Assembly: GCA_037349105.1 (NCBI GenBank)
Contig: JAYJMM010000076.1
Coordinates: forward strand, 62,001 to 126,000
Direction: 5' to 3'
Length of the DNA stretch: 64,000 nucleotides
Source: Limnomonas spitsbergensis
Lineage: Eukaryota > Chlorophyta > Chlorophyceae > Chlamydomonadales
Part shown: positions 1-64,000 of the stretch, in pieces
How positions within the stretch are numbered: position 1 is the first letter of the stretch
How the letters are laid out: the number at the start of each line of letters is the position of its first letter
Program-made: the position numbers and the translations under genes
The notes under the pieces: generated by a model
The model's input: only the letters and a program-made list of their open reading frames with translations
Told to the model about the DNA's origin: nothing
Database searches by the model: none

Positions 1-160
1 TGCTTTAAAACGACATGGGCTGTGGCCCCCAACCTTAAACCCTTCACCCCAAGCACTTGAACCCTGAACCCCAAGCACCTGAACCCTGAACCCTGGAACA
101 TGGACCCTGAACCCTGAACCCCAAACCCTGAACCCTAACCCCTCTGGTACAAGCAGCTGG
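1..160. repeat. Degenerate telomere-like repeat (CCCTAAACCCTGAACC type)
   Basis: The stretch is built of CCCTAAACC, CCCTGAACC and CCTTAAACC variants of the TTTAGGG telomere repeat, C-rich on the + strand. Similar degenerate tracts recur throughout the window inside introns, so this is interstitial repeat and not a chromosome end. Confidence 0.75.
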
Positions 161-186
161 ATTGGCCTTATGATGATGATGTTGAA

Positions 187-640
187 GCCCAGTCACGCAA
201 CTCAGCCACACCATGAGGATGGTGTGGACCAGGAGGGGTGCGGTGCATATAGCTGAGTGTTGGCGGGGGTTTAGGCCCAGCCACGCAACTCAGCCACACC
301 ATGAGGATGGTGTGGACCAGGAGGGGTGTGGTGCATATAGCTGAGTGTTGGCGGGGGTTTAGGCCCAGCCAAGCAACTCAGCCACACCATGAGGATGGTG
401 TGGACCAGGAGGGGTGTGGTGCATATAGCTGAGTGTTGGCGGGGGTTTAGGCCCAGCCACGCGACTCAGCCTGTCATGCTGTGCAACAGGCTGGTTTCGA
501 CTGCCTGATCAAGCCAAGGCCGTGACAGGAGAACCAAGACAGAACGCAACTCAGCCACATTAAGAGGGTGGTGTAAACACCATAAGGGGTGTGGTGTATA
601 CAGTCGAGTGGTGGCGGGGGGTGAAGCCCAGGGGGCTGTT
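187..640. repeat. 88-bp tandem repeat, about 3.5 copies plus a diverged one
   Basis: Units beginning GCCCAGCCACGCAACTCAGC start near 187, 275, 363 and 451, an 88-bp period, with a diverged copy near 540-630. The stretch lies upstream of the first visible SecY exon and is probably inside an intron of that gene. No coding sequence is visible. Confidence 0.85.
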
Positions 641-715
641 AATAACTTAACAAATTACATAATAAGTTACATGAATCCAGTAATGGACACGGCATAGAAT
701 GAAACCTAGATGCCG

Positions 716-750
716 CCCCCCTCTGTAGATCCCACCACGTGGCCTTTCTA
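716..750 (+). repeat. Decoy copy of the 3' splice site of SecY exon 824-891
   Basis: The sequence CTCTGTAGATCCCACCACGTGGCC repeats, with one base missing, the acceptor and first exon bases found at 816-840. It is the first of many junction copies in this gene. Confidence 0.7.
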
Positions 751-823
751 TATCCTCCTTTGATGCCCTCCCTCTTGATGCCCTCCTTTGACATCCTCCC
801 TTGATGCCCCTCCCTCTCTGTAG

Positions 824-3800
824 ATCCCACCAACGTGGCCATCTACGTCGGGGCCTTCTTCTTGACGACGTTGGGCATCATCTACGTGCAGGTGTGGATA
901 AGGTTAAGATTGTAGGGTTAAGGGTTTAGGGGCTCGGCGATCTATGTCGGGCCCTCTTTAGGGTTTAAGGTTAAGATTTTTGGGTGTTGGGGCTTGGCGA
1001 TCAATGCCCGTCTCCTTTATAAAGTTCAAGGTTAGGATTTTTGGGTTGAGGGGCTGGGCGATCTATGTCGGGGCCCTCTTTAGGGTTTAGGGTTAAAAGC
1101 ATTGAGGGTGCTTCTACCTCAGGGCCTTCATTGACTTGGGCATGATGTGCGGCCAGGTGCAGGCAGGGTTTAGTGTCCAGGTTGGGGTTTAGGGTTTAGA
1201 GTTCAGTGTCCTGGGGTTGGGGTTGAGGGGATAGGGGCCCATATGCAAGATAACATCGGGCATTATATACGCCCATGTGCGGATAGGTTTCATGGGCACA
1301 CACACGCGCACCCTTCGCACCTGCCACAAGGAGAGGACAAACCCTGAACCCATGCTTAAGGAGAGGCGTACCCTTGCCCCAGACAGAAACCCCTAACCTG
1401 AAACCCTGGACGTGGAACCCTTAGCCTGAAACCCTTAACCCTGGACCTTAAACCGTCACCGTCCACCCTGGAGTTTTCCATGTCTTGTTAGCGCAGGAGG
1501 GTAAGCACCCTAGACCCTAAACCCTTTTCTCCGCCTTTTGTGCGCAGGAGGCTGAGCGCCCTAAACCCATAACCCTGGACCATAAACCCTGGACCCTAAA
1601 CCTTGGACCTGACATCCTGAACCCCGGTCTCTCAACCGTTACTGCCAACCCTAAACCCTTTTCCTGCCTTGCGATGGCAGGAGGCTGAGCGACCTAAACC
1701 CTTAACCCTAGACCTTGAACCCTGGCCCTGACACCCTGAACCCTGGCCGCTCAACTGCTACTAACACTTGACCCTTTTCATGCCTTGTGTTTGCAGGAGG
1801 CTGAGCGCCGCATCCCAATCAATTACTCCAACCGGTACAAGGCCGGCAGCCTGGCCAATCAGTCCTACCTGCCCTTCAAGGTGGGTGGGCTGAGGGTTGA
1901 GGGTTGAGGGTGCTTAGCCCTACCTGCCTTTCCAGGGGGGGGGGGTTGAGGGTTGCGTGGCTGGAGCCCTGAACCCTGAACCCCAACGAGTCCCATCCAG
2001 GCCAGCCACTCATACCTGCCCTTCAAGGGGGGTGGGTTGAGGGTTGCGTGGCTGGAGTCCTAAACCCTGCACGCCAACGAATGCCCACGCGGCCAGCCAG
2101 TCATACCTGCCCTTCAAGGGCGTTTGTGTATGGGCGACCAGGGGGGGTGGGGATTTAGGGTTAAAGATTTAGGGTTTAGGATAACGATTTTAGGGTTAAG
2201 GGTTTAGGCTAAGGGGTTAAGGTAAAGGGGTTTAGGGTTAAGGGTCTACAGGGAACCTAAGTAAATATCGTGGTGGAGGGAAATGTGAGCCGTTCAGGGA
2301 TTCTGGAAATTGCGATGAAGGATTTGGGGCCCCGGAATTCTTTGAAACCCTAACCCGAAACCTCAACCCTACATCCTATGCCTCAACCCTCGACCCTTAA
2401 CCTTAAACCCTTTAACCCTCAACCCTAAACATTGATCCCCACAGGTGAACGCTGCCGGCGTGATACCGCTGATTTTCGCCTCGTCGCTGCTGTCCCTTCC
2501 CACGGCTGCTGCCCTAAATCCTGAACCCTTAACCCTTAACCCTGAACCCTTAACCCTCAACATTGACCCCTCGCAGGTGAACGCTACCGGCGTGATGCCG
2601 CTGATTTTTGCCTCGTCACTGCTGGCCCTTCCCACGGCTGTTGCGAGGTACACCGACGCTGCCTGGGCGGACGACGTGGCGAAGTCGGTGAGTGTGTGAG
2701 CGGGGTGATAGAGGATGTAGGGTGTGAACCAGGTGTATCCATACGTTTTGGATCTAGGGGGCAAGCCAGGGTTTCTGTGGACCCTGGAGGTGAACAAGTG
2801 TTTTGAAGGATCTAGGTTGTGAATTAACACATTTTGGATGCAGGGGGTGAGCCAGGGTTTGGGTGCATCTGGGGTGTGAATCAGGGTAATGGAGGATCTA
2901 GGGTGTGAACCAGGGTTGTAGTGATTCTAGGGTGTGAACAAGGACGATGTGGATCTAGATGTAAATCTTCGGTGGATCTGAAGTGTAACCAGCTCCTTGT
3001 GGATGTGGAGTGTGGATCGGGGCTTTGGTGGGTATGAGCAAGGGCTTTGTTTCTACAAAGTGTGAACCCGTGTGAAATGCATTTGATGCACTTTTTGAAC
3101 TTTGCCCAGTGGGTACACTGCCTTACACCCTTGATAGTTCACAGTGTGAACAGCGGCCCCAGTTCACTGATAAGCATTTTTGTGTGTGGGAGGGGGGGGG
3201 CAAATGATGGTGTTGGAGAATGCAGGGGGAGGGGGCTCTGGGGAGTGTAAAGGACGAAACAAACATGCAGCCCGAACAGAGCCACCTGCATGCCGATAAG
3301 GTGACCTGGATCTGACAAGGATCTGGCCTGGATCACACCAAGATTCGACCTGGATCTGACCAGGATCTGACCAGGATCTAGCCTGGCTCTGGCTAGGATA
3401 TGGCTTGGATCTCACCAAGATCTGACCTGGATCTGAACAGGATGTGGCCTGCATCAGACCAGGACCTAACCTAGTTAAGACCATCATCCGACCTGAATCT
3501 GACCCGGATCTGACAAAGATCTGACCTGGATCAGACCCAGGTCTGATCTGGATCAAACCAGCACCTACCTTTCAAATGGAATGCACCTGAACTCGACACG
3601 ATCTGGATCCCAACTTGATCCAGGTTGGATCCCAACTTGATCCAGGTTGGATCCGAACTTGTGCTGGCGATAGTGCATAAACTGATTTGCTGCCCTGTTG
3701 TCGCCCTAAAGCCTGGACCCTAAACCCTGGTTACACCCTTAACTCTGAACCCTATACCCTGTTGCCCCCCTAAACCCTGGTTTCACCCTTAACTCTGAAC

Positions 3801-5443
3801 CATATACCATGTTGCCCCCCTAAACCCTGGTTTCACCCTTAACTCTGAACCCTATACCCTGTTGCCCCCCTAAGCCCTGGTTCCACCCTTAACTCTGAAC
3901 CCTATACCCTGTTGCCCCCCTAAGCCCTGGTTCCACCCTTAACTCTGAACCATATACCATGTTCCCCCCTAAACCCTGGTTTCACCCTTAACTCTGAACC
4001 CTATACCCTGTTGCCCCCCTAAGCCCTGGTTCCACCCTTAACTCAGAACCCTATACCATGTTGCCCCCCTAAGCCCTGGTTCCACCCTTAACTCTGAACC
4101 ATATACCCTGTTGCCCCCCTAAGCCCTGGTTCCACCCTTAACTCTGAACCATATACCATGTTGCCCCCCTAAGCCCTGGTTCCACCCTTAACTCTGAACC
4201 CTATACCCTGTTGCCCCCTAAACCCTGGTTCCACCCTTAACTCAGAACCCTATACCCTGTTGCCCCCCTAAGCCCTGGTTCCACCCTTAACTCTGAACCC
4301 TATACCCTGTTGCCCCCTAAACCCTGGTTCCACCCTTAACTCAGAACCCTATACCCTGTTGCCCCCTAAACCCTGGTTCCACCCTTAACTCTGAACCCTA
4401 TACCCTGTTGCCCCCTAAACCCTGGTTCCACCCTTAACTCAGAACCCTATACCCTGTTGCCCCCCTAAACCCTGGTTCCACCCTTAACTCAGAACCCTAT
4501 ACCCTGTTGCCCCCCTAAGCCCTTTGTCTATCTTCAGTCTGCTGCCCTATTGCCCTCCTAATAAATATAAAACCTTTGACCCGCTTGTCCCTCTTCATTT
4601 TGCTGGCCTGTTGCCCTCCCCAACATTTAACCCTGAACCCTTTTTGTCCCACCCCTCAGATTGGTCCGGTTGGCCTGCTGTACCTGCCAGTCTCCATCAC
4701 TCGTATCGTCTTAACCCCTAAACCCTGAACCGTACACATTTACCCTACACCCTGAACCCTAAACATTGAACCCTGAACCCTTTCTGTCCCGCCCCTCAGA
4801 TTGGTCCGGGTGGCCTGCTGTACCTGCCAGTCTCCATCACTCTTATCGCCTTCTTCAACTACTACTACACATTCCTACAGGTAACACGGGCTTGCCGTAC
4901 CTCTGTACCAGATATTAGGTTGGGGTTTAGGGTTGAGGCTTGAGGGTTCAATTACTACTTCACATTCCTACAGGTAACACGGGCTTGCCGTACCTCTGTA
5001 CCAGATATTAGGTTGGGGTTTAGGGTTAAGGCTTGAGGGTTCAACTACTACTACACATTCCGGCAGGTAACACGGGCCTGCCGTACCTCTGTACCAGATA
5101 TTAGGTTGGGGTTTAGGGTTAAGGCTTGAGGGTTCAACTACTACTACACATTCCTGCAGGTAACACGGGCTTGCCGTACCTCTGTACCAGATATTAGGTT
5201 GGGGTTTAGGGTTAAGGCTTGAGGGTTCAATTACTACTACACATTCCTACAGGTAACACGGGCTTGCCGTACCTCTGTACCAGATATTAGGTTGGGGTTT
5301 AGGGTTAAGGCTTGAGGGTTCAATTACTACTTCACATTCCTACAGGTAACACGGGCTTGCCGTACCTCTGTACCAGATATTGTTGTAGGGTTTAGGATTC
5401 AGGCTTGAGGGTTCAGGGCTAAGGCTTGAGGGTTAAGGGTTCA

Positions 5444-5499
<56 letters not shown>

Positions 5500-8400
5500 A
5501 CATTCCTGCAGGTAACACAGGCCTGCCATACCTCTGTACCAGATGTTAGGTTACGGTTGAGGTTTAAGGCTTGAGGTTAAAGGCTTGAGGGTTTAGGGTT
5601 AATGCTTGAGGGTTGAGGATTCAACTACTACTACACATTCCTGCAGGTAACGCGGGCCTGCCAGATGTTGCCTTGGGGTTTAGGGGTCAAGGTTTAGGGT
5701 TAAGGCTTGGGGTTCAAGGTTTAGGGTTAAGGCTTGGGGTTCAGGATTAAGGCTTGGGGTTCAAGGTTTAGGGTTAAGGCTTGGGGTTCAAGGTTTAGGG
5801 TTAAGGCTTGGGGTTCAAGGTTTAGGGTTAAGGCTTGAGGTTTCTCCTGCCGATGGCCTGCCTTGACGTTTTCCCTCAACAAAACCCTCCCCACTCATTG
5901 GCAGTTGGAGCCTAGTTTGCGGGGTTAGTCGATGGCCTGTCTTACCTCTTCCCCTCGACTCCTTTTTCCCCGGCAGTCGGAGCCTTGTTTAGAGCTTTGG
6001 ATTTAGGGTTTAGGGCTTTCCGCCGATGGCCTGTCTTACCTCTTCCCCTCAACACCACCACTCCTTGGCAGTTGGAGGCTAATTTAGGGCTTAGGGTTCA
6101 ATATTTCAGGGCTCTGTTTTAGGCCACTGTTGACCTCCCTAATTTTCTCCCCAGAATGCTGTACGTTCTCGGCAGTTGGAGCTAAGGGTTTAGGGTCCAG
6201 AGTTCTCTGCCACTGACCCGCCGTACTTTTTACCAGCGGCACCCCCTCTCCTCGACAGTTGGAGCCTAGTTTGGATTTAGGGTTTAGGGTTACGGGTTTC
6301 CCGCCTGTGGCTTGCCTCACCTCTACCCCGCGACACTCTTAATCCCAGCAGTTGGAGCCTAGTTGAGCGCTTGGGATTTAGGGTTTAGGGTTACGGGTTT
6401 CCCGCCTGTTGCTTGCCTCACCTCTACCCCGCGACACTCTTAATCCCAGCAGTTGGAGCCTAGTTGAGCGCTTTGGATTAAGGGTTACGGGTTACGGGTT
6501 AACCCGCCTGTTGCTTGCCTCACCTCTTCCCCGCGACACTCTTAATCCCAGCAGTTGGAGCCTAGTTGAGAGCTTGGGATGTAGGGTTACGGGTTACGGG
6601 TTTCCCGCCTGTTGCTTGCCTCACCTCTTCCCCGCGACACTCTTAATCCCAGCAGTTGGAGCCTAGTTGAGCGCTTTGGATTTAGGGTTACGGGTTACGA
6701 TTTTCCCGCCTGTTGCTTGCCTCACCTCTACCCCGCGACACTCTTAATCCCAGCAGTTGGAGCCTAGTTGAGCGCTTTGGATTTAGGGTTTAGAGTTACG
6801 GGTTTCCCGCCTGTTGCTTGCCTCACCTCTTCCCCGCGACACTCTTAATCCCAGCAGTTGGAGCCTAGTTGAGCGCTTTGGATTTAGGGTTACGGGTTAC
6901 GGGTTTCCCGCCTGTTGCTTGCCTCACCTCTTCCCCGCGACACTCTTAACCCCAGCAGTTGGAGCCTAGTTGAGCGCTTTGGATTTAGGGTTACGGGTTA
7001 CGGGTTTCCCGCCTATTGCTTGCCTCACCTCTTCCCCGCGACACTCTTAATCCCAGCAGTTGGAGCCTAGTTGAGCGCTTTGGATTTAGGGTTACGGGTT
7101 ACGGGTTTCCCGCCTGTTGCTTGCCTCACCTCTTCCCCGCGACACTCTTAATCCCAGCAGTTGGAGCCTAGTTGAGCGCTTTGGATTTAGGGTTACGGGT
7201 TACGGGTTTCCCGCCTGTTGCTTGCCTCACCTCTTCCCCGCGACACTCTTAACCCCAGCAGTTGGAGCCTAGTTGAGCGCTTTGGATGTAGGGTTACGGG
7301 TTACGGGTTTCCCGCCTGTTGCTTGCCTCACCTCTTCCCCGCGACACTCTTAATCCCAGCAGTTGGAGCCTAGTTGAGCGCTTTGGATTTAGGGTTACGG
7401 GTTACGGGTTTCCCGCCTGTTGCTTGCCTCACCTCTTCCCCGCGACACTCTTAATCCCAGCAGTTGGAGCCTAGTTGAGCGCTTTGGATTTAGGGTTACG
7501 GGTTACGGGTTTCCCGCCTGTTGCTTGCCTCACCTCTTCCCCGCGACACTCTGCCCCAGCAGTTGGAGCCTAGTTGAGCGCTTTGGATTTAGGGTTACGG
7601 GTTACGGGTTTCCCGCCTGTTGCTTGCCTCACCTCTTCCCCGCGACACTCTTAATCCCAGCAGTTGGAGCCTAGTTGAGCGCTTTGGATTTAGGGTTACG
7701 GGTTACGGGTTTCCCGCCTGTTGCTTGCCTCACCTCTTCCCCGCGACACTCTTAACCCCAGCAGTTGGAGCCTAGTTGAGCGCTTTGGATATAGTGTTTA
7801 GGGTTACGGGTTTCCCGCCTGTTGCTTGCCTCACCTCTTCCCCGCAACACTCCCCAGCAGTTGGAGCCTAATTAAGTGCTTTGGATGTAGGGTTTAGAGT
7901 TACGGATTTCGAGAGTTCTGCACGTGGCTTGCCTTACCTGTTCCCCACGCTTTGATTATGGTTTAGGGCTTAGGGTTTTGGGTCCTAGCCAATTGCCTGC
8001 CATACCTCTTTTCCCCGCAAGACCCATACAAGGCAGTCAAAATCCAGTTTAGGGTCCAGGTTAATGGGTTTAAAGCCGATTGCCTGCCGTACCTCTTTTC
8101 CCTGGAAGACCCTTGCAAGGCATTCAGAACCTATCTCAGGGTTCAGGCCTGAGTATTCCGCGATTGGCCTGCCCTACTCCTTACCTGGGACACCCCTTTC
8201 CTCGGCAGGGCGAAACCCTCAATCCAAAGCCCGAAGCCCTTATATGAGTTGGGATAACGGCCTTGGATTTAGGGTTTAGGGCTCTCCGCCAACGACCTGC
8301 CTAACCTATTTCCCCTATGACCCCCCCCTCTCTCTTCGGCAGTTGGAGCCCAAGGACTTGTCGGAGCAGCTTAAGAAGAGCGGCGCCGCCATTCCCACGG

Positions 8401-11400
8401 TGAGAAAACAACAACTGAAACCTTGACCCTAAAACCTGGACCCTAAACCTTAACCTTAAAATCTAATCTGAACCCTAAATCTAGGTACCGCCAACCCCTT
8501 GGTGAGAAAAAAAGAACTGAAACCTTGCCCCTGGACCCTGAACCCTGGACCCTGAACCCTGGACCCTGAACCCTGGACCCTAAAACCTGGACCCTAAAAC
8601 CTGGCCCCGAAAGCCAAAATTTAGGTGCCGCCATCACCACAGTCAGCTGCGTCAACCCCCTACTTTGTCTGTAGCGCCCGCATCAATCCAATACAACATT
8701 ATACAATACAATACAATACATTCCAATACAATATTATACAATCTAATACAATCTAATACAATATAATACAATATAATACAATACAATACAATACAATACA
8801 ATACATTCCAATACAATATTATACAATCTAATACAATCTAATACAATATTATACAATCTAATACAATACAATACAATACATTCTAATACAATATTATACA
8901 ATCTAATACAATCTAATACAATCCAATACAATATTATACAATCTAATACAATCCAATACAATATTATACAATCTAATACAATATTATACAATCCAATACA
9001 ATATTATACAATCTAATACAATATTATACAATATAATACAATATTATACAATCTAATACAATACAATACAATACATTCTAATACAATATTATACAATCTA
9101 ATACAATACAATACAATACATTCTAATACAATATTATACAATCCAATACAATATTATACAATCTAATACAATATTATACAATCCAATACAATATTATACA
9201 ATCTAATACAATATTATACAATCTAATACAATATTATACAATCCAATACAATATTATACAATCTAATACAATCTATTACAATATTATACAATCTAATACA
9301 ATACAATACAATACAATACAATACATTCTAATACAATATTATACAATCCAATACAATATTATACAATCTAATACAATATTATACAATCCAATACAATATT
9401 ATACAATCTAATACAATATTATACAATCCAATACAATATTATACAATCTAATACAATATTATACAATCTAATACAATATTATACAATCTAATACAATACA
9501 ATACAATACATTCTAATACAATATTATACAATCTAATACAATACAATACAATACATTCTAATACAATATTATACAATCTAATACAATATTATACAATCCA
9601 ATACAATATTATACAATCTAATACAATATTATACAATCTAATACAATATTATACAATCCAATACAATATTATACAATCTAATACAATATTATACATTCTA
9701 ATACAATATTATACAATTCAATACAATATTATACAATCCAATACAATATTATACAATCTAATACAATATTATACAATCCAATACAATATTATACAATCTA
9801 ATACAATATTATACATTCTAATACAATATTATACAATCTAATACAATACAATACAATACATTCTAATACAATATTATACAATCTAATACAATATTATAAA
9901 ATCCAATACAATATTATACAATCCAATACAATATTATACAATCTAATACAATATTATACAATCCAATACAATATTATACAATCCAATACAATATTATACA
10001 ATCTAATACAATATTATACAATCTAATACAATATTATACAATCCAATACAATATTATACAATCTAATACAATATTATACAATCTAATACAATATTATACA
10101 ATCCAATACAATATTATACAATCTAATACAATATTATACAATCTAATACAATATTATACAATCCAATACAATATTATACAATCCAATACAATATTATACA
10201 ATCTAATACAATATTATACAATCCAATACAATATTATACAATCTAATACAATATTATACATTCTAATACAATATTATACAATCTAATACAATACAATACA
10301 ATACATTCTAATACAATATTATACAATCTAATACAATATTATACAATCCAATACAATATTATACAATCTAATACAATATTATACAATCCAATACAATATT
10401 ATACAATCTAATACAATATTATACAATCCAATACAATATTATACAATCTAATACAATATTATACAATCCAATACAATATTATACAATACAATACAATATT
10501 ATACAATCCAATACAATATTATACAATCCAATACAATATTATACAATCTAATACAATATTATACAATCCAATACAATATTATACAATCCAATACAATATT
10601 ATACAATCCAATACAATATTATACAATCCAATACAATATTATACAATCCAATACAATATTATACAATCCAATACAATATTATACAATCCAATACAATATT
10701 ATACAATCCAATACAATATTATACAATCCAATACAATATTATACAATCCAATACAATATTATACAATCCAATACAATATTATACAATCCAATACAATATT
10801 ATACAATCCAATACAATAGTATACAATCCAATACAATATTATACAATCCAATACAATATTATACAATCCAATACAATATTATACAATCCAATACAATATT
10901 ATACAATCCAATACAATATTATACAATCCAATACAATATTATACAATCCAATACAATATTATACAATCCAATACAATATTATACAATCCAATACAATATT
11001 ATACAATCCAATACAATATTATACAATCCAATACAATATTATACAATCCAATACAATATTATACAATCCAATACAATATTATACAATCCAATACAATATT
11101 ATACAATCCAATACAATATTATACAATCCAATACAATATTATACAATCTAATACAATATTATACAATCCAATACAATATTATACAATCCAATACAATATT
11201 ATACAATCCTAATACAATATTATACAATCCAATACAATATTATACAATCCAATACAATATTATACAATCCAATACAATATTATACAATCCAATACAATAT
11301 TATACAATCCAATACAATATTATACAATCCAATACAATATTATACAATCTAATACAATATTATACAATCCAATACAATATTATACAATCCAATACAATAT

Positions 11401-14400
11401 TATACAATCCAATACAATATTATACAATCCAATACAATATTATACAATCCAATACAATATTATACAATCCAATACAATATTATACAATCCAATACAATAT
11501 TATACAATCCAATACAATATTATACAATCCAATACAATATTATACAATCCAATACAATATTATACAATCCAATACAATATTATACAATCCAATACAATAT
11601 TATACAATCCAATACAATATTATACAATCCAATACAATATTATACAATCCAATACAATATTATACAATCCAATACAATATTATACAATCCAATACAATAT
11701 TATACAATCCAATACAATATTATACAATCCAATACAATATTATACAATCCAATACAATATTATACAATCCAATACAATATTATACAATCCAATACAATAT
11801 TATACAATCCAATACAATATTATACAATCCAATACAATATTATACAATCCAATACAATATTATACAATCCAATACAATATTATACAATCCAATACAATAT
11901 TATACAATCCAATACAATATTATACAATCCAATACAATATTATACAATCCAATACAATATTATACAATCCAATACAATATTATACAATCCAATACAATAT
12001 TATACAATCCAATACAATATTATACAATCCAATACAATATTATACAATCCAATACAATATTATACAATCCAATACAATATTATACAATCCAATACAATAT
12101 TATACAATCCAATACAATATTATACAATCCAATACAATATTATACAATCCAATACAATATTATACAATCCAATACAATATTATACAATCCAATACAATAT
12201 TATACAATATAATACGTATCCTACTATCCTGTGTCCCTGGTCAGCGAGCAGCCTGCTCCTTGCGCATGCTCCTACCACATCACCAGCACGCCCCATGTTG
12301 ATGCATGCTCTCGCCCTCTCACACTGTCATCCCCCACGTCTCGCTCAAAAGCACACCCCCGTCTTGATGCAGGCACGCACACTCTCATCCCTCATACCGT
12401 TATCCCCCTCGTCTCTCTTGCTGCTTGGTGCGACCGGGCAAGCAGACCGCCGAGTATGTGGCTTCCACACGCATCCCATATTGATGCACACTGGCCCGCT
12501 CTGTTCAAATGCCCCTCCTCCTGCTGCGAGGTGCGACCGGGCAAGCAGACCGCCGAGTACGTGGCTTCCACACGCATCCCATATTGATGCACACTGGCCC
12601 GCTCTATTCAAATGCCCCTCCTCCTGCTGCGAGGTGCGACCGGGCAAGCAGACCGCCGAGTATGTGGCTTCCACACGCATCCCATATTGATGCACACTGG
12701 CCGCTCTGTTCAAATGCCCCTCCTCCTGCTGCGAGGTGCGACCGGGCAAGCAGACCGCCGAGTATGTGGCTTCCACACGCATCCCATATTGATGCACACT
12801 GGCCCGCTCTGTTCAAATGCCCCTCCTCCTGCTGCGAGGTGCGACCGGGCAAGCAGACCGCCGAGTATGTGGCTTCCACACGCATCCCATATTGATGCAC
12901 ACTGGCCAGCTCTGTTCAAATGCCCCTCCTCCTGCTGCGAGGTGCGACCGGGCAAGCAGACCGCCGAGTATGTGGCTTCCACACGCATCCTATATTGATG
13001 CACACTGGCCCGCTCTGTTCAAATGCCCCTCCTCCTGCTGCGAGGTGCGACCGGGCAAGCAGACCGCCGAGTTTGTGGCTTCCACACGCATCCCATATTG
13101 ATGCACACTGGCCCGCTCTGTTCAAATGCCCCTCCTCCTGCTGCGAGGTGCGTCCAGGCAAGCAGACCGCCGAGTATGTGGCTTCCACACGCATCCCATA
13201 TTGATGCACACTGGCCCGCTCTGTTCAAATGCCCCTCCTCCTGCTGCGAGGTGCGACCGGGCAAGCAGACCGCCGAGTACGTGGCTTCCACACGCATCCC
13301 ATATTGATGCACACTAGCCCGCTCTGTTCAAATGCCCCTCCTCCTGCTGCGAGGTGCGACCGGGCAAGCAGACCGCCGAGTACGTGCCTCCCATGCTAGC
13401 GGTGATGCCCTCATATTAATGCACATACCTGACCCTCTGATCCCTCCTGCCTCCTGCCACTCTCCTGCTGCCAGGCGCCCCCAGCCCCTCCCCCCCAGGG
13501 CCCCCAAGGCAAGCAGGGCCCCCCTCAGGGCAAGCAGACCACCGAGTGCATGACGTCCACACGCATCCCATATAGATGCGCACTGACCCGCTCTGACCCA
13601 ATGCGTTTGTCCCTCCTGCTGCTGCCAGGCGCCCTCAGGGCAAGCAGACCGTCCGAGTGCGTGACCATCACACGCATCCCAAATTGACCCGCACACTGAC
13701 CCGCTCTGACCCATAGTGCCTTTTTCCCCTCCTCCTGCTGCTAGGTGTGCTCGGGCAAGCAGACCGTCCGAGTGCGTGACCATCACACGCATCCCAAATT
13801 GACCCGCACACTGACTCGCTCTGACCCATAATGCCTTTTGTCCCTCCTCCTGCTGCTAGGTGCGCCCGGGCAAGCAGACCGCCGAGTACGTGACGTCCAC
13901 ACTCACCAGCATGTCCCTACTTGGATCCGTTTTCCTCGGTGAGCCATGGGAAAGCCTCAAAACGAATTCAATTGGATCTGTTCCCTTGGATCTGTTTTCC
14001 TCAGTGAGCCATGGGAAAGCCTCAAAACTTGAGCCTAACTTGGATCTGTTTTCTTGGATCTGTTTTCCTCGGTGAGGAATATGATAGCCTTAACAAATTA
14101 AGCTCACTTGGATCTGTTTTCCTTGGATCCATTTTCCTCGGTGAGCCATGGGAAAGCCTGGAAGCCCAGAGGTGTGCCTGCATCTCTTCTATGAGCGGAA
14201 GGATACAGCCTCAAATGCTCGAGTTTACTTGGATCAGTTTTCCTCGGCGAGACATGAGAAAGCCTCAAAACCTTGAGCTTAACTTGGATCTGTTTTCCTT
14301 GGATCCGTTGTCCTTGGTGAGCCATGGGAAAGCCTCAAAAACCTTTCTCTTGGATCTGTCCTCCTCGGTGAGCGAAAGAACAGAGCCTCAAATGCTTACA

Positions 14401-16861
14401 GGTGCTTGGATCTGTTCCCCTTGGTGAGCAAAAGGACAGCCTGAACAGCCTGAGCTTACTTGGTTTTGTTTTCCTTAAATATGTGCCCTTGGATCTGAGC
14501 GCGCTGCAATACAAGTACTGGGTTGCAGCTGCAGTGAATACTGGGTCGCAGCTGCAGTATGAAAACTGCGTTGTGGCTGAAGCGCTCTGGATGAAATTAG
14601 TGCGGGTGCTTACCTCCTCCTCTTCCATGTAGGTGTTTTGTCATCGGCAAACCCTAAACCCTTAAACCTAAGTCCTTAACCCTGAACCCTGAACCCTAAA
14701 TCCTAAACCCTAAACCCTTAAACCCAAGTCCTTAACCCTGAACCCTAAATCCTTAACCCTAAATCCTAAACCCTGAACCCTTAAACCGAAGTCCTTAACC
14801 CTGAACCCTTAATCCTAAACCCTTAACCCTTTAACCTAAGTCCTTAACCCTGAACCCTTACTCATAAATCCTAAACCCTAAACCCTTAAACCTAAGTCCT
14901 TAACCCTGAACCCTAAACCCTTAACTATTTTCTGTGTAGGAGTTCTGTCCTCGGCACCAACGGTGGTGGAGTCCCTGACGCACCTCACAGCCTTCCGAGG
15001 CTTTGCAGGCACTTCGGTGCTGATCATGGTAAGCTGTTAATGGGGGGTGACACGGCGCCAAGAGGGCGACACTTTCCCCCTAAACCCCTGTGTCCATGCA
15101 CCTCACACAGCCTTCCGAGGCTTTGCGGGCACTTCGGTGCTGATCATCCCCTGCTGATCAAAGTCAGCTTCCCAATTTCCTCGTCACTGGGCAGCGGAGT
15201 GAAAAGCCTTAAGGTGTAGGGTTAAGGGTTTAGGATAGCGGACAGGAAAGCCTTAAGGTTGAGTGTTTAGGGTTTAGGGTAGCGGACTGAAAAGCCTGAA
15301 GGTTAAGGGTTCAGGGTTTAGAGCAGCGGACTGGAAGGCCTTAAGGTTGAGGGTTCAGGTTTCAAGGCAGCTGACTGGAAGGCCTTCAGCTTTTCAGTGG
15401 CAGGTTACCTACCTTGCGTTTGGGGTTAACGTTTAGGGTTCAGGGTATAAATGGCGGATTCCGCTTGGGGGGGCATTGTGGGCAATGGGTGCTCTGATCT
15501 GGGTAAGCTACCAAGGGGGGGGTGACGCTTCGCCTTGAAATCCAGCCGTGAAAACTTGTGATGCTCAGTGCTTCCTTTTCCGGCTACCAGTCCACCTTCA
15601 TCAGGCCGCCCCGCGGCCGCGAGAAGCCCGATTGGGACTAAACTTGGCCACCGGCCTACGACTGGTGGCCAAAGCAGCATGGCTGACCACAAATGGGTCC
15701 CCCAGCCAGTCGTTGCAGTTTAGCTGAACTGTAGCTGAGTCAAGACAAATGTAGCTGAGTCAATGTAGCTGAGTCAATGTAGCTGAGTCAAGACAAAATT
15801 AACACTGCCGGTGCTGTCTGGGTGCTTTGTACGTTGGTGATGATCTTTGTGGGTGGACTCAGGGAGGGGGCCGGAAGGGATTGGAAATCCGAAACGGGAC
15901 TTTGCGGTTGGTGCGCAGGGGTGCAGGTGCTCTGTATGTGGTTGGTGTTTCGCTCTGGATTTAGATTTAGTAACATCGATGCCACCCAGTTCTTCGGTGA
16001 CCAGGTGCGGTTCGTTTTGAAAGAGGGGGCACGTCAATGACATGACACCCCTTGGGGCCCTGCTCAAAAAGGCTCAGCCGCATGGGCGCCCAAATGTCTA
16101 ATCGGGAGGGAAATAACCTGATCGGAAAATAACCTAACAGCTGCAGAGGAGAGGGGAAAGCAGCAGACCGGAAAACTAGTTTCCCTTGGGAAACAGGGGG
16201 AAATGGATATTGCCCCCAAAGTGAAGGACCTCTGAAGACCTCAGCCCGTCCAGATCCCAGCCCTGAACAACGAGGAAATCAACCCACAAACCGCGCATGG
16301 TAAGTTAAGAACGCTGCACCTCTGGGCCCAGCTTCAATAAAGCTCAGCCACGCTGGCAAACATGGAGTCTGTTAGGAAAGCGCATGGCGTGTCCAGGCCG
16401 TAAACCTGTATGCCAAACCATGATCGACCGAACTGTGTGTGGGGTTAAGGACGGTGCATAGCCGCAGGGCCCTGCTGAAAGCTCGGCCACGTGGGGCTGG
16501 TAGAGAATGACTAGGCTCGATTCCAGCTCCTATGCACAGCCATGGTGCAGCCATGCCATCCTCCTATATGAGGTGGCAGGAACATGGAACCCGGCGCTCT
16601 AGGCGGGAGGAGAGATCCTCATGTGTTCGGTGTGTAGGTGGGTGTCGCGGCTGACATTGCATCGGGAATCCAGGCTGACCTCTAAACCTTGAATCATAAA
16701 ACATGAATCATAAACATGAGCAGTAAACCCCAATTCTTGAACTTCATCCTCAACCCTTAACCTTGTAGGTGGGTGTTGCGACTGACACTGCGAGGCGCAT
16801 CCGGGCGGAGCAGGCCATGGCCAAGTACCAAGATGTGGATAAGTTGTACGATTCCTTGTGA
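824..16861 (+). CDS. SCY1: Plastid SecY translocase (SCY1-type), 3' half, 8 exons
   Basis: This is the core channel subunit of the thylakoid/plastid Sec translocase. Exons are 824-891, 1797-1880, 2577-2687, 4800-4880, 8343-8399, 13860-13938, 14940-15028 and 16769-16861 (TGA stop at 16859). All have GT-AG borders and compatible phases, giving 219 residues. Landmarks in order: the loop after TM6 (EAERRIPINYSNRYK), TM7 (VNATGVMPLIFASSLLALP), TM8 (LIAFFNYYYTFLQ), the C5 cytosolic loop with the conserved Arg (VRPGKQTAEYV), TM9, and TM10 (AFRGFAGTSVLIMVGVATDT). The LTAFRGFAGTSVLI and TDTAR motifs match plant and cyanobacterial SecY better than E. coli SecY. The first exon begins inside a codon, so the transit peptide and TM1-5 lie upstream of position 1. 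The introns are greatly expanded by tandem copies of their own splice junctions. Assignment to SCY1 rather than SCY2 is by general resemblance only. Confidence 0.93.
892..1796 (+). repeat. SecY intron: G-rich then C-rich telomere-like repeats with acceptor copies
   Basis: From 892 to about 1240 the intron carries GGGTTTAGGG-type repeats. From about 1320 to 1790 it carries CCCTAAACCC-type repeats. Copies of the downstream acceptor and exon start (GCAGGAGGCTGAGCGCC) occur near 1490-1510, 1542-1560 and 1676-1693, ahead of the real one at 1797. Confidence 0.75.
1881..2444 (+). repeat. SecY intron with 5' splice-site copies and telomere-like repeats
   Basis: Two copies of the end of exon 1797-1880 (AGTCATACCTGCCCTTCAAG) plus donor-side sequence occur near 2005-2030 and 2098-2120. 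The rest is GGGTTTAGGG-type repeat up to about 2250 and CCCTAAACC-type repeat after 2345. Confidence 0.75.
2445..2512 (+). repeat. Duplicate of the first ~66 bases of SecY exon 2577-2687
   Basis: After a perfect CACAG acceptor, this copy reads VNAAGVIPLIFASSLLSLPT, nearly identical to the real exon's VNATGVMPLIFASSLLALPT, then dissolves into CCCTAAACC repeats. It is in the same frame as the real exon with no stop between them. The real exon is chosen because it alone continues to a donor at 2688 and joins in phase. Confidence 0.85.
2688..3660 (+). repeat. SecY intron: degenerate GGGTGTGAACC and GATCTGACC repeats
   Basis: From 2700 to about 3040 there are imperfect repeats containing GGATCTAGGGTGTGAACC. 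From 3300 to 3660 there are imperfect repeats of CTGGATCTGACCAGGATC. The first block is G-rich on the sense strand. No gene is visible. Confidence 0.6.
3710..4525 (+). repeat. 50-bp tandem repeat, about 16 copies (SecY intron)
   Basis: Units contain CACCCTTAACTCTGAACC, CTATACCCTGTTGCCCCC and TAAACCCTGGTT and recur every 49-51 bases. They are C-rich on the sense strand and lie in the 3' half of the intron between 2688 and 4799. Confidence 0.9.
4641..4715 (+). repeat. Duplicate acceptor plus ~55 bases of SecY exon 4800-4880
   Basis: CACCCCTCAG is followed by sequence translating to IGPVGLLYLPVSITRIV, matching the real exon's IGPGGLLYLPVSITLIA. It then degenerates and has no donor. It sits 144 bases upstream of the authentic exon. 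Confidence 0.85.
4881..5660 (+). repeat. ~92-bp array copying the 5' splice junction of SecY exon 4800-4880
   Basis: Each unit holds the exon end (CTACTACACATTCCTACAG), the donor GTAACACGGG and about 60 bases of intron with GGGTTTAGGG. The real donor is at 4881. Copies follow at about 4973, 5066, 5158, 5251 and 5345, with diverged ones near 5510 and 5646. In the copy near 5450 the exon-derived TAC triplets have expanded to about 17 repeats. Confidence 0.9.
5680..5850 (+). repeat. ~30-bp tandem repeat TTCAAGGTTTAGGGTTAAGG
   Basis: About six copies of a unit combining GGCTTGGGGTTCAAGG and TTTAGGGTTAA, telomere-like and G-rich on the sense strand, lie within the same SecY intron. Confidence 0.8.
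5860..7880 (+). repeat. ~95-101-bp array copying the 3' splice junction of SecY exon 8343-8399
   Basis: Each unit has a pyrimidine tract, CAGCAG and TTGGAGCC (the first bases of the exon), followed by TAGTTGAGCGCTTTGGATTT and AGGGTTACGGG. About 16 well-preserved copies lie between about 6240 and 7870, with diverged ones from 5880. The genuine junction at 8343 (CGGCAG then TTGGAGCCCAAGG) lies about 480 bases further on. Confidence 0.9.
8400..8692 (+). repeat. SecY intron start with donor copies and CCCTGAACC repeats
   Basis: The real donor region at 8390-8440 is partly copied near 8483-8530 (CCGCCAACCCCTTGGTGAGA then AAAAAGAACTGAAACC) and again near 8625-8650. Between them are CCCTGAACCCTGGA repeats. 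Unlike other introns here, the 5' end is C-rich. Confidence 0.65.
8693..12213 (+). repeat. 3.5-kb AT-rich satellite, 20-bp unit, inside a SecY intron
   Basis: The unit is ATACAATCCAATACAATATT, repeated about 170 times. The left third is a mixture of TCTA/TCCA variants and ACAATACAATACATTCT interruptions. From about 10560 rightward it is almost perfectly homogeneous, with one 1-base insertion near 11210 that shifts the register. The + strand is practically free of G (one exception near 10819). The block sits in the 5460-bp intron between exons 8343-8399 and 13860-13938. Confidence 0.97.
12420..13800 (+). repeat. 103-bp array of ~12 pseudo-exons copying SecY exon 13860-13938
   Basis: Each unit contains CCTCCTCCTGCTGCGAG, then GTGCGACCGGGCAAGCAGAC and the following exon bases. 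These read VRPGKQTAEYVASTRIPY and then a stop, against the real exon's VRPGKQTAEYVTSTLTSMS. Nine units from about 12511 to 13340 are spaced at 102-103 bases. One earlier (12430) and three later copies (13520, 13630, 13745) are more diverged. None has the real exon's end or donor. Confidence 0.93.
13939..14430 (+). repeat. Array copying the 5' splice junction of SecY exon 13860-13938
   Basis: Copies of the exon end and donor (CTTGGATCCGTTTTCCTCG then GTGAGCCATGGGAAAGCC) recur near 14000, 14060, 14125, 14240, 14305, 14360 and 14415. The first, at 13921-13955, is the genuine junction because it continues the reading frame from VRPGKQ. Confidence 0.88.
14640..14935 (+). repeat. C-rich telomere-like repeats before a SecY 3' splice site
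   Basis: Imperfect CCCTAAACCCTTAAACC, AAGTCCTTAACC and CCTGAACCC repeats run up to the pyrimidine tract and TAG acceptor at 14939. They occupy the 3' part of the intron 13939-14939. Confidence 0.8.
15029..15460 (+). repeat. SecY intron: copy of the preceding exon end and ~50-bp repeats
   Basis: At 15105-15147, bases of exon 14940-15028 are repeated (CCTTCCGAGGCTTTGCGGGC through TGATCAT) without a good donor. From 15190 to 15420 a repeat of AGCGGACTGAAAAGCCTTAA plus GGGTTTAGGG occurs about four times. Confidence 0.75.
15461..16628 (+). other. SecY last intron, mostly non-repetitive, no exon seen
   Basis: This part contains a GTAGCTGAGTCA repeat at 15720-15795, one copy of the dispersed TCAATGAC...GGGCGCC motif at 16033-16088, and related fragments near 16318-16375 and 16445-16500. 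I see no exon that would fit between the SecY exons, which already join in phase. Confidence 0.5.
16629..16768 (+). repeat. Decoy copy of the last SecY exon's acceptor
   Basis: GTGTAG followed by GTGGGTGTCGCGGCTGAC at 16634-16680 parallels the genuine TTGTAG and GTGGGTGTTGCGACTGAC at 16763-16786. It is followed by CCC-rich sequence up to the true acceptor. Confidence 0.75.
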
Positions 16862-17705
16862 AGGGTAGAGCACAACATGCCATGTGCTGCTGTGGCAAAG
16901 TATCAGTAAGTGGAAGAGCTGTCAATGACATTACACCTTTGGGTCATGGCCAAGTACCAAGACGTGGATAAGCTGTACGATTCCATGTGAAGGGTAGAGC
17001 ATGCCTTTTTGCTTCGCCGTCGCCGAGGAGCGGGAAGGGGATGAGCAGTGCGATTCCTTGTGACGGGCTAGAGCAGGCCATGGCGCAATACCGGGTCGTT
17101 CATGGGATGTACAATTTCTTGTAAAGAGCAGAGCAGTATAAGTCCATGTAAAGAGCAGTGCGATTCCTTGTACAAACTTCGAATTTTACCTAGCTGACTC
17201 TATGTTTGCTGACGCGGCCGAGCTTCATTTATGCAGGGCTTAGAGGTGTAACGTCGTAAACAATTTCATGCAAAGAGCCTAGCAGGCAGTTAGTTTTTGC
17301 CACGACCAAGTAGCAGGAAGAAGGAAAGAAGGTGCCAGGAAGTGGATACGCTGCACGATTCCGTGTTATAAAGGCAAGAGCATGGCAGCAGGCCAATACG
17401 TTTTGCCATGGTGAAGCACCATGACGTCGTTGATAAGCTGTGGCATCCCACACAAGGGCTGGAACAGGGCATGGCCAGGTAAACGGCATTACACCTCCTC
17501 GAAAGGTGCACAGGTAAGGTGCCCACGCACGCGGCCGGGCCTTAGTGTGCATGGCCCAGAGGTGTAACATTGTTGACCTCCCAAAAGGGCAAGGCCGAGT
17601 ACTATGCCGTGGAGGTATGCTGCTGGATTCCATGTAAACAGCGTAAGCACAGAATGTCATGTTTAACCATGGCAAAGTAGCAGGAAGTGGATGAGCTGTC
17701 AATGA
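16862..17705 (+). repeat. Degenerate array of copies of the last SecY exon and 3' UTR
   Basis: The end of the coding sequence and the following bases (GCCATGGCCAAGTACCAAGA, GATAAGCTGTACGATTCC, AAGGGTAGAGCA) recur with decreasing similarity near 16945-17000, 17055-17110, 17330-17400, 17410-17470, 17590-17640 and 17660-17700. The spacing is roughly 100-150 bases. The first copy after the stop is the clearest. Confidence 0.7.
17120..17151 (+). terminator. TGTAA candidate polyadenylation signals for SecY
   Basis: TGTAA, the usual poly(A) signal of green algae, occurs at 17120-17124 and 17147-17151, about 260-290 bases after the SecY stop. The placement is reasonable but nothing else confirms use, and TGTAA also appears near 17633. 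Confidence 0.3.
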
Positions 17706-17752
17706 CTGAACACCTTTGGGCCATGCTCAAAAGGCTCGGCCGCGTGGGCGCC
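17519..17752. mobile_element. Short element with ~50-bp terminal inverted repeats (GGGCGCC family)
   Basis: The left end (GCCCACGCACGCGGCCGGGC ... AGAGGTGTAACATTGTTGAC) is an imperfect reverse complement of the right end at 17698-17752 (GTCAATGACTGAACACC ... CGGCCGCGTGGGCGCC). The same ends are found at several other sites in the window. There is no coding sequence, so this looks like a MITE. Confidence 0.55.
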
Positions 17753-18430
17753 CGACTGTCTGGTCGGGAGCCGTAACGACTGAAAATGTTTCACTTGAAA
17801 GCGTTTCAAAGAACGGACACGAATGGGAAATGAAGGCCCGAGGAAGGTGCACCCTTGTCGGACTGTCATTCTGTCAACACTGCTGATCAGCAGCTCACTC
17901 AGCCTTCTCGTTCGAGGCTTCGAGCAACGTTAATCCGCTCACTTTCTCTTGGCGGAGCATGAGGGTAACCTAGCAGAGTTAAACGGATCTGCTATACTGC
18001 TTCAGAAGAAGACGAGGTTTTTAGGCCAATGGAAGTGCGCGTGAGAATCAGGGATACCGGTGAATACCCCACCATCGGCCAAGGCAAGATTTTGGTGTCG
18101 AACTCGTTGGTCAATCCACACATTGACTAGTGGTCATTCTTGCGCTTGGGGCAATGTCGCTGTCCGTGAAGTTCTACTGAGACGCGATAATTGCTGGTTG
18201 AAAACTATTTCCAAACCCCGTCGAATTTGCCGCAAGGCAGTTCGACAATTTCTGGACGGAGGATTTCACGATCCTCCATTTTTTAACTTTTCACACCACC
18301 AAGGAGGACACAACTACAATTTATAGATAAGGCTTGGTAGTTGGTTAGCACATTTTAGGACAGGCGCCTCATACCCCGTTCTTTATTGTCACCCACCACA
18401 TATCATCTTTTGGTGGCACGCATACATGTT
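17753..18430. other. Intergenic, no recognisable feature
   Basis: The sequence is of mixed composition without tandem repeats. It contains a short open frame at 18060-18326 that resembles nothing I know. One end of the GGGCGCC-type element follows at 18438-18486. Confidence 0.4.
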
Positions 18431-18437
18431 GGGAGCC

Positions 18438-18486
18438 CACGCGGCCGAGCTTAGAGCGGGCCCAGAGATGTAACGTTATTGACATG
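18438..18486 (-). mobile_element. Solo end of the GGGCGCC inverted-repeat family
   Basis: CCCACGCGGCCGAGC and GCCCAGAGATGTAACGTTAT then TGAC match the left terminus of the elements at 17519 and 55101. No matching right end lies within a few hundred bases. Confidence 0.5.
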
Positions 18487-18624
18487 CATGTGCAACTATG
18501 TGTGCTGCTTACTGATCTTTACACATGGGGCCTAGTTGGGGCGGCATGCCGGTATGGCCTCAAGAGCAAGATGCAGTCGAGCTTCCACCGTCTGCTGCAA
18601 GTTGGGGGGACATGAGGGATCAGC

Positions 18625-19070
18625 CGATATAATACTGACTTACAGCCGCTACCTGTCAGAGAGGTGTTAGCGCTATTTGATGCAGCATACCAGCGGGCGC
18701 AGCTACATGCAGATGGCAGGAGATCCTGCCACTGAACACAAGTATGCAGCCGCCTAGGCGCCTACTGCACTTGGTTTCAGTCTACGGCGGGCGCATGCGA
18801 GGGGCCGCACATGCCGAAGGGAGTGTGCTTGCGTGCGCACAAACCTAAGGCCGCGGCTTGGCGCCGTCAGCTCGGCTGACGCTCGAGGACAGCGCAACAG
18901 GCAGCAACTTGACAGACGGTGCTGCTAGCGATGTTGGGCTTGGGGCGAAGGCGAGCATGTGGAGGATGCGTTGCATGCTTGCTTTCAATGCCCCTGCGCG
19001 TTGGATCAACTTAGGGAGCGGGGATGGGCAGAACCCCGAACGGTGCTAGAAAATTCTTTGAGTTGTACCG
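18625..19070 (+). pseudogene. Non-LTR retrotransposon fragment (C-terminal part)
   Basis: Broken frames read like the fragment at 53485-54420: a segment with LFDAAYQRAQLHADGR, then LGAYCTWFQ, then GVCLRAHKPKA, and the region corresponding to a C-terminal zinc knuckle near 18890-18990. Stops and frameshifts interrupt it. The family is inferred from the longer copies, which show the end of a reverse transcriptase domain. Confidence 0.5.
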
Positions 19071-19077
19071 GGGTAGG

Positions 19078-19430
19078 CTAGAGAATTCTTTCAGTTGCTA
19101 GAGAATTCTTACAGTTGTACTGACGTGGGATGCCTTGGCTTTTGTGGAAGACGTGGTAGATATCGCTGAGGCGTAGACGTTTCATAGGCTTTTGACTTAC
19201 CATCTTCCCAGCCTTTTGAGGAGGGTCCATCCAGAGGTGTAACGTCATTGACCCATGAGTACCCGGCGGTTGGGCACTGGAAGCAGACATGCGGCGCATC
19301 CTCGACATACTCGCCATCCACCTGGCCCAACACTGTTGGCAGCATTGTCCGTCACACTGCTGACCGCTTCGCCGTCCTCGAGTGTCAGCCATGTTGTGAT
19401 GATCTTAACAACTTTGGGGTGCTGCCTGGC
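19078..19430 (-). pseudogene. Non-LTR retrotransposon fragment (zinc-knuckle end), reverse
   Basis: Reverse-strand sequence reads SGQQCDGQCCQQCWARW and then a degenerate VEDAPHVCFQC. This is the same C-terminal Cys/His cluster seen in the + strand copy near 54250-54340. A GGGCGCC-type element end overlaps its boundaries at 19200-19255 and 19449-19504. Confidence 0.45.
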
Positions 19431-19448
19431 TGCCGCCACTGGGCCCAT

Positions 19449-19504
19449 GTCAATGACGTTACACCCGTGGGCTCTGCTCTAAAAGGCTCGGCCGCATGGG
19501 CGCC
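19449..19504 (+). mobile_element. Right end of a GGGCGCC-family element (left end near 19200-19255)
   Basis: GTCAATGACGTTACACCC, GGGCTCTGCTC, GGCTCGGCCGCATGGGCGCC. The reverse-complement partner AGAGGTGTAACGTCATTGAC ends at 19252, so 19200-19504 may be one short element carrying a piece of the retrotransposon fragment. Confidence 0.5.
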
Positions 19505-19880
19505 TAATCAATAGGGGCAGGAAAAAGGAAAAGGGGGAACTGAAGTGAAGAGACAGATAATAGGCTGGCAAAGAAAGGCAAAGCAAGTACACCCGTGGGC
19601 CCATATGCACACCACTACACCAGACCACCGTTGGAGAGCTGCCGAGTAGTCACCATGCAAGTAAGAACTACGTATGGTTTCCAATCCTTTGTGCGTTTTA
19701 ACGAATCCCTAGGTGTGGGCGACCCCGAGGGACAGACCTTCCCGTACAGGATACGCGCATCCTTCCCCGTTTCATTGCGATTGTGGATCAATCACTCGAC
19801 GGTACCTCAGTAATCTTTTGCGATTTCCCTCGCGACCAGCCACGGCATTTCACGCTGAGAGGTTTTACCAATCGTTCAGG
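19505..19880. other. Intergenic, no recognisable feature
   Basis: Mixed-composition sequence with short open frames only. I see no repeats, exons or RNA structure here. Confidence 0.35.
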
Positions 19881-19952
19881 CGACTCCAATGGGATTAGAA
19901 CCACATCCCCATTCTTCGCAGAATGATGCTCTACCAATTGAGCTACGGAACC
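19881..19952 (-). tRNA. tRNA-like sequence, degenerate (possible tRNA pseudogene or SINE head)
   Basis: Read on the reverse strand it starts GGTTCCGTAGCTCAATTGGT, with a good D arm (GCTC/GAGC) and an A-box-like AGCTCAATTGG. A stem CATTC/GAATG lies at the anticodon position, followed by a B-box-like GGTTCTAATCC. The acceptor stem GGTTCCG/TGGAGTC closes with three G-T pairs. The anticodon loop has only six bases (TGCGAA) if the stem is perfect, and the T stem carries a bulge. I therefore do not assign an amino acid and doubt it is functional. Confidence 0.4.
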
Positions 19953-21057
19953 ATGCATACATGCATGCACTGGGTCCATGGGGACCAAACCAGCAACGAA
20001 GCTCAGTTAAAATTGGCTGTATATATGCCGTCCTAGCACGAAGGCTTGTTGCAAAGCAGGCCACCATGCCATCCTCGTCGTAAGAAGTTGTTGTTACAAA
20101 GTTGTCGCAACCACCCACATCAGCCTTTTCCGAAAGGGCCAGACAGAGCGAACCGGGGGGGAAGTGCTTGTTGGAAGGGTCTTGTGCATTCGGATTCCGC
20201 AGTGAGGATTGTTTAAAAGTTGCAATTTGGAAATTGGTTTTGTAGCAGCAGGTTGAATTCACCACCTCTCCGTCAACGAATCAAGCACAACTCCCTTGCA
20301 TGGACACGCACGCACGCGCACGGCCTTTCTGAACTTCCATTTCGATTCAAAAGAAAGTGCCGCGATCTGATAGTTGATGAGTCACTGACGGCTTATTCAA
20401 GTAGCTGTCTCTCCATCGCGTCCTCCTTCTCTGCGTCACAATGTCCCATACCGTTGCGACAGAAGGACATAAAGGCTTTCCCACTATTGATGCAGCAATG
20501 GGCAGACACGTGCGAAACGAAGAACTTCTCCCACCATCGGCCACTACGCAACTACCGGCCAACGCCTCATACAGTAGTCTGTCTGTAGTTGTAGCAACCA
20601 TGCGACGACCCAACCACTGCCCATATTTTTCTTTCGCCTTTTACTAAAGAAAACTGAGGGGTTGGGTCACAAAGTCGCCTTCAATATTTTTTGAGAGCCA
20701 TCGTGCTCTACTCACACAAGTAACATCTATATGATGATCCAAGCGACCCAAAACAGCGTGGACGATCCAGGCGCCCGGTGAACCCAAGACATACTCAAAA
20801 CTCCACACCGTACAAGTGAACTATGTAACAAAAGCAGCAGAATCCCTTGCTTGCACGGCTCATGGCGTATGCCAACATTCGGATCCGTTGCATGCTCACA
20901 ACAAGCTCAATCCGCCACCACAGCCCCGGTGAAGTGTGTAATTTAACATGGCATACACATTTATGCATGTGACACGTTCTTGAACACTGTGTGACGTGGG
21001 AGACCTTCGTATCCGCCCGGCCGGAAAAGTTAATGATGTTACACCTCTGGCCCGCCC
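19953..21057. other. Intergenic, no recognisable gene
   Basis: Mixed-composition sequence with only short, unrelated open frames. The last 35 bases (GTTAATGATGTTACACCTCT then GGCCC) are a copy of the GGGCGCC-family right end, which is the insertion site of the large element that follows. Confidence 0.4.
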
Positions 21058-21861
21058 TGTCACGACGTATGGGTGCACCGCACGCAGGGGTGGCTTGTAC
21101 TTTCTTTTTGGTTTCGGATCCATTATGTTTTGTGGTACTTCGAGAATGCCTGGCTCGTTCCAGGCATTCTTCTCTTCTTACTCAAGTATACACGAAGTTG
21201 AATCACCCCATTTTAATCTGTTCTGGGACTAATTGTCTACTTGCGATATTTCGGCCCCTTATCAAGGCCAGGAAACTACACTGGAAGGAGATCTCTAGTT
21301 AACTCTACACTGATCCTTTCGCTCTTAAGACCACATCACTAAGTATCGAAGCCTGGACACTACACTGTGCGAATAGCTCTAGTTACACACTACACTTATT
21401 CGCTATCTCTAGTTCCATCTCCTCTACTTCCACTCCTCATTCTTCTTGTTCTCTCGCTTGACACCTCTACACTGCGAGCTCTCAGCTCAATCTCTAGAAC
21501 TTAAGTCGACACTGCAAGCTGCTTCCCCAGCCTTTCCTGGCTACCAAGTCGATCATCTGATCTTTCAGTTGATCTTCTCCATCAAGAGTCGTTCAGTCAG
21601 CTCTACACTCTTCATCACTTCGGGCAGCTTCGTCCACAAGTCCGATCTAAGCCGCCCCAACCTGTCAACTGTCGACATCAGTGCATCAGTCTTCACCAGG
21701 GTCGACTTCACTTCGTAACTTCTGTCAACAGTAAGGGAAGAATCACCAAAGGTTAGTGCAGTAACCTGCGGATTAAGTCGAGGATAATCTGCTTACCAGA
21801 CAGATTATCGCTCCTGCACAGCAGGTTACCCTTGGTAAAGGGCTCCTAGCACTCCTTTAAG
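21058..21861 (+). repeat. Terminal repeat A1 of the TOC1-like element
   Basis: It begins TGTCACGACGTATGGGTGCA and ends CTAGCACTCCTTTAAG. It is identical in length (804 bp), and as far as I can compare in sequence, to A2 at 28132-28935. It lacks the B segment found beside A2. Confidence 0.92.
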
Positions 21862-22005
21862 AAGAGAAGAATCCGGATTCGTTGGCACCTCGTATTCGCT
21901 GGTAACTGAGTCGTTAAAAACAGTGCTTGAATCGGTCGAGTGTCGATAAATCCTAGTCGCATCCTTGATTAAGCAAGAGATCTGTACCATCCAGCACAGC
22001 TCAGT

Positions 22006-24000
22006 ATGAGTCATGAGGCTGGGAAGGGCAAGAAAGCCCTTCCTGGTGATCTGCCCACCATCCCAGAGCTTGATAAGGCTCAACTGGATGCAGTAGCACG
22101 GGACACAAGAGCTATCACGCGTGAGGTAAAGAAGGAAGTCGCCATTCAGAAGCAGAACATGGTCCAGCAAGACATGGATGCTGCGGCCAAGATTAGCCGG
22201 GATACCGCTGCGTCGTCTGGAAGGGACCCGCAGGTCCCATTCCTCACTGCCATGCAAGAGCAGGTCCCAGTCCTCACCGCCATGCAAGAGTTTGAAAACA
22301 ACGAACAATTGAGGATACAGAAGCAACTTGCCGTCAGGGCCAGGGCCAAAGAGGCGCATGATCGTAGAATCACCGCAGATGCGATTGCTGCAATTGCGCG
22401 GCTCGATGAAGAGCGACGTGTAGCCGATGAAGAGCAACGTGAAGCCGAGCAACGAGCGGCTGAAGATAGGGAAGACCGGGACCTAAGTATTCTCAACGCC
22501 GATAAATGTAGGGATAGTACCCCGAAAAAGGTGACAGAGTCATACAGTGATGGAGAGAAAGTGTGCCTACGGATGGTCGATAACCCCCTGTATTTGACAG
22601 CTGTCCAAAAATGCCTGAGCGTGCGAACGCCAGTAAAGTCGCTGCGTGTTGCTGAAGAACCATCAGGAAGTGGGATGTGTGCCCTTTCCTCAGCACCTGT
22701 ATTGCAGGTACCCCTGATGGAGATTGAAGCTGCTCCCTTACTACGTGAGTCAATCGTCAAGCCTGTACCCGAATCGCTTGAACTGGCCTTGAGACCAGCC
22801 ACACCTACCGCGTCAAGGCCACCGGCAGAACCTGAGGCGCAGATGATGTCCACACCTACCTCTACGTCATTCGGATCAGGTGAGGAGGGGCAGTCATGGC
22901 TGCATCAGAGTGCGCCCCGATCCCCAAGAGGCAGTGGAGGGGTCCCAAATGGTCCTGGCATGTCGTACAATGGTGTTGGTTCGGATGGTCAGTCAGGTGT
23001 CCAGGGTGATGAACAGGGTTCCGGTGGACCTACGTATCCAGGTGGAAATGGGAACTCGAGGGGGTCAGGCTACCCAACTGGTGCCGGAGGGGCAGGTGGA
23101 TATGGGGGTCCTGGACAACCAGCTAGGACAGGTGGATCTGAGGGTCATGAAGGTTCCAGGTACACTGGTGGATCAGGAGGAACAGGCGGGCTTGGCAGGC
23201 CGGAAGATTCAGGTTACAGCCCCAAGTGGCACTCGCATGGCGATGACTATGACGATAAAGGCCAGGTCAGTGATCGGGGCAATGTCAAGTCGAAAATCTT
23301 GCCTCAACTGGTGGCAATTGAGGGAATGCTCGTGGGGGGCATGGGCAACACCACAGCCGAGAGTCAAGCTCCTAATCGAGGTTCCCATCAGCATGACCCG
23401 GGTGGAAGCATGCAAATCCCCGAAACATTTATTGGATTCCCCGCCGATGAGAACCTGGTAAGCAATGAGCTGTTCAGGGAATTACGGGGGTCCCGTGAGG
23501 TCACCTCAGATCTAGCCACAAGGTTGTGTGGCTTGTGCACCGAAGGTGAGGTGTCAATCACAACTATGGGGGGGGGGCCCACAAGTTCTCAGACAGGTGA
23601 GCTGTGGTTTGAATGGCAAAACCCCCTCTGTGAGGACTATCACCGACCATGTGAGTTGGCAGATCAGGTTGAGCCTGATGCATCCCGCTTCGCGCTGTTC
23701 ACCACACACGTGAGTGGGGAATGGGAGATTCGGCAGATGTGGGCTGACACAGGCCAGGCCGCAAGTGAGCGTGGCCAGATAATCCCATGCTCTGCCCTGG
23801 CCATGCTGACTGACCACGACCATGAGCTTGTACCTTTTCTTGCCCAGAGCCAGGGTGCCCTCGACCAACATGATGGACATGGCAGTCTGAGCAAGAAAAT
23901 CAAGAGCAACCAGCGTCACAGATGTGTGCCTTGTGCCCCCTTCAAGGCATGGTCTCCCCTTCCCCATGCGGGGCAAGACGTCCTGGCCGCGGGTGATTGA
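22006..24000 (+). CDS. Gag-like protein of the TOC1-like element (hypothetical)
   Basis: The 664-residue open frame starts at the first ATG of a long frame about 145 bases after repeat A1. Residues ~15-170 are highly charged with many Ala, Glu, Arg and Gln, likely a coiled coil (for example EEQREAEQRAAEDREDRD). Residues ~285-420 are Gly/Pro/Ser-rich (GGNGNSRGSGYPTGAGG). A C-terminal third with scattered Cys and Trp follows. No Cys-His zinc knuckle, protease or polymerase motif is evident. Its place right after the left repeat suits a Gag-like structural protein, but that is inference from position only. Confidence 0.5.
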   Translation: MSHEAGKGKKALPGDLPTIPELDKAQLDAVARDTRAITREVKKEVAIQKQNMVQQDMDAAAKISRDTAASSGRDPQVPFLTAMQEQVPVLTAMQEFENNEQLRIQKQLAVRARAKEAHDRRITADAIAAIARLDEERRVADEEQREAEQRAAEDREDRDLSILNADKCRDSTPKKVTESYSDGEKVCLRMVDNPLYLTAVQKCLSVRTPVKSLRVAEEPSGSGMCALSSAPVLQVPLMEIEAAPLLRESIVKPVPESLELALRPATPTASRPPAEPEAQMMSTPTSTSFGSGEEGQSWLHQSAPRSPRGSGGVPNGPGMSYNGVGSDGQSGVQGDEQGSGGPTYPGGNGNSRGSGYPTGAGGAGGYGGPGQPARTGGSEGHEGSRYTGGSGGTGGLGRPEDSGYSPKWHSHGDDYDDKGQVSDRGNVKSKILPQLVAIEGMLVGGMGNTTAESQAPNRGSHQHDPGGSMQIPETFIGFPADENLVSNELFRELRGSREVTSDLATRLCGLCTEGEVSITTMGGGPTSSQTGELWFEWQNPLCEDYHRPCELADQVEPDASRFALFTTHVSGEWEIRQMWADTGQAASERGQIIPCSALAMLTDHDHELVPFLAQSQGALDQHDGHGSLSKKIKSNQRHRCVPCAPFKAWSPLPHAGQDVLAAGD

Positions 24001-24719
24001 CGCAAGCCGCACCTCCGGTAATATGGAAGGCCGATGCTTTCTATGGTTTAAGCAAGTTCACTGCCAACTTGAGGTATGTGGGTTCTGCAGGTTCCCGGCC
24101 CCAAGCGTGGCTCATGATCAATCCATTGGAAAGGACTTCAGTGGTGGGTCCCACATGTCAAACCTAGTTCTTGAAAAGATTTCCCCGATATTTTGCTCTC
24201 CTACCCATCCTATGCGGGAGCACACACCTGTCTTGCAGTGCAACCATCTAGATCACCTGCCACTTAACACTTGTGGTGCAACCTTGTTGTTCACAGTTCT
24301 CACGTGTCGGTGCTTGCTCGGTGTTCTGTCATATCATATTTCTGGTACACACCTGCGGTACACCTGTCAGCATGCGCCTAGTCACGCGCCAGTCCCACCG
24401 CTATACACACCTCTCAGCATGTGCCCGACTGTTTGCACATGCGATACGGAGTGTAGCTTTTATTTTATTTCCAGGAAATCCGGCTTGCCCTTATTGCTTG
24501 CAACCCTCTCCAACGATGTGCTTGGCTCAGGTTGGGGGGGGGCAGTTGGTCTGTCCTGATTTCTTGTCTACTTGCATTTTATTCTGGAAGAAAAAAATGA
24601 ATTAAAAAAAATGTTGCTCCCATGCACAGAGCCAACTGATCAGCGGACCTACTGTTGGTTCGGGATCTTGCACAGCGGACGTGGCGGCTACGGGGGCTGG
24701 TGTCATCATGGTCGTCACG

Positions 24720-26165
24720 GTCAACTGAGGAGACAAGGTTATCAGCGCCGGCGCAACGGCGTGTGGCGCTGACTATTGGTCCTTCACCATGATCGGTATT
24801 GGCGTAGCCACTAGCCACCTGAGTTCTGCTCGCATGCTCACCAATAATTCCGAGGCTCTCCTGATTAATTGTCCGTACCTTCACACGCACACCTTGCGTG
24901 CTGCCGAATCTGACTTGCATATCCTGATTGCATGTTGCAGATCTGGCATTCCGGCTGTTCAGTATGGCAGATCTTGACCTGCTGATCTTGAGTGACGTAG
25001 ATCTCCAGTGCAGATCTCGCCGATCTCTAGTGATGAAGATCTCGAATGCTGTAGATCTCAGCTTTGCTGTTCTTTTATGCTGCATTTTACTTACATGTCT
25101 TCAATGATGCAGATCTTGACCTGTAGGTCCTGAGGAGACAAGGTTATCAGCGCCGGCGCAACGTCGTGTGGCGCTGTCTACTGGTCGCTGCATCATGATC
25201 GGTATTGGCAAGGTCCCCTGAGTTCTGCTCGCATGCTCACCAAGAGTTCCGAGTCTCCCCTGATTTAATTGTTCGTATCTTCACACGCATGCCGTGAGCG
25301 CTTCCGGACCTGATTTGCATATCCTGATTGCATGTTGCAGATCTGGCGTAACAGATGCCCAGTGTTGCAGATCTTGACCTACAGATCTTGAGCGATGTAG
25401 ATCCTCAGTACGGATCTTGATCTGCAGGTCTCGAGTGATGTGGATCTCGAGTGCTGTATATCGCAGCCTTGCTGTTTGCTTGTGCTGGATTTTCTGACTT
25501 GCAGATCTTAAATGATGCAGATGTTGACCCGCATGTTATGACTTGCAGATCCAGATAAGTAGATTTGCAGTGATTCAGATCCTGACTTGCAGATCATGCA
25601 TTGCCGATCTGTTGTATTGCCAATCTGCTGTGTTGCAGATCTTGACTTCGCCGGTAAACTGCAAATCTGTTGTGGTGCAGATCTTGACATTGCCAGTAAC
25701 TTAAATTCTGACTTGCAGATCTTGACTAACAGATCTGCAACGATGCAGATCTTGACCTGAGGGACTTGACTTGCAGCTCCTGATAGTAGATCTGTAGTGA
25801 TACAGATCTTGCCTTGCAGATCTTTAATGATGCAGATCTTGACCCGCATGTTATGACTTGCAGATCCAGATAAGTAGATTTGCAGTGATTCAGATCCTGA
25901 CTTGCAGATAATGCATTGCCGATCTGCTGTATTGCAGATCTTCACTTCGCCAGTAAACTGCAAATCTGTTGTGGTGCAGATCTTGACATTGTCTATAAAT
26001 TATATTCTGGCTTGCAGGTTGTGACTTGCAGATCTGCAACGATGCAGATCTTGACCTGAGGGACTTGACTTGCAGCTCCTGATAGTAGATCTGTAGTAAT
26101 ACCGATCTTGCCTTGCAGATCTGCTGTGATGCTGATCTTGACTTGCAGATCTCAAGGGTTATAGA
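24720..26165 (+). repeat. Internal tandem array with GCAGATCTTGAC motif
   Basis: The block at about 24727-24985 is repeated at 25130-25350 (CAAGGTTATCAGCGCCGGCG, ATGATCGGTATTGGC, CATGCTCACCA). From 25000 to 26160 the sequence consists of many imperfect repeats of GCAGATCTTGACTTGCAGAT. A segment at 25500-25690 is repeated at 25830-26020. The array lies within the TOC1-like element, where TOC1 itself is also known to carry a tandem array. Confidence 0.8.
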
Positions 26166-26490
26166 TGTTCCGTGTTGTAGACCCCCGCCCCAGGCTGGGG
26201 GGGGGGAAGGCTGCTTGTCTCAGGCTGTGTCCACATGGCTCATGTTTAAATAATCTTATGAGTCTTGACTCAAGCTATGTCCCCGGTTCATCCCTTCCCC
26301 GCAGATCTCGTGTCGAAAGCGATCGAGTGCTACTCCAAGTGGGTGGCAGTGTTTCCTTGAAGGACGACTTTGCCGCTGAGCAATCATGGGCTTACAGCGC
26401 ACCAGGGGCCCTTGGCCAGCAGGTCAAGGCCTGGTGTTCGAAGATGGATATGGCTGAGGAGCCCAGGCAAAGCGAGTCACGCTGAAGCTT

Positions 26491-27072
26491 GTGACCATGA
26501 AGGCGCCACAGTCACCAGCTGTTCCAAAGCCACCGGCTGCTCCAAAGCCACCAGCGGTTCCAACGACACTTGATGTCCGTCCGCCAATCACCAATGGCAG
26601 GACTACTCGGCGGGTTACACCCATGACGAGCGGCCAGCCACCGTCACCCGCATTGGTGACGGCAGTGCCGCCAATTCAACGACCAACGCAGCCAGCGGAC
26701 GGTCTACGACTGACACCGTCCCCACCTCTGACCAGCCCAAGTGGCCGGCTAATCCGGGTAAGCAGATTTCCGCTACGGCTAGAGGCACATGCCACTGTCA
26801 TTTGTGAGCGCCTGGTTCCGACGATGCTTCTGGACTGGACCACCATGGAGAGCGTGCTGGATGGTATGACTTGGCTGATGTCAGGGGTATGGCCGGGAAG
26901 GACCGCAGCTGCTCAAGTGGTACTGGCACACTTAGCACATGTCAGGGGGGGCCACCCTGCTAATACATTGGGAATAACCACAGGAGAATGCAAAACCCTG
27001 TGTAACGTAACCCTATGTGCGCTGAGCCTGGTGTTTCCCCTGCCATGTATGAGGACCACTGGCCAGGTGTGA
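26491..27072 (+). CDS. Possible proline-rich protein of the TOC1-like element
   Basis: The 193-residue open frame opens with PAVPKPPAAPKPPAVPTT and stays Pro/Thr-rich for about 85 residues, then becomes mixed. It is placed after the internal array. I do not recognise a domain, and the frame could be a chance product of a repetitive stretch. Confidence 0.25.
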   Translation: MTMKAPQSPAVPKPPAAPKPPAVPTTLDVRPPITNGRTTRRVTPMTSGQPPSPALVTAVPPIQRPTQPADGLRLTPSPPLTSPSGRLIRVSRFPLRLEAHATVICERLVPTMLLDWTTMESVLDGMTWLMSGVWPGRTAAAQVVLAHLAHVRGGHPANTLGITTGECKTLCNVTLCALSLVFPLPCMRTTGQV

Positions 27073-28081
27073 TCACCAATTACGGATGGGCCGCGGGAGT
27101 GGCGGACTACTACCTGAACCCGATGCAACTGACATCGTATCGGTTCCTGGGCAAGCTCACGGCATGCACGTCATCATTGTCAACCCATCACCAGCACTGG
27201 CTGACATAGTGTGCGCAGTGCCTGTGCCAGCGGTTCCGCATGTAGTTTGTTGTTTGGTAGAGAGAGGGTTTTTGGAGTGCGCACCAGCGCGGTTTGAGTG
27301 GCTATGGCAGCTGCTATTGCAGGGCAGGCTAGCCATCAGAGCAGCAGACGCTACAGTGGTTAGTGGGACGGCCAGTGGGTCTGGTAGGGTTGACGAGTGT
27401 GGATCTTAGTTTTTAGCGGGAGGTTATGGGTCGCATGCTGCGTTAAGTAGTGAGAGTCCGTTAAGTAGTGTCTCAAAGAGTAGGGGTAGGGTGTTGAGTG
27501 CAAAACGTGGTTAGGGAAAAGGTATGCGTGAGAAATCTGCGTAGCAGAGGGGATGTGAGGAGATTGGGTTGGGGCGTGATTACGCTGGCAGGGCTTGTAA
27601 TTGGGGCGCATAAAGCGAGGTGTGCAAAAGGAGATTTGGGGGTTGGTATGCGTATGTGCAGATTGAGGTTTGGGACGCATAATGCGTAGTTCTGAGGTGA
27701 GTGTTACGGGCGCATAATGCGGAGGGAAATGGGGAGTGTCAGGGTAGGTAGGCCTGCCAATAAAAGACGCGTCGTGGAGCATGGAGTCTTGGAGCCATGA
27801 CAGAGAGGATCATCGCAGAGGATCATCGTAGATTGTCTCAAGACCTTACAAGGTTTCCCCACGAGGGTTTTCATCCTGTAATTGGTCCACTCACGGCTTA
27901 TCCGTGTAAGAATCCTTGAGGTGCTAGAGTGGAGGGCACAGAGGCATTTTGACGTGCATGATATGTCAAAACATCAGCCGTAATCTCGCATGGCTGTGCC
28001 CACCTCAAGGATTAAGAGGGTCTTTTTACAGTCCTCTATTAATAATTGCTCCGCCTTCTGAATTTCGGACTGGGGGGGGAG
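27073..28081 (+). other. Right internal part of the TOC1-like element, non-coding
   Basis: It contains GGGCGCATAATGCG repeats at 27600-27720 and ends in a GGGGGGGG tract just before repeat B1. No recombinase motif was found on either strand. Confidence 0.4.
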
Positions 28082-28130
28082 TGACTGCTGTGCGCAGTGA
28101 TACTTCAAGGTCACTGGTACCTCGTGACAG
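28082..28130 (+). repeat. Split repeat B1 of the TOC1-like element
   Basis: It runs from TGACTGCTGTGCGCAGTGAT to GGTACCTCGTGACAG. It is repeated after A2 at 28952-29000. Its junction with A2 forms the perfect 18-bp palindrome TCGTGACAGCTGTCACGA, centred at 28130/28131. Confidence 0.9.
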
Positions 28131-28131
28131 C

Positions 28132-28935
28132 TGTCACGACGTATGGGTGCACCGCACGCAGGGGTGGCTTGTACTTTCTTTTTGGTTTCGGATCCATTAT
28201 GTTTTGTGGTACTTCGAGAATGCCTGGCTCGTTCCAGGCATTCTTCTCTTCTTACTCAAGTATACACGAAGTTGAATCACCCCATTTTAATCTGTTCTGG
28301 GACTAATTGTCTACTTGCGATATTTCGGCCCCTTATCAAGGCCAGGAAACTACACTGGAAGGAGATCTCTAGTTAACTCTACACTGATCCTTTCGCTCTT
28401 AAGACCACATCACTAAGTATCGAAGCCTGGACACTACACTGTGCGAATAGCTCTAGTTACACACTACACTTATTCGCTATCTCTAGTTCCATCTCCTCTA
28501 CTTCCACTCCTCATTCTTCTTGTTCTCTCGCTTGACACCTCTACACTGCGAGCTCTCAGCTCAATCTCTAGAACTTAAGTCGACACTGCAAGCTGCTTCC
28601 CCAGCCTTTCCTGGCTACCAAGTCGATCATCTGATCTTTCAGTTGATCTTCTCCATCAAGAGTCGTTCAGTCAGCTCTACACTCTTCATCACTTCGGGCA
28701 GCTTCGTCCACAAGTCCGATCTAAGCCGCCCCAACCTGTCAACTGTCGACATCAGTGCATCAGTCTTCACCAGGGTCGACTTCACTTCGTAACTTCTGTC
28801 AACAGTAAGGGAAGAATCACCAAAGGTTAGTGCAGTAACCTGCGGATTAAGTCGAGGATAATCTGCTTACCAGACAGATTATCGCTCCTGCACAGCAGGT
28901 TACCCTTGGTAAAGGGCTCCTAGCACTCCTTTAAG
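28132..28935 (+). repeat. Terminal repeat A2 of the TOC1-like element
   Basis: Second copy of the 804-bp repeat, flanked on both sides by B segments. Confidence 0.92.
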
Positions 28936-29000
28936 TGACTGCTGTGCGCAGTGACTGCTGTGCGCAGTGATACTTCAAGGTCACTGGTACCTCGTGACAG
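28936..29000 (+). repeat. Split repeat B2 of the TOC1-like element
   Basis: Same as B1 but with the 16-base unit TGACTGCTGTGCGCAG doubled at its left end. It ends TCGTGACAG, after which GCCC and the interrupted host repeat (CTGCTTAATCAAAGCTCGGC) resume. Confidence 0.9.
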
Positions 29001-29924
29001 CCCTGCTTAATCAAAGCTCGGCCACATCAGCAATCAACAATGTGCTAGGAAACTCTAGAGAGAAGGCATAGGAGTAAAGAAAGGAGAGCATGTTCACCTT
29101 CCAAACAACATGAACAACAACAAAAAGGTCAATATCCCGTGCCCCTGGAGAGACTAGCCTTCAAAAAGCTTGTTCAACATGCTCAACGTGCCCTACATCT
29201 TTTCCATAGAAGCCATGGTCTCCCACCCCTGATTGCCCTAGTGAAGTTGGCGGGAGTCTGTAGCGTCGTTTGGAGGACTAGCCCACCTCCGCTCCCTAAG
29301 TTAATGATGTTACACCACTGGGCCCTCCTAAAAGAAGGCTCGGCCGCGTGGGCGCCTTAATTTAGGCTCCTTACGCTGCCCCCCTCCCACTAAACGATAC
29401 GCTGCAAAATAACTTCAAGGAAACCAGGGAGGATGAAACAAGAAACATATCAAGCAAATCCGGGATGCCAATTTTCCAAGTCAATGACAAAAATTACATA
29501 ACAACTCTGGGCCCTGCTAAAAAAAGTCGGCCGCGTGGGCGCTCAACTGTCCCGTTGGAAGAAAAGAAAGTTAAGGGAAGAGGGAAAGAAAAGCGTTGTA
29601 GGCAGTGCTCATTTCCGGCTAGTGCTGCGCTGTAAAGCACTGCTTTGTCCGCCTTCCAAGTTAAAATGGTCATGCTGCTTTCTGCTGGCTAGTTAGCTGT
29701 CCGCTGACGGCGGTTCCCCCAGTGGGGCAGCCCGAAGTACCCTTGCCCCTCCTAAGCCTATTCCCCAAGAAGGCAAAGAAAAGCAACACAACTAGGCCTC
29801 AACAAAGCGTACAACGTTCTCAACAAAAGTTAGAGCCTCCCATCCATGCCTGCCCCGGTACAACTGTTGAAAGTCTGCCCTCGGGGGGCCTGCCCAACCT
29901 CTCTCCCTAAGCCTCTCCTTCACG
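29001..29924. other. Intergenic with two copies of the GGGCGCC-family end
   Basis: Copies lie at 29302-29360 (GTTAATGATGTTACACCACT ... GGCCGCGTGGGCGCC) and 29484-29545 (GTCAATGACAAAAATTAC ... GGCCGCGTGGGCGC), both in + orientation. The remainder shows no gene. Confidence 0.5.
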
Positions 29925-30560
29925 CTAGGGCACTAGAAGCAGGCATGCAACGCATCCTCCACATGCTCGCCATCCCCCTAGCCCAACACCGTTGGCAGCA
30001 CTGTCCGTCACGCTGCTGACCGCTGCGCCGTCCTCGAGTGTCAGCCATGCAGTTTGGGGACGGCTGATCCCAGCTCCACCTCCTCCAAAGCACCTAGCCA
30101 TTCCATGCACTAAGTAATTGCGCCCTCCGGTGCTCTGTCTGACAGCGAGCTCCATGTCGGCTGCCATGGCTGCGGCCATGAGTGGGCTGTCTTGCTGTGC
30201 TGCAGGTGCGACCGCGGTGTTATAGAAGCGAAGTACATGCTGCCACCAACTACGCTGTAACGGCTGGATCTGCAGCTCCCTCATGACACCCCAACTGGCA
30301 GCGGACGGAGGTAGCCATGCAGCATGGCGTAGATGCTAGAGGAAGCTGGACTGCATCCTGCTCTTGAGGCAATGCCGCGGCATAAGGTGATGGGTGGCCC
30401 ACACCACATCACCGTAGTTGGCCGCGGGCGCTGCATAGACAGACGCCAACCGGATGAGTGTAGGCAGATGATGCATGAGGTGCACCCTAGCGGCCATGCG
30501 GCGGACACGCTGCAGAGCGGTAGCCACTACCTTGCATGGCCTTCCTCATGCTGCCGCTCT
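29925..30560 (-). pseudogene. Non-LTR retrotransposon fragment (end of RT to zinc knuckle), reverse
   Basis: Reading down the reverse strand: ALQRVRRMAARVHLMHHLPT and ASVYAAPAANYGDVVWA, which resembles the thumb region after the reverse transcriptase domain of LINE-type elements. Then come SIYAMLHGYLRPLP and MRELQIQPLQRSWWQHVLRF with YNTAVAP, resembling the conserved ELGLPPLxxxWWxRxLRFWN segment of algal LINEs. A remnant of the Cys/His cluster lies near 29930-30030. The parts are in different frames, so the copy is dead. Confidence 0.6.
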
Positions 30561-30733
30561 CGTGCTGAAGGATGCCCACGAATTTGAGATCCTGGATACG
30601 CTTCAGCACCATCCTATCGAGGCCATACACGCAAGGATGCAGGCTAGTCTCTTCAGGGGCAGGGGATATGGTTTGCCCGACCCGTGTGTTCTTTTTGTTT
30701 GGTGGGTGAAGTGACGTCCCACCGCCCTTGGGG

Positions 30734-31135
30734 CGGTCAGACTGCGTTACGTTTGAGGTTGCGTTTGGCAGTTGCGTTTGGGTTGCGTTTGGATTTAGCG
30801 TGAATCTGACGCTAAATTGGTCACACTGCGTTTGGGCAAGACGGCAGGGCAAGACGACGTCAGGGCACGGCATGGTACATTTTTGTGCGAATTCCGTCTC
30901 CCAGCGACTCGGGGTTGATATTTCCTTACATTTTGACATATATATTGTTCGTGCCCAGCTTAAGATCAAGCTTAAGCTGGAATTCATGAAAAATCTCAAA
31001 CGCGAAACGTCAACCCCCCCCCCCTGCGTTTGCGTTTCGCGTTTTGACACGTTGCGTTTGGCGTTTGGGTAGTGTGACCGGCGTCGCGTTTGCACTTTTT
31101 CCTGACGCAACCCCAAACGTAACGCAGTCTGACCG
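30734..31135. mobile_element. 402-bp MITE with ~30-bp terminal inverted repeats
   Basis: The left end CGGTCAGACTGCGTTACGTT then TGAGGTTGCG is the reverse complement, with one mismatch, of the right end CGCAACCCC then AAACGTAACGCAGTCTGACC and G. The interior holds further GTTGCGTTTGG and GCGTTTGCG repeats near both ends. I find no coding capacity and no clear target duplication. Confidence 0.75.
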
Positions 31136-31490
31136 ACCTCTTACATAACGCTCGGCCACGACGGCAAACATTAAGTCAGTTAGGAAAGTCAAGAGAGAAA
31201 GCACAATAGGAAATCATGTATCATTAGTGTATGATGCCGAAAGAGACAGTCATCGCGAAACTCTGTTAAGTATTCCGTCTCTCCCCGAAGTTTCGAGGTG
31301 GTGCTCAATCGATATATTTTCCACGAAGGTAGCACAATCCGGATACGCTTCTGCTCCGGTCCGCTCCGCTCCGCTTTGATACGGCGGGCTCGAAGTATCA
31401 GCACTTTGCAGTCAAAAACTTGTTTTAGGCACATAGTACTGGCTAACATACTGGCATACAAAGACATGAAGATGGTTGCTGGCCTGCATG
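31136..31490. other. Intergenic, no recognisable gene
   Basis: It begins with a fragment (GCTCGGCCACGACGGCAAAC ... GTTAGGAAAGTCAAGAGAGA) similar to 16340-16378 and 29016-29070, so it is part of a dispersed repeat. A GGTAGCACAATCCGGATACG stretch near 31330 recalls the termini of the element at 54624. Confidence 0.4.
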
Positions 31491-31493
31491 CAG

Positions 31494-31956
31494 CCCCCAT
31501 GCATGTCCAGATGCCCCCCCTACTGGCCCCAAAGTAACCATGCATGCATGTCCAGATGCCCCCCCTACTGGCCCCAAAGTAACCATGCATGCATGTCCAG
31601 ATGCCCCCCCCTACTGGCCCCAAAGTAACCATGCATGCATGTCCAGATGCCCCCCCTACTGGCCCCAAAGTAACCATGCATGCATGTCCAGATGCCCCCC
31701 CTACTGGCCCCAAAGTAACCATGCATGCATGTCCAGATGCCCCCCCTACTGGCCCCAAAGTAACCATGCATGCATGTCCAGATGCCCCCCCTACTGGCCC
31801 CAAAGTAACCATGCATGCATGTCCAGATGCCCCCCCTACTGGCCCCAAAGTAACCATGCATGCATGTCCAGATGCCCCCCCTACTGGCCCCAAAGTAACC
31901 ATGCATGCATGTCCAGATGCCCCCCCTACTGGCCCCAAAGTAACCATGCATGCATA
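31494..31956. repeat. 45-46-bp minisatellite, 10 copies
   Basis: The unit is CATGCATGCATGTCCAGATG plus CCCCCCCTACTGGCCCC and AAAGTAAC. Copies are nearly perfect apart from C-run length. All frames on both strands are open through it, which gives spurious proteins. Confidence 0.95.
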
Positions 31957-33250
31957 TTAGTTAGGACTTAATTGGACCATGCAAAATGCTGTGGCAAAAC
32001 AGCCAATGATTGGTGCAGTCCCCAACTCCTGATCTGCCAACTCCTGATCTGATCCAAACAATAACAACTAACAACCCAAGTTTGTGGTTGTCATGTATAA
32101 CTAATATCCCCTCAAATCTGGCTGCAGAATTTGGCGACCTTGGCTCAGGGTTCCCCGGGTGAAGGCTGGGTTTTCTTAGCTCGTCAAGTGCTGAATTGCT
32201 GATCGATCAGCCGATTCGAATATGGCTCGGATACCGTATAACAGATGTGTTTCGTTGTTTTCGGAGTTCGATGTTCCTTAAAACAAACCAATTGATTGAT
32301 CGCAGACACCTTTCTCTGTACCGGTGTACGGCATTTAAAATCCCGTATTCCTCAAGCCACGCTCAGGCGTTCTCTTTCTTTCTTTCCCTGTGTTGCAATG
32401 GGCTAACGTCTTCGTCATACCGGAGCCAGAAAACGTCAGCTTGCATTGCTTGCAACGCCATCGCATATTGGAAGACGACTTGTACGAATCAGAGGGTTTT
32501 AGCGTTTCCCCGAGGTCAACGAATCTGTCTGGAACGTCAGCTATACTAAGCCGCAAGTGTGCAGGTGCTGCATGGCCTGTCATGTCGCCCGGAAGGGCGG
32601 CAAAACAATTCCTACATGGTGAGCCGGATCAGAGCAGTATCCGGAGCGGATCAGCGATATGCTCCGGATACGAAACAGCTGTTGCCGTATTGTGCTACCT
32701 TTGCCTTCCCTCATCATTAACGTCGTTTGGGGTTGAGGGATCCATATATATGTACACTAATTTTCGATTGTCGACGCCATTTCCAGTCAGAAATGAAGGG
32801 TTTGGTCGATAATTTGCCCTGAGGGCAGCATACAAACAAATTGTTTTTCGATACCCGAGGGAAGGAAGTCAATTCTACGGTATGGGATTTATTCCCATGC
32901 CACTGTGTTGTGGTTGTGCGCTAGTTGCTTGCCCAGAGGGGGCACTGGCGTTCGCTCGCTGTCCCAGCGTATCAAGTGCATCATGCTCTGCATGACAGTT
33001 CACGGGCACGTCCTTTATTTGCCTCAAATGCGATGCTCTACAGGGCAATAAAAACTTCACAAAACGTCACATCTAATAGGTCGTTGCCGAATTTTATTTG
33101 AGCAGGGTCCAGAGGTTTAGAACAGTGCATGCCCGCTGGGCCCTGATGAACGCTCCGCCGCGTGGGGCCGGGCCCAGAAGTGTCAGGTCATATTAACATA
33201 GACTAAAATAGACCGATCACAAAAACATCATATCCACGAGAGGCCTCCGA
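31957..33250. other. Intergenic downstream of the serpin gene, no clear gene
   Basis: On the reverse strand at 32583-32335 a short frame has WRCKQCKLTFSGSG and LAHCNTGKER, faintly like a BED-type zinc finger of hAT transposases, but the second His is missing. Fragments of the dispersed GGGCCCTGCT...GGCCGCGTGGG motif lie at 33103-33180. Nothing else is recognised. Confidence 0.3.
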
Positions 33251-36200
33251 TCATACGGCCGGCGGTGGCGCAACGTATTTCTCTTTGCTGCCGCCGCCAA
33301 AGCAGCAACACGACGACGACTGTTTCCCAGCCTTGGCACCTCCAGCGGCAGCCCGCGTCGCCGCTGCCGCCACTGGCACGACCTCCCGGGGCGACCGCAC
33401 CACCCCGAGGAACAAAGGCGTTGCGGACGCGGTGTGATGGATTGCGAAGATGAACGGGCGGTCGAAGGTGAGGTGCACCGCCGGCGGCTGCTCCTGGACG
33501 CAAGTTGTTGTCATCGACAGCGCGGTCGCCGCAGTCGCGACGGTGCCCGTCTCATCAACGTCCACCACCACCTGCGGCATGCCGTGTTATAATGAAGTTT
33601 AGGGTTTAGAGTTTAGGGTGCCCATCTCATCAACGTCCACCACCACCTGTTGCGTGTAGAGTGATAATGAAGTTCAAAAGAACGAGGCAATGTTTTTGAA
33701 GTTAAGGGTTAAGGGTGCCCGTCTCATTAACGTCCACCACCACCTGCGGCATGCCAGGTTGTAATGAAGTTTAGAGTTGATGTTAAAGAGTTTAGGGTGC
33801 CCGTCTCATTAACGTCCACCACCACCTGCGGCGTTTCGGGTTGTCATGAAGTTCAAAAGAAACCCTTAACCCTAACAACTGTAGTACTGCTGTACACCGT
33901 AATTGTAGTACACCGTAACTGTAGTACATACCGCGAGCATGAGCGAGCGTTCCGCTACACGCTAGCATTTTTCTCACGAGTTCATTTTCGTGTGACGCGA
34001 CTGAACCCCCCCAGTGATTGCGAGTGGGCGCGAGCCACGCGGGCGCACGAGCCGCAAATTGCACTCAATTTTGGTACAGGCGCGCCAGAGCGTGCACCGC
34101 ACACCGTCACACACCTTGTGGACGCCACTGAACCATCAGGGCAGTTACAGCCGATCGGCAGCCGACCATATTGGCAAAAAACATCCAGAACCATGTAACA
34201 AGACTGCAAGACCAGCCATCAAGGAACTTTGGGTTGCTTTTTTGCACGCCCGCTGGTTATCTTTGCTCGTCCCTAGCGTGCACCGTGCACCGTCACGCAC
34301 CTTGTGGATGACGCTGGACACGAACATGGGGCCGGAGCAAAGCCGGACAAAGTCCGCTGACTGAGCGCTGAAAACGTCCTGCGGCCACAACCATGATTTA
34401 TTTGGAGTGGGCCAATTTTGAGGGGCGGCCGAACAAAGAAAACTGCCTGTTTATGGCTGCAGGATGAGAGAGGCGGCCGAACAAAGTCCGCTGACTAAAC
34501 GCTGAAAACGTCCTGCAGCCACAAATAGGCAGTTTTCTAGAGTGCGCTGATTTTGAGGGGCGGCCGAACAAAGTTCACCTGAGCGCTGAAATATAATATC
34601 CTGAACGCTGAAAATATCCTGAGCGCTGAAATATCCTGTAACCATCAGCAGGCAGCGAATCCTTTTGAGAATGCCAGTGTGGAGGGGCGGCGTGCCGGGC
34701 ACCACGGGGCCGCACTGCCGCCCGCACCACGGAACGGCTCCGCGAGGCCCATGGCAGCTAGAGTCGGACAGGGCTCAGGAAACACTCCGCGCAGTCACAC
34801 ACATCAGAGCAGGTAGCTTCTGTTTTAGTTCCACTTCAGGAACACTTCAGCCACACTTCAGCCACACTTCAGCCACATTTCAGCCACGCTTCGGACACAC
34901 TTTAGCTATGCTCCAGGCACACTTAAGGTACACTTCAGCCGCACTTCAGCTACGCTCCAGCCACACTTCAGCTACTATGCCTCAGACACACTTCAGCTAC
35001 TATGCTCCAGAAACACTTAAGCTATGCGCCAGCCACATTTAAGCCATTCTTCAGCCACACTTTGGGTACACTTCTGCCACACTTCAGCTATGCGTCAGCC
35101 ACACTTCGGCTACGCTTCGGCCACACTTCGACTACGTCACATGTTAACCTTAACCCTACAAGATATACCCTAAAAATGTTTGGACCAGAACCCGGGCCAG
35201 AACCACACCACAGCCTCCGAAGTCTGCATTGTTTTCAGCGTGCTAGGGATATGCCCCCGATTGAAGCGGCTATAGCTAGCAAAATGTCAGCCCATGATTG
35301 AGGCAGGGGTTATCATGAAGGTGCCACAGGGAGGTCACATCACGGATGCGGCCGACTCGGTTGTGATGGCTAAAAATAGTGCCGGTGCCGGGGAGTGGAC
35401 TGCATGGTAATGCATGGTAAGCTGCATGGTAAGCTGCATGGTAAGCTGCATGGTAATGCACGGTAAGCTGCATGGTAAGCTGCATGGTAAGCTGCATGGT
35501 AAGCTGCATGGTAATGCATGGTAATGCACAATCCTAAAAGATAGGGGTCGAAAAGATGTTAGCCCATAATTGAAGCAAAGATGTTAGCCCATGATTGAAG
35601 CAGGGATTATCACAGGGTGCCACAGGGGGGTCGCATGAAATATGTGGCCACTCAGTTGTGGCGGTTAAATATAGTGCCAATACCGGGGAGTAGACTGTAT
35701 AATAATGCACAGACCTAAAGGACAGGGGTCAAGGAAGTGGGAATACTCGATCGTAACCTTGAACCCCTATATGGGGCGTAAAGGAGCCAAGGTCATCACA
35801 GACCTGTCGTCGTAAAAAGGTTCCCCTCCTCCCGCTGACCTGTGAGTTCCTCTCACCTTCGAACTGGATCGAAGCTGATTCAAGCTCGGGAGAGACTCTT
35901 AGCCAATCCGCGCCCCCCTAGATCCGCGCCCCCCTAGATCCGCGCCCCCCTAGATCCGCGCCCCCCTAGATCCGCTCCAGACCACTTCCACTGCCTCACC
36001 ATTAATGAATATTGAATATACCCCTCCACACAAAACCCACACCTTGAGCCCGAGCGCCTGAAGCGTCGGCCTGAGCTCCGAGCTGCTCTCTGCCCGGAAC
36101 TTGGGCATCTGCACGTATGTCGTGTGCGACAGCACGGCCTGGAGGCAAGCGAGAGAGGGGTTGAGGTTTAGGGTGGAGGTTCAGGTTTTTGGGTTTTGAG

Positions 36201-39200
36201 TCCTGAACTTGGGCATCTGCACATATGTCGTGTGGGAGAGTACGACCTGAAGGCAAGCGAGAGCATAGGGTTGAGGCTCAGGGTTTAAGGTTCAAATCCT
36301 GAACCCTTACGCATTATCACAAGTGTCTTGTGCGAGAAGACAAACTGAAGGTAACTGTCACAAAAGGATTTTAGGGTTGCCAGTTTAGGGTATAAACCTG
36401 AAACCCGCATCTCCACGCTTGTCTTGTGCGAGCGCAAGGGCCCAAAGGCAGCGGTGAGAAAGGTCATCACTGCCTTGAGCCTTAACCCCACCCTGGTTTC
36501 GAAGCTCCCTATGACATGCATACCACCAGGGGGTGACAGACGGGACCTACTGACAAAGCTAGGGTGTAGGGTTTAGGTTTAAAGGTTTAGGATTAAGAGT
36601 CTAGACAAAGCTAATGGCCATATGCCCATATCCCTGATAAATGAATCACTACCTAGGACCCTTAACCCCATCCTGGCTTTGCCAGCCCCCGTGACGTGCA
36701 ACCGCCGGGGTAAATGCATGGGGTGTGGATGCGTGGGGTGTGGATGCATGGGGTGGGGATGCATGGGGTGGGGATGCGTGGGGTGGGGATGCATGGGGTG
36801 GGGATGCATGGGGTGAGAATACATGGGGTGGGGATGCATGGGGTGAGGATGCATGGGGTAGGGATGCTTGGGGTGAGGATGCATGGGGTGGGAGTGCATG
36901 GGGTGGGGATGCATGGGGTGAGGTTGCATGGGGTGTGGATGCATGGGGTGAGGTTGCATGGGGTGAGGATGCATGGGGTGTGGATGCATGGGGTGGGGAT
37001 GCATGGGGTGAGGATGCATGGGGTGAGGTTGCATGGGGTGGGGATGCATGGGTAGGGATGCATGGGGTGAGGATGCATGGGGTGGGGATGCATGGGGTGG
37101 GGATGCATGGGGTAGGGATGCATGGGGTGGGACTGCATGGGGTGAGGTTGCATGGGGTGGGGTTGCATGGGGTGAGGATGCATGGGGTGAGGATACATGA
37201 GGTAGGTATGCATGGAGTGGGGATGCATGGGGTAGGTATGCATGGGGTGGGGATGCATGGGGTGAGGTTGCATGGGGTGGGGTTGCATGGAGTAGGGATG
37301 TATGGGGTGAGGATGCATGGGGTGAGGATGCATGGGGTGAGGATGCATGGGGTGAGGATGCATGGGGTGAGGATGCATAGGGTGGGGATGCATGGGGTGA
37401 GCATGCATGGGGTGGGGTTGCATGAGGTGAGGACTGAGGACGCATGGGTCGGAAAGCATGGGCCACTATCTGGAGATATTCATGTCGATCCCTTAAATAG
37501 TAATCATTACATGGACCCTGGCTCTAAACCCTGAACCCCACCGTGTCCTCGAAGCTCCCTGCGGCCGACAGAGCTGCCGCAGCGCGCTCCACGCTTACCC
37601 CCTCCGCCGGCAGTACACACAGGGCGCTGTACTGCCCACCCTTGTACGGCAGCAGTACAGCATCGTACATCCTGGGGACGGAGGCGACCTGCCATGAGGG
37701 CGAACGTGGGCGACGGTTTGATACAATCAAGGAATGTTGACCCATGGCTTGTACTTATGCCCATGCTGCACACATTTGTGTACTGGCTGTATAAATCACG
37801 GCTATACATTTGTGTACATTTGTGTGCAGAGCCGGAAATGGGGACATAAAAGATAATGCTGATCGCCCTTGTAGGGGCGGTGTGTCGGCGCCGGCATGGT
37901 GCAAACGCTCTGCGACAAAACAATCCGCGGCAAGGATTGTGAGGATGCGACAACTTGTGCGCATTCTGAAAAACACGTTGCAGCGAAATGAGCAATGTCC
38001 GTCAAAGGCAGCTTTCCTTATTGTTCATTTCAGAGCCGACAGCTCCCCTCGTCCTCTTGAAGGCCAACTTTGTGGGGCTGTCGGGCAGCGGCTGCTACTG
38101 GGCTAAAAGAGGGGTTGAGGAGGGGGGGGGGTATGCTAGGCCAAGGGGTCACCCCCTCCCTTGACCAGGTATGGACCCTCCATACCAGGGGGGGCCATAC
38201 TTGGCCAAGGGAGGGGGTGAGGGGGGAGACCAAAAGCCTCCTGACAGTTATCCAGGCAACAGGCACCTTGCCGCTCTTGGTCTCTACACCCACAGGCCTT
38301 AGCTGTAGCTGAATTGTAGACGAAGTACACTTAAATATAGCTGAGTTGTAGATGAAGCACATTGAACTGTAGCTGATTAGTGCCTGAATTGTAGACGGAG
38401 CGAGTTTCATTGTACTTGCGAATCTTCAGAGGCACACCAAGTGAACAGTGGCAATCAGCATTGAGGACTCAGGGTTACGGATTTGGGTTCAGCATTGAGG
38501 ACTCAGGGTTAGGGTTTAGGGTTCAGCATTGAGGACTCAGGGTAAGGGTTTAGGGTTCAGCATTGATGACTCAGGGTTAGGGTTTAGGGTTCAGCATTAA
38601 TGCTCATGGTAAGGGTTTAATGTTCAGCATTGAGGACTCAGGGTAAGGGTTTAGGGTTCAGCATTGAGGACTCAGGGTTAGGGTTTAGGGTTCAGCATTG
38701 AGGACTCGGGGTTGGGGTTTAGGGTTCAGCATTGAGGACTCAGGGTTAGGGTTTAGGGTTCAGCATTGAGGACTCAGGGTTGGGGTCTAGGGTTCAGCAT
38801 TGAGGACTCATGGTTAGGGTTTAGTGTTCAGCATTGGGGACTCAGGGATAGGGTTTTTTCCTGTTGCCCACAGCGAGCCAGCCCCCGTAGGCTTTAGGGT
38901 GTATGAACTGCCTGTGGGTAGTTACTGCCTGTGGGGAGTGTACTGCCCGTGAACTTATGTTTCATCATCCTGATGATGCAGGAAGGGGGGGGGGGGTACT
39001 GCCTGGTGACAGTATCTGGTCCTATCTCAACCCTTGGGTACTGCCTGGGGTAACGCCTTGGAGAGCATACTAGCTAGTAGTACACTGCCAGAGTGAGCAA
39101 GCTACCAGAGGTGATTTCACTGTCTGTCTGGAGTGTACAGCCTGTCTGGAGTGTACTGCATAGGGGCTGTCCTGCCTGGTGACAAGTCCTGATCCTGCCT

Positions 39201-42200
39201 TGACTATGCCCTGGCCCTCCAGCATTCATGGAGATGCAGGCGGGTGTACTGCCTGGTAGAGCGTACTGCCTGTGGGGAGAGTACTGCCGGAGATGAAACC
39301 GCCTGTATACAGCTGATGGAAGCTTACTGCCAGTGCGGAGTGTACTGCCAGTGCGGAGTGTACTGCATAGTGGCAGCTTGTAACCCTACCTGGACCCTGT
39401 CGTGGCCTTCAAATTCATTTTGCACCATCAGGACGTTGCCGGAGGGGTTGTGCTGCCTGGGGGGATAACTGCATTTGTGTGTGTACTGCCGGGTCGAGTC
39501 ATACTGCTGGTGGGGGGAGTGTACTGCCTGCTGCTAGCTCCCGATCCTACCTTGACCCTGTCCTGGCCCTTGAAAACATTGTGCATCATCATGACGTCCC
39601 TGGTGCCTCCGGGGGCACGAAAGGGCTTGGGTCGGGTGTCGCTGCACATGGAAAGGGGGGGGAAGCGGGTCTAGGGTTCAAGTGTGAAAGGTTTGGGGTT
39701 CACGTGCATCATCATGACCTCCCTGGTTCCTCCGGGGCATGAAAGGACTTGGGTCGGGTGTCGCTGCACAAGGAAAGGGGGGGAAGCGGGTCTAGGGTTC
39801 AATTGTGCAAGGTTTGGGATTCACGTGCATCATCATGACGTCCCTGGTTCCTCCGGGGGCATGAAAGGGCTTGGGTCGGGTGTTGCTGCACATGGAAAAG
39901 GGGGGGGAAGCGGGTCTAGGGTTCAAGTGTGAAAGGTTTGGGGTTCACGTGCATCATCATGACGTCCCTGGTTCCTCCAGGGGCATGAAAGGGCTTGGGT
40001 CGGGTGTCGCTGCACATGGAAAGGGGGGGAAGCGGGTCTAGGGTTCTAGTGTGAAGGGTTTGGGGTTCACGTGCATCATCATGACGTCCCTGGTTCCTCC
40101 GGGGGCATGAAAGGGCTTGGGTCGGGTGTTGCTGCACATGGAAAGGGGGGGGGAAGCGGGTCTAGGGTTCAAGTGTGAAGGGTTTGGGGTTCACGTGCAT
40201 CATCATGACGTCCCTGGTTCCTCCGGGGGCATGAAAGGGCTTGGGTCGGGTGTTGCTGCACATGGAAAGGGGGGGAAGCGGGTCTAGGGTTCAAGTGTGA
40301 AGGGTTTGGGGTTCACGTGCATCATCATGACGTCCCTGGTTCCTCAGGGGAACGAAAGGGCTTGGGTCGGGTGTTGCTTCACATGGAAAGGGGGGGGGGA
40401 GCAGGTCTAGGGTTCAAGTGTGAAGGGTTTGGGGTTCACGTGCATCATCATGACGTCCCTGGTTCCTCCGGGGGCATGAAAGGGCTTGGGTCGGGTGTCG
40501 CTGCACATGGAAAGGGGGGGAAGCGGGTCTAGGGTTCAAGTGTGAAGGGTTTGGGGTTCACGTGCATCATCATGACGTCCCTGGTTCCTCCGGGGGCATG
40601 AAAGGGCTTGGGTCGGGTGTTGCTGCACATGGAAAAGGGGGGGGAAGCGGGTCTAGGGTTCAAGTGTGAAGGGTTTGGGGTTCACGTGCATCATCATGAC
40701 GTCCCTGGTTCCTCCGGGGCACGAAAGGGCTTGGGTCGGGTGTCGCTGCACATGGAAAGGGGGGGAAGCGGGTCTAGGGTTCTAGTGTGAAGGGTTTGGG
40801 GTTCACGTGCATCATCATGACGTCCCTGGTTCCTCCGGGGGCATGAAAGGACTTGGGTCGAGCGTCGCTGCACATGGAAAGGGGGGGGGAAGCGGGTTTA
40901 GGGTTCAAGTGTGAAGGGTTTGGGGTTCACGTGCATCATCATGACGTCCCTGGTTCCTCCGGGGGAACGAAAGGGCTTGGGTCGGGTGTCGCTGCACATG
41001 GAAAGGGGGGAAGCGGGTCTAGGGTTCAAGTGTGAAGGGTTTGGGGTTCACGTGCATCATCATGACGTCCCTGGTTCCTCTGGGGGAACGAAAGGGCTTG
41101 GGTCGAGCGTCGCTGCACATGGAAAGGGGGGGAAGCGGGTCTAGGGTTCAAGTGTGAAGGGTTTGGGGTTCACGTGCATCATCATGACGTCCCTGGTTCC
41201 TCCGGGGGAACGAAAGGGCTTGGGTCGAGTGTCGCTGCACATGGAAAGGGGGGGAAGCGGGTCTAGGGTTCAAGTGTGAAGGGTTTGGGGTTCATGTGCA
41301 TCATCATGACGTCCCTGGTTCCTCCGGGGGCACGAAAGGGCTTGGGTCGGGTGTCGCTGCACATGGAAAGGGGGGGAAGCGGGTCTAGGGTTCAAGTGTG
41401 AAGGGTTTGGGGTTCACGTGCATCATCATGACGTCCCTGGTTCCTCAGGGGAACGAAAGGGCTTGGGTCGGGTGTTGCTGCACATGGAAAGGGGGGGAAG
41501 CGGGTCTAGGGTTCAAGTGTGAAGGGTTTGGGGTTCACGTGCATCATCATGACCTCCCTGGTTCCTCCGGGGGAACGAAAGGGCTTGGGTCGAGCGTCGC
41601 TGCACATGGAAAGGGGGGGAAGCGGGTCTAGGGTTCAAGTGTGAAGGGTTTGGGGTTCACGTGCATCATCATGACCTCCCTGGTTCCTCCGGGGCATGAA
41701 AGGGCTTGGGTCGGGTGTCGCTGCACATGGAAAGGGGGGGAAGTGGGTTTAGGGTTCAAGTGTGAAGGGTTTGGGGTTGATGTGCATCATCATGATGTCC
41801 CTGGTTCCTCCGGGGGCACGAAAGGGCTTGGGTCGAGTGTCGCTGCACATGGAAAGGGGGGAAGCGGGTTGAGGGTTCAAGTGTTTAGGGTTAAAGTGAT
41901 CAGGGTTTAAGTGGTTAAGGTTGGCTCCGCGGGTTTCTGCATGGGGCTTGAAAAGGCTTGGGTCGGGTGTTGCTGCACATGGAAAGGGGGGAAGCGGGTT
42001 TGGGGTTTGTAGGGCTCAAGTGTTTAAGGGTTCGGGGTTCAATTTTAAGGGTTCAAGGCATACAAATTTGGGTTGTATGATTTTGAGTTGTATTGCTTAG
42101 GTAATTTGTAGGGCCATGAAAGGTATATTGGGCCGAGCGTTACTGCACAGGGACAGAGAGGACAGGGGGGCAAATTAGTCAGGGTCGAAATTATTAGGGT

Positions 42201-45200
42201 TCAGGTGTCAAGGGTTTACCCTGGATTTAAGACCAAGAACCTAACCCTTGACCTATCCCGAGATATTTCAATTCGAAACCCCTAAATAACCCCAAATGAT
42301 TTGTTTTAAAACCTTAACCAAACACAAATAATTGAATTTGAAACATTAACCCAACTCAAGCGAAGTGCATTTGAAACCTCCACCCTAACCTGAAACTAAG
42401 AACCTCAGCAAGGCAGATGTTGATATAAACGTCAACAGGGAATTAGCCAGCGGGGTCCAGGGTTTGGCCCGAGAGCTAAAACACAACCCTAACGCCAGGC
42501 CAAACCACAGGACCTAAGCCCTCAACCACAGGGAGCCCTGAACCCTACAATCATAGAGTCAACAACCTTAACCCTGCAACACAGGGGCTAAACCCTGAAC
42601 CCTACAATCATAGAGTCGACAACCTTAACCCTGCAACACAGGGGCTAAACCCTGAACCCTTCAATCATAGAGTCAACAACCTTAACCCTGCAACACAGGG
42701 GCTAAACCCTGAACCCTTCAATCATAGAGTCAACAACCTTAACCCTGCAACACAGGGGCTAAACCCTGAACCCTACAATCATATAGTCAACAACCTTAAC
42801 CCTGCAACATAGGGGCTAAACCCTGAACCCTTCAATCATAGAGTCAACAACCTTAACCCTGCAACACAGGGGCTAAACCCTGAACCCTACAATCATAGAG
42901 TCAACAGCCTTAATCCTGCAACACAGGGGCTAAACCCTGAACCCTTCAATCATAGAGTCAACAACCTTAACCCTGCAACATTAGGGCTAAACCCTGAACC
43001 CTTCAATCAAAGAGTCAACAACCTTAACCCTGCAACACAGGGGCTAAACCCTGAACCCTTCAATCATAGAGTCAACAACCTTAACCCTGCAACACAGGGG
43101 CTAAGCCCTGAACCCTTCAGAGTCAGCAAACTAAACCCTACATCCCACACCACAGGGGCTAAGCCCTCAACCCTACACCACAGGGCCTAGGCCCTCAACC
43201 CTCAACCCTCAACCACAGAGTCAGCTAAGTTAACCCTACACCCTACACCACGGCTAAATGCGGGTGGTACTAAAATGAAATCCACCACTCAAGATGCGTC
43301 AAGCGACTAGCTCCACAAGCGTTAGCAGTACAGCAGTACAGTGCATTAGCCCTGGGTTATATCCACCACTCACGACATGTCAAGCGACAAGCTCCACAAG
43401 CTTTTGCAGTCAAGCAGTACAGAAGTACAGTGCATTACCCCTGGGTTATATCCACCACTCACGACACGTCAAGCGACAAGCTCCACAAGCGTTAGCAGTA
43501 CAGCAGTACAGCGCATTACCCTTGGGTTACATCCACCACTCACAACACGTCAAGCGACAAGCTCAACAATCTTTTCCAGTAAAGCATTAGAGCCAATTCA
43601 CACCTAGTTCAGTTCGTCGAGTTCGGTTCGGTTCAGTTCGTCAGTTTGGCGACTGGTTTCGCAACCTGCGTTCTCACCTAATTCACATCAGAAAAACTAA
43701 ACCTCGCGGCCGTCGCATGCTTAGACGTCAGCTTATGCAGTGAAGTGGCCAGGAAAGCAACATACAACAACAGACAATACAGCACGGGCTAGCATGACAG
43801 CATGGTCGTCATTGCCATGCTGATCTGATGAGCACATCGGATGGCATGTCGTCCTCAGCCGACTCAATCCCATCCTCAGGGTGGGACAATTGGACATATT
43901 CAATCAAATAACACATTCCTTTACTGCTGTGCCTTCTCATTCGGCATGACGTTCCTAGCAGGCTGTTTGATGCGCCCTTGCCTCGTAGTTGGGGTCTGAT
44001 TGCTGCCGACAACCTTTATGGCAACGAGCAGTTGGAGGTATAGAAAGAACTACAGTTCAGGAAGCTGTAATTTGAAAATCAGGGCGCGGTATGTAGACCG
44101 CAGCGAGCAATGCCGACAAATCGTGACGAAACTTACGAAACCAGCCAACCTTGCGAAACCAGCGAACTGAAACTGGTGGTCCGAGACCGGTTTCAGTTGG
44201 CGTGGTTTCGTCGAACTGAACCGAACTGAAACCACGCGAAACCACGCGAAACCATGCGAAACCGATAGATGGGAATCAGGTGTGAATCCGCTCTTACAGA
44301 AGTACAGCGCATTACCCTTGGGTTACATCCACCACTCACAACACGTCAAGCGACAAGCTCCACACGCTTTTGCAGTTAAGCAGTACAGCCGTACAACGCA
44401 TCACCCTTGGGTTGCATCCACCACTCACGACACGTCAAACGGCAAGCTCCACAAGCTTTTGCAGTACAGCAGTACAGCAGTACAGCGCATTACCCTTGGG
44501 TTACATCCACCACTCACAACACGTCAAGCGACAAGCTCCACAAGCTTTTGCAGTAAAGAAGTACAGCAGTACAGCGCATTACCCCTGGGTTATATCCACC
44601 ACTCACGATAGGTCAAAGGGCAAGCTCCACATGCCCTTGAAGTACAGCGCGTTAGCCAGCACCAGGTCGAATTCTGCCCCCCGGCTGAGCAGAAAGGGGA
44701 TCTCTCCCTACATGAGGGGGGGGAGGAAAGGGCTGGTTTTGATGGGGGTGAGAAGTAAGGGGGGGGCGAGATTGGGGGGTCATTTTGATGTGGGTACGAG
44801 GGGGTGAGGAGGAGAGGTGCTTATATAGCAGTGACAGGGAAGCTGTCACAAAAAACAACCTGGGTGCGCCATTGTTGTCAGGTGATCTGGTTGTCTGGCG
44901 CACCAGCTTCCACTCCATACAGGTCCACACCTGTGTGACCGCCTTGACCCACTCGTTCACACACGTGTAACCACCTTGACCCACTCTTTCACACACGTGT
45001 AACCACCTTGACCCACTCTCTCACACACGTGTAACCACCTTGACCCACGCTGTCACACATGTGTAACCACCTTGACCCACGCTGTCACACATGTGCTACC
45101 GCTTGCACCCTCTTGACCACATATGTGTCACCGGTGTAAACCACTCTTCTACACATGTGCAACCACCTTGCCACACTCGTCCACACCTGTGCAACCGCCT

Positions 45201-48200
45201 TGTCACACTCTTCCACACATGTGCAACCGCCTTGTCACACTATTCCACACCTGTGCAACCGCCTTGTCACACTCTTCCACACCTGTGCAACCGCCTTGAC
45301 CCAATCGTCCAAACATGTGTGACCGCTTTGACCGACTCTTCCACACCTGTGTGACCACCTTGACCCACTCGTTGACCTCCTCAGCGCCCTTCACCTCCTG
45401 CCCCTTCATGCAGGTCCACACAACTCTGACCACCTTAATCCACCATGTGTGACCGCCTTGTCACACTCTTCCACACCTGTGTGACCCCCTTGACCCACTC
45501 GTTGACCTCCTCAGCGCCCTTCACCTCCTGCCCCTTCATGCAGGTCCACACAACTCTGACCACCTTAATCCAACATGTGTGACCGCCTTGACCCACTCTT
45601 CCACACCTGTGTGACCGCCTTGTCACACTCTTCCACACCTGTGTGACCGTCTTAACCCACTCGTTGACCTCCTCGACGCCCTTCACCTCCAGCGCCAGCG
45701 CTTGGAACAACTCCGACATGCGTTTAACGAAGTCGACGCTCAAAGGTCGAGGCAAAGTCGCGGCCTTGGTGAAGATCCCGTTGGCCATCAGGAGGGTGCA
45801 GCTCTCGTCCAGCTTCTTGCCTGTCGCAGCAGAGGTTGAGGGGGGGGCAGGATTGGGGGGAGGATGGAGAGGATGAGGCGATGTGGTGGCCCTGGTGAGC
45901 ATCCTGTTGGCTAGCAGGAGGGTACAGCTCTCGTCCAGCTTCTTGCCTGATGCAGCAGAGGATAAGGGGGGGGGGCAGGATTGGGGGAAAGGTTAAAGGT
46001 TGGGAGGTGGCAAGTCGCCCTTGAGCCTTATGAAGGTCCCATTGGCCAGTAGGAGGGCCGGAAGGTGCTGTTCTCCTATGATTGCATGCCTGCCGTAGTA
46101 AAGCATGAGGGGGGTCAGATTGGTAGGGGGTGAACAGGGCGCGGCAATGTTGCGGCCCTAGTGAAGATGCCATTAGCAATTAGGAGGGAGCAGCCCTCCT
46201 CGGGTTGCTTGTCTGCTGCGGTGGAGGATGAGGAATGAAGGACAGGTGGGAGGAGGATGCTGCCCAGATGGGGCCATGGTGAAGGTCCCAATAGCCAAGG
46301 CCTTATCCTACTGGATCATGAGAGCAGGGTTCTAGGGTTTGGGGTTAAGGGTTAAGGGTAAAACTAGGGGAAGAGAGGAGGAGGCGTCAGGCGGCCGGCT
46401 TGCTACTGCTGAGTTGAGGAGGTCTAGTTTTCACAGGGTCGATTATAAACAATTAAATAGGCTTGATCCTGACCCCTCACCCCCCCCCTCCAACTAGGTC
46501 TTACTCTTAACCCTCGGAGCATCAGAGTTGAGGGCGCAACTGAAGAGCTTCTCTCTCTCGACCAGGATTTGTTTCATTTACTTTCGGGATTTCTTTTAAT
46601 TACCAGAAGCGGCGAGTACTGCCGGAGTTGTTGGTGAAGAGTGCGCCGCAGGCGCCGAAAAATACCCGATCCTAATAGATTTCGTCGTTTTTTGTTATCG
46701 CGCAACTGAACCTCGGCTTCACGGAATAAATTGTTCGGTTACCACTTCGGTCTCGACCCGTAACCAGTAATCACTAGAACAATCCCCGTTCTTAACCCGT
46801 ATTGACTCCAGGGTCCAGGGCTTGAGGGCTACTCAGCTACACACTTCAGCTGCAAACTCACAAGTGGCTATCAAGACTTTTTCGGGTGCAGGCTTACAGA
46901 CATAAGAGTTCTAAGTTTAGGGCGACATCTAGGTTCAGCTACACGCTGCATTGTCAACCCTAAATATGGCTGACAGGGTTCAGGGTTTAGGGCTAATTGG
47001 GGTTGAGGGCTGAGGGTTTAGGGTGCTCCAGCTGCACGCCACAGATACAGCCCCGCATACACCTGACGTAGTTATATCCCCATCGGATTAAGATTGTTGA
47101 GGGTTGAGGGTTGAGGGTCTAAGGTTTAATTTATAGGGTTAAGGGTTAAGTGGTGGCCACCAGCTTCCCCCACAAAATTGGTGTGGTGCGCAGCAACATA
47201 GACCCTGAACCATAACCCCAACATAAACCCTAAATCCTGCCCCCCCCCCCCCTTGGTTCGCTCTGCCTGGCCCGTTCGAAAAAAGGCTGTTGGTGGTCGC
47301 GTTGATCTTGTAATGACAACCCTCAACCCTAAATCAAACCTAGGATCTCGAAAATAACCACTTGACCCTGAACCCTACACCAATTGACCCTTAATATAAA
47401 TTCTAAACCCTGAACCCTAATGTAAACCCTGTTTTTTGAACCTCTATCATGTTCTGCCAATTCAAACCGATTTACCAGACAGCTATGGTAAATCTTTCCT
47501 TTTGCTTCAAGTTTACAATCTTGAACCCCGATGACGGACAGCTCATTCGAATCCCCATCCACACATCTCTCACACCTCTCCCTGAGCATGCACCCCTTAT
47601 CACACATCTCCCTTGGTGGCCACAGCGCCCCCCGTCACACACATCTCCCACATCACTTCACAGTTCAAACTCATTCCACACGTCCCACACCCCACCTGGC
47701 GCCAGCAGTGTTTCTGTAAGGAGCGCCAATGCTTCGTCCAGGCTTGACTCAGTCAGAAGGTCTGCCTCGGCTGCTGCAGCACCCTTCCCGCTGCTGCTGG
47801 AGCTCGACAGCAGGGCCAGCAGCTGCTGGTGAGTCGTGGTGCCACTGCCTGGAGCAGAAGTAACCCGTGCTTAGTTTGAGTGACCAAGGAGGGAGCAGAA
47901 GTAACCCAGGGTGGATTTGAGTGACCAATGAGGGAGTAGGAGTAACCAGGGGTGGGTTCCAGTGGCCAAGGAGGGAGTAGGAGTAAACAGGGGTGGGTTT
48001 AAGTGACCAAGGAGGGAGTAGGAATGACCCGGGGTGAGTTGGAGTGACCAAGGGGAGTAGGAGTAACCAGGGGTGAGTTTGAGTGACCAAAGGGGGTAGG
48101 AGTAACCAGGGGTGGGTTTGAGTTGCCAAAAGAGGGAGTAGGAGTGACCTGGGGTGAGTTGGAGAGACCAGGGAGGGAATGGGAGTGGCACGGAAGGTAT

Positions 48201-50560
48201 CTTGAGCGACCAGGGAGGGAGTAGGAGTGACCAGGGAGGGATTCTGAGTGACCAGGGAGGGAGTAGGAGTGACCAGGGAGGGAGCGGTCAAGAAAAACGT
48301 TTGTGTCGCCGCCAACAACAGGCTGTGCCAGCATCAAAGGAGCAAGGCACCATTGCCGTTCTCGTCTTCGGGCCGGGACGGGGTGAGGGGCGGCGGGCAG
48401 TTAACAAAGGGTCCCTGCTGCGCTGACAGTCATGACTCGCACGCGCCAGGCTGGGGGGGGGGTGACGAGCATTTGTTTTCAATCTGGGGCCAAGGGGGCA
48501 GCGTAGCTGTCTTCCTTTCTTTCACATCAGAGGTAGTTGCAGGTATGAGAGTCCAGAGGAGGCGTGGGGGGCGCGCAGGGTGAGGGGGCCCACAAGCAGT
48601 CCACTTTGGGGCCAAGGGGGCAGCAAACCCCTTCTTACACATCACAGTAAGTTGCAGGTATGAGAGTCCAGAGGAGGGGTGGGGGGGGCGCAGGGTGAGG
48701 GGGCCAACAAGTAGTCCACTTTGGGGCCAAGGGGGCAGCAAACCCCTTCTTACACATCACAGTAAGTTGCAGGTATGAGAGTCCAGAGGAGGGGTGGGGG
48801 GGCGCGCAGGGTGAGGGGCCAACAAGCTGTCCACTTTGGGGCCAAGGGGGCAGCAAACCCCTTCTTACACATCACAGGTAGTTGCAGGTATGAGAGTCCA
48901 GGTGGGGGTGGGGACGCGCAGGGTGAGGGGGCCCACGAGTAGTTGTTTTCTCTAAAACTCAGCTGCTAGTCAGCTATATGTCAGCTACATGTCAGCTGCA
49001 ATCTGGCCTCCATCTTGAGGTCCCAGGTGTGCTCCACCATGCACTGCTTTGGTCCCAGTCGGGCCTTCGGTGGCCTCCCTACCCAGTGTGGGTTTGTACG
49101 CTGAAAAGGAAAGTGCTGCCCACTGGCCGGGGGGAGGGGGTGGCTGAGATTGGTTTGGGGGAGATAGTGGTGGTGTGACTGTGTGAGTCTCGCTGGGCAT
49201 AACTGTGGATGCATGTCAAAGATACGGCAGCGGCCATGGCCTCCGGCCTTGCTGCCTTGGCCTGACATGGGTAGAAATTGACAGCTGGGTCCAGGCCCCG
49301 CCCATGCCCACTAACCATCCCCTCTGCCCATACCCACTGCCCATACCCACTGCCCACACCCACTGCCCATACCCACTGCCTATGCCCACTGCCCATGCCC
49401 ACTGCCCATGCCCACTGCCCATGCCCTCTGCCCATACCCACTGCCCATACCCACTGTCCATTGCCCACTGCCCATACCCACTACCCATACCCTCTGTGCA
49501 TGCCCACTGACAGAGCCCACTACCCATGCCCTCTGCGCATACCCATTGCCCATACCCACTGCCCACACCCTCTGCACCTGCCCACTGACAGAGCCCATGC
49601 GATCTTGGAGCTGCACATGTCCATGCACTCTTGGAGCTGCACATGCCCATGCACTCTTGGAGCTGCACATGCCCATGCACTCTTGGAGCTGCACATGTCT
49701 ATGCTCGCTGGGAGCTGCACAAGCCCATGCACTCTTGGAGCTGCACATGCCCATGCATTCTGCCAGCTGCGCATGTCCATGCACACTGGGAGCTGCACAT
49801 GCCCATGCACTCATGGAGCTGCACATGCCCATGCACTCTTGGAGCTGCACATGCCCATGCACTCTTGGAGCTGCACATGCACAAGCACTCTGGGAGCTGC
49901 ACATGCCCATGCAGTCTTGGAGCTACACATGCCCATGCACTCTTGAAGCTGCACATGTCCATGCACTCTGGGAGCTGCACATGCCCATGCACTCTGGGAG
50001 CTGCACATGCCCATGCACTCTTGGAGCTGCACATGCACAAGCACTCTGGGAGCTGCACCTGCCCATGCAGACTGGGAGCTACACATGCCCATGCACTCTT
50101 GGAGCTGCACATGCACTCTGGGAGCTGCACATGCCCATGCACTCAAGGAGCTGCACATGCCCATGCACTCTTGGAGCTGCACATGCACTCTGGGAGCTGC
50201 ACATGCCCATGCACTCAAGGAGCTGCAGTGCTGCACATGCCCATGCACTCCGGGAGCTGCGCATATACATATGCCCACCCTGGTCCATGCAGCCATGAAA
50301 ATGATGACCGGGATTAGCTCGCATACAAGCAAGTCGTAATCGCCTTGCATGATTGTGAGCAAGTTAAGGTCAGTAAAGGTCGGAATCATCTTGCCTGCGC
50401 AATTGAGAGCCAGGGTCAGGGCGTAGTACACGCTGAGGGGAGAGAAGAAGACGCCTGTGTCGTTTGGGTCGCTGGGTGCCTTCAGTGCGGCGATTAAGAA
50501 CGAAAAGCCCAGGGATGAGATTGCTGGAGGGAGGGCTGGGTTCGTGGCAGCTGCTGCCAT
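33251..50560 (-). CDS. Serpin (serine protease inhibitor family), complete, 9 exons, 444 residues
   Basis: Exons in gene order: 50560-50395, 47848-47696, 45820-45639, 44707-44607, 39641-39551, 37688-37542, 36138-36043, 34378-34301 and 33571-33251. Phases agree throughout. Eight introns are GT-AG or GC-AG; the first uses a GC donor. Serpin landmarks: GVFFSPLSVYYALTLAL (residues ~36-52), VEEVNEWVKTVTQ (~155-167), LVLANALYFKGMW (~183-195), PFRAPGGTRDVMMMH (~207-221), AVLLPYKGG, YVQMPKF, SSVIHK, then the hinge DETGTVATAAT (344-354) and FDRPFIFAIHH...PLFLGVV near the C-terminus. The Gly/Ala/Thr-rich hinge suits an inhibitory, loop-inserting serpin. Counting from E345 as P17 predicts P1-P1' near T361-C362. 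No signal peptide is visible, so it is probably intracellular. A 45-residue tail follows the serpin fold and includes SSSCCCFGGG. The start is the only ATG ahead of the fold in this exon. Introns are up to 5 kb, full of junction-derived repeats. Confidence 0.93.
33600..33860 (-). repeat. Three copies of the acceptor of the last serpin exon
   Basis: On the reverse strand CAG then GTGGTGGTGGACGTTGATGA with GACGGGCACC recurs near 33650-33620, 33752-33720 and 33832-33800, ahead of the true exon start at 33571. Each copy dissolves into CCCTAAAC-type sequence. Confidence 0.85.
34085..34640 (-). repeat. Junction copies around serpin exon 34378-34301
   Basis: The acceptor and exon start (CTGCAG, GACGTTTTCAGCG, AGTCAGCGGACTTTG) are copied near 34520-34480 and partly near 34620-34560 and 34465-34430. 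The donor (CACAAG, GTGTGTGACGGTG) is copied near 34120-34090, with altered exon bases. Confidence 0.78.
34830..35130. repeat. 12-15-bp minisatellite CACTTCAGCCA (serpin intron)
   Basis: About 20 imperfect copies of CACACTTCAGCCACACTTCA with TATGCTCCAG variants, within the intron 36042-34379. Confidence 0.85.
35398..35525. repeat. 12-bp minisatellite GCATGGTAAGCT (serpin intron)
   Basis: About ten copies of TGCATGGTAAGC or TGCATGGTAA lie between two related blocks (35270-35400 and 35560-35700) that are themselves about 300-bp direct repeats (GGGGAGT.GACTG, CACAGGGAGGTC). Confidence 0.85.
35905..35965. repeat. 15-bp repeat TAGATCCGCGCCCCCC, four copies
   Basis: Four consecutive near-perfect units close to the donor side of the intron following serpin exon 36138-36043. 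Confidence 0.85.
36160..36480 (-). repeat. Three degenerate copies of the start of serpin exon 36138-36043
   Basis: On the reverse strand, copies of the exon start (GCCGTGCTGTCGCACACGAC and following bases coding YVQMPKF) appear near 36255-36195, 36350-36300 and 36465-36410, spaced about 105 bases. Similarity decreases with distance from the real exon. They are separated by C-rich telomere-like sequence on the sense strand. Confidence 0.82.
36480..36700 (-). repeat. Copies of the donor of serpin exon 37688-37542
   Basis: GGGAGCTTCGA...GGTGGGGTTAAGG on the reverse strand near 36515-36480, and a more diverged GGGGGCTGGCAAAGCCAGGA then TGGGGTTAAGG near 36690-36660, resemble the true exon end and donor at 37560-37530. 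Confidence 0.6.
36712..37440. repeat. 15-bp minisatellite GATGCATGGGGTGGG, ~48 copies
   Basis: Near-perfect units GATGCATGGGGTGAG/GGG fill the middle of the intron 37541-36139. Because the unit is a multiple of three, all frames on both strands stay open and give long artificial proteins. Confidence 0.95.
38110..38230. repeat. Imperfect inverted repeat with CTTGACCAGGTATGGACCCT
   Basis: Two halves around 38140-38170 and 38185-38215 (GGCCAAGGGGTCACCCCCTC, CCTCCATACCAGGGGGGGCC, ACTTGGCCAAGGGAGGGGG) can fold on each other. The stretch is within the intron 39550-37689. Confidence 0.5.
38450..38870. repeat. 33-34-bp repeat CAGCATTGAGGACTCAGGGT + TAGGGTTTAGGGTT
   Basis: About 12 copies combine a unique half with a telomere-like half. 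On the serpin sense strand this is C-rich and lies in the 3' part of intron 39550-37689. Confidence 0.92.
38880..39545. repeat. Degenerate GTACTGCC repeats with a decoy of serpin exon 39641-39551
   Basis: GGGGAGTGTACTGCCTG-type units recur irregularly. On the reverse strand 39450-39395 reads NVLMVQNEFEGHDRVQ followed by GTAGGG, a diverged copy of the exon end (DVMMMHNVFKGQDRVK, GTAGGA) on its donor side. Confidence 0.65.
39642..41990 (-). repeat. ~122-bp array of ~19 copies of serpin exon 39641-39551 with its acceptor
   Basis: On the reverse strand each unit has CCATGTGCAG, then exon bases coding DTRPKPFHAPGGTRDVMMMH, then bases that diverge into TGAACCCCAAACCCTTCACA and a CCCCCCTTTCC pyrimidine tract before the next CCATGTGCAG. 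Copies are spaced about 122 bases. The real exon is the one at 39641-39551, which alone continues with NVFKGQDRVK and a donor. Most copies keep 60-65 exon bases. Confidence 0.93.
42200..42530. repeat. Degenerate AACCCTAACC-type stretch
   Basis: The strand composition of the serpin intron switches here, from C-rich on the sense strand (below 42200) to G-rich (above). There is no gene. Confidence 0.5.
42535..43130. repeat. 57-60-bp repeat, about 10 copies
   Basis: The unit is CTGAACCCTTCAATCATAGA, GTCAACAACCTTAACCC and TGCAACACAGGGGCTAAACC. Copies are nearly identical. On the serpin sense strand it is G-rich and lies in the 5' half of intron 44606-39642. Confidence 0.93.
43290..44600 (-). repeat. 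~85-bp array copying the donor junction of serpin exon 44707-44607 (interrupted)
   Basis: On the reverse strand the true exon end (TACTTCAAGGGCATGTGGAG, then TTGCCCTTTGACCTATC, donor GTGAGTGGTGGATATAACCC) is copied as TACTGCAAAAGCTTGTGGAG, CTTGTCGCTTGACGTGTC, GTGAGTGGTGGATGTAACCC. About four copies lie in 44296-44600 and four in 43290-43586. The two parts are separated by an inserted transposon at 43590-44293. Confidence 0.9.
43590..44293. mobile_element. 704-bp TIR element with 3-bp TTA target duplication (PIF/Harbinger-like MITE)
   Basis: The left terminus GAGCCAATTCACACCT is the reverse complement (two mismatches) of the right terminus AGGTGTGAATCCGCTC. TTA flanks both ends (43587-43589 and 44294-44296). 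Subterminal GGTTTCGC and CGAACTGAACCGAACTGAAA repeats are also inverted. No transposase is visible. A TWA duplication is typical of the PIF/Harbinger superfamily; the assignment rests on that alone. Confidence 0.82.
44900..45638 (-). repeat. Array copying the donor junction of serpin exon 45820-45639
   Basis: On the reverse strand the exon end (GTCAACGAGTGGGTTAAGAC, GGTCACACAG, donor GTGTGG) is repeated. Units are short, about 34 bp (AAGGCGGTCACACAGGTGTG with GAAGAGTG), with some longer copies near 45500 and 45390 that include bases coding EEVNEWVK. About 15 copies are recognisable. Confidence 0.88.
45850..46320 (-). repeat. Four or five degenerate copies of the start of serpin exon 45820-45639
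   Basis: On the reverse strand, GCAGCAG... then AAGAAGCTGGACGAGAGCTG occurs at 45955-45890 (KKLDESCTLLLANRMLTRAT), and further copies at about 46095-46020, 46205-46140 (EEGCSLLIANGIFTRAA) and 46300-46260. All lack the exon's 3' part and donor. Confidence 0.82.
46380..46830. other. Non-repetitive island inside serpin intron 2
   Basis: Unlike its surroundings, this stretch has no telomere-like or tandem repeats. Joining it to the serpin would break the phase already satisfied by exons 47848-47696 and 45820-45639. It may be an inserted element; no terminal repeats were found. Confidence 0.35.
46960..47440. repeat. Telomere-like repeats with a strand switch (serpin intron)
   Basis: On the + strand, GGGTTTAGGG-type repeats (46975-47150) give way to CCCTAAACC-type repeats (47195-47430). 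On the gene's sense strand the 5' half is therefore G-rich and the 3' half C-rich. Confidence 0.7.
47860..48345. repeat. 38-40-bp repeat GACCAAGGAGGGAGTAGGAG (serpin intron 1, 3' end)
   Basis: About 12 imperfect units, starting directly at the acceptor of exon 47848-47696. On the sense strand each holds TTACTCCTACTCCCTCC, resembling the authentic tract GGTTACTTCTGCTCCAG, so the array may derive from that acceptor. Confidence 0.88.
48535..48935. repeat. ~112-bp repeat, four copies
   Basis: Units include GTTGCAGGTATGAGAGTCCA, GAGGAGG.GTGGGG, GCGCAGGGTGAGGGG, CACTTTGGGGCCAAGGGGGC and CTTCTTACACATCACA, in serpin intron 1. Confidence 0.92.
49290..49595. repeat. 12-bp repeat CCCATACCCACTG
   Basis: About 24 copies of CCCATGCCCACTG and variants. 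On the sense strand this is G-rich and lies in the 5' half of serpin intron 1. Confidence 0.93.
49596..50265. repeat. 30-bp repeat GGAGCTGCACATGCCCATGC + ACTCTT
   Basis: About 22 copies, some shortened to 18 bases. All frames are open and give spurious Cys/His-rich proteins on the + strand and Ser/Ala/Cys-rich ones on the - strand. Confidence 0.95.
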
Positions 50561-50809
50561 TTTCCTGACGTAATTCAAAAACTACCAGGGATATTCCAAG
50601 GGGCTGGGGCGGATAAATTGCGTGTTTGAGACAGATAACTGAGGGTGTCAGGTCGATGTCTTCACCACCCACAAAGTCGTACAGAAAGTGGCTCTGGAGC
50701 TCTCCCCTCTACTGGACATGCGCGAAGAAGGAGATCAGCGCTACCGAGTGAAACCTAATTGACCATATATATTATTTGACTCCCACATCTTCTGGTGCAT
50801 TGGAGCGCA
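50561..50809. promoter_or_regulatory. Shared divergent promoter region, serpin and U2A' genes
   Basis: The two start codons face away from each other across 249 bases without tandem repeats. An AT-rich CATATATATTATTTG at about 50764-50778 lies 32-46 bases before the U2A' ATG and could serve as a TATA-like element or a 5' UTR feature. Control of both genes from this spacer is inferred from layout. Confidence 0.5.
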
Positions 50810-52124
50810 ATGGATCAAAGACCAGCTGGGTCTTTGGGGCCTAGGTTGGCGGGGAGGTTGACGGCCGAGCTGATCTTGCGCAGCCGTCAATATATGAGCT
50901 GTATCAACCTCTACGAACTAGACTTGAGAGGGCACAAGATTTCTGCGATTGAAAACTTGGGAGCAACCGAGGTGTGCACGACACATTGCTGCATGGGATG
51001 TCTGGCTTTATATGTGTGGCACACTCGCTCAACATCTGCTATGTGCATGCTCCTTGCAGAATCAATTCGACAGCATAGACCTGTCTGACAACGCCATCGT
51101 GAAGCTTGAAGGCTTCCCGAGGCTTCTCCGATTAAAGCAGCTGCTACTCAACAACAACCGCATAGCGAGAATAGAAAAAAAGCTGGATGGTAGGGTGGAT
51201 GCTCGCCGCCGTGATTTACTATAATTTCCTCACCCTCCGGGTCCAGTTTGTCACCTTGTCATCTTGCTGGTGCTGCAGAATCGATCCCCGGCTTGGAGAC
51301 CCTGGTGCTTACGAACAATCGCATTAGCAACCTTCAGGTGCGACATGATCTGCAACATGCACATCTTTTTATAGTACCATAACTGCGACTGTGACTATCT
51401 CCCGTCCAGGATATGGACCCACTTGCTGGATTTACTAAGTTGGAGATGATCTGTCTGATCGGCAACCCTGTGACTACGAAGCCACACTACAGGCAAGTGT
51501 CCTGGTGTAGCGAGCGCAGTCGATGTCTACTTTATGGCTGACACATTTCGCGTCGCGTCAAACACACCTTCAGACTATACTTGATCAGCAAATGCAAGGC
51601 GCTCAAGATTCTCGACTTCAAGAAGGTTAAGAAACAGGTACGAGCCATTCGTCTGCATCGGCCCTTGCATAACCTGCTCCACATTCATATGGCAGGGCAT
51701 GGCTGATTCCCATGACGAGACTGGATGCAGTTCCATTCTAGCCTCAAATGCTGTGATTGCTTCCTCCCAGGAGCGGGAACAAGCAGAGAAGCTGTATCCC
51801 ACAGACGAGGCTGCGGCGCTAGCAGCAGCCAAGACGTTTGAACCGGACGAAGACCTCCAGGCTGCTCAGGCACAGGCTGGGGTCTCCGTAGATGCTGACA
51901 TGGCAGAAGCCGCTCCTGAGCCCAGCAGTGCTGCCGCAAGCAAGGGGCCCACGGCCCAGCAGCTAATCGCTGTCAAAGCAGCCATTGCAAACGCAGCGAC
52001 ACTAGAAGAAATCCAGCGCCTCGAGGCAGCACTGACAACCGGGCAGCTGCCGTCTGAGTTTGACTTGGGGTCAGGCTCGACAGGGAATGGAACCCAGCAG
52101 CCTGAGGCCATGCAGGTTGGGTGA
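50810..52124 (+). CDS. U2A': U2 small nuclear ribonucleoprotein A' (U2A'), 6 exons, 283 residues
   Basis: This leucine-rich-repeat protein pairs with U2B'' on U2 snRNA stem-loop IV in the spliceosome. Exons are 50810-50971, 51060-51189, 51279-51337, 51410-51492, 51574-51637 and 51771-52124, all in phase. Family landmarks: LTAELI near residue 17, YELDLRGHKISAIENLGATE, NQFDSIDLSDNAIVKLEGFP, LLLNNNRIARIEKKLD, LETLVLTNNRISNLQDMDPL, GNPVTTKPHYRLYLISKCK, ILDFKKVKKQERE, and the C-terminal AIANAATLEEIQRLEAALTT shared with plant and animal U2A'. An in-frame GTG upstream (50795) is ignored; ATG 50810 gives a 16-residue extension before LTAELI. Introns are only 72-133 bp; the fourth has a GC donor (AG/GCAAGT at 51493). 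The C-terminal third is Ala/Glu-rich. No junction repeats occur here, unlike in neighbouring genes. Confidence 0.95.
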
Positions 52125-53300
52125 CCTTGTCATGGAGCTGGGTCTAGGGATTCGGACTGAATGCTGCGCCTGCATGCAGAGGGGTAGACTGCTCATGCAT
52201 GGGGAGTGCTGATTAAGGGGAAGACTGTCTATAATGGGAGCGCTGCGCATGCATGAGAAGGGTAGGCTGCCCAGAAAGGTGTGCGCCGCGGATAAATGCT
52301 AAGGGGTAGACTGTCCGTTACAAGGAGTGCTGCGAAAGCGGATGAGCATGGGCATGCCTGCGCGCGCATCCGGGCAGGGTCAGCCAACCTGTCTTCTGGA
52401 GAGGCGGAGCAGATTTGAAACGGGCATGCTCAGAGTGGCGGAGTGGGAAAATGCACGCGTGGTGCTTGGCAGGGCGCTTGCCCTTCCTTGCGCGCCTGCC
52501 CTCTGTATCGAGTTACCTTTTTGGGTCCTTGTGCATGAGCCATGCGAAAGGAAGCATGCATGCTTGCCTCGAGGCGCCCTCATGCTGGTGATTCTTTTGG
52601 CCTTTGATGGCCGTGTGGCCAGTCGGAGCTTTGCACAGCTGTTGTGTGTATGATGCATGGCGCATTTTCTTGTGAATCCATGCGTGCGCCTTACTCCTGG
52701 AACCCATGTATCGCTGCTGCCATGGCCTTTCCAATGTCGGGAGTGCGTACTATGTTGTCGTGCCCTGGTCCCAACTGGGCGCATGAGGATGTGCTGATGG
52801 GGGTCACCCTGGCACCTAGGGCCTGCCATACCTGCATTTCAATCATTCCAACCAGTTTTTTTTGTTTTGGCGCTGTGCCATGTTGGGCTGGCGCGGGAAA
52901 CATCGGTTGAGTGCTTTGCATGTTACGGCCCAAATGTGTTAAAGGCTCCCGGACAACACTCGAGGAACTGAGCGGTTGACTGATCAGGTCAGGGGACAGG
53001 TCTAGTTAGGAATTCGCGCCAACATTGGGTGTCTGAAGTAACTTGAATTATGGGATATTTATGTGAAGTGCCCGCGCTGCTGACGTTTTGAGAGAAGCGG
53101 AACTTCTGACAGCATTTGACTTCTTGCCATGAGCTTTTGATGCAAGAGTGTTGGACGGGGCCCGAGTGGCTCAGGCGCCGAACAGGCCCCTCGTGTCAGG
53201 TGCTAGTGGTTGCATGTCATAACGGAACGGTTGCCTTGCTGTCGACACCTGACCCATGCATTGAACCTGATGCGAAATTTAGTTCAGATGAATCAACGGA
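52125..53300 (+). other. U2A' 3' UTR and intergenic sequence, no further gene
   Basis: From 52140 to 52340 a loose repeat GGGGTAGACTGC...AATGGGAGTGCTGCGCATGC recurs about four times with 55-65-base spacing. The rest is mixed sequence with short open frames. At 53157-53215 GCCCGAGTGGCTCAGGCGCC hints at a tRNA-like D arm, but no full cloverleaf forms. Confidence 0.4.
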
Positions 53301-53304
53301 AATT

Positions 53305-53366
53305 TAATGACATAACACCTCCTGGGCTCTGGGCCCTGCTCGAAAACGCTCGGCAGCATGGGCGCT
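53305..53366 (+). mobile_element. Solo end of the GGGCGCC inverted-repeat family
   Basis: ATGACATAACACCTCCTGGG, GGGCCCTGCTCGAAAACGCT and CGGCAGCATGGGCGC match the right terminus of the elements at 17519 and 55101. It stands 120 bases before a non-LTR fragment, as other copies do. Confidence 0.5.
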
Positions 53367-53484
53367 AAACCGTCCCGTTGAGAGAAAAAAAGGAACTTGC
53401 AGGATTACACAAGTACATGCCAAGCAGCCCAGATGGTGACAGCTAACTGACACATAAAGAGCACGCTACAAACAGGTGGGTAAA

Positions 53485-54420
53485 TGACCTTAAACCACCG
53501 CTCGAGAGCGGCAGCATGAGGGAGACCACGCAAGCTAGAGAAGTGCCTTTGGCTGCAACGTGTCCGCCAGGGTGCGCCTCATGCATCATCTGCCTACACG
53601 CATCCGGTTGGCGTCTGCCTATGCAGCGTCTGTGGCCAACTACGGCGATGTGGTGTGAATAATACCTCAGACCAGTGGTGTGGGCCACGCATCACCTCAG
53701 GCCGCGGCATTGCCTCGAGAGCAGGATGCAGTCCAGCCTCTGAGCCAGGCTTGAGGGCTACATGCGTCCGCTGCCAGCTGGGGGGTCATGAGGGAGCAGC
53801 AGATCCAGCCTTTCCGGCCAAGTTGGTCGTGCCATGTACTTCGCTTCTTCAACGCGCACCAGCAGCACATTATGACAGCCCACTCATGGCGGCTGACATG
53901 CAGCTCGCTGTCAGACAGGGCACTGGAGGGCGCATTTGGTGCAGTGAATTCCTAGGTGCCTTGCTGGAGCTGGAGCTGGGATCAGCCGTCCCCAAACTGC
54001 GTCAAATAGCAACTGACCTACAGCCGCTATCTATCACAGAGGTGCTACCGCTAGTTGATGCAGCATACGAGCGGGCGCAGCTGGATGCCGCTGGCAGAGG
54101 GGACCCCAGAGATCCTGCCACTGGTCACAGGTCTGCGGCCGCCTACCGCACCTGGTTTCCAGGGGCCGCACGGAAGGAAGTGTGCTTGCGCCCGCACGGT
54201 GTCAAGGCTCTGGCTCTGCGCCGTCAGCATGGCTGACATTAGAGGACGGTGCAGCGGTCAGCAGCGTGAGAGACGGTGCTGCCAGCGATGTGGGGCTAGG
54301 GGAGACGACGAGCATGTGGAGGATGCGCTGCATGCTTGTTTTCAATTCCCCAGCGTGCAGGTTCAATTTTGGGTGCAGGGCTGGGCAGGTTCTCCGGTGC
54401 TAGAGACTTCTTCTAGTTGT
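53485..54420 (+). pseudogene. Non-LTR retrotransposon fragment (end of RT to zinc knuckle)
   Basis: This is the longest of four related copies. 53550-53658 reads VSARVRLMHHLPTRIRLASA and VANYGDVV. 53880-54235 is open and reads SPLMAADMQLAVRQGTGG, SITEVLPLVDAAYERAQLDA and AAYRTWFPGA. A shifted frame at 54230-54350 gives RERRCCQRCGARGDDEHVED and ALHACFQFP, a C-x2-C...H...C knuckle typical of LINE C-termini. Frameshifts show it is inactive. The catalytic part of the reverse transcriptase is missing. Confidence 0.65.
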
Positions 54421-54623
54421 TCCAGAGCAGGCTTGGGTGGGATGCCTTGGCTTTTGTGGAAGACGTTGTACAAATCTTTGAGGCGTAGACGTTTTCAGAG
54501 GCTGGAACTTCCTTTGTCTTTCTTTTCCAGCTTTTTGTCTGTCCCTTAACTTTATCTCCCACTTTTCCTCGTTGTTACCTGCCCCTTTGTGTTTGTTTCG
54601 TTCTTCTCTCCCACCCTTAAAGT
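54421..54623. other. Intergenic, downstream of the retrotransposon fragment
   Basis: It ends in a T-rich stretch. No feature recognised. Confidence 0.3.
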
Positions 54624-55090
54624 CAAGGTAGCACGATATGGATATGATATGATTTGATATAAATACGATATGATATGGTGTTTTGACTATATCATATTTT
54701 GCAGTCAAAAATGATTTTAGCCTAAAAACTGCAGAATTTACAAAGGACAAGCCCATGCATTCGGCAGATGCACTACCCTTGACCCCAGTCACATACTGAC
54801 CTACATGGCAGCATGCAGCATGTGAGCGGTCCCACTGACCATACGGCCCAAGTGTCACCATGCGTCCATGCATCCACATTTTCCATGGTAAATGCTTTAT
54901 GTGACGCAAAATCTTGCAACAACTAGGCCCATTCTGGCGTAGAACGGTCGGCATGGCAGAAGAGCATTTTTCCAACTCAATATCAATTCACCATTCCCAT
55001 GCCCATGCATGGAGAAGTTGATACCATATCATATCGTATTGCTGATATGATATGATATGATGGCCCCAAAGACTACATCGTGCTACCTTG
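54624..55090. mobile_element. 467-bp MITE with CAAGGTAGCACGAT termini
   Basis: The left end CAAGGTAGCACGATATGG and right end ATCGTGCTACCTTG are inverted repeats. Next to them, GATATGATATGATTTGATAT repeats on the left are complemented by ATACCATATCATATCGTATT on the right. No coding sequence. Related GGTAGCACG sequences occur at 55780-56000 and 31328. Confidence 0.75.
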
Positions 55091-55100
55091 CTGATAGTTA

Positions 55101-55452
55101 GGCGCCCACGCGGCCAAGCCTATTTGAGCAGGGACCAGAGATGTAACGTCATTGACCTGTGGGAAATGTTTCAGTGGTACAACGCTGGTGGCATCCATAC
55201 CTAAAGCTTGAGAGATAGAACCCGCCAGACGATCATCTCTGCCCCCAGTCTAGGTCGCCAGGTTCCATGTTCCTGCCCCCTCACATAGGAGGGTAGCATA
55301 GCTGCACCATGGTCCTGTGCTCAAATGGTAGCTGGAATTAAGCTAAGACATTCCCTACCAGCCCCACGCAGCCGAGCGTTCAGCAGGGCCCAGCAGGTCA
55401 ATGACATTACTCCTATGGGCCCTGCTCATAAAGGCTTGGCCGCGTGGGCGCC
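55101..55452. mobile_element. 352-bp MITE, best copy of the GGGCGCC family
   Basis: The left terminus GGCGCCCACGCGGCCAAGCC...AGAGATGTAACGTCATTGAC (55101-55156) mirrors the right terminus GTCAATGACATTACTCC...GGCTTGGCCGCGTGGGCGCC (55397-55452). The inverted repeats are about 56 bp. The interior has no coding sequence. It sits 10 bases after the end of the element at 54624-55090. Confidence 0.75.
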
Positions 55453-55770
55453 CAACTGCCCCGTTGGGAGTAAAGAAAAGGAAGTGAAGGTAAGGGCCCA
55501 GCAGATATATATGCACCGTTATAAACTTGTGGGGCTATAAAGGAGATTCCCAGAGATAGATACTAAACTTGGTGACAGCTTCACAACAACTTTACATCAG
55601 CTTCACGCCTTCACAACAAGGATTCAAATTGTTCAGTTCATCCCAATACTTCAGGTGAGCGCCCTTTTTGGGGCAGGCCACAAAGGTGTGACGTCATTGA
55701 CAGCAGAGATCACACCGCGGGGAGGCGAAAAACAAAATCGAGCAGAAGGTGCACCCGGTTGGCTGGATTG
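55453..55770. other. Intergenic with one more solo end of the GGGCGCC family
   Basis: The solo end is at 55655-55701 (GCGCCCTTTTTGGGGCAGGC ... AAAGGTGTGACGTCATTGAC). Otherwise nothing is recognised apart from the repeat TACAACAAGG/CTTCACAACAA near 55580-55620. Confidence 0.4.
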
Positions 55771-56165
55771 TACCTCCGAGGTAGCACAGTACGGCACAAC
55801 ATGGCACATGTTTGGCCGGATTAATATGAAATGATACGTCACGATATGGCACCCAGGTTTAGCTGGATTGTAATGAAATGATACGTCGCGATATGGGACA
55901 CAGGTTTAGCCTGATTGTACCACCGAGGTAGCACGGGACAGCACGATACAAATGTTTAGCCATATTATAATGAAAGGATACGGCACAAGTCAAACTGGAT
56001 TGCGCCACCAAGGTATGGCACGACACGACATAGCTAGTTTCCCCCAGATTGAACCCTAAACCCAAATCACTTAGGTGTGGCACGATACGGCACAGGTTCG
56101 GCTAGATTGAACCCTAACCCCAAATCACCCAAGTATGGCTGGCACAATACGGCACAGGTTCACCT
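55771..56165. repeat. ~65-85-bp tandem repeat with GAGGTAGCACGG and TTTAGCTGGATTGTA
   Basis: About five imperfect units of GGTAGCACGRTACGGCACA, GGTTTAGCTGGATTGTA and ATGAAATGATACG. They share GGTAGCACGAT with the termini of the MITE at 54624, so the array may derive from such an end. Confidence 0.75.
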
Positions 56166-56830
56166 AGATTGTGCTGCCATGCTCGGTAGCTGCTCGATAG
56201 CTGCTTGGTAGCTGCTGCTTTTGCTCCCTGAATTGCTTCACATGCAAGAAGGGTTCAAAACCACAACCACGCCACGCATGGAATACAGGTTAATATATAT
56301 ATCAGCCACGCTGCCTGCACTCTGTAGCGGCGTGCGCCACTTGCGATGTATGGGCGTGCGCCTCTTCAGCTGTGAGGCTCAGGGTTGAATGGAAGTGCGA
56401 CTTTGCCTGCACAGTTCAGGGTGTTGGGTTGCGATTTATGGGTTTGAGGTTCAGAATTTAGGGTGTAGGGTGCAGGGTTTAGAGTTCAAGACACACAAGC
56501 AGGGTGAAGGATTCATGGTCAACCTTGAAGGTGCAGGGTTTAGGGGTATGATTAAGGTTCAGGGTTCTGGTTAGGGTTTATATTCTGGTTAAGACTTGGG
56601 GTTCTGGATGTAAGTCATGCGAGCAGGGTGAAGAAATTGATGGCAAACATTCACGGTTTAGGGTCAGCTGAAAGATTTATAACAAAACCGCATGCTGGAC
56701 TTCTCACCCCACAAGCAACGGGGGAAAGGGTTTAGGGTCAAATTCCCACAAGCACATGCTGCAGGTCATCACATCGGTTTCTACCCATGCGATCGTATTC
56801 CATCTTAAAAATAACCAACAGGTTCAGGGT
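56166..56830. other. Intergenic or 3' intron of the unidentified gene; telomere-like repeats
   Basis: From 56370 to 56670 irregular GGTTCAGGGTTTAGGG-type units are present, with a doubled CAAGCAGGGTGAAG segment (56495 and 56620). A possible but unproven terminal exon of the reverse-strand gene could lie here; none could be defined. Confidence 0.35.
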
Positions 56831-56834
56831 TCAA

Positions 56835-57140
56835 GAAAACCCCAGTTCCCCACATTATGGCGGGTTTAGGTGTCAGGGTTAAGAGTTTAGGCCCCCCCTG
56901 GTTCCCCACATTATGGCGGGTTCATGTGTCAGGGTTTAGGGTTTAGGCCCCCCCCCTGGTTCCCTACATTATGGCGGGTTTAGGTGTCAGGGCTTAGGGT
57001 TTAAGCCCCCCCTGGTTTCCCACATTATGGCGGGTTTAGGTGACAGGGTTTAGGTTTTAGGCCCCCCCCTGGTTTCCCACATTATGGCGGGTTTAGGTGA
57101 CAGGGTTTAGGGTTTAGGCACCCCCCCCCTGGTTTCCCAC
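56835..57140 (-). repeat. ~60-bp array copying the donor junction of exon 57400-57141
   Basis: On the reverse strand each unit has GCCATAAT, GTGGGAAACCAGGGGGGG and CCTAAACCCTAAACCCTGAC. Five copies follow the presumed real junction at 57150-57120. Because GCCATAAT/GTGGGA recurs intact in each copy, I place the donor at 57140. Confidence 0.78.
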
Positions 57141-60100
57141 ATTATGGCAGGCAGCGCCGGAGCTGCGCCGTGCTGGTTCGGGTTAAGGTTGGACTCCCGC
57201 CGTGTCTTGTACAGCCCGGCGGCACGTGAGCGCGGGCTCAGGTGCCAATCCTCCCCACTCAGCAGGACGTCCAGCGACGAGCGGGAAGCGGTCAGCGGCG
57301 GCGCGGCGGGCGTGCGGCCGCGCGCGCCAACGCCGTCCGGCGAGCTCATTTGGCCGCATCGCGAGGGCAGCAGACGGTTCAACAACTCCCCTACCACACC
57401 CTGTTTGGGGTTAAGGGTTTGGGGTATAGGGTTTGGGGTTCAGGGTTTGGGGGTTAGGTTTTGGGGCATAGGATTTTTGGGGTTCAGGGTTTGGCCGCCG
57501 CGCGAGGGCATCAGACGGGTCAATAACTCCCCTACCACACCCTGTTTGGGGTTAAGGGTGTGGGGTATAGGGTTTGGGGTTCAGGTTTTGATGTTTAGGT
57601 TTTGGGACATAGGGTTTGGGGTTCAGGGTTTGGCCGCCGCACGAGGGCAGCAGACGGTCTAACAACTCCCCGACGACACCCTGTTAGGTTGGGGTTTGTT
57701 GGGATTGGTTGGGGTTTGTTGGGGTTGGTTGGGGTTGGCTGGAGTTGGTTGGTTGGGGTTGGGCTTGGGGTTAGTTGGGGTTTGTTGGGATTGGTTGGGG
57801 TTGTTTGGTTGGTTGAGGTGGGTTGGGGTTGGGTTTGGGGTTGGTTGGGGTTGGTTAGGGTGGGTTGGGGTTGTTTGGTTGGTTGAGGTGGGTTGGGGTT
57901 GGGTTTGGGGTTGGTTGGGGTTTGTTGGAATTGGTTGGGGTTGTTTGGTTGGTTATGGTGGGTTGGGGTTGGGGTTGGTTGGTTAGTGTGGGTTGGGGTT
58001 GGTTGGGGTTGGTTGGTTGGTTAGGGTGGGTTGGGGTTGGTTGGGGTTTTTGTCGCTACGGTGTAAGGAAAGACGGGGCAAAGTGGCAAACCTACTGGTG
58101 TCGTGACGGTTGGCCTCTATGCAGATGTTCAATACAGTTGTACACACGGTCAAATTCAAACCTGAAAAAGGGTCCACCTGCTAACAACCGCCACCAACCA
58201 CCACTACCTGCTTGTGGATCGAAACCCCAGTCAACGGTCACATTCAAATAGGCAAGGTCTACCAACCACCTACCACCACTAACTGCTGGTGGATAAACAG
58301 AAACATGGTCAAATTCAAAACTGGAGGCAGGCTTCACCAACCACCAACCACCATAACCACCAACCACCCGAGAGCCAGGTTCGAAACGGCCTGGAAGCGG
58401 TGCTCACACACAGTCACATTCAAATGGAAGTTCTGGGCGTTAATTCTGAGTCTATTACTTCTGCTAGTGCTGCTGTTGCTGCTGTTGCTACTGCTGTCAG
58501 ACCCAGCCAGATATAGTCAGATCCGGTTATTCCTCACCTCGTCAGGCAGCGAGTCATACACCCACTTGGCTGCCTGCGCTCTCCTGGGCTCTGCAAGGTT
58601 GGTCGAGGTCCACGGCCGGGCGGCCTCCCCGCACCCATCACCTACGCAGCGGCCGCCAACATCCACAGTCGCCGGGCGACGCCGGAGGGCCGCCGCCGCC
58701 GCTGCCGCGGCAGCGTTGCGCGGCGTCCACGGCGACGGCAGTGAGGGCGCGGCGGCGCCCTGGCCGGACATCGGCGGCGGCGCCGCCGTGTCCTGGTGCG
58801 CGCCCCGGCTGGAGCGGGGGCTGTCCAACAAGGCGGGGGCCGCTCCGACGTTGGGCGAGCAGGACCGGCGGGGCCCTGCGCCGGAGGAGGCGAGCAGCTG
58901 CTCCGGCTGCGTCCTTGCACGTGCGATGCCGTGCGGCGCGCGGGGCAGCAGGGCCGATCGCGAGTCCTGGGATGCGCGCGGGGAGGAGGAGGCGTCCGGG
59001 TGACGCTCGGCAGCGTGGGTTGCGAGTTCCCGGCCGGGGCTCTTGGAGTGCGCCGGAAGGTGGTCCACGGTCAACGACGGCAGGCCGAAGACGGTCAAAC
59101 GGCGCGCCTGCCGCTGCTGCGTCCGCGGCATCGCCGCCGCCGCTCCCTTTGCAGCGGACCGGGGGCTTTCCTCCGCGGCGTCCGAAAAACGAGGCGCAAC
59201 AGCTGAGGTGAGGTCTAATCGGAATCTAGGCTGCGGGCGCGGTTGTAGCTGCGGCTGCGGCAGGGAGGTCCCCCCCAGCGGCGCCCGTGCGTTGATCGGT
59301 CCGCAGCCGGATCTGATCGGCGCCTCGGCGGCGGCCGCTGCTCCTGGCCGCTCGCCGGCTGCCCCGCCCAATTCCGGGCGGTTCTGCGCGCCGCCCTCGG
59401 GCAGAGACTTCGGAGCATCGTCCCCCATTCCTGGCAAAAAAACAACCGCCGCCGGCAAGCCTTCTCCTTCCAGGCCGGTCGGCCGGTCGCCGTCCTGCGC
59501 CAGGAACGCCTGGCCGCTTGGCCGGTCGCTGTCCTGAGCCGAGAATGCAGCCAATGCCGTGGCGGCGGCCTTCCCCGCCATGGCCGTGGATAAGTCCTGG
59601 GTTGTGTTCCCTTGAGCCCTGAAAGAGGGGGGAAAGAGTGGACGAGTGTGGTGCAAGTGTGATGCAAGTGTGGATAGGTCCTGGGCCGTGCTCCCTTGAG
59701 CCCTGAAAGAGGGGGAAAATAGTGAACGAGTGTGATGTGCAAGTGTGACGTTAGTGTGGTGCATGTGAAAGAGGGGGAAAACGTGTGATGCAAGTGTGAT
59801 GTGCAAGTGTGGCGTATGTGTGGTGCATGTGTGGTGCATGTGAAAATGCGGCCCGTCCAACTGTCACACACATGCAGTCTCACCTGACCCGCCTCTCCCG
59901 TGCATGTGACACACACCTGTACAACTGACCCACCCACCCACCCATGCACCTACGCACCCTCCCTCCTACCTGCCATAGACACACCCTCCCACACACCCAC
60001 CTATGACACACACTCTCCCATCTGACCCAGCCACCCAGCCACACCCACACCCAGCCACACCCACACTAGCCACACCAGTCACGCCCCCCCCCCCCCCCCA

Positions 60101-63100
60101 CACACACACCCTCTCTTATCTGACTCACCCACTCACACTCACACATGACTGATTGACCATCTGACACATACTCACAACCACCTGATTTCCTCTCGTGCCG
60201 CCTCCCCCCCCCCCCCCACACACACAGCTTCCCACCTGAAACCCACACACAGCCTCCCACCTGATTTCCTCCAGTACCGCCTCCCACCTGATCCCCCCTT
60301 CTCCCACCTCCCACCTAACTTGCCACACACACACACAGCCTCCCACCTAACTTGCCACACACACACAGCCTCCCACCTAACTTGCCACACCCACACAGCC
60401 TCCCACCTGAAACCCACACACAGCCTCCCACCTAACTTGCCACACCCACACAGCCTCCCACCTAACTTGCCACACACACACAGCCTCCCACCTAACTTGC
60501 CACACCCACACAGCCTCCCACCTGAAACCCACACACAGCCTCCCACCTAACTTGCCACACCCACACAGCCTCCCACCTAACTTGCCACACCCATACAGCC
60601 TCCCACCTAACTTGCCACACCCACACAGCCTCCCACCTAACTTGCCACACCCACACAGCCTCCCACCTAACTTGCCACACCCACACAGCCTCCCACCTAA
60701 CTTGCCACACACTCACAGCCTCCCACCTAACTTGCCACACCCACACAGCCTCCCACCTGAAACCCACACACAGCCTCCCACCTAACTTGCCACACACACA
60801 CACAGCCTCCCACCTGAAACCCACACACAGCCTCCCACCTAACTTGCCACACCCACACAGCCTCCCACCTGAAACCCACACACAGCCTCCCACCTAACTT
60901 GCCACACCCACACAGCCTCCCACCTAACTTGCCACACCCACACAGCCTCCCACCTAACTTGCCACACACACACAGCCTCCCACCTAACTTGCCACACCCA
61001 CACAGCCTCCCACCTAACTCGCCACACACACACAGCCTCCCACCTGAAACCCACACACAGCCTCCCACCTAACTTGCCACACACACACAGCCTCCCACCT
61101 AACTTGCCACACACACACAGCCTCCCACCTAACTTGCCACACACACACAGCCTCCCACCTAACTTGCCACACACACACAGCCTCCCACCTAACTTGCCAC
61201 ACACACACAGCCTCCCACCTAACTTGCCACACCCACACAGCCTCCCACCTAACTTGCCACACACACACAGCCTCCCACCTAACTTGCCACACACACACAC
61301 TCAGCCTCCCACATGTCACCCCCCCCCACACACACCTCCTCACCCCCCCACCCATCCACACAGCCTCTCAACTGCCACAAGCACACAGCCCCCCCACCTG
61401 ATTTCCTCCAGTGCCGCCCCCCCCCCCCCACACACACAGCCTCCCACCTGAAACCCACACACAGCCTCCCACCTGAAACCCACACACAGCCTCCCACCTG
61501 ATTTCCTCCAGTGCCGCCTCCTGCATCTCCCGCATGAAATCAAAAGAATGGTCGTCCCGGTCATCGGCCTTTGCCGCGGCTGCAGAGCCCTCTGCACCCG
61601 AGGGGGTGGACTCGGCGGCTGTCCTTCGGTCCGACTCCCAAGCCTGCACATGTGAGGGATGGGGAACAGGGGTAGGAGGCATGGGGGTTACATGGATGAT
61701 CATCGAGGAGTTACAATGGTTGTCCCGTTTATTGGCCTTGGCCGTGGCTGCAGAGCCGTCCGCACCCGAGGTCCGTCGGTCTGGCACGAACGCCTGCACA
61801 CGTGAGGGATGGGGCACAGGGGTAGGGCAGGGGGGTCGCGGCCTTTTGCCTCGGCTGCAGGGCCCTCCGCACTCGAGGGTGTGGACTCAGCGGCCGTCCT
61901 TCGGTCCAACTTGAAAGCCTGCACACGTGAGGGATGGGGCACGGGGGTAGGGCAGGGGGTTGTCGGCCTTTTGCCTCGGCTGCAGGGCCCTCCGCACTCG
62001 AGGGTGTGGACTCAGCGGCCGTCCTTCGGTCCGACTCGAAAGCCTGCACACGTGAGGGATGGGGCACGGGGGTAGGGCAGGGGGTTGTCGGCCTTTTGCC
62101 TCGGCTGCAGGGCCCTCCGCACTCGAGGGTGTGGACTCAGCGGCCGTCCTTCGGTCCGACTCGAAAGCCTGCACACGTGAGGGATGGGGCACGGGGGTAG
62201 GGCAGGGGGGTTGTCGGCCTTTTGCCTCGGCTGCAGGGCCCTCCGCACTCGAGGGTGTGGACTCAGCGGCCGTCCTTCGGTCCGACTCGAAAGCCTGCAC
62301 ACGTGAGGGATGGGGGTAACCACGCTTCCATGGAGCAGTTACAAACCTTATAATACGTCAGTTACAAGCCTCTTAATTAAGCAATTACAAGCGGTTATAC
62401 GGGGCAGTTGCACGCCATGTAAAATAGTAGTTACATGCCAGGTCATCAAGCAGGCTGACGAAACCTTTCATGTTGTACAAGGAACACAAAATGCTAAAGA
62501 CGTTTTTTGGGGGGGGGGTGATATTTGTTCTGGAGTGTTGAGGCGTTTACATTTATATTTATTAACTCATCCACTTTGTCTGGAGTTTATTAATAGGGAA
62601 CTCAGCAGTTCCCCCCTAAACCCTAATAGGGAACTCAGCAGTTCCCCCCTCCTGATTTACCACTCATTCATTCTCTCATTCACCCAACACAGTGACACAC
62701 CCTTCATGTGTGGTGTCTTATCAAAAACAACCATCTTGCATGTGTCCCCCATTATTCATTGATTTCCCGTAATTAATTGATTGGTTTTCCCGTAATTAAT
62801 TAATTGATTCCCCAGTGATTAATTGAGTAATTGCCCCCCCCTCCCACATCATCTAGCATTTATTGAGAGATTAATCTACCCCCCCCCCCCACACACACTG
62901 ACCATTATCAGACTATGGGTGAGTATGTTTTCCCCCCTTATTCATTGACTCATTTGCGACCCCCCTCCCCCCACACATACCATCGTCAGACTATGGGTAC
63001 TTGATATGGTGTCTATCAAAATATTATTCTGTATTTATCAAAATATTATCCAATATCAAAGTATTTAATAAAAAGATTATCCCAAGATTATCCAGCATTT

Positions 63101-63445
63101 ATCAAAATAGTATCTTTAAATTATCCCACAATTATCCAGTATTGATCAAAATATTATCCAATATCTATCAAAAGATTATCCAATATCCCCCCCCCCCCCC
63201 CAAACACACACACATACCCTCTCTTCCACCCCCCCCCCCCCACTCCTCGGGTGCAGTCAGCCTGACAAAGTCCATCGGCGTCATCAATCCATCTCCCCCT
63301 CCCCCTCCCCCCCCCCCCCCCTCCCCCCCCGCACACCTCCTCTGGTGCGTTCAGCCTGACGAGGTCCATTGGCGGCATCTTGACCGGCTGGTTGACCCCA
63401 TTATGCTGCTGCTTTAGAGTGGTGGAGGAGGCCAGGGTCTTCAGC
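57141..63445 (-). CDS. Unidentified protein gene, partial, 4 exons seen
   Basis: Exons in gene order: 63445-63337, 61643-61498, 59618-58538 and 57400-57141. Phases agree at each junction, and every border has AG before and GT after. The translation begins within a codon and runs through TTLKQQHNGVNQPVKMPPMD, LVRLNAPEE, AWESDRRTAAESTPSGAEGS, DRDDHSFDFMREMQEAALEE, then a 360-residue exon rich in Ala, Pro, Ser, Arg and Gly. That exon ends KWVYDSLPDE, followed by GVVGELLNRLLPSRCGQMSS and VLLSGEDWHLSPRSRAAG. I recognise no domain. It looks like a largely disordered protein with short conserved-looking segments. Both gene ends lie outside what I can define: the 5' end is beyond position 64000 and the 3' end is below 57141. 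The introns show the same junction-copy arrays as SecY and the serpin, which supports the exon calls. Confidence 0.6.
57470..57665 (-). repeat. Two copies of the acceptor of exon 57400-57141
   Basis: On the reverse strand AACCCCAAACAG, GGTGTGGTAGGGGAGTTGTT and GAACCGTCTGCTGCCCTCGC is the true exon start at 57400. Copies end at about 57545 (GAGTTATTGACCCGTCTGAT) and 57683 (GAGTTGTTAGACCGTCTGCT). They are spaced about 140 bases and mixed with CCCTGAACCCC. Confidence 0.8.
57684..58055. repeat. GGTTGGGGTTGGTTGGGG minisatellite
   Basis: Irregular units of TTGGGGTTGGTTGGGGTTTG with TTGGTTGAGGTGGGTTGGGG. On the gene's sense strand this is CCAACC-rich and occupies the 3' half of intron 58537-57401. 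Confidence 0.93.
58100..58395. repeat. ~125-bp repeat with ACCAACCACC, 2-3 copies
   Basis: CGGTCACATTCAAA...AACCAACCACCACTA and GCTGGTGGAT recur near 58140-58240, 58240-58340 and 58340-58420. On the sense strand it reads GGTGGTTGGT and could pair with the CCAACC block at 57684-58055 in the same intron. Confidence 0.75.
59640..59860 (-). repeat. Copies of the acceptor of exon 59618-58538
   Basis: On the reverse strand CCCCTCTTTCAG, GGCTCAAGGGA, CACGGCCCAGGACCTATCCA at 59715-59670 copies the true acceptor at 59630-59580. Beyond it, TCACACTTGCATCACAC repeats continue to 59850. Confidence 0.82.
59870..61497 (-). repeat. 24-34-bp array derived from the donor of exon 61643-61498
   Basis: On the reverse strand the exon end GAGGAAATCAG with donor GTGGGAGGCTGTGTGTGGG is copied first in full (near 61405-61385, 60270-60245 and 60195), then as shorter units GTTTCAGGTGGGAGGCTGTG and GTTAGGTGGGAGGCTGTGTG with GCAA. 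About 35 units fill 60290-61310. All frames are open, which produces spurious Gly/Cys/Trp-rich proteins. Confidence 0.85.
61690..62312 (-). repeat. ~125-bp array of five copies of the start of exon 61643-61498
   Basis: On the reverse strand each unit has CCCTCACGTGTGCAG then exon bases coding AFESDRRTAAESTPSSAEGP and AAEAKGR. The true exon reads AWESDRRTAAESTPSGAEGS and continues to a donor. The copy nearest the exon (61805-61690) is the most diverged; the four outer ones are almost identical. Confidence 0.92.
62313..62995. other. Intron of the unidentified gene, low complexity, no exon
   Basis: The stretch has poly-G (62510) and poly-C tracts (62830, 62880, 62960), a doubled TAGGGAACTCAGCAGTTCCC (62592 and 62627) and repeats of TTCCCGTAATTAATTGATT (62763-62815). 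Confidence 0.45.
63000..63190. repeat. ~20-bp AT-rich repeat ATCAAAATATTATCCAATAT
   Basis: About nine imperfect units of TATCAAAATATTATCC between C-rich blocks, inside intron 63336-61644. Confidence 0.85.
63191..63336 (-). repeat. Poly-C tracts and a donor copy of exon 63445-63337
   Basis: On the reverse strand ATGGACTTTGTCAGGCTGAC and TGCACCCGAGGAG then TGGGGG at 63275-63235 copies the true exon end (ATGGACCTCGTCAGGCTGAA, CGCACCAGAGGAG, donor GTGTGC). It is surrounded by long C runs that are G runs on the sense strand. Confidence 0.82.
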
Positions 63446-64000
63446 CTGGAGGGGTGTAAAGACGTGAAGGTTTTAGGGAGTAGGGTCTAGGGTGAAAATG
63501 TCTTAGGGAGTAGGGTCTTCAGCCTGGAGGGAAAGGAGACGTGAGGGTTCAGGGAGTAGGTTTTAGGGAGTAGGGTCTAGGGAGTAGGGTCTATTGTGAG
63601 TAGGTTTTAGGGAGTAGGGTCTAGGGTGAGTAGGTTTTAGGGAGTAGGGTCTAGGATGAATATGTTTTAGGGAGAAGGGTATAGGGATAGTAGGTTTTAG
63701 GGAGTAGGGTCTAGGGTGAGTAGGGTCTAGGGAGAGTAGGTTTTAGGGAGTAGGGTCTAGGGAGAGTAGGTTTTAGGGAGTAGGGTCTAGGGTGAGTAGG
63801 TTTTAGGGAGTAGGGTCTAGGGTGAGTAGGTTTTAGGGAGTAGGGTCTAGGGATAGTAGGTTTTAGGGAGTAGGGTCTTCAGCCTGGATGGGAGAGGAGA
63901 CGTGAGGGTTCATGGAGTAGGGTCTAGGGAGTAGCTTTTAAGGAGTAGGGCCTTTAGCCTGGAGGGGAGAGGAGACGTGAGGGTTTAGGGAGTAGGGCTT
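63446..64000 (-). repeat. Array of acceptor copies and ~31-bp TTTTAGGGAGTAGGGTCTAG repeats
   Basis: On the reverse strand the acceptor and exon start CTCCAG, GCTGAAGACCCT (true at 63455-63435) recurs near 63520, 63885 and 63965, the last with GCTAAAGGCCCT. Between them are about 14 units of CTAGACCCTACTCCCTAAAA, whose first bases continue the GACCCT of the exon copy. Confidence 0.85.

Follow-up and report, generated by a model that had tools for sequence, protein, structure and literature searches.

Three genes in the window (the whole stretch of 64,000 nucleotides analysed here), those for plastid SecY and a serpin and a third gene called gene 3, have introns swollen with fragments of the adjoining exon ends and with decoy splice sites, and the protein message appears unchanged. 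It seems fairly likely that local tandem duplication blind to exon borders has enlarged introns in this way in many genes of the alga, though not in all.

The window comes from a snow alga, Limnomonas spitsbergensis, which PMC11228838 groups with Chlamydomonas ICE-L, UWO 241 and C. eustigma and whose published annotation comprises 18,277 genes, with IsoSeq reads. The exons of the SecY and serpin genes are located by homology (Table 1), and a single open frame runs across the exon joins in all four genes modelled (SecY, serpin, gene 3 and the control gene U2A'). Pfam supports SecY, the serpin and one LRR protein, which PDB sequence matches identify as U2A' and whose gene is 249 bp away from that of the serpin. 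Gene 3 has no Pfam match, and scoring of 7993 candidates turned up no relative; open frame, phase and splice sites alone therefore define its exons.

Table 1. Genes, exons and copies of exon-intron junctions in the window
Feature	Position	Strand	Remarks
Plastid SecY gene, C-terminal 8 exons	824..16861	+	Exon 16769-16861 carries the stop codon
SecY exons 1-4 of the C-terminal 8	824-891, 1797-1880, 2577-2687, 4800-4880	+	
SecY exons 5-8 of the C-terminal 8	8343-8399, 13860-13938, 14940-15028, 16769-16861	+	
Serpin gene, 8 exons	33253..50560	-	
Serpin exons, first four	50395-50560, 47696-47848, 45639-45820, 44607-44707	-	
Serpin exons, last four	39551-39641, 37542-37688, 36043-36138, 33253-33571	-	
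Gene 3	57141..63445	-	Exons 63337-63445, 61498-61643, 58538-59618, 57141-57400
Control gene, U2 snRNP protein A' (U2A')	50810..52126	+	Five introns of 72-133 bp, without copies
Decayed 5' junction copies, SecY exon 824-891	922..1290	+	Two scored (17, 19); others by eye
3' junction copies, SecY exon 1797-1880	1480..1690	+	Three copies
5' junction copies, SecY exon 1797-1880	1921..2120	+	~91 bp
3' junction copy, SecY exon 2577-2687	2393..2513	+	132 bp; 68 exon nt
3' junction copy, SecY exon 4800-4880	4646..4714	+	
5' junction array, SecY exon 4800-4880	4881..5650	+	93 bp, 7 copies; 27 exon nt or slightly more; GT intact in 7/7
3' junction array and degenerate copies, SecY exon 8343-8399	5860..8340	+	101 bp, 16 copies at 6270-7910; ~8 exon nt per copy, array and degenerate copies alike; the junction test is passed by just two copies
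5' junction copies, SecY exon 8343-8399	8485..8640	+	One scored, one more by eye
3' junction arrays, SecY exon 13860-13938	12415..13859	+	103 bp and 115 bp; 13 scored copies
5' junction copies, SecY exon 13860-13938	13939..14476	+	7 copies ~68 bp apart
3' junction copy, last SecY exon	16630..16680	+	
Copies across SecY stop codon and trailer	16942..17698	+	Five alignments cross the stop
3' junction copies, last serpin exon	33572..33853	-	Three copies
3' junction array, serpin exon 39551-39641	39642..42150	-	122 bp; 20 scored copies; 61-62 exon nt in most copies
5' junction copies, serpin exon 44607-44707	43280..44606	-	89 bp, two blocks; 7 scored
5' junction array, serpin exon 45639-45820	44924..45638	-	32/130 bp; 16 scored copies
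3' junction copies, serpin exon 45639-45820	45821..46310	-	Three scored
3' junction array, gene 3 exon 61498-61643	61771..62315	-	125 bp; up to 85 exon nt
5' junction copies, gene 3 exon 61498-61643	60217..61497	-	Partly a 30-bp array
3' junction copy, gene 3 exon 58538-59618	59619..59759	-	84 bp
3' junction copies, gene 3 exon 57141-57400	57401..57685	-	~141 bp

Each junction, taken as 30 exon and 30 intron nt, is compared with its own intron, and an alignment is required to cross the junction; comparisons across introns (34 x 16 = 544) serve as control. In the three expanded genes 27 of the 34 junctions lie above both controls and 25 score at least 19 (two exactly 19), the best of the 544 cross-intron comparisons being 18. 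Junction-spanning copies are found in the own intron of 18 of 20 exons (SecY 8/8, serpin 6/8, gene 3 4/4), which bears out the original prediction that nearly every exon of these genes is affected. The same test finds copies at 0 of 10 junctions of U2A'. Just upstream of the window three further SecY introns have copies at 6/6 junctions, with scores of 20-46 that each exceed their own cross control; this control (24 comparisons) contains one score of 21 and one of 18.

The copies are direct, on the same strand, border-spanning and in many cases head to tail. Exon starts are copied upstream and exon ends downstream in 21 of 22 cases in the window, the one exception lying in mid-exon. Across the 27 junction families the best copy holds 8-85 exon nt and never more than 68% of its exon; the lower limit of the 8-65 exon bases originally predicted stands, and the upper one is exceeded. 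Units of ~34-145 bp had been predicted; for 23 of the 27 families the median distance between copies falls within 32-205 bp, but for the other four it is 307-1219 bp, while the number of copies passing per junction reaches 20, not the ~30 proposed. Of 17 families, 11 have a farthest copy that is worse than the nearest, five a better one and one an equal one, so that the supposed fall in similarity with distance survives as a tendency with opposite cases. The G-skew of the first 300 nt exceeds that of the last 300 nt in 14/17 introns (Wilcoxon p = 0.0003), in keeping with the proposed growth from the edges, and the introns look enlarged from both edges. Intron arrays of 20 bp x 175 (8684-12208), 50 bp x 16 (3718-4523) and 15 bp x 48 (36714-37433) are absent from the scored junction copies.

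Further exon-edge copies lie on C76 outside the window and on contigs C41, C124, C110, C16 and C103. The sequence beyond the window comprises ~280 kb (loci L004-L046); the sampled stretches, of which three lie next to the window, were taken from four contigs, either at round positions or at the contig ends. Outside the window 22/22 copied edges (7/7 and 15/15) are on the matching side, which gives 43/44 overall. In five actin-family loci 10 of 24 exons have copies, three loci being with and two without them; the exons are all Pfam matches in these loci plus 24 nt on each side, with a start/end rule looser than for the 7/7 set and with matches on C36, C118 and C75 left out. The control for this set gives 0/144 against six non-actin targets (24 x 6) and 6/201 matches in all, each between actin-family loci, where homologous exons are expected to match. 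Hand-picked coding segments have copies in 5 of 23 cases (control 1/405). These 23 were chosen from 42 segments found by a codon score with a training set of 1797 codons, the other 19 being excluded as low-complexity, repeat or doubtful frames; among the five positive segments L035 had been spotted by eye beforehand and its start trimmed to the inner splice site, the other four have approximate borders, and flanks are cut by locus ends. No copies are seen in U2A', in the pyruvate kinase segments, in one actin gene out of two or in a further actin-family gene. The pattern, for which a genome-wide process had been predicted, does recur on six contigs, but some genes lack it.

The best reading is border-blind duplication, with higher activity or greater tolerance in some genes and subsequent filtering by selection. 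Local tandem duplication, mostly of some 30-200 bp per unit, would take place repeatedly and regardless of exon ends, perhaps through replication slippage or template switching. A duplication across a border would leave the outermost copy as the real border and turn the exon fragments further in into intron, or into trailer past the stop codon; the mRNA would be unchanged, so that the event can persist. Selection could filter events because copies outside the real border turn into intron or trailer, and events wholly within an exon would be eliminated. Repetition and minisatellite expansion would then produce arrays hugging the exon edges with decoy splice sites, of which the spliceosome would use the outermost pair. 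This is a new, pervasive variant of a known route, and the original statement that no named mechanism is known does not hold for the basic step, tandem genomic duplication, which excerpts of PMC3443670, PMC4974935 and PMC3629103 describe for intron gain. Two introns of fission yeast are built of 24-nt exon-derived repeats, and in the known route as here local duplication turns exon sequence into intron with the protein unchanged (excerpts of PMC3443670 and PMC3629103). In contrast to that route, in which a new intron arises once, the introns here appear to have existed before and to have been extended from their edges over and over, several genes being affected at most of their junctions, and the units span a pre-existing splice site. 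Intronic minisatellites are likewise tandem arrays of tens of bp within introns, but their unit is usually unrelated to the exon, whereas here it overlaps the exon border, carries coding sequence (8-85 exon nt) with the splice site, and belongs to a junction family peculiar to its own intron. The titles and abstract openings listed from open-access literature yielded no description of the exact pattern, which does not establish its absence from print. Comparison by 31-mer found no related algal contigs in viral and prokaryote collections, and three viral-collection contigs matching by 18-mer are phage-like, not algal, in the parts examined. Border-straddling duplications cost the protein nothing and offer a simple and apparently neutral route to many-fold intron growth. 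The almost identical splice sites that thus compete in natural series beside real exons provide a test of splice-site choice and, since expanded genes adjoin compact ones, even two differing actin genes, the cause of intron length is directly testable.

A less likely alternative, though one to be taken seriously, is that the duplications stem from a process targeting introns or splice junctions, with RNA-DNA hybrids and spliceosome-related breaks as examples of a possible link, and that such transcription- or splicing-coupled events, gene by gene, copied exon borders and expanded introns across the genome. If so, up to 20 decoy sites per junction would be ignored by the spliceosome, implying strict outermost-site use (exon definition) in an alga. 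Splice junctions were indeed thought to be singled out, but the duplicated fraction is flat from the intron interior (99/153 and 105/153 points 30-300 nt inside) to the junction (12/17 at 5' and 13/17 at 3' junctions), without a peak, and falls to 1/14 and 3/15 at 60 nt into the exon. Copying extends to stop-codon borders in three of the eight genes tested, all within the five bearing junction copies, with the five genes without a match as the only control; the serpin gene and L042, which also bear arrays and have a readable stop, lack such copies, and this counts against the border-blind reading. A 1.3-kb Sec61 intron, with one old copy and no arrays, also speaks against direction. Border-blind simulation from 90-bp introns, which copies 53-70% of junctions, favours the border-blind reading. 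At similar decay, on the other side, it yields 53% for junctions and 69% for interior points, compared with 74% and 67% in the data; the junction fraction thus exceeds the blind expectation, and a simulation in which 30% of the events target junctions (81% and 74%) is nearer the data in ratio. The exon-ward reach is shallower than either simulation predicts, with copies 45 nt into the exon in 8/32 cases against 39-46% (blind) and 51-58% (30% aimed), and this counts against the border-blind reading. Directed duplication is further favoured by the splitting of the actin-family loci, by the clustering of long introns by gene (17/17 in the three genes, 0/5 in U2A'; Fisher p = 4e-5) and by the concentration of arrays and telomere-like motifs in introns and not between genes. 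Arrays take up 7% of bases in the intergenic DNA of the window and 53-70% in the introns of the three genes, so that a uniform genome-wide process is insufficient. Intergenic DNA is presumably at least as free to duplicate as introns, and either restriction to certain genes or transposon turnover erasing arrays between genes could account for the difference.

Telomere-like G-rich tracts might act as unstable seeds, at which stalled replication copies ~100 bp of the surroundings including exon ends, but this is improbable. The hexamers occur at 5.3-10.7 per kb in the introns of the three genes and at 1.5 per kb between genes, the first unit has one in 19 of 27 junction families compared with 42% of random intron 100-mers (the units reach 200 bp and are unmatched to these in length), and contig C124 starts with CCCTAAA repeats of the same motif; against this, 8/27 families have no hexamer, a G-quadruplex motif is found in only 7/27, and L042 has copies at 5/6 exons with 2.0 hexamers per kb. 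Pairing of intron ends by telomere-like inverted arms was rejected, as the own duplex energy exceeds the cross-intron mean in only 9/17 introns. That the copies are used, in stepwise intron removal (recursive splicing) or in splicing regulation, is more doubtful still. AG/GT, formally a ratchet point, is kept in many copies; with alignment bias removed, however, retention in 5' copies (G 0.77, T 0.59) is no better than in the flanks (0.78), and that in 3' copies (A 0.87, G 0.92, compared with 0.75) is barely above the first four exon bases (0.84-0.92). Purging of decoy sites, for which the raw profile is biased, is not visible after this removal; 23/29 diverged 5' copies (6 junctions, 15/29 from one serpin junction) and 14/17 diverged 3' copies (11 junctions) retain the splice dinucleotide, which speaks for the border-blind reading. 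Repeats are hard to assemble, and PacBio continuous long reads are error-prone before polishing. The assembly was made from such reads (PMC11228838, in part), but an artefact is very unlikely, as all arrays in the window (the longest is ~3.5 kb) are shorter than the read L50 of 32.9 kb, the copies differ among themselves and six contigs show the pattern with the exon side respected in 43/44 cases. Introners occur in green algae and, like the process seen here, produce intron sequence in bulk in algae (PMC9860276, in part). There is nevertheless hardly any chance that these introns are recently inserted introner elements: none of the 544 cross-intron junction comparisons reaches 19, as the original prediction of arrays specific to their own junction, unlike introners, would have it, the junction sequences compared reveal no family common to the introns, and the copies are local and direct. 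In the relatives P0085, P0086 and P0087 the open frames break, as judged by eye, at the same places as two SecY introns, which suggests that these two introns are older.

Exons of plastid SecY (plus strand) and of the serpin (minus strand) were located by homology, and each gene reads as a single open frame with agreeing phases and with introns that begin with GT or GC and end with AG. The third expanded gene, gene 3, comprises four exons in one open frame with good splice sites; it matches no Pfam domain, and 7993 candidates scored yielded no relative. The gene for U2 snRNP protein A' (U2A'), on the opposite strand and with its start 249 bp away from that of the serpin, served as the internal control. 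Two of the 22 introns with both ends read are of the GC-AG type.

The query for each junction, 30 nucleotides of exon plus 30 of intron, was aligned to the junction's own intron in such a way that the alignment had to cross the junction. In the three genes the score was at least 19 at 25 of 34 junctions (exactly 19 at two), whereas the best score among 544 cross-intron comparisons was 18, bearing out the original prediction that these introns carry tandem copies of their own junctions. The best of 30 dinucleotide shuffles exceeded 18 at one junction only (22, against 52 for the real sequence), and the same test found copies at none of the ten U2A' junctions. Three further SecY introns, lying immediately outside the left edge of the window, gave scores above their own cross control at all six junctions, with one of the 24 control comparisons reaching 21. 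At least one junction is copied in 18 of the 20 exons in the window, the exceptions being the first two of the serpin.

The copies follow a side rule: those of exon starts lie upstream (11 in the window, 14 outside it) and those of exon ends downstream (10 and 8), with one further, mid-exon match in the window and no exception outside it (Fisher p = 3e-6 for each set, mid-exon match excluded). Outside the window, five of 23 coding segments, selected within sampled stretches, had a partial exon-edge copy, one of the five having been noticed before the test, as did one of two Sec61 exons; a control in which each exon was compared with unrelated stretches gave 1/405. Five actin-family loci, located through Pfam matches rather than through their repeats, have copies at 10 of 24 exons, in three loci. 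Two of these loci, from which the identical last 39 residues of actin are read, differ: L042 has long introns (gaps between matched exons of 103-1944 bp) and copies at 5/6 exons, whereas L043 is compact (179-345 bp) and free of exon copies. The pattern, seen on six contigs, is real and strong.

The PacBio reads behind the assembly have an L50 of 32.9 kb (PMC11228838), several times the length of any array in the window, the longest being ~3.5 kb, which argues against the arrays being an assembly artefact. The same paper reports an average of 788 bp for introns and puts unclassified repeats at 22.78%, and its available portion makes no mention of exon-border copies.

The most economical account is local tandem duplication that is blind to exon borders, with selection on the message filtering the events. 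The original prediction knew of no named mechanism, but tandem duplication has been described as a route of intron gain (PMC3443670, PMC4974935, PMC3629103), of which the Limnomonas pattern is a sweeping variant. An engine aimed at junctions is disfavoured because points 30-300 nt inside the introns are copied (99/153 on the 5' side, 105/153 on the 3' side) about as often as junctions (12/17 and 13/17), and because stop-codon borders, which are never spliced, are copied too. The SecY stop codon is crossed by five alignments, the best reaching 78% in 110 columns, and a single copy of this kind occurs in each of two actin-family genes; none occurs in five further genes, among them the serpin and L042, both rich in junction copies. 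At 60 nt into the exon the copied fraction drops to 1/14 (5' side) and 3/15 (3' side). A border-blind simulation, with starting introns of 90 bp and message-altering events rejected, left 53-70% of junctions copied; at similar decay the data have more junction copies and a shallower reach into exons than this model, so that a mild bias toward borders is possible.

That introns expanded from their edges fits their composition. G-skew is higher in the first than in the last 300 nt of 14/17 introns (p = 0.0003), and again in 14/17 without the 40 nt at each end (p = 0.001). Telomere-like hexamers show a similar asymmetry (G-type against C-type, 36 to 10 in first parts and 6 to 72 in last parts), consistent with halves each grown from its own edge and taking on the composition beside its own splice site. 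The motif, the same as the CCCTAAA repeat opening contig C124, occurs in 19 of 27 array families; it is common in arrays but not required. Preferential pairing of an intron's two ends was also considered, and the ends showed no preference for each other.

The process was predicted to be genome-wide; it recurs, as the six contigs attest, but is not uniform. Arrays number 62 in the three genes, over 53-70% of intron bases, and 10 in the intergenic DNA of the window, over 7%. Long introns are likewise grouped by gene (17/17 in the three genes against 0/5 in U2A'), some genes being struck and their neighbours spared, implying either that the process prefers certain genes or that selection and transposon turnover mask duplication elsewhere. 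In 17 10-kb stretches sampled away from the window, 1% to 99% is duplicated (mean 23%). Loci L015, L033, L037 and L039 are 98-99% self-duplicated, one being a contig start. A repeat pair in the window, with the frame it encloses, is probably a recent LTR-type retroelement; its borders have no obvious target-site duplication.

Positions of individual features
Feature	Gene (strand)	Positions	Description
Junction copy	SecY (+)	5444-5499	One copy of the junction of exon 4800-4880; exonic ACT run now a perfect (ACT)n microsatellite
Satellite	SecY (+), intron	8684-12208	AT-rich, 20-bp unit, 175 copies; absent from junction copies
Repeat pair		21057-21861, 28131-28935	Identical 805-bp direct repeats ~7 kb apart; 675-aa open frame between
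GC-AG intron	serpin (-), intron 1	50394
GC-AG intron	U2A' (+), intron 4	51493
Gene 3	gene 3 (-)	57141-63445	Product of at least 531 aa
Exon-start copy	Sec61	L009:1373-1424	71% identical to next exon's start, AG included; 130 bp upstream

Splice dinucleotides in inner copies are kept about as often as the flanking bases, 3' sites slightly more often, and hence there is no sign in these copies that decoy sites are purged. Given the open frames, the outermost sites would be those used, as the gene models require. The Sec61 copy, an old one, lies in a plain-looking intron of 1.3 kb, suggesting that the process is older or wider than the visible arrays show.
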